From assembly GCA_026874595.1 (NCBI GenBank), contig CM049320.1:42418714-42482713 (forward strand): 64,000 nucleotides of DNA, written 5' to 3'. This document shows, in pieces, positions 1-64,000 of this stretch. The DNA comes from Sipunculus nudus. Lineage: Eukaryota; Annelida; Sipuncula; Golfingiida; Sipunculidae. How positions within the stretch are numbered: position 1 is the first letter of the stretch; the number at the start of each line of letters is the position of its first letter. Position numbers and translations under genes: made by a program. A model generated the notes under the pieces. That model did not search any database, was not told the DNA's origin, and saw only the letters and a program-made list of their open reading frames with translations.

Positions 1-2170
1 GTTCTAAATGGAAGCTGCACCCATTCAAAGTTCCTATCTCAATTCATCGAATACATTTTGTACAATTTTCTCACATTTTTTTTCAATACTATGTTATATT
101 CATGTTCATTTATATAGTCCAGAGAACATCAACAAAAAACAATACCTTTCAAGTTATGATTCGACCTGTATTTTCGTCATAAATTCAAGATTTTAGCGGA
201 GCTCCTGAAACATTTACAAGCCGTGTGCCATGTCGACCTTGACCATCTTATTTGTGAAGTTTGTATCCAATAAATTAACTAAAATACTTTCAACTTGTAT
301 ATATGCATGCAGGTTTTCTAAAAGTGAACTACTCAGCTGAAAAACCTAATCTGTGACTTACATTCCCAACTGTGCTCACACTTTGTATATTGAGAGAAAT
401 ATTAATGTCTAATTAAAGTGCATTATAGGAATACTTATGACCAGGGGCAAAGTATATGACAGGTAAGCTAAAAGGAGCTAAAATGTGAAATGACTGATAT
501 ACATTTGTCATTCTAAACATAATAATTAAAGAGGTTGAAAAGGAAAAGAATTAAGATAACACCACCGGTATCAGAAAATTGATAAAGTGATCTATGATAA
601 ATCAACACACACATCGATATTCAGATCAACTCTTTCAAGATCTATAGAAAAATTGATGCTTCCGTGGGATATGGGGTTCAGAGTGTACCAACTGTGGTGA
701 AATATTATTACTCATATTCTTGCAAAACTCTATGGTTACTGGTTTAAATAATTAATGTTTGATTTAGAGACAAACATTTTTGTGGTCATTGCCATTTCCT
801 GGTCAAATAAAGGAATGTTGACGTCTTTGTCTCTAAATGGACAAATTATAGTAGATGGAAAAATAAAAAAAAAAACCCAGAAAATTAGCACACGAACTGT
901 AAAGACCCTCATTTTCTGCTTAACCATGCACTTGTGTCCACGACGGCTCTCTGCAAGTCACATTAGATATTTGATGGGGTGGAATTCGACCAAATATCAT
1001 ATATCATTTATAGCAATAACTCAAATATTTTTGACAATATACATTCAATAGTACATATAGTCTCATAGAGAACAATCATATAATTTATTAAAGCAGTGAC
1101 TCGCCATATGATATGTATGTAAAAGGAATCTTGGATCGCTTTAGGCTGTCCAACAGCAGTTTTTACTGGTTTGAAAAATGATAGCACACACCATTTTATA
1201 ATAACTAATCTTATTATAAAATAAAAGATAATTACACGTGATCAGCCTGTCTGGCGGTATAAAGCCAGCTAGCGGTATAAACAAAAGAACAAATGGACAG
1301 ACCTGATAACTGTAGGTTAACCAGGGCCTTAATTAATTTTGACAATAAAGCTGACCTGAAAGAATTATTTTAGATTGCAATAAGTAAGTCAACATTGGTG
1401 GCGCCACTAAATGTATATTTTGCATTTTGCTCCCATGATCAATATGTTGGTAAACTTTGTGATGACAGCGACTTTATTGAGAAATCTGCCATTTTGTATG
1501 TATTTTTACTGGCAAGGGTCTTAACTTTTGTGGTGCTTCAAACTTTGCATGCTAACTGTCGTAAAGGTGTAAATGGGGCACATTATTTAAGTGTTATAAA
1601 CCAGCAAACAATATTTGTTCAGCACATTCGTACACTCAAAAGAGTCCTGCATCGAGGGTGCTCAATACCATGTTTTGGTCATTTAGCTCGCGGAATATTG
1701 GTCACGGTGACCTAATTCTGTAGATTACTGGGAATTATGACAAGGACCGATACGGATTAAGTGAAAAATTCCAAGGTTCAGCTTTTACGGTTTGTGTCTT
1801 GATAAAGGACAGCTTAAAGTAGTTTATATGAGTCCGGGACTATGCCTGGCGGCCATTTTGGATTTAAGCAAATTTAGCAATTTTCAACTAATTTTGCTAG
1901 ACTTAATATGCGCACCCAGGTGCATTTCCGAGACCAATGGTGCCAAAATACTTTCTGTTGCAATTTGTGGTGGGTCAGTCATAGTGACTGGTATATTAGT
2001 GTCGCCGCAATAACTTACAAGGTCTTTGATGAATTTTCACGAAACTCGCCATAACTATACTTTGCCAATAGATTACTACTAGAGTCTCGCCAGAGTTCGA
2101 TTATGGGCAAAATCTACTTAATTAAATAAGGTCAAAGTTTACTAGGCTATTCTGTGACGTTGCCGCGATA
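1..2170. other. Unique AT-rich sequence, no gene seen
   Basis: Short open frames only, none with recognisable protein features or good splice context. No tRNA, hairpin or tandem array was noticed before the MITE that starts at 2179. Confidence 0.5.
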
Positions 2171-2178
2171 ACTTACCA

Positions 2179-2662
2179 CAGTGGCGTCAAATTATCTTCC
2201 GGGGGGGGGGGGGGGGGGGGGTGACTCGCAGACACACACACATGTAAACACACACATGTGAACTCATAAATGGAAAGAAGAAAGTTTATAATTTTATTCA
2301 TTTATTAATTTCGTTTGCAATACATAAATATTATTCTGTTTCATTAACCACCCCATCCTTGCCAACAACTAGGGGGATATAGTTCATAGTGAACTCATAA
2401 ATGGAACCAAAGTTTATAATTCTGTTCATTAATATATTTCGCTTGCAATACATAAATATTATTCTGTTTCATTGACCATCCCATCCTTGCCAACAACTAG
2501 GGGGTTATAGTTCATAGTGAACTCATAAATGGAAAGAAAGTTTATAATTCTATTCATTAATATATTTGGTTTGCAATACATAAATGTTATTCTGTTTCAT
2601 TGAGCATCCCCTCCTTGCCATCAACCGGTAAACCCCCCCCCCCCCCTATATTGAGGCCCCTG
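2179..2662. mobile_element. hAT-type MITE, copy 1 (484 bp)
   Basis: Termini CAGTGGCGTCAA and (inverted) CAGGGGCCTCAA are flanked by a perfect 8-bp duplication ACTTACCA (2171-2178 and 2663-2670), the hAT signature. A G-run (2201-2221) follows the left end and a C-run (about 2633-2646) precedes the right end. The core is three units of a ~130-bp tandem repeat starting GTGAACTCATAAATGG at about 2258, 2390 and 2517. No transposase. Same family as 8337-8786. Confidence 0.85.
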
Positions 2663-2670
2663 ACTTACCA

Positions 2671-2960
2671 GGATTATGCATGATCGATGTTTCGTGAACA
2701 CAGCTTGCAGAATATAGATAAACATGACCTTATTTAAGGCTTGCAAGAATTCTTTTTCAACTTAGCTAAAAAGTACACCCTAGGTTCAGTGGTTACTTTT
2801 TGTGCCCTGCTTTGGTATCTAATTTCCAATTATTCTGGGGGATATTTTAAGCCCCATAGGTCGGAAAATATGGGTTACAGAGACATAATTTCAGGTTTTA
2901 GGGACCACTTCTGAGTACAGATGGCAGCACTTGGTTTACCATTAGCAGTGTCTGGATGTT
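2671..2960 (+). repeat. Family A fragment
   Basis: Shares the block TTGCAGAATATAGAT with later family A copies at about 8120 and 13570, followed by the TTTCAACTTAGCTAAAAAGTAC segment in decayed form and the unit containing ATATGGGTTACAGAGACAT. The copy is partial and lacks a 3' hairpin. Confidence 0.6.
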
Positions 2961-3164
2961 GGCCACTTGTGACAGCTCTATAAATAGCTTTGGCACAGTG
3001 CCAGGATTGGAAGAGGCGTACATACTTCTATAAAAGCTTAGTGTGGTGTTTTCATGGTATTGTCATTGTATTATTTTAAAGTCTGTTTATTTCAAAGTAA
3101 TTTTAAGTAGGGACCTTGATATTTTAAATATCTTAAATTTTGCATGTACAACTATCTTGGAAAG

Positions 3165-4520
3165 TTTTCTCGTAAACAAGACAGGTAGTGCAACCTACCT
3201 TTGTTTTTGTAAAATTAATAAATGCCCTTTTCTTAGGAACGATTGGCAGTATTGGCCTGAAATTATGCAAATATATAGATCTTTGACTCCTCCCTCTTGT
3301 ACTCAAGACCGGTGGTGCCTTCTGCAATCATTATCCCGTAGCATCCATCAGTACATGTGCTTTGGGTAAAAATTGCTGATATCTCAGGAATGGGTCAAGG
3401 TATTATCCTGAAATTTGGCATATTCATCCATCTGGGAAATTTTTCTTGTAAACCAGACAGGTGGCGCCACTCACCATTCCGTTTTTGTAGAAAAAATTAA
3501 TGTCCGTTACTCGGGAGTGAATTGTAGTAATGGCCTGAAATTGTGCATATCTATAGATCTTTGACTCCTCCATCTTGTACTAAAGGCTGGTGGCATCATC
3601 TGCAATCGTTTTCCTATGGCTCCATCCATACATGTGCGTTGGGTAAAATTGCTCATACTTCAGGAGTGGGTCAAGGTATGGAACTGAATTTTGTTATGTT
3701 CATTCATCATGGAATGTTTTCTGGTAAACCAGACAGGTGGCGCAACACACCTTTTCGTTTTTATAGAATAAATAAATGTCCGTTTCTCGGGAGCGATTTG
3801 CAGTATTGGCCTGAAATTGTGCATATTCATATATCTTTGACTCCTCCATCATGTGCACAAGACTGGTGGCGCCATCTGCAATCGTATTCCCGCGGTGTCA
3901 ATATGCACGTGTGCTATGGGTGAAATTCTCATATCTCAGGAGTTGGCCAAGGTATTGTTCCGACATTTAGCCTGTTCATTCATCTTGGAAAGTTTTCTCG
4001 TAAACCAGACAGATAGCGCAACTTACCTTTCTGTTTTGGTTGAATAAATTAATGCATTTTTCTAAGTTTCAGAAATATGATTTAAATTAGACATCATACC
4101 AGGCAACGTTAACAACCATGGGTTTTCAGCTCTCTGTGGCTATATTAAGACGGCTGTACATGGATGATAAATAATTGGTATAATAGATATAATTTAAATT
4201 ATAATAATTGGCGCCATCTGCAATCATTATCGCGTAGCATCCATCAGAACATGTGCTTTGGGTGAAAACTAATGATATCTCAGGAGTGGGTCAAGGTATC
4301 ATTCTGAAATTTGGAGATATTTGCAATATTGGCCTAAAATTGTGTAAATATATAGTTCTTGACTACCCCATGTTGTGTTCACGACTGTCGGCCCCATCCT
4401 TAATAGTTTTCCCGTGGCGTCCATCTGTACATGTGCTTTTGGTGAAAATTGCTGATATCTCAGGAGTGGTTCAAGGTATTGGTCTGATATTTGGCATGTC
4501 TATCCATCTTTGAAAGTAAA
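3165..4520 (-). repeat. Diverged family C tandem array, reverse orientation
   Basis: Units of about 276 bp, marked by ACAGGTGGCGC-like segments at 3180, 3457, 3731 and 4007, with further partial units at 4200-4520. Read on the minus strand each unit matches the family C core (TTGCAGATGGCGCCACCAGT, then a block like GATCTATA..CATGCA). Ends are lost. Short plus-strand frames here are products of the repeat. Confidence 0.65.
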
Positions 4521-4583
4521 ACCAGGCAGGTACTTTGAAAATATTCTTCACTGAAATCATTGGACCAAATTCTTTTATAATTA

Positions 4584-5424
4584 AACTAGATGTGTCGGAA
4601 CGACACGAATGCCCCCGCCTGGGGCAAATTAGAAACATTTGTTAAATTTTGTAAAAAAATGTTATGTTCGGAAGGTGTCGTATGGTCAAAAGTAGGTCAA
4701 CAAAGGAAAAATGCAAACTTGATCTGTAACGGGTCATTATCAAGCAACACACCAAAAATCAGGCCAGTATCTGCAGGCATTGTGAAAAAAAGTCCATACA
4801 TGTGCATTTTTCATAAAAATTTCTGTCTTTCATGAAATTTTCTATGTTCAGGATCTCTGTCATATGGTCAAAAATAGGTCAACTGGGATAAAACGCGAAC
4901 TCGATCTGTAACTAGTCATTATCTGCCTACACACCAAAAATCAGGCCAATATCTGCTGGCATTGCGAAAAAAAGTCCGTACATGTGTATTTGTCATGAAC
5001 ATTTATATTTTTTATGAAATTTTCTATGTTCAAGAGCCGTAAAACGGTCAAAAATAGGTCAACTAGGACGAAACGCGAACTCGATCTGTAACTGGTCAAT
5101 ATCTGCCCACACACCAAAAATCAGGCCAATATCTGCAGGCATTGCGAAAAAAAAGTCCGTACATGTGTATTTGTCATGAAAATTTCTATTTTTCATGAAA
5201 TTTTCTAAGTTAAGGAGCCGTACAACGGTCAAAATAGGTCAACCGGGACGAAACGCGAACTCGATCTGTAACTGGTCATTATCTGCTCACACACCAAAAA
5301 TCAGGCCAATATCTGCAGGCATTGCGAAAAAAAGTCCGTACAACTGTTTGATTGCGGAAGGACGGAAGGACGGACATGGGTAAAACTATATGCCCCGGCC
5401 ACTTTGTGGCGGGGGCATAAAAAA
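4584..5424 (+). mobile_element. Family B non-autonomous element with 5' palindrome, ~180-bp tandem core and 3' hairpin
   Basis: Starts ACTAGA, then the palindrome GTGTCG-gaa-CGACAC (4592-4606), then ATGCCCCCGCC (4609-4619). The core has four units of about 180 bp, each with ACACACCAAAAATCAGGCCA. It ends with repeated GGACGG, then a 13-bp hairpin (5390-5402 with 5406-5418, TTT loop, one mismatch) and an A-run. The 5' ATGCCCCCGCC is the exact complement of the hairpin's distal arm. The architecture matches Helitron/Helentron-type non-autonomous elements. Confidence 0.75.
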
Positions 5425-7163
5425 TGATCCCAGAGATGATCTCTTTAAAATTTGTTTAAATAGTATTATTTTGGTGAATTTTCACAGAGTTAAAGGAATT
5501 TGAATTCGGAATTTTTGGCCAAGTAAGGTAACTAACATTACAATCTTAGAAACGGCATGAACTAGCATCAACAAATATTATGCTAATGTTTTTCACATGA
5601 CTCTGATTTAAAATTTAGGTTTTGTACGTGGTACCACCTGCATCCACCTGTTTGTTAAGGGGGGAAACTGTTAATTATACCCTGTTTCAGCCAATACTGT
5701 TTTTAATATTTCACAAGAATAATCAAAGGGTTGGGTTCTCTCAGTTGTACAAGAGTATACGGGTTAACGTAAATCCTGTTTTTTTTTTATCACCGCGGCC
5801 TTTAAAACAAACTCAAAATCGAAAATCTCGACTTTTTTAACACAGGCTGCGGACTTAAATAGATGGTTTATCTGAAATGGACTGATAAAAGCCTGCTCCG
5901 GCCAGACATGGAACACTTGCGGGCGATAAAAGGAGATAAAGCACGCCACAGAGGAATACTCTTTGTAGTCACAGAATTATTGTATCAATTGTATGATGCA
6001 AATATCCATATACAATGTCATAGTTATTTGCATACGAATTGTCACGTTAAATTGTCAATTTTGAACAATATTAGCACTCATGACGATTAAAATGAATGAG
6101 ATTATTTAGGGTGAGACTTGTAGCGACATCTGTTAGACAGACATAATTGGTATCACCGTTCAACTGTTCATAAACTGACTAAGCCGGACAGCCTCGGTGT
6201 CTATGGAAATTGTTTATAAAAGAGTTACAAGAAATTTAATCAAGTTAATTTAGAACACTATAACATCTCTATAAAAGCTTCAGTTGGGTATTTTAAAGAT
6301 ATATTTTAATAAATCTGGTATATGTACCGTATATCGGACGGAGATATTCTTGCCAACTTATCCCTTTTCTGCAAACCTTCATCCTTGAATGCTTTTGGCC
6401 CGGTCATTTACTTTTGTATAATTTCTGGTTTTATTTTTTATATGCATTCAAGGATACATTATACGCATTTAAATACTGGTAGAGGGGGAAATCTGCTTAT
6501 GGATGTAAATGGTAGAATATTTTACCACAGCGAGTGGAATATGGCGAATAAGCGTATTTTATAGGCAGCCTGTGAAGTGCAGTATTCTTGTTTACTAATT
6601 ATTTTTTATTAGATTTGGGAAAACTGCTCTGCTGATCTGTACAAACTACTAAAAGGAAAATTGTTTTTTCTTTAATCACCCCGAAAATTGAATAATTTGT
6701 AACTGATTTTTGGTTGAGTTATAGAAAACTGAAGTTGGTCATTCATCCGAGTAAGCCCAAATCAAACTGAGGGCTGCAATAGGCATCTGTTATTTTTCTA
6801 AACATTTTATGGATATGTCAGCTTGAAAAAAGCATTGAAGCGAGAGTCTTAATATTTTAAAAAGATTTTGTAACATGCAAATATTTTGTCTGTATATATC
6901 AATAGATTGGCAGACTGGAAAGTGTCAGATTTGGCAACGAGCCAAAGGTCAGTATGGATCTATTTATAGCTTTGGCAGACTGCCAAGTGTGTCAGATTAT
7001 GCGATAGTCAAGAGTTTACTAAGTGCACCCAGCAACAGGTCTATAGTTCATTCAGTGCAGCCAGGTGCAGGTCAAAAGTTCACTCAGTGCAGTAGCTTGA
7101 GCCAGCAATTCGTTCCAGTTCACTGGGGGCAACTTCCTTTCTTACCTAAGCCTGGTTAGCCCA
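5425..7163. other. Sequence without recognisable genes
   Basis: AT-rich, with several short open frames of no recognisable family. A stretch at 6961-6990 (TATTTATAGCTTTGGCAGAC) repeats one near 2980, so part of this is dispersed repeat. Nothing else could be supported. Confidence 0.45.
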
Positions 7164-7229
7164 GTGCACCCGCTGACTCAAGAGAAGTTTGATATGCATC
7201 AGCCTTATATTTTGATGTTTTCATGCATT

Positions 7230-7400
7230 TGTTATGGCTTTCTCGTTCACAAGACTGGTGTCGCCACCTACTATGACTTTTGCACAGTGTATGTGCCTGC
7301 TTATTATATCAACCTGAAATTGTGCATATCTACACATATCAGATAGCTTTGTCTTATACAAGACTGGTGGCGCCACCTGCAATAATTTTTGTGTTGTGTG
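7230..7400 (-). repeat. Family C core fragment with GGTGGCGCCACC
   Basis: Two decayed units, one with ACTGGTGTCGCCACCTAC and one with the exact 12-bp palindrome at 7366-7377. The neighbouring sequence matches the reverse-oriented C units at 3165-4520. Confidence 0.55.
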
Positions 7401-7559
7401 CACCCATGCCAGTACTTCAGCAGTGATGTTTGTGTGATTGGTTCTTCATCAAAATGTTTGGTATTAGCATCGCTCAAGTACATATTACACGTCTTTGAAA
7501 AGAAAGGGTCCAGCATTGAAGCATTATACCTGGTGTATATGCCACTCCACAGGTTCGCA

Positions 7560-8180
7560 TAAGGCGTGTAGGCCTCGTTTTTTTCAGCTGAGCTAAAAAG
7601 TACATTCAAACGTGGTTACGATTTGTGCCCTGCTTTATTAGCAAATTTTCTATTTTCTGGAGGAGGGGGGTTATTCATTAAAGCCCGACAGCTCGGAGAA
7701 TATGGGTAACAAAGACCTAATTTCAGATGTCTGAAGAGAACTTTTGAGGAACTCTCAGGAGGTCAGGGTAGAAGATTCTAGGTCCAATGGTTATTATTTC
7801 TGTCCTGCTTTGATGTCAAATTTTCAATAATTCTAGGGGGTAATTATAAGCCCCACAGCTCGGAGAATATGGGTAACAGAGACCTAATATCAGGTTTCCA
7901 ATGAGCCTTTTCATGGACCTCCCACGCTGTCAAGCATGAGATAATGGCCTTATTTTTATAGCTGTTGTCTTATTTAGAAGAAAATGATTGCAAATGTTCT
8001 GAATATTTTGAGGAGGGGCAGGAAGATTTGTACGCCTAAAGCACATTACTCGATATTTCAGGGCAAAACAGTGAAACTAGGCATAACTGAACATTTGTTA
8101 CTGGTTCAAACAGCGAAATTGATGTTTCAAGAACACAGCATGCAGAATATAGATCACCATGGCCTTATTTAGGGTTTGCA
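7560..8180 (+). repeat. Family A copy, interrupted (continues at 10283)
   Basis: Contains CAGCTGAGCTAAAAAGTAC, two GAATATGGGTAACAGAGACC-type units and TATAGATCACCATGGCCTTA. It stops at GGGTTTGCA (8172-8180) and resumes after the same nine bases at 10283-10291. The uninterrupted paralogue is at 13561-13640. Confidence 0.75.
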
Positions 8181-8336
8181 TAGTCCATACATGGACCTCA
8201 ATGTCCCATGATACCTCTGCTGGACGGACATCACGGTCCATGGGTCCAATGTAAATTCAATATAGACACTCCGCAACGTATTTGCAACATTAGGTCGAGG
8301 GCCCTCGGAGGAGATGACAGGTCTGATCACTCGAAG

Positions 8337-8442
8337 CAGTGGCGTCAATTATTCTTCCCGGGTGGGGGGGATGACTTTGTATATTTATACACACACACAC
8401 ACACAAATATCTTTTTCAGCATCTTTGAGTGACATATTCAAC

Positions 8443-8481
<39 letters not shown>

Positions 8482-8786
8482 TTAAATGTATGTATATATA
8501 CATATATGTATATATATATATGATTATATATACACTTAATCATATTTCAAATAATTATGTTTTAATAGAAAAGTTATTTTGTTATTCAAAGCAAGGTTTA
8601 GATATAACATTTTTTAGTGAATGGATCCAAAGTCTTTAATTCTATTTATTAATATTATTCTTTTGCAATATTATAATATTATTCTCTGAAAAGCGGGGGG
8701 GGGGGGGGTGATTACATTGGCCATCCCCCCCTTTCCAAAAAGTGGGGGGTATATATACCCCCATCCCCCCTATATTGACGCCCCTG
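8337..8786. mobile_element. hAT-type MITE, copy 2 (450 bp), nested
   Basis: Ends CAGTGGCGTCAA and (inverted) CAGGGGCGTCAA, with an exact 8-bp duplication ACTCGAAG (8329-8336, 8787-8794). The right inverted repeat of the host element (about 10004-10025) keeps the uninterrupted sequence, confirming the insertion. G-runs and C-runs sit near the ends, and a CA/TA microsatellite fills 8390-8525. Confidence 0.88.
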
Positions 8787-8870
8787 ACTCGAAGAAATTG
8801 CCTCAGGCTTATAACCACTATATTCACTACCTTTTGCATGTACGATTTACATTCTAACTGACAAAAAGTC

Positions 8871-9062
8871 TTATTTTACAGGTTCTTTCTTGTACAACCC
8901 ACACAACGCTGTGTATCCAATGTGGCCATTTGTCGCAATGCAACGTGGGAAGGATTCATACTCTCCGGGCAGAGACTCCGCCTTTGAAAGGTCTCTCAGT
9001 TCACGTGAATAGGGCCTGATTATAAGATGCGGGATATCAGCAAGGAACCACAATCTGCTTTG
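8871..9062 (-). pseudogene. Unidentified protein-like fragment inside the 2.1-kb TIR element
   Basis: An open minus-strand frame of about 60 codons (including RPYSRELRDLSKAESLPG and YTALCGLYKKEP), GC-richer than its surroundings. It is preceded by a possible acceptor (AATTAACCAG) and followed by GTAAAA after the KKEP codons. I do not recognise the family. It could be a captured host exon, a transposase remnant or chance. Confidence 0.3.
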
Positions 9063-10144
9063 CGTTGATCGCGCTGGTTAATTGCAGAAATAAATAAACG
9101 TATACATAAATAGAAATTGTATCTGTAGTTGTAGATTTATGTGGCAAAATTTATTTCCTCATTCTTTCTTTGTTCAACTCCTACCGCGCTCTCTCTCTCT
9201 CTCTTTCAACTGGTAAGATATAATAACAAAATATATTAAATTTTAAGACCTTTATGTAAATATATTAAAATTTCATTCCTATAAATATATATATGTGTGT
9301 GTATGTGTTCACATAAACTTCATTCTACGAAAAATGGCCCATTATAGCAGGTACAACATCTGGAAAATAACTTCCAATAATAATCTTAATATCAATTTAA
9401 TAGTGTCTCGCATGGAAATAAAAAAGTAAATATATGAAATTATTTTCAGCAGAGCACCATATTTCACTGAGAGTTATAGTTTTTGCTAATTTAATGCCTT
9501 TTGGTTTCAACAATTTCAGCATCTTTACAGAGAAGTGGTTCGAAATTATTATGATATATTGAGCTGGATATTTTCGTGCCACTTTTACGGTCCCGCATAA
9601 TTAATTAAAAAAAAAAAAAGGTTCGCCTATACGATGTATTATTTTTAGGAAAATATATTTGAGCCCTGTAAAATGCATTTGTTAAATTTTATGAGTTAAG
9701 TTAAACATCCTGAAAAAAATAAAGCTGCACCCCAATGTAAATATAATTAAAAATAAAGATCATGAAAAATATGGCAATCTACTTGGTTAATAAAAAATGT
9801 GGGAAATAAAAGCATTTTCAAATACGTTTAAGTCATTTGTTTAAATAATGTTTGTTCACAAATTATAATTGCGTTGAAGAAGGATAACGTCTTATAAATG
9901 TGATCATTGGCAAACTTTTCACTTAAAACATGCAGATTTCATAAATAATATTTAAACGTTTAATATTTAAAATTACACAACACAGTCAGTGATTTCTATT
10001 GAGTGATTTCTTCGAGTGATCAGACTTGTCATCTCCTCCGAGGGCCCTCGACCTATCGTTGCAAATACGTTGCGGAGTGTCTTTATTGAATTTACATTGG
10101 GCCCGTGGACCGTGATGTCCGTCCAGCAGAGGTATCAAAGGACA

Positions 10145-10252
10145 TAGTCCATCTCTGGACCCTTGTGTCCTATGTTAGACCTGATGGACGGACACGTAGA
10201 CGTGTCCGTCCATCAGGTCTAACATACGACACAAGGGTCCAGAGATGGACTA
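10145..10252. repeat. 108-bp near-perfect palindrome
   Basis: Arms 10145-10197 and 10200-10252 (53 bp each) are complementary with one mismatch, separated by two bases (centre GACACGT-AG-ACGTGTC). It is absent from the matching place in the left inverted repeat of the host element. Confidence 0.9.
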
Positions 10253-10398
10253 CATAGGACATAGAGGTCCATGTATGGACTAGGGTTTGCAAGGATTTTT
10301 TTTTCAACCGAGATAAAAAGTAGACCTACAAGTCTTCAGTACTGATAGTAATAGTCATAATCAATAATCATATGAACTTTCAGGACACTATAGAGTAA

Positions 10399-10960
10399 GG
10401 GGGGGGGGGGGGGGGGGGGTAATATCGGACACTTTTGGCTTCGTCTGCTTACCATTCCATGACCAATCAAAATAACGCCGGTTTTCGGATATCATTTCAA
10501 ACCTCACGAACAGGAGATCTTTTTAAGACTAAACACGTAGAGGTCAAGCGCTCTCTAGTACAAAAAAATTGCAAGAGACGCCGCGGAGGTTCACCTGGGT
10601 AATATCGGACACCACCCGGGTAATATCGGACACCGGGCTAAACGGCGATACCTTGCGCAGGGGTTGACATTTATATCATGGAAAACTGACGTTGACAGCT
10701 GGCACAGACGCAATAACAAGAACAAAACTATGGTTTAATGGGAAAACATGGTCAAATCTTTCATTTGATCAGTTTTTCTACCAATGGTAACCCGTGGATG
10801 AGCCCTGTTTGTGGGTTTCTTCTATGGACCTGACTGCGAGATCGTGACTTGCAAAGTGCCAGACGATTCGTCACAGAAAGGCAGTTCTCACAGATCGCGG
10901 AAATTTGCAAACTAAAATGTTTTAAGCTGTTTTTTTTTTTTGTATAAAATATCAATAATT
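10399..10960. other. G-run and GGGTAATATCGGACAC direct repeats
   Basis: A G-run at 10399-10419 is followed by GGTAATATCGGACAC at 10418. The 16-mer GGGTAATATCGGACAC recurs at 10597 and 10618. These look like the end of a repeat element, but no partner end was found. The rest of the interval shows no gene. Confidence 0.4.
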
Positions 10961-10964
10961 ACTA

Positions 10965-12040
10965 TAGTCCGTTTCATCCCCTCATGTCCACCTGTTTTTT
11001 GCTATGAAAATTTTTATTAGGTACATTTCAAGGGAAACAATTATAGTGTAGAGGAGAGGATTACAGAACCTAATTTGCAACTAGGTAACTAAATTCCTAC
11101 CTGATGCCATATTTGAGTAACAGAATTTTCTTAAAATATGAGAAATCAGTCTACATTTTACAACATATCAGACCCACTTATGGCGGTCAAGGTCATTGGT
11201 CACATGCAAAAACAGCCTCAACTGATAGACTGGTACCCTGCTCTATTATGGCCCTCAGCCAAGCATAGAGACAGGCGTACAACGCCATCTTTAGTACGCC
11301 CAGTTGCAACTCCTGACTTACCTGTAGACTGGTTCCTGCACGCTCATACCGATTGTCATGGACGTTTACGCGATCCTGGCTTGTTATCCGTGAAGATTTC
11401 TTATAAAATTACTTTCTTTAGTTATTTATATTTTCCAAATATTGAAAAACGAGTTGCTGCACAAAAATTGACCGATGGATGTGTAGTTGATACGATATAC
11501 TGAGTCTTTGATATTCCACGGTACGTGGCATTGGTTTATTATCAATATCTATTAATCTAATCATAAATGTCACACGAAATGTACAGCCAACTTTAAGCAA
11601 CTTCTCTGAGCAAACGAAATGCTTATTTTTATCATATGTAATACATACTTGAATTGGAACCAGTCCGCCGGGAGTACTGAAAATGGCGTTTTACGCCCGT
11701 CTCTATGATTGGCTTAGAGCAGCGGTGCCATAATAGAGCGGGGTACCGGTCTACCTCAACTGACAGCTGCTGATTGGATGATCACATGTAAACACTCTAA
11801 ACAATATTACCAGCTAAAACAAAGATGGCTACTTATGGAGGGACACACATTTTCTGCCAGATCATAGTAAAGAGACTAAATTGTTGTGAAACATGAACGG
11901 GGGATTTATTGTAAAATTCTGAACTGCCATATTAGGTAGTCACTTCCATATGTTGTTTACTTGGAAAATATTGAAAAATACAAACTTTTAAGTAAATTAT
12001 CTACAAAAAATAGGTGGACAGCAGGTGGTGAAATGGACTA
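10965..12040. mobile_element. 1.08-kb TIR element with TA target duplication
   Basis: Inverted ends TAGTCCGTTTCATCCCC and (complement) TAGTCCATTTCACC lead into GTCCACCTGTTTTTT-like sequence, with TA on each side (10963-10964, 12041-12042). A second, internal inverted repeat pairs 11230-11340 with 11655-11756 (GCTCTATTATGGC in both). No transposase. TA duplication suggests Tc1/mariner-type mobilisation. Confidence 0.7.
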
Positions 12041-12414
12041 TAACATCCTAGATTAAATGCCGATATAAAATGTGTATTTTCCCAGTCTATAATCAATAAT
12101 ACCATTATTTCTGGTAATTCTAAAATACATTGAGATTTGAGGACTTCTGTTACGGTATGAGTCTGATGCATGCAAAATGCCGGAACTTATAGTTTTACCC
12201 TATATGAATATAAAGTGATATTTTAAATGCAAAAATGCAAATTAACATGATTATATGCAAACATAATAATAGATAAGTATAACATTTTAATATTTGCAAT
12301 TTTTTTAGTAAACTATTCAGTTATAAAAGTTGCATCCAAGAAACTTTAAATGCCGATATATATAGCAAATATGTGACATTATTACCCAGTGTACTATGAA
12401 CTTATATAGGCCTA

Positions 12415-13015
12415 CAGTCGTTCTGTTCCTGTACCCCTGTCCACCTGATTTTTCGCGATTATCTCTACACAAGACAAATTTGGCAAACAAAATTTGCACC
12501 ATTGGAATAAAGAGGCAAAAGCGTAATTTTTGGTACCTTACCCACTCACGATATAAATATTATTTACTTTACGGCCTGGTTGACATGTCTCAAATATATC
12601 CGTGGTTCATGGCGTCCCTTATATGCGGCAATTGGTTATCCTCCTTAGATATGGATATAAAGTAATGTGACGTAACAGTGAAGCTCGTGCACGCGGAGAA
12701 CACAAGTCTCGCTGTAAACAGGGGTCGGCAGCTCTTGATTATTGGTTCCGTGAATGTTTGTGCCTCTTTAGTACGTCACGTCTATTATGACGTCATCACT
12801 ATCCCCTGATATGCCAATTTAACAGATTAGTGGCAAGATGTCGCTAAAGAATAGACCAGTTACTCATAAAATGGTTTTAAATTGTTTACAGGAAAATTAC
12901 ATAAGGTAGGCTATTATTTCCATAATAGTTAATTACGCTTTTTCCTCTTTCTTACCCAAGGTCACAAATAAATAATCGCGATAAAACAGGTGGACAGGGG
13001 TGCTGGAACTGACTA
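12415..13015. mobile_element. 0.6-kb TIR MITE related to 10965-12040
   Basis: Inverted ends share ACCCCTGTCCACCTG and TCGCGAT, with flanking TA at 12413-12414 and 13016-13017. The GTCCACCTG-TTTT block is also in the neighbouring 1.08-kb element, so both probably answer to the same transposase. Confidence 0.7.
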
Positions 13016-13109
13016 TAGATGAAATAATAGTCGATGAACTGATACAAAGCTGTCATTTGTTGTCACAAAAATAGAGGGGACAGTGCATGAAGAGTAGAAT
13101 TAGGAAGAT

Positions 13110-15294
13110 GGATTTTTTATTTACTGAATGCCAAATTTTTCAGGTCGTGTCCCTATTCAGCTGAAGCATAGCTCGGGTGACATGGGAAACACCGACCTAA
13201 TTTCAGATTTCCAAGGAGATTTTTCATGGACCTCCCACGCTTTCAAATTAGAAGATTCTCGGTCCAGTGATTATGATTTGTGCCCTGTTAACGGACGACC
13301 ACATCTTTAAACGTCTAAAAACTGAGAAACAAGTGACCAATGGGTCATAACGCACAGCTGACAAGCATGAGATAATGGCCTTATTTTTACAGCTGTCTGA
13401 TTTAGAAGAAAATTATTGCAAATGTTCTAAATATTTTGTAAGGGGCAGAAAGATTTTTACGCCTGAAGCACATTACTCGATGTTTCAAGGCAAAACAGTG
13501 AAACTAGGCATGACTGAACATTTGTTACAGGTTCGATCAAACAGTGAAATTGATGTTTAAAGAACACAGTTTGCAGAATATAGATCACCATGGCCTTATT
13601 TAGGGTTTGCAAGGATTTTTTTTTCAGCTGAGATAAAAAGTACAGGTAGCGCCACAAGTCTTCAGTAACTGATAGAAATAGTCATAATCAATAATCATTT
13701 ATTATGGGTACTTACACGCTATAGAGCTCAAAGGATATGAGTAACAGAGACCTTATTTCAGATTTCCAAGGTTTTCATTGACCTCTCTGGATGTGAAGTT
13801 ACAAGATTCTAGGTCCTGTGGTTACCATTTGTGCCCTGTTAACAAATGACCACTTCATTTGAAGGTTTCAAAAATAGAGAAACAGATGTTGAAAAATTAA
13901 AAATTATCCGGTTGGTGCCACCAATCTGCGCAGGATCTGATGAAACATTCCATGATCAATAAGCATGCAAACAATCATGGTGATCAATTCAATGGTTATT
14001 CAGACACTTGATCTTATGTATCAAATTTTCAATATTTTTCCTATTGCTCGAGGATATGGGTAACAGAGACCTAATGTCAGGCTTCCAAGGAGATTTTTAG
14101 AACCACTAAGACTGCACAGGGCTTCTGATCCTTCCCCCTTACGGTAAGGACGGCAGACAATGACCCATCGCTACAGCTCAGCATGACTGAAAGTCAGCTG
14201 AGCTAAATAAAATTCGAAAAAAAATCGGAAAAAAAAGCTAGGTGGCACCACTAGTCTGCAGGAACTGATGAAACACTCCGTAGTTAATATACATGCAAAG
14301 AATCATGGTGATCAATGCATAAGTTGTTCATACACTGGAGCTTTTTTTGTCAAATTTGTAATTATTCGGGTGGGGGGGGGGGGGGCTTCTGAGCCCAATA
14401 GTTTGGAGGATATGGGTAACAGGGACCTTATTTCGGGGTTTCTGAGGAAACTTTTCATGGGCCTCCCGGATTTCAAGTTAAATGATTCCAGGTCCTGTGG
14501 TTACGATTTGTGCTCTATTAACAGATGACTGCATCTTTAAAGGTCTCAAAGATAGAGAAAAAAATGCTTAAAAATTCGAAAAAAAATCCAGGTCTGCAGG
14601 AACTGATGGAAACACTGTGATCAATATACATGCAAAGATTCATGGTTATCAATGCATTATAGTTGTTCAAATACCGGAGCTTTTGTATCAATTTTTTTAT
14701 TTTTTTCTAGGGGGTACTTCTGAGCCCCACTGCTCGAAGAATATGGGTAACAGGGACCTAATTTCAGGTTTCCGAGGAGACTTTTCATGGGCCTCCCCGA
14801 ATGTCAAGTGAGAAGATTCCAGGTCCAGTGCACGATTTGAGCCCTGTTAACAGATGACCGCATCTTTAAAGGTCTCAAAAGTAGAGCAAAAAAAACAATG
14901 TTGTAAAATTCGAAACAATACAGGTGGCACCAGTAGTCTGCAGGAACTGACGAAACACTCTTTGATCAATAAACATGCAAAGAATCATGGTTATCAATGC
15001 ATTTAAGTTATTCAGATACCGGAGCTTTTATATTAATTTTTTAATACTTCTGTGGGGTACTTCTGAGCCCCGTAGTTCGGATGATTAGGATAACAGAGAC
15101 CTAATTTCAGGTTTCCAAGGAGATTTTTCATGAACCTCTAAGACTGCACAGGGTTCATGATACTAGCCCTTACGATTACGATTTATATATATATATATAT
15201 ATATAAAATGCTAACGGACACACGGACGAAAGGACGACGGACAATTACCATTGCTATTGCTCGGCATGACTGAAAGTCAGCTGATCTAAAAATC
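13110..15294 (+). mobile_element. Family A array(s) with 5' tag and 3' hairpins
   Basis: A 5' tag ACAAGTGACCAATGGGTC lies at 13329. Units carrying GAATATGGGTAACAG..GACCTAATTTCAGG and AGGTGGCACCA-GTCTGCAGG repeat at 300-350 bp. Two 3' hairpin ends follow GACGGACAATGACC-type sequence, at about 14174-14206 and 15246-15293 (AGTCAGCTGAGCTA and AGTCAGCTGATCTA arms). Two elements may be merged, or one internally duplicated. A TA microsatellite sits at 15184-15205. Confidence 0.65.
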
Positions 15295-18200
15295 AGGTGG
15301 ATTTTCATGTAACTCGTGAATATTAACAAATTCAGTTAGGTCAGAGTTCAAAAGACAAGACAGGCGCAATATACAGGTTTGCGGGGCTCTTGTTTATCAA
15401 AGGACTACCTGAAACTATTGTGTAAAAAGAGGTGCTCATAGTGAACACATGGCCAGACCCTGGCCCAAATCAAAATGCTTTTTAATTGATATATACTTTC
15501 ATCTTATTTGTAACTGACACATATTCATTACATAGGTTATTGTTTAAACGGTTTACATAGCATTCACCAGAAAAAGATTTATAGCTTATTTATTAGTGGT
15601 TCATGCATAAGGAATGTGCAAGGTCAGCATAGGGCACTGGTATGAGTAGATTCTGAGAGAAAACCCAGAGACATAACAATGAGTAAAAATACTGATGACT
15701 CACTTCAACTTCAAAATTCATGGAAAGCTCTGTGTGATCATGCCCGAACAAGTATTCCGTGGGTCATAATGATGAACTGATCAACTCTGCGTATGTGTCA
15801 GCATGTCCCATCAACTACTGTTATGTCTGTTCTTTGAAATCATGTCATGTTCAGTGGTAATTGTCACCTTTTAATGTCTCATAAATTCAGGTCATGGGCC
15901 ATGACGTGTACCTGTTGATCTCTTGTCCCTGCCCTCATCCAAGTTTAGAAAAGCCTAATTTCTCCAATGCTTGCTGGATTAGTAGAAAAAAAGGCGGGGC
16001 TGGGTGGGTGTGGGGATTTTTTACCACCTGTATCACATACAGTTGCTGATGCGCGCAGCTGACAATGTTGTATGACCAGGTTGATGACATAAACCATTAT
16101 TCAACAGCAAGACTTCAGGGCCATGCAGTCTCTGCCGAGGCCTGCAGTGCCTGGCAATTAAGAGATGGACCGTCTCTCTCTCTCTGACTCTCTCAAAGCG
16201 CGCACCACAGATGATTTTGTTCAACATTCAGACATGACCTCATAGATGTATACTCATTTACCCTTAGTTACATCGCTGATACAAGCTGCTATTGGATTAG
16301 ATGATAATGGTGACCAGACATTTGACAAAATTATGCAAGTCGTCATTTCACGTAAGACTATATTGACCTGACATACATCCAGTTATACCATGAACTCAAT
16401 TTTATTTCCAGATACACAAAAACATGATCTGATGATCTCATCATAGAGTTTATTTGTGAGAGTACAATAAGGCTGTGCAAACATACTGAAATACCATTAG
16501 ACGCTTGGTCGTCTGATGACCATTAATATTCTTCCGGTTTTATCTGAATATCTCTGACACTGATTTTAATGTTTCTGTCACTCCACTTATTTTAAGTTTA
16601 AGTGCCAATATATAAAGATACCACTTCATAACAATTTTTAACTCTGTGCGAAGAGAGGGTTAGGCCTATACTGTTTTACCTCGATTATGGGTGTATGTGG
16701 CTGAAGAATGGTATCATGGATGTTATAAAATTTTATCATATACTTTCATGTACTTTACTACAGTGAATCTCCAAGTGATTACATTTTGCTGTTAATCCAA
16801 GCATAAATAATCCTGAAATGAGTCTTTTGAAATGGATTTTTATAGCATATTTGTTTACACTAGGATGTAGCATGGAACAATATGACCATCTCTGGAGTGT
16901 GAGCTGTGACGTCACAGGGGTCAATGATGTCACTTCATGAGCTGTTTCCCTGAAAGGTGTGCATAAATCAGTGTACAGCACGGGGGCCATGGTTGTTGTC
17001 CATTGTGTTTATAGTCTGGGCAGCAATATCACGCTGTCCAGGGCTGATTTTCAAAATATTTTAAACCAAACAGTTCCCAGGAGTAACAAAGTCACATACT
17101 TTGAACACCCACTTCTGTGCAGTGACTGCATCCCTATAGTGAACACATTTTTTTTAAATTTTACTTGGGGCAGTGAGTATTTCTATGCAGGATGGGGCAG
17201 TTGCAGAATGAAGGTTGCTTTTGAAGGTCCCAAATCTGCTTCATCTTGTGCTCTTTTACACACGCAAATACAGACATACACATACTTGCTGAAATACAAG
17301 CCTTGAGAAAAATCATATTAACAATATTTATTAAAATGTGATTACCATGACTTCTGTTTTATGACAAACATGAAACAGTTATACATACAATGAAAGGAAT
17401 ATATATATATATATTATATATATTGTGCATTATATATACCATAATAATATTTGATATATATAAATGCCCAGGTTATAATAAAGAAAAATCACCATGCAGG
17501 AAACAAGCTTTCTACAGAGGCATGTTTAACGACCATCTCCATCATGGTCAACTGTCCCTAGTCTATATAATTAATCATTAATATGAGTTCATTCTCTAAT
17601 TACACCACTCCGTTATTTTCTGCATATACTTGAGTAACACTGAGATAAAGTACCTCACTATAATATAAATATACATGTATTAACAAGCATACCAGTACAT
17701 CTGTTATGTTAAATATCTGCATTATAGGACCCTTAGTTATATACATGAAAAGAATATATATATATATAATGTTTGACATGAAAAGTGCACAGGCCATTTA
17801 ACTTTATGAGTATGTTAAGTTTTTGACACCTAACCCCCCCCCCCCCCCCCCCACCAACTTTCGGAGCCCACATTACCAGACATTGTCAAATCACAGACTT
17901 GACTGAATAACCATATCAGTTATGTCACCATAAACCAATGATGTCAAATTCATATCCTGTACTCCTGGTCTTTATTTGAGCAAGAGCATATGACTGATAT
18001 GATCACTTATGACTGAAAAGGAATGGCCAATTTGAACTCCTGACCATGTTGACAGAGGTCATGAGAGGGCACCTAAGTTCAGGGCTGGGGCACTTACAGG
18101 CTGAAGAAGGTACTGTATATATAATTTCTGATTACATTTTACATAGGAATGATATTTATATAACCTCTTGCACTTATTGTGACCTTAAAACCCTTTAGCA

Positions 18201-20378
18201 TGACCTTTCAGATGAATAAAATTATTTATTTATATTACAGCTCTTTACCAGGCAAAAACACTCCCCGTGTGGGAGCTGCATCCTCAGTCCACATAATGAC
18301 AGAGAACTGAAAGTCGGCATATATCTTCCTGACATATTTCATGTATTTTCTTTGTGAAGACTTTGATATAGTATCCTCTATGCAAAGATGTTTGCTATTC
18401 ACACTAAACACAACATTATCATTATTTTTCCATTTAATTGAAAAAAACATGAAAGTCATACATGGCTTAAACAGCTGGTCTATTCTTCAAGGAATGTTGG
18501 AAGCAGATATTGTGCAGCTACAACTTGTCTAATAAATGTAAGGTGGTGGTCCCTGAAACCTATCATCCATCAAAAATATTGAAAATTATCAAAAGTAAAA
18601 AAAAAATATCTGATCTTTCAAAGTGTTGAAATCTATGACATGTATCTGCTTTCCTATAGCAAACCCCACCATGCTGGATCAGTAACATGATCCAAGTGTG
18701 AAAGATCTGTTTCACCTGTATAGTTCATTCAGTGCTTTTCAAAGGACTGATCCTCCTGGAACCATTCTTTGCAGAGTAATACAATTTATAATAATTTAAT
18801 CTGTAGAAAACAGTCTAGAGTCAACAAATGATTCACTTCAATCACAAGCATAAATATTCATGAGTGACCAATGCTGAGGGCATGATGGTACCATAAATTC
18901 CTATAAAAAATGTCCACTTAAAGTATATCAATGAGTATCATGAAATAACTTGGAACATTTCTATCTGCGCTCCCCATTTTGTGGGTGGAGGGAGGAGGGG
19001 GTTACTAATGACTAGATGTGACCTTTTGATTTTTAGATACATTATTTGACAATAACTGATCAATATCACCTTAGAGCTTAACTCACTCAGGTAACCCTAC
19101 ATAGAAAAGCATCGATTAAAAATTTATTTCTCTCTTTACCACAGACAATTTGTCCAATTAAAAAAGAGACATGATTATATGTATAATTTTGGTAAACAAT
19201 ATAAATTTGTTTAAATTTACATATCAAGTTGTGGCTGCATCTACATTAACTGGATAGATGTACATGATGAAATCACAATCAAGTTGAATCAAATAACAAA
19301 TGCATATCTGTCTTAACCCTTTACTGTCACAGTCACAGAACATCATACTTCTGTATCACTGTATCACAGTGAGCATACTGTTACAGTAATGGTACAGAGC
19401 AGGTGCTCTTTTAATTATTGAACAAAATCAATTTGCTCTGAGGAGAGCCATTAAGGAACAGAATTACCAGTTTCTGAGGAACAAGCAAAATAATGAGAAC
19501 TAGTATTCACAACCTATATGTTATCTTGGTACAAACTTCATCTACTAGAGGATGCAGATAAAGATACAGTGAGCTACCTTTTGTTCCCACTTAAGGTATC
19601 AACACGCTTATATCAGTATAGCACTTATTACTTTCATTTCGTTAAAGCAAAATCAAGATGAAAATTTCATTTATGGGGGAAAACCAAGATGCTGGACAGA
19701 TCATTTCTATAATTAAACAGAAATTGGGATTATTTAAAAATTTAACAAATGTCAAAACCAAACATATATTACAGAGGGAATGGAAGCACATCCATCAACA
19801 TGTCTGCTCTCCTATGTATTGTTTTAAAAATCCAATAGCTTGGTTAAATTAATACTGGGGGTAAAACATTACACTTCTCTTTTTGAATATTACACATACC
19901 CTAAGCCTAATGATTTTGACCAAATTTATGTATTACATTTTAATCTACTATTGAGTTTTAATCATTCATTATGCTAACCCATCACAGTATGATTATCAGA
20001 TCTGAAGACCAACAACCACTGACAACTCTAATACCCACCATCAATCATAATACGTTCAATACCTAATTAAGCTTTTTTGTCCACCATATAACTGATTACC
20101 AATTCACACACGGCTTGAAATAAGTCATTTATCTGGGAATGGACACCAAATTCTCAATATCACTAATTCTGATCAGCAACTAGTGGCGAAGCATTAGAAT
20201 AGCCATGGATGCTCTTATACACACGAGACATGATTGACAGATGGTCAAGTCTTGTTGACCACTTGAGCTGAATGGAGTGAATTATGAGCATATCATCACC
20301 ACAACTGACAGTGAGTGTTATGGCACCTGACAACAGTTTCATAAACTTTAACTGGGTCAACCACAATCTTCAACAGAA
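15295..20378. other. Mostly unique flank downstream of SLC35E2
   Basis: Contains one family A 5' tag (ACAAGTATTCCGTGGGTC, 15748), a C-run (17834-17852), TA tracts near 17400 and 17755, and isolated open frames (16959-17306 plus; 18235-18459 minus) with no recognised domain. Part may be the 3' UTR of the transporter. Confidence 0.4.
18225..19128 (-). promoter_or_regulatory. Candidate poly(A) signals for SLC35E2
   Basis: On the minus strand downstream of the stop, AATAAA occurs at 19128-19123 and at 18230-18225. I noticed no exact AATAAA nearer the stop codon, so the 3' UTR may be 1.7-2.6 kb long, unless a variant signal is used. This is a motif match only. Confidence 0.25.
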
Positions 20379-20650
20379 CCAATCAGCTGTCTGTTTAAAT
20401 CACACCATCCAACTGAATTTTCACACTGTCTGGTTACATCACAGCCATCTAATCAGAAGCCTAGTTCCATCACAATATCCAATCAAATTTTAATACTGAC
20501 TGACCAATCAGATGTGTGGTTGCGTCACACCATCCATTCAGATGTCTAGTTCAATCTCAGTATCCAATCAAATTTTCACACTGACAGACCAATCAGATGT
20601 CTGGTTACATGACACCATCCAATCAAATTCTCACACAGACTGACCAATAA
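20379..20650. repeat. Minisatellite with repeated CCAATCA boxes just downstream of SLC35E2
   Basis: A degenerate tandem repeat (steps near 85 and 55 bp) carrying six exact CCAATCA motifs at 20379, 20479, 20504, 20564, 20589 and 20619, plus decayed versions. It sits 200-500 bp past the stop codon, so it probably lies in the 3' UTR or just beyond. CCAAT is the NF-Y core motif; whether it is bound here is unknown. Confidence 0.55.
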
Positions 20651-20864
20651 GCATCTGTGTGTAAACACTATTACCTTTCTTGAGCTCAAACAAAGTTACC
20701 AACCTGCCAGTACATCATATTAAAGCCAATACATTTGGCTTAAATTCATATTTCTCATAACATTATCTGGACCTTAAGACTACTGGTTCATCATTCTATA
20801 TGCCTTCTGGCTGTGTCAGAGAAATACTTCATACATATGATGACCACCCTACTTGTTGCTCTCT

Positions 20865-30607
<9,743 letters not shown>

Positions 30608-30660
30608 GCTTCTTTTGACAGTAAAATCACCTTCACTGCTTCATCCCATGGCTGCTTCAA
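30608..30660 (-). other. SLC35E2: SLC35E2 5' UTR segment with splice acceptor
   Basis: 53 nt separate the start codon from a good acceptor (TTTCTTTGTTTCAG|T, AG at 30662-30661). At least one more non-coding exon must lie further upstream on the minus strand. I could not place it, so the promoter and transcription start are unknown. Confidence 0.7.
30633..30649 (-). promoter_or_regulatory. Overlapping minimal uORFs in the SLC35E2 leader
   Basis: The leader contains GCAGCCATGG, a near-ideal Kozak context, opening a two-codon frame (ATG GGA TGA, 30649-30641). Its last five bases overlap a second frame, ATG AAG CAG TGA (30644-30633). Both stop before the main ATG at 30607. Such uORFs commonly lower main-frame initiation; an effect here is inference. 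Confidence 0.6.
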
Positions 30661-30808
30661 CTGAAACAAAGAAAACAGAGATAAGTCAATTACTTGATTA
30701 ACTGATACACCTTAAATATAGACAATATGTTCAGAATTGGTTGTTTACAGGGCTTTATTCTGATATATGATGTGTTTTATCACGAGACCATCCACCGAAC
30801 CTTTTATA

Positions 30809-31520
30809 ACAAGGGACCCATGGGTTTCTGTGCTCAGCTGCAGCTGACCTTGAAGGTAAAAATCTAAAATAATATCAAATGGAGATAAAGTCTGAGAAGA
30901 AGAGGTACCGGTAATATAGTCTATGGTTGGTTTCTATGATTGAAGAAATTGTAGCAAATAATATTTTGTGATCTGATCATGTGTTTCCTAATGTTGAAAC
31001 TGTTGCATTGTAAGCAGTTTGAGAATATATGATCTATACTATTACCATGATCATTGGTTTGCTTTGTGATAAGCTGTTGACAGTTCAGCAAGTTACTAAT
31101 TTGTCCAATTCCTTTTTTTATTAAACCAAAATATTTTTTTTTCTATTTTATAACATATATAAGTTGCCATAAATTTCACTCAACTGGTGGAAGGGCTCCA
31201 TTGTGGTGCAAGGAGGGTGGGGTGGGGGTGTAGGGGGAGGGGGTCAGGGATAATGATGGGAGTTACAACACCTCTTTACCTCTGTATATATATTTTCTTT
31301 ATTTAATAAATTTTATGCAGTTGCAATAAAACTAGTGTCCCAAGTGCTCAGGTGCAAGGTCTCAATGGCAAGGGAGGGTAGGAGATCTTGGGGACATCTA
31401 ACATTATGCCAAATTTTGGATTTGTAGGTCAAACTTTTTCAACACTTGCCAGTCTAAAGGACCGACGGACAATGGACCATAACTATAGCTCAGATGACTT
31501 AGAGTCATCTGAGCTAAAAA
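30809..31520 (+). mobile_element. Family A element with both ends (712 bp)
   Basis: 5' tag ACAAGGGACCCATGGGT (palindrome GACCCATGGGTC, last base changed) followed by GCTCAGCTG. 3' end GACGGACAATGGACC, then a perfect 14-bp hairpin (arms TAGCTCAGATGACT and AGTCATCTGAGCTA, about 31486-31516) and AAAAA. The core lacks the usual tandem units and contains a G-rich tract. It lies directly upstream of the SLC35E2 5' UTR segment. Confidence 0.65.
31215..31243 (+). other. G-quadruplex-type motif
   Basis: Five G-runs of 3-5 separated by 1-3 bases (GGGTGGGGTGGGGG, then GGGGGAGGGGG). It fits the usual G4 pattern on the plus strand, opposite to the transporter's coding strand, about 0.6 kb upstream of its known 5' UTR segment. 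Confidence 0.6.
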
Positions 31521-32398
31521 TAGGCCAGAAAATGCAAATGCCACCAGACACAGGCTGCTGCTTATTTTTATATCCACATGTTATAATGTGGTAGGCAGGC
31601 AAAAATAATCCAAGCACATTCATCAAGAACATCTGCTGTCCAGGGTACCCGTGTTTTGCAAAGGGCATTTTCTAACTACTGTCACAAACTTTAATATTCA
31701 GCACATTATAGCAACCATCCACGTAAGGTTATGGTTTTTCTGTTTGTCAACACTGCTGTGTTTACTAACAGCTTGTATATACACAAGCTCATCCTTCCAT
31801 CAGAGGCTTTATTAAAACTTTTCTTATTAGGAATTAACAACATTTTATTAATATGTTTGCAGAGTGAGCAAAAAAACTCATAAATACCCCATAAAATATG
31901 TGAATAGCTGGTTTTAATCTTGTTCCATGACAGTAGTACCAAAAACAACTAATGATCAATTAAATACCTCTATACTTTCACATACATGTTACAGTTATAT
32001 TACTTTTCAACTTTTGAAGGGCGCACCACCGTCTTGCTGTACTGACATACTTCAGTATTTCACAATACCACAGCCTTCTGCCAATACAAATCAGAAGACT
32101 ACAGTAACTGTCATCATTGCCTCCACCTGGAGGGTGTGCATTCATTCATATTCATGTGTGTGTTTGTGTGTTGAAACTTGTGTTTTTGTTCACAACATAA
32201 CTCACACAAACATGAAAGGAATCTCATGAAATTTTCAGAGCATTTTTGGTGGAGGCATGTATCCACTGGGATCCAGATTTGCTAGTTAATCATGGTAAGA
32301 CTTGATAAAGCATCCTGTTATTGTTTAGAAACTGAGATCAAACTCATCACGAGTTGTTGTTCCCTTGTATCCTGCCTTTCTTAAGATATTTTGCCAAT
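31521..32398. other. No gene; dispersed-repeat fragment
   Basis: 32110-32280 resembles 23640-23790 (ACATAACTCACACAAACATG, AATCTCATGAAATTTTC), a degraded dispersed repeat. Otherwise nothing recognisable. Confidence 0.45.
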
Positions 32399-32400
32399 AG

Positions 32401-32480
<80 letters not shown>
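32399..32480. repeat. (TA)n microsatellite
   Basis: An almost pure alternating TA tract of about 80 bp. Similar tracts are at 41082-41172, 44793-44862 and 51456-51536. Confidence 0.95.
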
Positions 32481-33053
32481 GTGTGCTTTATGATTATCTT
32501 TGCATTCAGCATACAATTATTTAGGACCGATTTGCTATCAATATCGCCTTGTCAAAATTTTCTGTATTCCTTTGAATGAATGTTCCCAAGGAGTACATTT
32601 CTTTTAAACAACTCTAAACACACTAAAGTTAGGGTGATTTCAACAACTGTGAGAGAACTCTGTCAAAGCTGGTGTAGATGCTCTTTTAACAATGCATAAT
32701 TACACACCATAACTGTTGAAAGGTGAACCCTACACTTTAAAGTAAGACATGCTGGCTTTGTCAAACATGGGACCCATGGGTCACACTGCTCAGCTGAACT
32801 GAACTTGCCAATTCTCTGTGAACTGTAGTTTTGGTAGAAGACGGGGTAGGTCACAACAGACCTTGCTATAACCTTTCACCTCAGTGTTTCCTCAACACAG
32901 ATAAAATTGGAACTACCCCTCCCTGTAACCCATCGCCAAGGGTTCCTCCCCTAGCAACCTATGTATGTTTTATGTAGCTTACCGATGTCATTCCTTTCGG
33001 TGGAAAAAAAACAGCAGAAAAGAGGCAAGGTAAGGGGAGGGGGACACTAATTG

Positions 33054-33141
33054 GTCAGTGGTGACCTACTCCTTCCACTACGGAAACTACAATTCGCAGA
33101 GAATTGGTCAATACGTTGACTAAAAGTAGGTCACCACTGAC
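33054..33141. repeat. 17-bp perfect inverted repeat within the DIRS-like internal complementary region
   Basis: GTCAGTGGTGACCTACT (33054-33070) is the exact complement of 33125-33141. It marks the two subterminal copies brought together in the internal complementary region. Confidence 0.85.
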
Positions 33142-33189
33142 AATACCTTATGACTCGACGAAACCCAGGGTGGGAAAAACAAACATTAC

Positions 33190-33800
33190 AAGGAACCCCA
33201 CACCACGCTGCCTGCAGCCACAACTTTACCAAAAAGCTGCAAGGGCAGCAACTGACGAGTTAAATCCTTAAGATAACAGGATGCAATATGCAAAGGGATC
33301 AGATACTTTCCAGAGGCCCTGTTTCAGTAAGTAAGAAACCAAGCCCAAAGCTGCAATGGGTGAGATGCGGCTACATCCCTGACATTGTGTGCCTTAACAT
33401 GGAGAGACGACAAAGCAGATTGGGACACCTATCATGAGCCGCCTCAATAATAGTCTCTTTGATCCAATGATAGATATTGTAGGACTATTGCAGGAGGTCG
33501 ACTAATCCCCTTGTAGGGTCTTCTGAATAAACGGATGTTTCCGGCTGCCTCACAAAGAGGCCACTGCATGAAGGTAATCACGTAGAGCCCCGACTGGGAA
33601 ACTGATGGTGCTGTAATTGTGCTTACCATGAGGAAGAGCAGGGATACGCCAAGGAGGCGCTGTGTCTGACAATGGTTGATTCTCATGTAAGAAATCAGGA
33701 GCCATATAGACGACCCAGAAGAGCCATCCTGAGCCTACAGTTTTAAGGGATCTGCAAGAAGCATGTGCAACTTGCAGCAGTTTCTCCATAAGGCTGTGGC
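33190..33800 (-). pseudogene. Tyrosine recombinase (DIRS-type YR) remnant
   Basis: Minus-strand segments in shifting frames give MAPDFLHENQ..IPALPHG..FPVGALRDYLHAV, then IKETIIEAAHDRCPNL, KAHNVRDVAAS (an HxxR-like box) and VVAAGSVV, in the order found in DIRS/Crypton-like recombinases. Several frameshifts and stops interrupt it, and the expected later His/Trp box reads SCYLKDL. It is a dead gene. Family assignment is by recalled motif pattern only. Confidence 0.6.
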
Positions 33801-34049
33801 AAGTAAAAATGCCTTTTTACTGGATAAATGTTATAGAGACACGCTCTTAAGTGGTTCATATGGAGAGGATTGTAAATGATCTAGATCCAAGCCCAGGTGC
33901 CAAACAGCGCGATGGGTTTTCAGGTACCCGCCTGTAATTCTACCGTAAAACGGAGAAGAGGAATTGCTGAAGAGGAAAATGAAAGCCCAAGGGTCTCAAA
34001 AGAACAAAAGCACTGTGCAATAACCTAGCTTGTAGAAAGAAGGGAGAGT

Positions 34050-34600
34050 CCCTTCTCCATAAAAATAAATATAAAAACTCCATGAATTCCTCAGCCGACG
34101 GCTGGACTATATTAACATCTCTGACTCCAGCCCATTCTCCGAAAACAAGCCAATGAGAGTCATAGGCATGATAAGAAGTTTCTCTACATGGGGCCGCGAT
34201 GACTAAGCCACCTCCCGTGAAAGGCTGCCCGGCACAGGTGTTCGAAGAGAACAGACAAGTGTGCAGACGAGCAATGTTCTGTAATCTTCAGAACAGACCC
34301 TGACGATGAACACTGGGCCAATGGATCAGGAGGCCCTGAAGAATGGGAGGCCCTGAAGAATCGGCCACCACGGCGCCCGCCGGGGCATTCTGAGAATCTC
34401 AATCATGTCTCCCTGGAAGCCAGTAACTGAACCAGAACCTGAATTAGACTACAAGGAACTGGTCATTGACGTAATGGAGTCTCATACCACTGGGACCTCT
34501 GTCACCTGTTGAGATGCCTGTGCAGCCTGTGGCTGAGACACAGCTGGTGACAGAGACAACATCAACACATGGGGAGGATCTCTGGTTGACGAGGATGGTG
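34050..34600 (-). pseudogene. Possible N-terminal (gag-like) remnant of the DIRS-like element
   Basis: Upstream of the recombinase remnant on the same strand, a Gln/Ser/Pro-rich frame (SLSPAVSQPQAAQASQQVTE) continues with interspersed stops. Its position suits a gag-like first ORF; no domain is recognised. Confidence 0.3.
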
Positions 34601-35028
34601 GGGCAGCCAAGACGGTAGGGGGGCTAGATGAAATTTACCTGTATCTTGTTTCTTCTCTCTATTGGTCTTATCTGTAGCCCAGGACTTAGAGCCTGGACTT
34701 AGACTTATCCAGGGGGGGTGGGAGGGGAATGAGCTAATGGGGCCTTGGACATAATTAGTTCCAATTGAGTGGTTACTCAAGAAACCCGTGTCAAGGATCC
34801 TTGAAGCCTGGCTAGACAGTTGATGGAAGAGGGACAGAACCAGCGTGTTGTGCGTTGCATGACACAGAAAGGAGTGACATAGGTTTGTTTAAACAGACAC
34901 AGGTTGTAAGGAGATGAACCCTGGGAGACAAGTAACAGAGAGGTGCTGTTTCAATTTTAATCCTTGTCTAGGAAACAAGGAATGGTTATAGCAAGTCAGA
35001 GGTGATCTACTTTTAGTCTGTGTATTGA

Positions 35029-36886
35029 AACAGAAATTTGTCAAATCTTGGCATGCAAATGTTTACAGTTTTCTATATTGATGCACTAGAAAATGTAAAT
35101 CCTAATGCTACTACGATTTGGCAATATTATTGTGTCTGTCCTGAATGTACATTTCTCTTTCCCTTAAATCCATATAAATTTAAGTTATGTTGATTGTGCA
35201 CATACAATGATTATAGATGCAACATACATATATAACTATTTTATTGTTTTTATGGATACAAAAGGCTTCCAATTTTGTGAAAAAATATAGTTTAACATGC
35301 CTATAATGGCATAATCAAAATATTGACATAATACATCTATCTAGTGACTCTGAGATCTTGAGTATCAACAAGGTCTATTAATAAAAGAAAACTATTTTCT
35401 ATATACATTTAAATTTAATATATATAATATCTTCACTAACTTAAACCACCAGAAGTGGTGGGGTGCCCTAAAATCAAAGAGTTCTTACTTTACTTTCAAT
35501 CTTAGTTGTTTTAATGCAGCACATGTCCCTCTGTGAGTAGACCAGTCTGGATGACTCATAACATTTTGACAGAAATGTGAAAATGCCTGTGTATCTGCTA
35601 ACACAGAAAATCAAAGTGTCTGTTTTGGAGGTTTGAATTGGCACAGATATATCAAATTGATCTGTTTATTGCCAATTAAAGCATCAGGAACAATGTATGA
35701 ACTTCAGGAAAGGATGTGATTTTGAACCACATTGAGAATAGGTCCACACATTTATGTTAATGCTTTTTTTATCAGATAAAGTTAGTGGTGGGCCGATCAT
35801 TGAGTTTTATCAAAAGTCAGTTGGTTTGCTGCCAGTTTCAAGCGCTCGATTACCAAAGGCAACTATCGATTACATCATAATCATGAGTGCTGTTTTTCCA
35901 GAATGCCTTTAATTTATAGAGTAAAATTATTCTTCCATTTTTACAACATTCCGCGCTTCATATGATGAGTCTGTTTTCCCAAATAACACTTCAGCTCCCT
36001 GCCAGCTCACAGAGGTTTATTAAGTCCTCCGTTCTCACATCTACCGTGTTATATTCAGCACTGTGCCTATTGTTGATTTTTTTCTAGTGCATTTTGTAAG
36101 TACGTCATTTACATGAGTTTTTTTTTTCAAAAATTAAGAGTGACAAAAGACTAGTAAAATAAGGAGAAATACGCCTTAATTTCCATGGGTAATAATACAA
36201 ATCAAATATTAGTATGGTCTTAAAGTACACACAACTGCTAGTACATTTATCTGAGTATGACCCGTCAGATTCGAATTGTCGATTTTTGTGACTTTTTTTA
36301 TTATAATCATGCTGATTACTGGCACTAGAATCAAACAAAAGTGACCTAGTTTTTCAAACCAAAAACAAACAGAAATAATTACCCACAAGCCTTTAGGCAG
36401 TTTACAGTATACAAATAGTTCATACGTGATTAATTATAATTTTAGATTTCTTTTACTTTTTTTATTTTTTTCACAAAACTGTATGGGCCTTTAATTTTTT
36501 TCTGGCAGGCCTGTAAAACGAGCATGCATGTCGACAGTCATCATAACTGTTATAAAATGAAAGTCCTTGGTGGCAGTGAAGTTAAAATAATACGCGGGAG
36601 TATTCATGAGGGCCAGCAAGTAGATGTCCTAGATTGTGGTTTAATTCTTGATTATTATAAATAATTAAAATGAAACTTTGAAAAGCATATCTTACTTATA
36701 ATAGGAAAATATAACAAGGCCTACAGGCCTAATGCGAACCTGTTCAAAGTTTAGGAGTATGAATGGAGGTTTATTTTTAAAATTTAATACTGATCCTTTT
36801 AAGTCCTGCATATCTACCTTAGTCATTATGATTTCTGCAAAATGGACATTTCTGACCTGCAAGTTTCAGACTAGGACATTTTGAAA
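35029..36886. other. AT-rich sequence without recognised features
   Basis: No gene seen. At 36714 a tag ACAAGGCCTACAGGCCTAA starts a segment repeated at 50250 (see the family I/J entry). Confidence 0.5.
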
Positions 36887-38220
36887 CTAGAATATTGGCA
36901 GTCGACAAGAGACTATGTGTATCCGCAGAAATCAGAGTAGGATGAGTGAAGTGAGGCATAGATTAAGTGGCAAGGGGAATAGAGTGAGGAGTGTTGCATA
37001 TTAGCACGGATGTCTGCAGCGTAAACATGAATGTAGGTGGTGCCATCTGTCATAAAATCAAGAAAATTGTCCAGGATGTATAAACCTGCAAAATTTCAGG
37101 TGGAAAAGTCAAACCACTGCTGGGATATGAGTGATTTTATCCCAAGGCAGATGAACAGATGGACGCTGTGCATAAATTGTTGCAGGTGGCGCCACCAGTT
37201 TTGCCTATGATGAAGAGATATGTGAGATCTGTACACATGCACAATTTTGGCCCAATTGGTCAAACAGTTCCTGAGATATGATCTTGGATGTCTGCAGAGT
37301 AAATGTGAACGTAGGTGGTGCCACCTGTGATAAAATCAAGAATGCTGTCCAGGATGTATAAACCTGCAAAATTTCAGATGGATACGTCAAACCACTGCTG
37401 AGATATGATTGATTTAATCCCAAGGCAGATGATCAGGTGGGAGCTGTGCATAAACGGTTGCAGGTGGTGCCACCAGTTTTGCCTATGATGAAGAACTATG
37501 TGAGATCTATACACATGCAAAATTTTGGCTCTATCAGCCAACAGTTCCTGAGATATGAGCTTGGATGTCTGCAGAGTAAACCTGAATGTAGGTGGCGCCA
37601 CCTGTCATAAAATCGAGAAAGCTGTCCAGGATGTATAAACCTGCCAAATTTCAGGTTGATTAGTCAAACCCCTGCTGAGATATGAGTGATTTTATCCAAA
37701 AGCAGATGAACAGATGGAAGCTGTTCATAAACGGTTGCAGGTGGGGCCGTCAGTTTTGCCTATGATGAAGAGCTATGCGAGATCTATAAACATGCAAAAT
37801 TTTGGCCTAATCAGCCAACAGTTCCTGAGATATGAGCTTGGATGTCTGCAGAGTAAACCTGAATGTAGGTGGCGCCACCTGTCATAAAATCGAGAAAGCT
37901 GTCCAGGATGTATAAACCTGCAAAATTTCAGGTGGATAAGTCAAACCACTGCTGAGATATGAGTGATATTATCCCAAAGCGGATGAACAGATGGACGCTG
38001 TGCAAAAATGGTTGCAGGTGGCGCCACCATTTTTAGTTTATGTTATAAAGCTATCAAAGGGCTACATTTGTGCAAAATTTTTAGCGTGATTGGTCAAACG
38101 GTTCCCGAGATATGCGGGTTTATGTGTGGGAACAGACGCACAAATGGACGCTGGGCAGCGAGAAAAGGTCAGAGATCAAACAGAAACTAGGGTGCAGCAG
38201 TTCACATGTGACCTGATGAT
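36887..38220 (+). mobile_element. Family C element, copy 2, 3' end missing, expanded core
   Basis: 5' CTAGAATATTGG with a decayed hairpin and TGTATCCGC. The core has more units than copies 1 and 3, with exact GGTGGCGCCACC at 37185, 37591, 37868 and 38017. The sequence runs to CAGTTCACATGTGACC, as in the other copies, but the CGG run and terminal hairpin are absent. Confidence 0.7.
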
Positions 38221-38639
38221 AAACCCTATTTGCTTAAAATGCAAACCAAGTTTTTTCAAACAGTTGAAAGATATAGTTCCAATAATCTTGGAATTCTGCA
38301 TCTAAACATTGTGTCTTGACGTCTAGACACATTGTCTAGACACCCCCCCTGAGCCAGGTCAGTTGCCATGGTGATGTCTGGACCCCACCTGTTTGTACTG
38401 AGTGACCTCTTGACTTGGCTGCTGAAACTCAGCAAGTCGTCAAATCTGTTTTCAAATACAGAAAGCCTTTTTCAATTGGCTACAATGCTTTTTAAAAGCT
38501 GTATTTACCCAATCTATTCTTATAAAACTGGCAGAACCCTACCATAGAATAATTCTTGTAAAGTTTAAACCAATCAGCTTAACAGTTTCATCATAAATCA
38601 GTTTATAAGCTAGAAGAGTTTAAAATTACATTTTCGCTT

Positions 38640-39150
38640 GTAAAAAACACATTAATGTAGGTGGCGCCACCAATACCTCAAAATCAGATCTGACATATAT
38701 GACAAACATTGGTATAAAATTTGGTGATTACAGCTCTAGCCGTTTCTGAGATTTTAAGTTTAGTATGCTTTTTTGCACAGATGACTAAGTTCAACTTCCT
38801 GTAACTAGGCAAAAAGTCTCCGAACTGGAACCATTCAAACAAACTTGAGAGAGATTGTTCCAAGGAACATTTCTGTGAAATACTGAACAATTTGGCTGGA
38901 CAGTTTCGGAGAAGAAGATTTTTAAAGCTTTTTTAGCTTTTTCCCTATAAAATCTAAGAAAATGCAGTTAAAAAAAAAATAAACAAAATCCGATATAGTT
39001 TTTTGGATGACTGATTATTTGCATAAAATTTGGTGATGCTAGCTCCTGCTGTTTTTGAGATAAGTATGGTTAACGTACAGACAATGCACGATGCACACCG
39101 CACGACGGACGACGCTGCACAGGTTCGCTAAAAAAGGCAAAAACTTCTTT
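38640..39150 (+). repeat. Family F fragment
   Basis: Begins near AATGTAGGTGGCGCCACCAA (exact palindrome at 38660) and ends in GCACGACGGACGACGCTGCAC then GCTAAAAAA in decayed form. It resembles the 3' end layout of families A-C, but no clear hairpin was found. Confidence 0.4.
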
Positions 39151-39867
39151 TCTTAAGGTATATATATATATACTGTGGCTGGCGTTTAGTTAGAGAAGGT
39201 TTCAAAATAACAATAAAATCTTTGCACATAAGCAGCCACATCTACACATTCACGTGAACACTAACTTTTTTGTATAGCATCAATGGCATTTCACAAATAT
39301 TTTGCCAGTAGCATCATTATTAGCATATGTAAACCATAATACAAAAGTTGATAATTTAAATAGTATCAATACTTCTCTATATGTGCCTTTATTGCATGTC
39401 TACCTGTTCCATGTTCCCTCAGCTATTCGTGCAGCTTCTATGAATATGAGTGTGTGTTAGGTAATTCATAATAATTGTTATGTACATTGTGTATGTAACT
39501 GCAAGGCAAATCATGATAAACAAAGCCCCCAAGGACAAGTTGAAGAAGCGAAAAATTGCTAACATTTAACCTTTCTCAACCACAGTATGTAAGCTATTCA
39601 TTTATTACATACACTATCCAACATGGCATATAATAGATATAATAGCTGAGACAATGTACATGCCAATTATTAGTCAAAACATCTACCTGATTCAAGAATA
39701 TTGAAAACTCTGATCAATTAACCTGAGAATAAGCTGGAATATTAACAAAGTTTGAGGTAAGATAAAACTCTCTCATCATTTTGAAGTTTAACAGATTTAT
39801 ATTTGAATAACTGAACCAATTATAAGTCCATTATTGATCAATTTGCTCAAAGGGATGATTGATTATG
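39151..39867. other. AT-rich sequence, nothing recognised
   Basis: Includes a short TA tract near 39160. No gene or repeat end supported. Confidence 0.4.
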
Positions 39868-40489
39868 CAGGGCTTGACACTAACTTTTGAATGTACTTGC
39901 CAAGTAGGGCAAGTAACAACTAATCTTTACTTGCCCTACAAGTATTTTAACTTGTCCTACAACAATCAGGGATTAGTGATCACAGCCTCAAACACAAATA
40001 GTGTGTTCCACATGACATTTTGCAACAATAAACATGTTCAACTGATTGTTTGTTAATAATATTTTTCTGTAGCATATGCACATATAAACATACAGGTAAT
40101 ATTTTATACAGGAACAGTGGAACCCCACAATTATGACCGCCCCGAGGACTGACCAAAGTGGTCATAATATGGGGGTGGTCACATTTGTGAAATTCTAAGT
40201 TACCTGGATCATATAAAAGGGACCAAGAAAAGTGGTCGTAATTGTGGGGTGGTCACAATTGTGGGGTGGTCATAAGGTGGGGTTCCACTCAATGACAAAA
40301 TGATTTATTTTCTCAAAGAAAGAAAACGGCTAACTGAATCAGCAGAGATTCAGGCCTTTGGGTACAGGTTTAGGTTGGACCTACTAGACCAGACAGGCAA
40401 GTAGGAGCCCACTTTAAGATGCCCTACCACCAATTTCTGGAACTTTTATTAACCCAGGGCAAGTGGTTAACTGTTAATGTCCAGCCCTG
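39868..40489. mobile_element. hAT-like MITE with nested small TIR element
   Basis: Ends CAGGGCTTGACACTAAC and (complement) CAGGGCTGGACATTAAC are typical hAT termini. ACTTGCC repeats follow inside. No exact 8-bp duplication remains (TGATTATG against TAATGAAA). A second element is inserted at 40115-40290. Confidence 0.65.
40115..40290. mobile_element. 176-bp TIR MITE (CAGTGGAACCCC ends)
   Basis: Inverted ends CAGTGGAACCCCAC and GAGTGGAACCCCAC are followed by TTATGACC on both sides. The middle repeats GTGGTCATAA and ATTGTGGGGTGGTCA. The ends resemble pogo/Tigger-type termini, but flanking TA is not evident. Confidence 0.65.
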
Positions 40490-41078
40490 TAATGAAATAT
40501 GTACCAACTTCTACCACTAATATTAACATGTCTATGTTTGTGTGAAATATTATGAACATATGTTACGTACATATGTTTTTTTTTTTTTGGTATATAGTTT
40601 GTAATTAGTACTGAGTATTTCCACAATAACTGATTTACACATACCTTGGAATTTCTTTGTGACTGTACAATGTTTATATCTGATCCTCCCTGTATCTCTA
40701 ACATGGTATACATACCTTGTATAATGTTCTGTACGGGGTTCACAGTAACTGCCCTGCATTTTACACTCTATACATGTCGCTTATGTTGATAATAAACTAT
40801 TGAGAAGTAGACCATCATGGAGGCACTAAGATATTCAAATGGAAAACATATACAGCACAGAGTACAAGTATAAAGGCCCAAACATGATGACTGCAGGGAC
40901 TGTTCTGACTGACCCATGACCCCATGCCGAGTGAAAGGGCCACAAAAGCAAAAGTCCCTGATAACACATCACCTGATTGAATAAAGTATATATACCACTG
41001 ACTTAATAAATGTACAAAGGTGGTGCAGTTATTTATAATCAGATAAAAACTGTGCAGTATGATCTACAACTGATATTT

Positions 41079-41148
<70 letters not shown>

Positions 41149-41262
41149 ATATATATATATATATATATATATGCATTATTTTGCTTTGTTATAAGCTATA
41201 TATGTTGAAGTATATATTTACAGTGAAACCTGGTATTGCCACATTCCTAGGGACAAACAAAA
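40490..41262. other. No gene; contains a (TA)n tract
   Basis: A TA microsatellite occupies about 41082-41172, with a small interruption. The rest is unique and AT-rich. Confidence 0.5.
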
Positions 41263-44200
41263 CAAGTGATCCGTGGGTCATGACTCTAAGCTGACTGGGC
41301 AGAGATTCGCAAAAGGAAATTTTATCATCAGAATGGTAGTATATACCCATTCAACAGATTAACCAACAGGCCAAGATTCTGTCTGTATTTATATATCTCA
41401 AAAATAGAGAAAAAAATGGGTAAACTTTAAAAACTAGAATATGGGTAGTCATCAAGTGACTATGTGTATCCGCTAATATCAGAGTGGAACGGGTGAAGTA
41501 AGGCATGGATTGAGTGGCAAGAGGAAACAGAGTGAAGTGTGTTGCATATTAGCATGGATGTCTGCAGCCTTAATGTGTATGTAGGTTGTGCCACCTACCA
41601 CAAATCAAGAAATCTGTCCAAGTTGTTTACATATGCAAAATTTTAGGCAGATAAGTCCCTACACTAAGGTCACTACATGTATATGAGTGGTTTTAGCCCA
41701 CAGCAGACAAACAGACAGATGCTGTGCAAAAATGGTTGCAGGTGGCCCCTCCAGTTTTGTGTATGATAAAGACCTATGTGAGATCTAATTACATGCACAA
41801 TTTTGGCCCAATCGGTCAAATGGTTCCCGAGACAAGAACTTGGATGTCTGCAGCGTAAACTAGAATGTAGGTGGTGCCACCTGTCATAAAATCAAGAAAG
41901 CTGTCCAGGATGTATAAAACTGCAAAATTTTAGGTAGATATGTCAAACCACTGCCGAGATATGAGTAATATTATCCCACAGCAGACAAACAGATGGATGC
42001 TGTGCAAAAATGTGTGCAGGTGGCGTCACCAGTTTTGTGTATGATAAAGAGCTATGTGAGATCTATACACATGCCAAATTTTGGCCAAATCGTTCAAACG
42101 GTTCCCGTGATATGAGCTTGGATGTCTGCAGTGTGAACGTGAATATAGGTGGCACCACCTGTCATAAAATCAAGAAAGCTATCCAGAATGTATACGCATG
42201 CCGAATTTCTGGTGAATCAGTCAATTCACTGCAGAAATATGAGTGATTTTAACCCAAGGCAGATGAACAGATGGACACTGTGCAAACATGGTTGCAGGTG
42301 GCGCCACCATTTTTTTGTATATTAAAAAGAGCTATCCAAGGGCTACATTTGTATAAAAAATTTTTTCCTGATCGGCAAACGGTTCTAGGGATATGAGGGT
42401 TCATCTGTGGAAACAGACGCACAAATGGATGCTGGACAGAGAGGAAAGGTCAAAGGTCAACACAAATTGGTTAGGCACCAGATCACATGTGACCCAATAA
42501 TTGGTGTAAGTTTCGGAAAAATCGGTCAAGTAGTCTCAGAGGAGTTCTCCGGAAACGAATGCGGCAGCGGCGGAACCCGGTCAAAAACATAGTATCTGCA
42601 AAACTTCGTTTTGGCGGATACAAAAACATAGGTGGCTCCACCAGTCTGCAGAAACTTATAAAAACACTTAATGGTCAATATTCATGCAAAGAATCATGCT
42701 GATCTCTGCATTAGTTGTTCAGATACTTCAGCTTTTGTATAAAATTTTCCATTATTCTGAGGGATACTTCGGAGTCCTATAGCTTGAAGGATACGGGAAA
42801 CAAAGACCTCATTTCAGGTTTCCACAGACACCTTTAATGGGCCTCCTTGCATGACAAGAATGAAGATTCTAGGTCAAGTTGTTATGATTTGTACCCTGTT
42901 GACAGAAAACCACAACTTTAGGTCTCAAAAATAGAGAAAAAAATTCGTAAAAATTTGAAAAAAAATACCCAGTCTACAGAAACTGATGTATGCCAAATCA
43001 ATATGTATGCCAAAAATCATGACCATCAGTGATGTAGTTATTGAGATACTGCAGTTTTTGTATCAAATTTTTTAATTATTCTGGGGAGTATTTTTGAGCC
43101 ATACAGCTTAAAGGATATGGGTAACAGAGACCTAATTTCAGGTTTCCATGGAGACTTCATGGGTCTCCCTGTGTGTCAAGAATGAAGATTCTAGGTCCAG
43201 TCATTACGATTTGTACCCTGTTAAATACATCCTTAAAGGTCTCAAAAATAGAGAAAAAAAATTGTGAAAATCTGAAAAAAATACAGGTGGCGCCACCAGT
43301 CTGGATGAACTGATGGAACACCTCTTGATCAATATGTATGCCAAAAATCATGACCATCAGTGTTGGAGTTATTGAGATGTTGTAGTTTGTTTATTAAATT
43401 TTCCATTATTCTGGGGGTAATTGGGAGCCCTACAGCTCAAAGGTTATGGGTAACAGGGACCTTATTTCAGGTTTCCATGGAGACTTTTCATAGGTCTCTC
43501 AGTGTGTCAAGAATGAAGATTCTAGGTCCAGTCTTTATGATTTGTGCCCTGTTAACAGATGTTCACATTTTTAAAGGTCTCAAAAATAGAGAAAACAATT
43601 CGTAAAAAATAAAAAAAAAGTGGCCCCACCAATCTGCAGAAACTGATGAAACATCTCATGATCAATATGTATGCCAAAAATCATGACCATCAGTGATGTA
43701 GCTAATGAGATATTGAAGTTTTCCTAAGAATTTTTTTACTATTCTGGGGGATACTCTAGGGCCCCATAGCTCAAAGGATATGGGTAACAGATACCTTATT
43801 TCTGGTTTCCATGGAGACTTTTCTAAGGTCTCTCAGTGTGTCAAGAATGAAGATTCTATGTCCGGTCTTTACGATTTGTGCCCTGATGTTCACATTTTAA
43901 AAGGTTTCAAAAACAGAGAAAAAAATTCGTAAAAAGTCAAAAAATATAGGTGGCTCCACCTGTCCGCAGGAACTGATGGAACATCTCATGATCCATATGT
44001 ATGCCAAAAATCATGACCATCAGTGAAGTAGTTAATGAGATATTGAAGCTTTTGTATGAAATTTTTTACTATTTTTGGGGGTACTTTGGGGCCCCATAGC
44101 TCGAAGGATATGGGTAACAGAGACCTAATTTCTGGTTTCCAAGGAGATTTTTCATGGACCTCTCAGAATCCCAAGTAACAAGATATTAGGTCCAGCTGTT

Positions 44201-44297
44201 ACGATTTGTGCCTGGTTAACAGACGAAAAGTCAGATGGATGACGGACAAAGAGTGATCGCTATAGCTCAGATGACTTTCAGTCAGCTGAGCTAAAAA
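41263..44297 (+). mobile_element. Family A element containing a nested family C copy
   Basis: 5' tag ACAAGTGATCCGTGGGTC (41262-41279). After a C insertion at 41434-42621, five A units of 324-334 bp follow (AAGGATATGGGTAACAG marks at 42787, 43111, 43440, 43774, 44104), each with AGTCTGCAGAAACTGATG-type blocks. The 3' end is GACGGACAAAGAG, a 14-bp hairpin with one mismatch (44263-44276 with 44280-44293) and AAAAA. No coding capacity. Confidence 0.75.
41434..42621 (+). mobile_element. Family C element, copy 3 (1188 bp), nested in family A
   Basis: 5' CTAGAATATGGGTAGTC..GACTAT then TGTATCCGC; 3' TCCGG, CGG-rich, then GTATCTGC..GGCGGATAC. An exact GGTGGCGCCACC lies at 42297. It is inserted in an A-run of the A unit (..TTAAAAA before, AAAAACATAGG after), as judged from uninterrupted A units elsewhere. 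Confidence 0.78.
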
Positions 44298-44793
44298 CTA
44301 GCATATCTGCAGTCCAACAAAAGCAAGTGCAAGTAGGTTATATAAGACTTCCACATGAGTTGGATTATCAATTTAACTTGACTTAAGCCAGTTTGACACA
44401 AAAATATGCTACTCTACATAAAAAACAAGTTGCCCATGGGCCTTGACACTCTGCTGAATTTACTGGGTTCTCGTTTCTTTTATTAATGTTATATATCGTC
44501 TGTGACAAGAGCCTATGGGTAATGTTTCAATTTTTTTTAAATGTATTATCAGAATAAAGTGACTAATTTCAGGATTCAAAGGAGACTTACCAAGTACACC
44601 CTAGATTTTACAATAGAAGGTTCCAAGGAAAATGTACAATTTTTACCCTGTCTGTCTGGGTGGTCAAAATCTGGCTTCTGGCCAGTAGGTTTTCAGATGC
44701 AGACATCCATACAGCTGTCCTTATAAAACAGTACTACAGTACAAAATCATGAAGTCAAACTAACTGTAAATGGTACTGGTAACTGGTACATAA

Positions 44794-44866
<73 letters not shown>

Positions 44867-45739
44867 AATGCATTTAAACCACATACAAATTATGTTTACT
44901 TCAACTTAAACTGTAATAATAAAGTTGTTTAAAACTTTTATTTAGAACTAAAATTGTATATAGAACTAAGAAGTATGTAGTTGATTCAGCCAGTCTGAGA
45001 CCCAAAACTAGGACTAGGACTAAAGCTATGCAGTCTAAAAGTCCTACATCCAGGGTTCACATTGGACCCAAGTAAAACCTGTTTTAGAGAAACCAGTGAG
45101 TACAACCAGGGTAAAAAGTATTTATTCGGGTTTTACTCTGGTTTTACCCAGTTTTTTTTAGCCAAACCATTTCCCATGTTTATTTGCTTTTTTCAGGCAT
45201 TACTAAAGCAAAAGTTTCTCGCTGACCCTGTCTAAAAGCGGCCATATACCATTCACACATTAACTCATGCTTGGCTGTGCAGAACACATCACTTTAATCA
45301 ACTGATAGGAATAAGGGGTAAAACAAAGAATTCCTGGGTAATACCTGGGTAAATCTGCTGATGTGTAAAACCTGTGAACCAAGCCTATATCACTGTCATG
45401 GTTTATGTACTGAGTTACTGACTTTAAAGCATGCAGCCTCAACACAAATATTTACAGTTAACTTACCAGATCACATGGTCTGTTACCATGACATGTCTGT
45501 TTTAAGTACACCTGACCATGTAGAGGCTGGTCTCTTTTCAGACCTGTCAATATATGAGTAACCATAGTCTGATGTCATAAAACTATACACACCATGTTAC
45601 TTGGCCCTGCTGGTGCTAGGACTCCAATCAAACATTCCATCTACTAATGTTCGGACTGCTATATGATTGCAGCAATCTAGTACACAAGTACAAAACTGTG
45701 TTGTATGATAAGATAAACTGTGATCTACACACTGTCATG
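44298..45739. other. No gene; A-type tag and (TA)n tract
   Basis: ACAAGTTGCCCATGGGC (44425-44441) is a family A-type 5' tag. A TA tract lies at 44793-44862. 45050-45370 may be a decayed TIR element (CAGGGTTCACA against TGTGAACC), but this is weak. Confidence 0.45.
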
Positions 45740-46429
45740 CAGGGTTCTCCACTAGCCAATATAGCCTGGCGCACCACCAGCCTTTCATTTCTCACCATCA
45801 GTCTATAATATTACCCTCCACTCTTTCATCTGTCCCAGCCACCCTTTCCCTGTCCCTGCCAGACATACAGTGGTCAGGGGTAACAGGACTGGCCTTACAG
45901 ACTGACCCTGCAAGGGGTCTTGCTGAGTGATTGTTAGCCAGGAGTAATTAAGCTGGTGTCAGTGCTGGAATCTTATCATCACAGCCAGTGACATCAGGTT
46001 ACTGGATGGGTATAAGACAGCCCACTGCTGTAGAGTTAGAGAAGCCACAACTCCTTGGTTCCCTAATTGCATTTTAATTACACAGTACCTGTTGGCATGG
46101 ATATTGGTTAACAAGGATACATATTCTGACTTTGGCTTCTAGGAAGGTATATATTCACTCAGTGTGCTATCATAACAGCTGGTTTTTAAGTGTGGCTGAT
46201 ACAAGAAATTTCTATATTTGCATTCTATTTGTTGTTCGTATGACAGCTCATACAAACAAATTACACATGCCCTTCCTCTTGCTCTCAATGTTTTTACATG
46301 CATAAAAAGCCACACAGATTAAATTTTTAATCAGACAATGAAAAATGCTTGACCTGCAACAGGTAAGCACCAGGCCTGGTGCGACCGCGCTTACCACCAG
46401 CCTATCAGAATTTCTAGTGGAGAACACTG
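45740..46429. mobile_element. Probable hAT-like MITE (690 bp)
   Basis: Inverted ends CAGGGTTCTCCACTAG and CAGTGTTCTCCACTAG, then AGCCTGGCGCACCACCAG-like sequence repeated in inverted form on the right (GCGCTTACCACCAG nearby). No clean 8-bp duplication. No transposase. Confidence 0.6.
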
Positions 46430-47296
46430 CCATGGTTCAACAACCCCATCCCAGGTCAACTCCAGTAGAAAGCCACCCACTAAAAATGTGGCTATCATAC
46501 CGAAAGAGCCATGACAATGGGACAAAGCCCACTGAATTTTTTATGGTTATCCAGATAACCTCCAAAATTTAACGGACTGCTCCTTGAGTGTTTTCCAAAA
46601 AATATCAACAAAATCAGTTCAGAATGTTTAGCGTAAATTTTCTGACAGACCAATTGTGGTTGAATACCTGTGCACTACATGGTGAGTGATATAAAAATGG
46701 GACTTAAAATACTCTTGCTTGATTTAAAATGACAGAAGAGACTGTTACAGTAAAGTAGGAATTAGCAGCAGGAAATGCTAGTGTTCTGTGTCTGAGCAGT
46801 ATCTCAGAGATTTTAACATAACCCGAGGAACTGACCGTGTAACAATAGTACCCACTTCATCAACAACACCTGATCTGTCAGTGTTTCTTGGTTTGTTTAC
46901 AGAACTTTTCAGTCCTCTCGCATGATGCTCATACATATTCATAACTCTGTGATGAGGTGTCACTGTCCAGCTGACTCACACTTTGTCATTCATGAATATT
47001 CATGAACTCATATAAATTTTCTCATGTGTCATTATACAAATATATATTTATATATCTGGCCATAAACCTGAGGCTGTAGAATAATTTTTTAACTTAAGAT
47101 GTAGTTTCTAAACTCCAGTTAACAAGTACTTTAACTATAACCATAAAATAGGAAACAGAGCCTACAAAATGTTATGGTTTTGACACACTAACACATTCAC
47201 TTTAACAGTGACTGCACCATATGTCATTTCTGTGTATTTAGCACCATTCAATAAATCCTAAGCAACAAAACATACAATTTCATCACTGTTTGCATA
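46430..47296. other. No recognised feature
   Basis: AT-rich single-copy-looking sequence between two TIR elements. Open frames are short and without recognisable domains. Confidence 0.4.
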
Positions 47297-47298
47297 TA

Positions 47299-48295
47299 CA
47301 GTAGAGCGCCGTTTTTCAAAAAACGTCGAGGGACAAGCTTTACTTTCTGAAAAACGAATTTTCGGAAATTCGATTTGGGGTCTATTGTCCATTTCGTACG
47401 ACAGTTAATGATTAACATAACGCTATATTACTGAGGGAACATCGTGTTTCTTTTCAACCCACGTAATTTACAACCGAAACTTATAAAAATATCAGATCTA
47501 TTGCAGAGTGTGATAGGTAAAACCCATTTTAACTTGTTTATGGGATACTTCTGTTCCTTTTTTTCCAAACAAATTCAAGGGAGGGAAAGGTCAAATGACA
47601 TCGCCATATTTGTAGCTCGGTTAGTTTCTTTAATTGCCCACAGGCGGCGCCAGTGCGGCACACCCATAATCCAGTCCGTTTTCTTTTCTTTAACTCCATA
47701 TCTCTGGCAAGTGACAGCAAGACGATCTTGTTCGATTGGTGTTCTTCTTGACAGTAAATAAGCTGAATAACTGCAAGTTTACACACAGTTGTGACACAAT
47801 TGCTCTCTCGGAATGAATTGTGTGGCCAGGCCCGCCTCACATCTAAACCTACTTGAGCACAGGCGATGTCCTAAGGATACCTCACCAATACTCTTGCGAA
47901 TAAACTGCTGAGTTGTTTGACCTGACATCCCAGCCCAAGCCGACAAACTATGCTTGCTTGAGTACAAATGAGGTTTGGCTGATAATACACGTTCCCTTGG
48001 ATAAACTGCTCAGCCGTTTACTATGCCTTACAGAGCCTGGCGTTGCATGACTAGCTGCAGTTATCACACTTTTGCCCGGCGACAGCATCGGCCTAGAACT
48101 AATTATTTAGGGTCACCACTTGGCTTAACCACCTGATTGCAGGCCTTTGTGACTCGTAATTGCAAAGATTCATTTGAGGTGATTACATACTTGAAAAATA
48201 TTTCGGAAATGTGAATTAATTTTCGGTTCTCCATTCTAAATTTCGGAAAACAAATTTTTCAGAAATACAGCATTCAGAAATACGGCCCTCTACTG
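47299..48295. mobile_element. Pogo/mariner-like non-autonomous element (997 bp)
   Basis: Inverted ends CAGTAGAGCGCCGTTTTTC and CAGTAGAGGGCCGTATTTC are flanked by TA (47297-47298, 48296-48297). Similarity continues inward through TTTCTGAAAAA and CGGAAATT. CAGTA starts and TA targets are usual for pogo-type Tc1/mariner elements. No transposase domain is recognised in the GC-richer core. Confidence 0.75.
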
Positions 48296-48681
48296 TAATT
48301 AATTTTGATGACAAAAATATACATTTTTATATACATATATATAAAATATATACATATATTCATATTTGTGTAAATGTATCAAATGATAACACAGCCTGAT
48401 ATAATTTAATATTTAATGTCTAACTGGACCAAAAGCAGGGCAACAGAATGTTTTCTTTTTCTAATAAACTAATGAGTGTTTTATCAGTGTAAGTCTGATA
48501 CAAAAGGGGGCTCATGTTTCCTACCTCAGGCTACGTGTCACTCACACCTGAGACCAGAGAATGAAATGTTCCAGTTGGAGTGGAATGATATCTACAGTAA
48601 CTAAGTATAAAGATGGTGTACATAGTGAAGTTTAAACCAATTGACCACATAAAAGAGGTATCATTGTGAATGACCTATGAC

Positions 48682-49672
48682 CAGGGTTGGGCAAAACCCA
48701 GGTTTTAAGCATAAAACCCTGCCCAGTGGGTTTTACTTGGTTAACCCGGGTAAACCTGGGTTTTATCGGCTTACGGATTTTATGGGCAATATAGTCTCAA
48801 AATGCAACTGACTGAACTCTTAATTTCTTGTACCAGCTTAGGAAATACTGTGATCAGTATGTTTCTTTGCTTTAAAATGTATATAACTAAATAAATATAT
48901 ATAAAATATAACTGATATTGGTGATATATAGCAGTTATAATGACAATTAAAAAATATCAGGAGTCTTTAAAATGGAGTATAAACCTACCGTACTATGTAA
49001 CTCTGATTATTTCAATCATATTTCTATCTTAATCTATCATTTGTAATTATTTAATGATTTTGAAATAATTTCCTTTGAATCAATGAAAGATTGAAAAAAG
49101 ACGGATTAATTATTGGGTGTGTACACAAACTGGTTAACTGGTCGCACAAGATGGTTACTGGCTACCAAGTGTCAACTGATTAGCAGTACATGTATAGGAT
49201 ACCACACAGGTGAAGCCACAGTGACACCTCACTGGGACTTTGCTGCAAAAGCAATGGGATCCACTGGGCACTGACACTTTGGGAGTTATTGTTATTACAA
49301 GAATATGGTAGGTTGTAGTGGAGTACAGCCTAGGTAATCAAGAGTTACAAAGGATTTCATTATGGTATGATTCTACTATATATATCCAGGGCATGTAAGA
49401 GATCTTTAGTTCTAGGTCTTTTCAGTCATAGTGATTTCTGATCAATGAAACCTAAAATTATTTCATGGACAATCACTGTAGGTTTTCCTCTTTATATGAT
49501 TATATGCATTTTATGCAGCGATTCTGAGATTGAAAAGAATGCTTCTATAAAAGCCCAAATCATATTGCCCATTAAAACCCACATGTGGGTTTTAAGGCTT
49601 ATTGCCCACCCGGGTAATAAGGGGTATTACCCCCCCAGGTTTACCCACCTGGGTATTACCCGCCCAACCCTG
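48682..49672. mobile_element. hAT element, non-autonomous (991 bp), with 8-bp target duplication
   Basis: Ends CAGGGTTGGGCAAAACCC and (complement) CAGGGTTGGGCGGGTAAT, flanked by exact CCTATGAC (48674-48681, 49673-49680). The subterminal regions repeat GGGTTTTA and GGGTAA blocks on both sides. No transposase. A recent-looking insertion. Confidence 0.88.
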
Positions 49673-51453
49673 CCTATGACCCTGTACCTCTTGCCCAAAT
49701 ATAAACTTAATTTGTTACATCCTTTGACCTTGTGCCCCAAAAATAAATAGGGTGCTTCCTCAAATAAAAAGATCAATAAATGTTAAGTCAGATTTTATTT
49801 ATTCAATCCTAACATTGAGTCCTTCATCCAAACTTCAAACAAAGGTGAGGATAACCTCAAACTTGTAACCTTGATCCAAAATCAAATGATTTCACAGAAT
49901 ATAGGTCACTGCAACCTAATTTTTTTTTATAAAAACCTAACATTTTGAAATCCGGCTACAGCAAATTTGTTTTTATATCATTATTTTAGAAATATGAAAA
50001 ATACACATCTCTGCATGAAGTTACCTGTGTACTTTTATGGGCTATATGAAAGATGTAGGAGCCTCTCATGATTACAAAAGCATTGTTACCAGTAGGTCAA
50101 AGACAACAAAGTGCATGACTGTAATATGCATGCAAATTATAAACAAGTTGTCCGAGGACAACAGTACTTGCCGGTACCAGGCATTCAGAAAACAAAGAGC
50201 AGCACAGGGCTTTTTCTTTGTAAAATCTATAAGTCATAGCAAAAAGCAAACAAGGCCTACAGGCCTAATACGAACCTTTGCAAAGTTTGGGAGTATGAAT
50301 GTTTATTTTTGAAATTTAATATTGATCCTCTCATGTCCTGCATATCTTCCTTAGTCATTATGATTCCAGCCAAATGGACTTTTCAGTTTAGGTTATGTAC
50401 CAATGACGCCACACCATTCCATAAGCCAAATGGTATGCTAAAAAATCAATGTTTAAGTGGCAGGCTGGCGCTAATAGAAAGAATCGGTTCGACTTTTTAA
50501 CGAAACTGGCCTCTTTTACCGGAACTGACAGAAACTGACTTTAAATTATATTAAATTACATTTAAATTAAATTATTTTTTTTATTTCCATATTCTGAAAC
50601 AATGTGAAACATTGTAATACAGTAACAACACAACAAACATGATAAATAAAAGGTTTTGTGAAATGATGATACAATAAAAGAAAATAAAAGTAGGCCTTCC
50701 TCTTTTTCCATTCATGTTCATTTGTAAATATTCATTCAGTTTTAACATAATGTTTCAATTTTTATTTAAAGCTGACAATTTCATGTAATTTTCAATTTAA
50801 TTTATATTTGGACAAGTATTATTTCCTCAGTAAAATTATATATTTTAGCATCTTTTCAAAAACAATTTTGAATATTCTGCACATCAAAACAAAGCAGAAT
50901 GACAGAATTTTAGAATGACAGAAACAGTGCCGTTTAGTCCATCACCCTCTGATTGATCAGTTTTTGTTCTCTTTGAGCAACCGCAGGGTGTGATGAGCTG
51001 ATTAGGGGTGCTAATGATTGGCTTGCTGCCCTCACCCTTAGGCTTGTCACTCTGAGCTGTTGATGCTTTAATGAGTTTGCTCATTGAAGCTCTTTTACAC
51101 TTGTCAGTATAGTTCTGAGCGAATATAAAGAAGACAGCTTTTCTGCAGCTCTATACAAGGAACCCCCCACTATACTATGCAAAACTGTGAGTGAAACATT
51201 TAATTTAATATTTGAGAAAACAGTTTATTCCTGTCATGACATATTGACTTAATTATCATAAATATGATTAAATACATTACAGCTGAAAGACTTCATCTTG
51301 CGCTGTCGATTTATGAAGAAACGTGTAGAAAGTTGCAAAGTATACATTAAATAAGTTCATATAAAATTTTCTGCCATTGTAACATCATGTCCTAAATATT
51401 GACAAAAAAACAATGTGTGCCCCTTGGTGGGACAAATTATATCAACTGGAAGA

Positions 51454-51538
<85 letters not shown>

Positions 51539-52836
51539 AGAGGAAAATAAGATGTTAAAAACTTCTCCTTTGCATTCATATAATTATTTCTGAATTTTAA
51601 TTTTAAATGTGGTACATGTGCAACACTTAGAAATTAATTAATTTAACAATCCAAGGTGATACGGACAGAAAAGTCCAAGGCATTCCATACATTTGTCATG
51701 TATAAATAAGCTGTTTGAACTAATTCTTACTCAAACTGATTGACTGTACAGTGGAATTTCACATTTGTTTTTCAAATGGTACAAATTGTAATCATAAAAC
51801 AGACAGGTCCAGTTGAAATAGCATTTATAGCAGGAGTCATGAGCTGTTGGTCATTGTCTTTGTCACAATCAGGATACTGTATAACTGCAAATATTGCGGA
51901 GTAGGCTATGTATCTATTTTCATTGTTCGCTCCACAAGAGCTAGGGATAGATACTGTAGATCAGTAAATTGTCATGGTCCAAGGTCCAAATCTTACTTGC
52001 CTTATGAGGTATTAGTTGTTGACAATTACATGAATTTATAATAATATTATACATGGATTTATAGAATATTGGGAAGTATCATAGAATGGTTCGTCTTTTG
52101 CTTGTTTTTTTTAATAATTATTTTGATACAGGTATATCCATGCTGACTGATCTGCTGTTTTGCAATTTTACTATTAAAAACAATTGGGGTGAAGTAAAGT
52201 AAGATGATATGTGTGTTCTTCAAGTCAGTTCCAGTACCATTTTAAGCAGATCCACGTAAGATAGGTAGTCATACTTGGTTGAAACTCATCAAGTTATGTT
52301 ATTATAAAATATGTTTTAAAATAACTTAACAAGTGCTTTATTTTCTGATAACATGCAGTCAGTTTTGGTCAGTTCCGGTAATATGAACTCCGTTTCGGTC
52401 AGTTCCTGTGAAAAGTCGAGCCCGAAAGACTGACATGTAGTATTAACAAGAGTCATTTGACATGTATATACGACGAGTGCACCAATGTTTATTAACTTTT
52501 AAATAATGAAATTTTAAAGTTGCAAATGGTTTTTATGCTTCCGAGTATTGTTCCCCAATGGTGCAGGGGTTGTCATAAAAGACTGGTCAGTAACTATGAG
52601 TACCAATTACTGATTACCTGATTACCAGCTGATTTACTATACATCATTGTCGCACCTATTGTTAAATAGCACCCATCATAGCAAGATTTTACAATAGGTG
52701 CAATACCAGTATTATGATCAAATATGAACAATTGGCGCCTAAAACTGGTTATTAATAATGTTAATAGGTTCTCTTAGAACTAACTTATGTCGTTATGACT
52801 TATCTGATACATATATTGGCAATATTATTGCTAGTA
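49673..52836. other. Mostly unique; contains family I/J tags and a (TA)n tract
   Basis: ACAAG followed by TTGTCC-GA-GGACAA lies at 50143-50161. ACAAGGCCTACAGGCCTAA at 50250 starts a ~145-bp segment repeated at 36714-36860 (AGTATGAATG, GTCCTGCATAT, CTTAGTCATTATGATT). The TA tract is at 51456-51536. No gene seen. Confidence 0.5.
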
Positions 52837-53046
52837 CTACGACTGTGAAGTTCGACGGACGTCCGAGGTCCATTTTTCGTGAAAATGCTCCGTGAATGCC
52901 TGCTCTTCCTCCGCTTTTAGCCGGAAACATATTTCCCTGACCAGCCTTCTGTTCACCGCTTTGCAGTGTATTTCGCTGATCATCGCTGCCCTGAAGGCTT
53001 CGTCAAGATCATGTATATCAAACGGTGCCAATACACGCTTTCTAAT
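52837..53046 (-). CDS. Possible orphan terminal exon or ORF, unidentified
   Basis: A minus-strand open frame of about 69 codons ending TAG (52839-52837), clearly GC-richer than the AT-rich DNA around it. It encodes a charged, helical-looking sequence (DLDEAFRAAMISEIHCK, VREICFRLKAEEEQAF). There is no ATG at its beginning, but TTTGTCTATTAG just upstream could be a weak splice acceptor. The satellite array starts only 40 bp further upstream, so any earlier exon would lie beyond at least 10 kb of satellite. Family not recognised; could also be a gene or transposon fragment. Confidence 0.35.
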   Translation of the reverse strand: MRKRVLAPFDIHDLDEAFRAAMISEIHCKAVNRRLVREICFRLKAEEEQAFTEHFHEKWTSDVRRTSQS

Positions 53047-54912
53047 AGACAAATTTCACTATTAATAATACTAATAATGCGAATATTATTCTTTTTTTTT
53101 TTAAATCTGCTTGATATAAAAAATGTTATAAAATTTTAAATACGCTAAACAACCCATCAAGTTTGGTATCAACGGAAAGTACTTTTCACAGGTAGTCACA
53201 TTGTATGAATTTTAGAGTGGCACAAGTGAGCGTTTTAGAGAAGTCAAATACGACTTTTATTCAATTTTATTTTAATTTAGCGTGAATTTTAAAGTGTTAT
53301 AAAATTTTAATTACGCTAAACAACCCATCAAGTTTGGTATCAACGGAAAGTACTTTTAACAGGTAGTCACATGGTATGAATTTTAGAGTGGCACAAGTGA
53401 GCGTTTTAGAGCAGTCAAGTACGACTTTTATTCAAATTTTTTAATTTAGCGTGAATTTTAAAGTATTATACATCTTTAAATACGCTAAACAACCCATCAA
53501 GTTTGGTATCAACGGAAAGGACTTTTTACTGGTATTCACATGGTATGAATTTTAGAGTGGCACAAGTGAGCGTTTTAGGGCAGTCAAGTACGACTATTAT
53601 TAATTTTTTTTTAATTTAGCGTGAATTTTAAAGTATTAGACATCTTTAAATACGCTAAACAACCCATCAAGTTTGGTATCAACGGAAAGGACTTTTTACC
53701 GGTATTCACCTGGTATGAATTTTAGAGTGGCACAAGTGTGCGTTTTAGAGCAGTCAGATACGACTATTATTCATTTTTTATTAAATTTAGCGTGAATTTT
53801 AAAGTGTTATTAATCTTTAAATACGCTAAACAACCCATCAGGTTTGGTATCAACGGAAAGGACTTTTTACCGGTATTCACCTGGTATGAATTTTAGAGTG
53901 GCACAAGTGTGCGTTTTAGAGCAGTCAGATACGACTATTATTCATTTTTATTAAATTTAGCGTGAATTTTAAAGTGTTATTAATCTTTAAATACGCTAAA
54001 CAACCCATCACGTTTGGTATAAACGGAAAGAACTTTTAACTGGTAGTCACATGGTATGAACTTTAGAGTGGCACAAGTGTCCGTTTTAGAGCAGTCAGGT
54101 ACGACTATTATTCAATTTTATTTTAATTTAGCGTGAATTTTAAAGTGTTATTAAATATTAATTACGCTAAACAACCCATCAAGTTTGGTATCAACGGAAA
54201 GTACTTTTTACTGGTATTAACATGGTATGAATTTTAGAGTGGCACAAGTGAGCGTTATAGAGCAGTCAGATACGACTATTATTAATTTTTTTTTTAATTT
54301 AGCGTGAATTTTAAAGTATTATACATCTTTAAATACGCTAAAGAACCCATCAAGTTTGGTATCAACGGAAAGTACTTTTCACAGGTAGTCACATGGTATG
54401 AATTTTAGAGTGGCACAAGTGAGCTTTTTAGAGTAGTCAGATACGACTATTATTCATTTTCTTAATTTAGCGTGAATTTTAAAGTGTTATTAATCTTTAA
54501 ATACGCTAAACAACCCATCAAGTTTGATATCAACGGAAAGTACTTTTTACTGGGATTCACATGGTATGAATTTTAGAGTGGCACAAGTGAGTGTTTTAGA
54601 GCAGTCAAGTACGACTATTATTAATTTTTATTTAATTTAGCGTGAATTTTAAAGTATTATACAACTATAAATAGGCTAAACAACCCATCAAGTTTGGTAT
54701 CAAAGGAAAGTACTTTTTATTGGTAGTCACACTGTATGAATTTTAGAGTGGCACAAGTGAGTGTTTTAGAGCAGTCAAATACGACTATTATTCAATTTTA
54801 TTTTAATTTAGCGTGAATTTTAAAGTGATATAAAATTTTAATTACGCTAAACAACCCATCAAGTTTGGTATCAACGGAAAGAACTTTTCACTGGTAGTCT
54901 TATGGTATGAAC

Positions 54913-57900
54913 TTAAGAGTGGCACAAGTGAGCGTTTTAGAGCAGTCAAGTACGACTTTTATTCAAATTTTTTAATTTAGCGTGAATTTTAAAGTATTAT
55001 ACATCTTTAAATACGCTAAACAACCCATCAAGTTTGGTATCAACGGAAAGAACTTTTAACTGGTAGTCACATGGTATGAATTTTAGAGTGGCACAAGTGA
55101 GTGTTTTAGAGCAGTCAAATACGACTATTATTCAATTTTATTTTAATTTAGCGTGAATTTTAAAGTGATATAAAATTTTAATTACGCTAAACAACCCATG
55201 AAGTTTGGTATCAACGGAAAGAACTTTTCACTGGTAGTCTTATGGTATGAATTTTAGAGTGGCACAAGTGAGCGTTTTAGAGCAGTCAAGTACGACTTTT
55301 ATTCAAATTTTTTAATTTAGCGTGAATTTTAAGGTATTATACATCTTTAAATAAGCTAAAGAACCCATCAAGTTTGGTATCAACGGAAAGTACTTTTCAC
55401 AGGTAGTCACATGGTATGAATTTTAGAGTGGCACAAGTGAGCTTTTTAGAGTAGTCAGATACGACTATTATTCATTTTCTTAATTAAGCGTGAATTTTAA
55501 AGTGTTATTAATCTTTAAATACGCTAAACAACCCTTCACGTTTGGTATAAACGAAAAGAACATTTTACTGGTAGTCACATGGTATGAATTTTAGAGTGGC
55601 ACAAGTGAGCGTTTTAGAGCAGTCAAGTACGACTTTTATTCAATTTTTTTAATTTAGCGTGAATTTTAAAGTATTATACATCTTTAAATACGCTAAACAA
55701 CCCATCAAGTTTGGTATCAACGGAAAGGACTTTTTACTGGTATTCACATGGTATGAATTTTAGGGTGGCACAAGTGACCGTTTTAGAGCAGTCAGGTATG
55801 ACTATTATTCAATTTTATTTTAATTTAGCGTGAATTTTAAAGTGTTATAAAATTTTAATTACGCTAAACAACCCATCAAGTTTGGTATCAACGGAAAGTA
55901 CTTTTTATTGGTATTCACATGGTATGAATTTTAGAGCGGCACAAGTGAGCGTTTTAGAGCAGTCAAATACGACTATTATTCATTTTTTTAATTTCTCTTT
56001 GATTTAAAAGTGTTATATATCTTTAAATACGCTAAACAACACATCACGTTTGGTATAAACGGAAAGAACTTTTAACTGGTAGTCACATGGTATGAATTTT
56101 AGAGTGGCACAAGTGAGCGTTTTAGAGCAGTCAAGTACGACTTTTATTCAATTTTTTAATTTAGCGTGAATTTTAAAGTATTATACATCTTTAAATACGT
56201 TAAACAACCCATCAAGTTTGGTATCAACGGAAAGGACTTTTTACTGGTATTCACATGGTATGAATTTTAGGGTGGCACAAGTGACCGTTTTAGAGCAGTC
56301 AGGTACGACTATTATTCAATTTTATTTTAATTTAGCGTGAATTTTAAAGTGTTATAAAATTTTAATTACGCTAAACAACCCATCAAGTTTGGTATCAACG
56401 GAAAGTACTTTTTATTGGTATTCACATGGTATGAATTTTAGAGTGGCACAAGTGAGCGTTTTAGAGCAGTCAAATACGACTATTATTCATTTTTTTAATT
56501 TCTCTTTGATTTAAAAGTGTTATATATCTTTAAATACGCTAAACAACACATCACGTTTGGTATAAACGGAAAGAACTTTTAACTGGTAGTCACATGGTAT
56601 GAATTTTAGAGTGGCACAAGTGACCGTTTTAGAGCAGTCAGGTACGACTATTATTCAATTTTATTTTAATTTAGCGTGAATTTTAAAGTATTATACATCT
56701 TTAAATACGCTAAAGAACCCATCAAGTTTGGTACCAACGGAAAGGACATTTTACTGGTATTCATATGGTATGAATTTTAGAGTGGCACAAGTGACCGTTT
56801 TAGAGCAGTCAGGTACGACTATTATTCAATTTTATTTTAATTTAGCGTGAATTTTAAAGTATTATACATCTTTAAATACGCTAAACAACCCATCAAGTTT
56901 GGTATCAACGGAAAGTACGTTTTACTGGTATTCACATGGTATGAATTTTAGAGTGGCACAAGTGAGCGTTTTAGAGCAGTCAGATACAACTATTATTCAT
57001 TTTTTTTTTTAAATTAGCGTGAATTTTAAAGTGTTATTAATCTTTAAATACGCTCAACAACCCATCAAGTTTGGTATAAATGGAAAGAACTTTTTACTGG
57101 TAGACACATGGTTGGAATTTTAGAGTGGCACAAGTGACCGTTTTAGAGCAGTCAGGTACGACTATTATTCAATTTTATTTTAATTTAGCGTGAATTTTAA
57201 AGTATTATACATCTTTAAATACGCTAAACAACTCATCAAGTTTGGTATCAACGGAAAGTACTTTTCACTGGTAGTCCCATGGTATATAAATTAGAGTGGC
57301 ACAAGTGAGTGTTTTAGAGCAGTCAGATACGACTATTATTCATTTTTTTAATTTCTCTTGGATTTAAAAGTGTTATATATCTTTAAATACGCTAAACAAC
57401 CCATCATGTTTGGTATCAACGGAAAGTACTTTTCACTGGTAGTCCCATGGTATAAAAATCAGAGTGGCACAAGTGACCGTTTTAGAGCAGCCTGATATGA
57501 CTATTATTCATTTTTTTTAATTTAGCGTGAATTTTAAAGTGTTTTATATCTTAAAATACGCCAAAGAACCCATCCAGTTTGGTATCAACGGAAAGTACTT
57601 TGCACTGGTATTCACATGGTACGAATTGTACAGTGGCACAAGTGACCGTTTTAGAGCAGTCAAATGCGACTATTATTCATTTTTTTTTTTAATTTAGCGT
57701 GAATTTTAAAGTGTTTTATATCTTTAAATACGCTAAAGAACCCATCAAGTTTGGTATCAACGGAAAGTCCTTTTTACTTGTATTCACATGGTATGAATTG
57801 TAGAGTGGCACAAGTGACCGTTTCAGAGCTGTCAAATGCGACTATTATTCATTTTTTTAATTTCTATTGGATTTTAAAGTGTTATATATCTTTAAATACG

Positions 57901-58427
57901 CCAAACAATCCATCAAGTTTGGTATCAACTGAAAGTACTATGCACTGGTAGTCACATGGTATAAAAATTAGAGTGGCACAAGTGAGCGTTTTAGAGCAGT
58001 CAGATAGGACTATTATTCATTTTTTTAATTTCTCTTGGATATTAAAGTGTTATATATTGTAAAATACGCTAAACAACCCATAAAATTTTGGTATCAACGG
58101 AAAGTACTTTTTACTGGTATTCACATGGTATGAATTGTAGAGTGGCACAAGTGACCGTTTTAGAGCAGTCAAATGCGACTATTATTCATTTATTTTTAAT
58201 TTCGCATGAATTTTAAAGTATTATATATCTTAAAATACGCCAAAGAACCCATCAAGTTTGTTATCAACGGAAAGTACTTTTTACTGATATTCACATGGGA
58301 TAAACTTTAGAGTGGCACAAGTGACCGTTTTAGAGCAGTCAAATGCGACTATTATTAAATTTTTTTTTAATTTAGCGTGAATTTTAAAGTGTTTTATATC
58401 TTAAAATACGCCAAAGAACCCATCCAC
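54913..58427 (+). repeat. 3.5-kb higher-order repeat, copy 1
   Basis: About 3514 bp that recurs almost base for base at 58428-61942, as shown by shared private variants such as GAGCGGCACAAG and CATCACGTTTGGTATAAACG. Differences noticed are single bases (for example ACGAAAAG against ACGGAAAG). Confidence 0.9.
55530..56543 (+). repeat. ~507-bp trimer repeated in tandem
   Basis: Variant marks recur at 507 bp: TAGGGTGGCAC at 55761 and 56268, ACATCACGTTTGG at 56041 and 56548. Three monomers are the unit. The same pair appears in the second 3.5-kb copy. Confidence 0.8.
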
Positions 58428-61400
58428 CTAAGAGTGGCACAAGTGAGCGTTTTAGAGCAGTCAAGTACGACTTTTATTCAAATTTTTTAATTTAGCGTGA
58501 ATTTTAAAGTATTATACATCTTTAAATACGCTAAACAACCCATCAAGTTTGGTATCAACGGAAAGAACTTTTAACTGGTAGTCACATGGTATGAATTTTA
58601 GAGTGGCACAAGTGAGTGTTTTAGAGCAGTCAAATACGACTATTATTCAATTTTATTTTAATTTAGCGTGAATTTTAAAGTGATATAAAATTTTAATTAC
58701 GCTAAACAACCCATGAAGTTTGGTATCAACGGAAAGAACTTTTCACTGGTAGTCTTATGGTATGAATTTTAGAGTGGCACAAGTGAGCGTTTTAGAGCAG
58801 TCAAGTACGACTTTTATTCAAATTTTTTAATTTAGCGTGAATTTTAAGGTATTATACATCTTTAAATAAGCTAAAGAACCCATCAAGTTTGGTATCAACG
58901 GAAAGTACTTTTCACAGGTAGTCACATGGTATGAATTTTAGAGTGGCACAAGTGAGCTTTTTAGAGTAGTCAGATACGACTATTATTCATTTTCTTAATT
59001 AAGCGTGAATTTTAAAGTGTTATTAATCTTTAAATACGCTAAACAACCCTTCACGTTTGGTATAAACGGAAAGAACATTTTACTGGTAGTCACATGGTAT
59101 GAATTTTAGAGTGGCACAAGTGAGCGTTTTAGAGCAGTCAAGTACGACTTTTATTCAATTTTTTTAATTTAGCGTGAATTTTAAAGTATTATACATCTTT
59201 AAATACGCTAAACAACCCATCAAGTTTGGTATCAACGGAAAGGACTTTTTACTGGTATTCACATGGTATGAATTTTAGGGTGGCACAAGTGACCGTTTTA
59301 GAGCAGTCAGGTACGACTATTATTCAATTTTATTTTAATTTAGCGTGAATTTTAAAGTGTTATAAAATTTTAATTACGCTAAACAACCCATCAAGTTTGG
59401 TATCAACGGAAAGTACTTTTTATTGGTATTCACATGGTATGAATTTTAGAGCGGCACAAGTGAGCGTTTTAGAGCAGTCAAATACGACTATTATTCATTT
59501 TTTTAATTTCTCTTTGATTTAAAAGGGTTATATATCTTTAAATACGCTAAACAACACATCACGTTTGGTATAAACGGAAAGAACTTTTAACTGGTAGTCA
59601 CATGGTATGAATTTTAGAGTGGCACAAGTGAGCGTTTTAGAGCAGTCAAGTACGACTTTTATTCAATTTTTTAATTTAGCGTGAATTTTAAAGTATTATA
59701 CATCTTTAAATACGCTAAACAACCCATCAAGTTTGGTATCAACGGAAAGGACTTTTTACTGGTATTCACATGGTATGAATTTTAGGGTGGCACAAGTGAC
59801 CGTTTTAGAGCAGTCAGGTACGACTATTATTCAATTTTATTTTAATTTAGCGTGAATTTTAAAGTGTTATAAAATTTTAATTACGCTAAACAACCCATCA
59901 AGTTTGGTATCAACGGAAAGTACTTTTTATTGGTATTCACATGGTATGAATTTTAGAGTGGCACAAGTGAGCGTTTTAGAGCAGTCAAATACGACTATTA
60001 TTCATTTTTTTAATTTCTCTTTGATTTAAAAGTGTTATATATCTTTAAATACGCTAAACAACACATCACGTTTGGTATAAACGGAAAGAACTTTTAACTG
60101 GTAGTCACATGGTATGAATTTTAGAGTGGCACAAGTGACCGTTTTAGAGCAGTCAGGTACGACTATTATTCAATTTTATTTTAATTTAGCGTGAATTTTA
60201 AAGTATTATACATCTTTAAATACGCTAAAGAACCCATCAAGTTTGGTACCAACGGAAAGGACTTTTTACTGGTATTCATATGGTATGAATTTTAGAGTGG
60301 CACAAGTGACCGTTTTAGAGCAGTCAGGTACGACTATTATTCAATTTTATTTTAATTTAGCGTGAATTTTAAAGTATTATACATCTTTAAATACGCTAAA
60401 CAACCCATCAAGTTTGGTATCAACGGAAAGTACGTTTTACTGGTATTCACATGGTATGAATTTTAGAGTGGCACAAGTGAGCGTTTTAGAGCAGTCAGAT
60501 ACAACTATTATTCATTTTTTTTTAAATTAGCGTGAATTTTAAAGTGTTATTAATCTTTAAATACGCTCAACAACCCATCAAGTTTGGTATAAATGGAAAG
60601 AACTTTTTACTGGTAGACACATGGTTGGAATTTTAGAGTGGCACAAGTGACCGTTTTAGAGCAGTCAGGTACGACTATTATTCAATTTTATTTTAATTTA
60701 GCGTGAATTTTAAAGTATTATACATCTTTAAATACGCTAAACAACTCATCAAGTTTGGTATCAACGGAAAGTACTTTTCACTAGTAGTCCCATGGTATAT
60801 AAATTAGAGTGGCACAAGTGAGCGTTTTAGAGCAGTCAGATACGACTATTATTCATTTTTTTAATTTCTCTTGGATTTAAAAGTGTTATATATCTTTAAA
60901 TACGCTAAACAACCCATCATGTTTGGTATCAACGGAAAGTACTTTTCACTGGTAGTCCCATGGTATAAAAATCAGAGTGGCACAAGTGACCGTTTTAGAG
61001 CAGCCTGATATGACTATTATTCATTTTTTTTAATTTAGCGTGAATTTTAAAGTGTTTTATATCTTAAAATACGCCAAAGAACCCATCCAGTTTGGTATCA
61101 ACGGAAAGTACTTTGCACTGGTATTCACATGGTACGAATTGTACAGTGGCACAAGTGACCGTTTTAGAGCAGTCAAATGCGACTATTATTCATTTTTTTT
61201 TTTAATTTAGCGTGAATTTTAAAGTGTTTTATATCTTTAAATACGCTAAAGAACCCATCAAGTTTGGTATCAACGGAAAGTCCTTTTTACTTGTATTCAC
61301 ATGGTATGAATTGTAGAGTGGCACAAGTGACCGTTTCAGAGCTGTCAAATGCGACTATTATTCATTTTTTTAATTTCTATTGGATTTTAAAGTGTTATAT

Positions 61401-61942
61401 ATCTTTAAATACGCCAAACAACCCATCAAGTTTGGTATCAACTGAAAGTACTATGCACTGGTAGTCACATGGTATAAAAATTAGAGTGGCATAAGTGAGC
61501 GTTTTAGAGCAGTCAGATAGGACTATTATTCATTTTTTTAATTTCTCTTGGATATTAAAGTGTTATATATTGTAAAATACACTAAACAACCCATAAAATT
61601 TTGGTATCAACGGAAAGTACTTTTTACTGGTATTCACATGGTATGAATTGTAGAGTGGCACAAGTGACCGTTTTAGAGCAGTCAAATGCGACTATTATTC
61701 ATTTATTTTTAATTTCGCATGAATTTTAAAGTATTATATATCTTAAAATACGCCAAAGAACCCATCAAGTTTGTTATCAACGGAAAGTACTTTTTACTGA
61801 TATTCACATGGGATAAACTTTAGAGTGGCACAAGTGACCGTTTTAGAGCAGTCAAATGCGACTATTATTAAATTTTTTTTTAATTTAGCGTGAATTTTAA
61901 AGTGTTTTATATCTTAAAATACGCCAAAGAACCCATCCAGTT
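58428..61942 (+). repeat. 3.5-kb higher-order repeat, copy 2
   Basis: Joined to copy 1 at 58425-58430, where CCCATCC runs straight into TAAGAGTGGCAC. About 75 bp of a monomer is missing, so the duplication was not made by an in-register exchange. Confidence 0.9.
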
Positions 61943-63213
61943 TGGTATCAACGGAAAGTACTTTGCACTGGTAGTCACATGGTATAAAAATCAGAGTGGC
62001 ACAAGTGAGCGTTTTAGAGCAGCCTGATACGACTATTATTCATTTTTTTTAATTTCCCGTGGATTTTAAAGTGTTATATATTTAAAAACGCTTAACAACC
62101 CATCAAGTTTGGTATCAACGGAAAGTAATTTTCACTGGTAGTCACATGGTATATAAATTAGAGTGGCACAAGTGAGCGTTTTAGAGCAGGCGGATACGAC
62201 TAATATTCAATTTTTTTTCAATTTCTCGTTGATTTTCAAGTGTTATATATATTTAAATACGCTTAACAACCCATCAAGTTTGGTATCAACGGAAAGTACT
62301 TTTCACTGGTGGTCCCATGGTATATAAATTAGAGTGGCACAAGTGAGCGTTTTAGAGCAGTCAGATACGACTATTATTCATTTTTTTAATTTCTCTTGGA
62401 TTTAAAAGTGTTATATATCTTTAAATACGCTAAACAACCCATCATGTTTGGTATCAACGGAAAGTACTTTTCACTGGTAGTCCCATGGTATAAAAATCAG
62501 AGTGGCACAAGTGACCATTTTAGAGCAGCCTGATATGACTATCATTCATTTTTTTTAATTTCTCTTGGATATTAAAGTGTTATATATTGTAAAATAAGCT
62601 AAACAACCCATCAAGTTTGGTATCAACGGAAAGTACTTTTCATTGGTAGTCACATGGTATAAAAATCAGAGTGGCACAAGTGAGCGTTTTAGAGCAGTCA
62701 GATACGACTATTATTCATTTTTTTAATTTCTCTTGGATTTTAAAGTGTTATATATTTTAAAATACGCTAAAAAACCCATCAAGTTTGGTATCAACGGAAA
62801 GTACTTTTCACTGGTAGTCCCATGGTATAAAAATTAGAGTGGCACAAGTGAGCGTTTTAGAGCAGTCAGATACGACTATCATCATTTTTTTTAATTTCTC
62901 TTGGATTTTAAAGTGTTATATATTTTAAAATACGCTAAACAACCCATCAAGTTTGGTATCAACGGAAAGTATTTTCATTGGTAGTCACATGGTATAAAAA
63001 TTAGAGTGGCACAATTGAGCGTTTTAGAGCAGTCAGATACGACTATTATTCATTTTTTTTAATTTCTCTTGGAATTTAAAGTGTTATATATTTTAAAATA
63101 CGCTAAACAGCCCATCAAGTTTGGTATCAACGGAAAGTACTTTTCACTGGTAGTCCAGAGGTATAAAAATTAGAGTGGCACAAGTGACCGTTTTAGAGCA
63201 GGCTAATACGACT

Positions 63214-64000
63214 TCAAAATCCAAGAGAAATTAAAAAAATGAATAATAGTCGTATCTGACTGCTCTAAAACGGTCACTTGTGCCACTCTAATTTATATAC
63301 CATGGGACTACCAGTGCAAAGTACTTTCAGTTGATACCAAACTTGATGGGTTCTTTAGCGGATCTAACATTTTATGACCATTTAAAATTCACGCTAAATT
63401 AAAAATTTTAATAATAGTCGTATTTGACTGCTCTAAAACGGTCACTTGTGCCACTCTAATTTTTATACCATATAACTACCAGTAAAAAGTACTTTCCGTT
63501 GATACCAAACTTGATGGGTTGTTTAGCGTATTTAAAGATATATAACACTTTTAAATCCAATAGAAATTAAAAAAATGAATAATAGTCGCATTTGACTGCT
63601 CTAAAACGGTCACTTGTGCCACTCTACAATTCATACCATGTAAATACCAGTAAAAAGTACTTTCCGTTGATACCAAACTTGATGGGTTCTTTAGCGTATT
63701 TAAAGATATAAAACACTTTAAAATTCACGCTAAATTAAAAAAAAAAATGTTGATACCAAACTGGATGGGTTCTTTGGCGTATTTTAAGATATAAAACACT
63801 TTAAAATTCACGCTAAATTAAAAAAAAATTGAATAATAGTCGCATTTGATTGCTCTAAAACGGTCACTTGTGCCACTCTGAAATTTATCCCATGTGAATA
63901 CCAGTAAAAAGTACTTTCCGTTGATAACAAACTTGATGGGTTGTTTAGCGTATTTAAATATATATAACACTTTAAAATCAACGCGAAATTTAAAAAAAAA
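63214..64000 (-). repeat. Same satellite in inverted orientation
   Basis: From 63248 the monomers read as the reverse complement (CTCTAAAACGGTCACTTGTG, ATACCAAACTTGATGGGTT) to the window end, about 4.5 monomers. One is cut short at 63747, where an A-run meets GTTGATACCAAAC. The array continues out of the window. Confidence 0.95.

Follow-up and report, generated by a model that had tools for sequence, protein, structure and literature searches.

We asked what kind of element is represented by the repeat families in a 64,000-nucleotide stretch of Sipunculus nudus DNA (the window), and what copies them. In a preliminary description, families unrelated in sequence were proposed to share one architecture, with kinship to Helentron-associated and bivalve-type elements that carry minisatellite cores at A/T. 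This architecture was confirmed in families A, B and C: the tag is followed by a palindrome and by a motif that is the complement of the far hairpin, and then come the core, a hairpin and an A-run, with the motifs at the described places or within 1-2 bases of them. The terminal features tested agree with the proposed kinship. The analysis found no coding sequence belonging to A, B or C themselves. We regard them, with a probability of about 0.93, as HINEs, non-autonomous transposons of the Helitron2/Helentron type that replicate by rolling circle. Several observations favor this explanation: the ends, an ATIR particular to each family, insertion between T's with no duplication of the target, nested elements, and an autonomous Helentron built in the same way within the same genome. 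The pattern is real, yet of a kind already known, that of non-autonomous Helentrons as in oysters, because this rolling-circle type is known and because the same genome has a large protein-coding Helentron with the same kind of ends. Overall, what the preliminary description observed is confirmed, and its interpretation is partly supported.

Anatomy, orientation and cores of the families

By the published terminal convention, the 5' and 3' labels of the preliminary description have to be exchanged, its "3' hairpin, A-run" being the 5' end and its "tag + palindrome" the 3' end. The drawing was thus backwards by that convention, because the other strand reads as a published Helitron2/Helentron (HINE) terminus. 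In the terminal reading, each family consists of TTTT, a 5' ATIR within a 5' hairpin, the core, a 3' ATIR, a 3' hairpin, CTWG and TT (Table 1). The perfect forms of the motifs are present but had been pooled across copies: the A palindrome is perfect at 32768-32785 and not at 30810, where GACCCATGGGTT is found, and the C copies differ, with TGTATCTGCC at 28541 and TGTATCCGCT at 41434.

The families are unrelated at their ends, as proposed, but not entirely in their cores. The array at 3132-4516 is clearly related to the C core, in opposite orientation (lowest E, 8.6e-33), and a GGTGGCGCCACC box is common to the A and C/D cores. Beyond this box the similarity of A to C/D is weak, with profile matches at E 0.0078-0.67 and, in the core consensus test, 1 of 200 shuffles for A-D and 38 and 74 for A-C; homology of the A core to C/D is not claimed. 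For the B core, profile and consensus comparison with the other cores gave nothing significant; it may resemble repeats of oysters.

Families I and J had also been said to begin with a tag and a palindrome, and tagged palindromic ends were seen at 36714, 50250 and 50144. Among 10 scanned window frames (of 194 listed), none encoded Rep, and only 24008-24334 (minus strand) passed the curated cutoff, as TPT (E 2e-27); 30041-30640 (minus strand) gave a sub-threshold TPT match. The B core and A hairpin patterns had 0 matches in viral_contigs and 0 in genome_contigs, which says little because these collections are viruses and prokaryotes.

Table 1. Repeat features located in the window
Feature	Positions	Strand	Details
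Array "D"	3132..4516	+	Relative of C core in opposite orientation
Family B element	4586..5418	-	833 bp; order in the terminal reading: T-run, 5' hairpin with ATIR ATGCCCCCGCC, core, 3' ATIR, 3' hairpin, CTAG, TT
B 3' hairpin	4592..4606	-	5' palindrome of the preliminary description
B 3' ATIR	4609..4619	-	Complement of far hairpin arm
B tandem core	4684..5342	-	Unit ~180 bp, 3.7 copies
B 5' hairpin	5389..5419	-	3' hairpin of the preliminary description; then A-run on +
Family A stretch	13330..15288	-	Tag end 13330; hairpin ends 14175-14205 and ~15257-15288
Family A hairpin end	27663..27692	-	
Family C element between two A stretches	28541..29715	-	3' hairpin 28552-28570, 3' ATIR 28571-28581, 5' hairpin 29686-29715
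Family A hairpin end	29940..29976	-	Right of C nested at 28541
Family A element	30810..31516	-	No clear tandem core; 5' hairpin within 31484-31518
Family A tag end	32766..32800	-	Perfect palindrome (32768-32785), tag CATG
Family I tag end	36714..36852	-	ACAAGGCCTACAGGCCT; far end not found
Family C copy, tag end and core	36887..38213	-	Far hairpin looked for, not found
Family A element carrying C	41263..44294	-	5' hairpin 44263-44293
Family C element	41434..42622	-	Nested in A element 41263-44294; 5' hairpin 42592-42621
Further tag-like end	44426..44460	-	CAAG + GCCCATGGGC; far end not found
Family J tag end	50144..50161	-	CAAG TTGTCC-GA-GGACAA; far end not found
Family I second copy	50250..50384	-	87% identical over 140 columns; far hairpin not found

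Ends, inverted repeats and insertion sites

Copies from the genome fix the ends of A, B and C at the features described, and both ends were present, under the pattern used, in 18 of the 20 fetched copies of B. When the insertion site was checked, as the preliminary description had suggested, 48 of 52 genome copies had AA immediately ahead of the tag (AA background, 0.108), the tag was CTAG or CAAG in 47 of the 52, and joined flanks matched empty sites. Such sites were found for C at 41434, for the window copy of B and for four fetched B copies (L010, L011, L021 and L028), and they revealed no target duplication beyond the ambiguity of T/A runs, the T-run length being variable. This corresponds to the TT insertion without target site duplication of Helitron2/Helentron. 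Several of these sites are not alleles but repeat units from within the genome itself. The C element at 28541 gave no empty-site alignment at the threshold used. Neither ends outside the hairpins nor cut-and-paste duplications, both named beforehand as evidence against the proposal, occurred in the copies examined.

The motif after the palindrome is, as had been claimed for A-C, the complement of the far hairpin arm, over 10-14 bp. The two ends were perfectly complementary over at most 11 bp in B (reached by 1 of 5000 shuffles), 14 bp in C (0 of 5000; ends from genome copies), 10 bp in A (4 of 5000; ends from the consensus of genome copies) and 13 bp in the autonomous family described below (0 of 5000; ends from genome copies), all within the ~8-15 bp of Helitron2/Helentron ATIRs. 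Matches between ends of different families were 3-6 bp long, as against 10-14 bp within a family, and the inverted repeat is therefore family-specific. With single window copies, a weaker test, the shuffles per 5000 that reached the observed complement were 0 for B, 99 for C at 28541, 3 for C at 41434, and 722, 11 and 20 for A at 30809, 41262 and 13329, respectively. Taken singly in this test, the decayed A copies of the window and one C copy stay below significance.

The 5' ATIR is terminal, in keeping with the 0-2 bp of Helitron2/Helentron, and lies within the 5' hairpin, the flipped ends starting with the ATIR arm right after the T-run, and the near side of the 3' ATIR is 23 (B), 31 (C), 22 (A) and 21 (autonomous) nt from the 3' terminus. 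Hairpins occur at both ends, with loops mostly of 3-5 nt. In 13 copies of the C 3' hairpin, 4-7 of 7 pairs per copy were Watson-Crick and changes were mostly one-sided or pair-breaking, with double changes too few to argue from. Judged by eye, there may be a microsatellite beside the 5' subTIR, GTCC-like in A and B and a CCG run in C. Canonical Helitron1, which has a 5' TC, a 3' CTRR, insertion between A and T and no 5' hairpin, does not match the T/T target and the 5' hairpin seen here. Its CTRR would be compatible with the 3' CTAG found in B and C, but not with the CTTG of A.

One nested C-in-A composite has multiplied and accounts for 6 of the 12 C copies compared.

An autonomous Helentron and the copying of A, B and C

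The genome contains a 25.5-kb Helentron with OTU, Rep, PIF1 helicase and endonuclease domains, whose ends have the same architecture as A, B and C at both sides. This Helentron is young; 40 of 40 left ends scored in its family were identical. Its RepHel is coded on the strand used in the preliminary description. The expectation of an autonomous Rep/Helicase element with the same ends is thus borne out for the architecture but not for the A, B or C ends themselves, with which no Helentron was found in the stretches read. For eight further Rep matches, the downstream 6 kb contained no clear right end. The orientation of a B-type hairpin at one of these loci (L092) is the one that a separate B insertion would show.

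A, B and C are presumably copied by the RepHel-endonuclease of a Helentron, acting in trans. Rep would nick the CTWG|TT end beside the 3' hairpin, and one strand would then be copied out until pairing of the two ATIRs, 3' with 5', opens the 5' hairpin and ends replication, as proposed by Bao and Jurka. The single-stranded or circular product would insert into an oligo-T site. Head-to-tail joints (hairpin-AA-CAAG) were seen in the autonomous family and, as an indirect sign, fit a circle or run-on step.

In line with the published scheme, every family probably possesses, or once possessed, an autonomous Helentron whose ends match those of the family. The autonomous family and its own short units have the same left end, the same right hairpin and the same 148-bp core repeats, which argues for such partnerships, although a matching Helentron for A, B or C was not found in the stretches read. 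Alternatively, one Helentron machinery might move all of these sequence-unrelated families, including the multiplied C-in-A composite, by recognizing the shape of the ends (CTWG|TT with a 3' hairpin, a 5' hairpin with a short loop, and any ATIR able to exchange partners) instead of their sequence. The tag, hairpins, ATIR spacing and target are in common though the letters of the ATIRs differ, and a partner specific to one of the families A, B and C was not seen. However, published HINEs have, as described, the same ends as their Helentrons (PMC4067079), and the search for partners covered only part of the 143 Rep matches in the genome, with ends determined for one family and eight further matches read downstream. 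We consider recognition by shape unlikely. Since none of the stretches read held a Helentron bearing the ends of A, B or C, one shared machinery remains hypothetical.

Two explanations outside the rolling-circle elements fare much worse. Cut-and-paste MITEs with tandem cores would likewise be short, non-coding, high in copy number and bordered by hairpins, but they have symmetric terminal inverted repeats and a fixed-length target duplication, whereas the inverted repeats here are asymmetric, no duplication exists beyond T runs of varying length, and the flanks, once joined, can be aligned through the joint; the empty sites already contradict this origin, which is very improbable. That satellite arrays border hairpins by chance is more improbable still: the cores are tandem repeats, but tag and hairpin delimit copies exactly at unrelated sites, the ATIR is family-specific, and dispersed copies with fixed ends contradict it.

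Relation to known elements

The structure of the A, B and C ends equals the published descriptions of Helitron2/Helentron. In the Helitron2 convention, the 5' ATIR is at the terminus and the 3' ATIR ~20-30 bp inside, upstream of the 3' hairpin, and Helitron2 is described with two hairpins, ATIRs of 8-15 bp and insertion after TTTT (PMC3627910), as here. Helitron2 proteins are described as having no endonuclease domain (PMC4067079), whereas one is present in the protein found here. The Helentrons and HINEs of mite, mosquito and fly, as described in PMC4067079, are alike in a RepHel plus endonuclease partner, palindromic subTIRs, a 3' stem loop and an unmodified TT target, but most code RepHel in the opposite direction relative to the termini. 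Mite HINEs also differ in a 3' subTIR 38-60 bp from the 3' end (PMC4067079; Thomas et al.), against 21-31 nt here. This spacing differs between the groups as published, and our values fit Bao and Jurka's 20-30. Because their ATIRs differ, and because an identical subTIR of at least 11 bp defines a family in the rule given in PMC4067079, A, B and C would count as separate families.

Cg_HINE of the Pacific oyster is described with a tandem satellite-like core, a subTIR with a complementary inverted repeat, a 3' subTIR with a palindrome, oligo-T insertion without target site duplication, and a GTCY/GTCC-type microsatellite beside the 5' structure, similar by eye to A and B here (PMC7492417). The family sequences differ, as far as the descriptions show. 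FoHeli of Fusarium has, in the examples printed in its description, hairpins with a GAA loop at both ends, and it is also alike in the ATIR, the joined-end evidence and composites modelled as self-insertion, but differs in having no endonuclease and another target (PMC5148889). By description alone, the bivalve elements Pearl/CvA, CvE and CvG are likewise unlike in sequence and alike in structure, with short central repeats.

The authors of the oyster report could not relate those elements to an autonomous Helentron, and the autonomous partners of the abundant satellite-carrying HINEs of oysters were reported as unresolved (PMC7492417). Here, one genome combines HINE families whose ends are precise and for which empty sites exist, a multiplied composite and a young Helentron of the same architecture. 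It thus offers a system in which to ask what Rep recognizes, the sequence or the structure, and in what way tandem repeats are spread by rolling-circle elements.

Termini and polarity of the A, B and C repeats

The window (64 kb, 36% GC) lies on contig C15 of an assembly of 1.43 Gb in 153 contigs, and the motifs named in the preliminary description were found in it by direct reading and a pattern scan. The palindromes quoted there were also present; their perfect forms had been drawn from different copies of a family. In the genome-wide search, the best 40 matches were scored per query from 3500 (B), 12,696 (C) and 4922 (A) first-look candidates, which are not copy numbers; 20 B copies, 10 C copies with both ends and 15 A copies (12 left ends only and three whole stretches, each with the hairpin end) were fetched, and the window copies were added. 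Under the pattern used, both ends were found in 18 of the 20 fetched B copies (19 with the window copy), one end being missing in each of L015 and L016. Of the 52 ends with a tag (20 from B, 13 from C and 19 from A), 48 have AA before it, and AA makes up 10.8% of the window dinucleotides. The tag was CTAG or CAAG in 47 of these 52 ends, which are not all independent insertions because six of the 13 C ends come from one composite. Of the 19 B copies with both ends, 17 have at least five T's before the 5' end as read on the flipped (other) strand.

The longest stretch of perfect complementarity between the two ends, taken from good or consensus copies, was 11 bp in B, 14 bp in C, 10 bp in A and 13 bp in the autonomous Helentron of the same genome, and its distance from the 3' terminus was 23, 31, 22 and 21 nt, respectively; ends crossed between different families gave only 3-6 bp. 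Of 5000 shuffles, 1, 0, 4 and 0 attained the observed complement in the same order. For single window copies the counts were 0 (B), 99 and 3 (C), and 722, 11 and 20 (A), so that C28541 (99) and A30809 (722) alone would not convince. By the published family rule of at least 11 bp of identical subterminal inverted repeat (subTIR), A, B and C are distinct families.

When flipped, B begins with a T-run and ATGCCCCCGCC-ACAAAGT-GGCCGGGGCAT, and ends with GGCGGGGGCAT, TC, GTGTCG-TTC-CGACAC, AT, CTAG and TT. According to PMC3627910, Helitron2 elements insert after T's, and their 5' asymmetric inverted repeat lies 0-2 bp from the 5' end and pairs with its downstream neighbour into a 5' hairpin; the 3' repeat lies 20-30 bp from the other end, upstream of a 3' hairpin. 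For the Crassostrea gigas HINEs, PMC7492417 gives no target site duplication and the order 5' subTIR with complementary inverted repeat, GTCY/GTCC-type microsatellite, core, 3' subTIR, palindrome and oligo-T. The flipped elements here have the same feature order, and beside the 5' hairpin there are, as judged by eye, GTCC-like stretches in A and B and a CCG run in C. By the published terminal convention, the 5' end is what had been drawn as "3' hairpin, A-run".

Insertion sites and the C-in-A composite

At the joined flanks of the C and B copies compared, no target duplication beyond T/A runs was seen. Seven A-core stretches in the window align straight across the joint of C41434-42622, some of them being parts of the same host A element. 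For the B copy of the window, the flanks once joined match 38927-38739 at 68% identity, and for fetched B copies L010, L011, L021 and L028 empty-type sites were matched in other loci among the matches listed, several of these loci being overlapping fetches of one place. The joined flanks of C28541, which sits between two A stretches, gave no alignment at the threshold used. Two transporter matches, the second of them sub-threshold, flank the A and C copies at 28.4-30.0 kb, which probably sit in an intron.

Twelve C copies were compared. In six of them, namely window 41434 together with five of the ten fetched ones, the joined flanks were 95-98% identical to one another, and those of the remaining copies were 64-85% identical to the six and to one another. 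Because unrelated flanks also reach 64-79% under the permissive settings, only the 95-98% block is informative. A core units are 76-85% identical to the flanks of the six copies. In this block a single C insertion into an A core was copied onward together with its surroundings, and A would be the mover of this composite. For FoHeli, self-insertion has been put forward as a way in which composites arise.

The autonomous Helentron

Pfam PF14214 gave 143 genome matches, some within open frames of up to 2426 aa. The C7 copy has an 1882-aa frame with DUF6570, OTU, Helitron_like_N and PIF1 domains, and its Pif1 2B and Exo_endo_phos domains lie in two further frames; its frame is therefore interrupted. 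In the C11 copy the frame at Rep is open over 2235 aa. Comparison of the two copies set both ends of the element, AAA|CAAG ATGACCAGAGGTCA CGC GCTTGCCGGAAAT on the left and GCTTGCGGAAATC-GAA-GATTTCCGGCAAGC|AA on the right. Identity between them is 98.4% over 12.6 kb and 99.4% over 7.2 kb; of roughly 6 kb of the C11 copy outside these stretches, the comparison covered the 3.6-kb locus L032, which is 99.7% identical to L031. Since right-hairpin remnants occur inside the element, it may itself be composite; it also has 148-bp repeats in common with a short unit, L081. Coding proceeds from the tag side towards the hairpin side, which is the direction of the preliminary description, and the Rep-helicase (RepHel) is therefore reversed relative to the terminal convention, an arrangement reported for some Helitron2 elements (PMC3627910) and one Drosophila Helentron (PMC4067079).

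All 40 left ends scored were identical over 102 bp, a sign of either recent movement or arrays that have been homogenised. At two places in C11 a right hairpin is followed by AA and the next left end, and a microsatellite without a hairpin precedes the left end in L081, L082 and the C11 autonomous copy. Right-end queries also matched clusters of hairpins, as if the terminal hairpin of this family had been multiplied.

Features located in the window and in the assembly
Feature	Coordinates	Strand	Remarks
TPT/SLC35-type transporter gene	window 24008-24334	minus	at least one exon; domain search, E 2e-27
Second transporter match	window 30041-30640	minus	sub-threshold
Satellite-like long array	window 53120-64000		168-171-bp units and 339-bp dimers; reaches window end
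Near-perfect 108-bp fold-back	window 10145-10252		53-bp arms, 96% complementary; looks like another short inverted-repeat element
Stretch related to fold-back	window 8183-8336
12-bp palindrome GGTGGCGCCACC	window 3132-4516 array; 7366; 1397; 38660		also repeated in A and C cores
Autonomous element, C7 copy	C7:31563968-31589513		25,546 bp by the ends set
Helentron protein	L050:1488-7133		23-residue repeats (Pfam STPRs) arrayed at the N terminus; DNA of 69-bp repeats, 13.9 copies
B-type hairpin end near Rep-bearing C7 frame	L092, about 3329		orientation of an independent insertion
Right-end hairpin cluster, autonomous family	C1:66369163-66369555		about 60-90-bp spacing
Right-end hairpin cluster, autonomous family	C10:31661895-31662393		about 60-90-bp spacing
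Right-end hairpin cluster, autonomous family	C12:40215104-40215527		about 60-90-bp spacing

Relationship among the families

A Helentron bearing A, B or C ends was not found in the genome stretches read. For bivalves, a search by title and abstract, with subscription papers and Repbase outside it, gave no paper tying HINEs to an autonomous Helentron through shared ends, and PMC7492417 calls the relation of the C. gigas HINEs to such an element unresolved. A, B and C might share one machinery, an inference already made in the preliminary description. The kinship of these elements with those of bivalves is suggested by resemblance to the literature, and the architecture itself is strongly confirmed as real and of a known kind.
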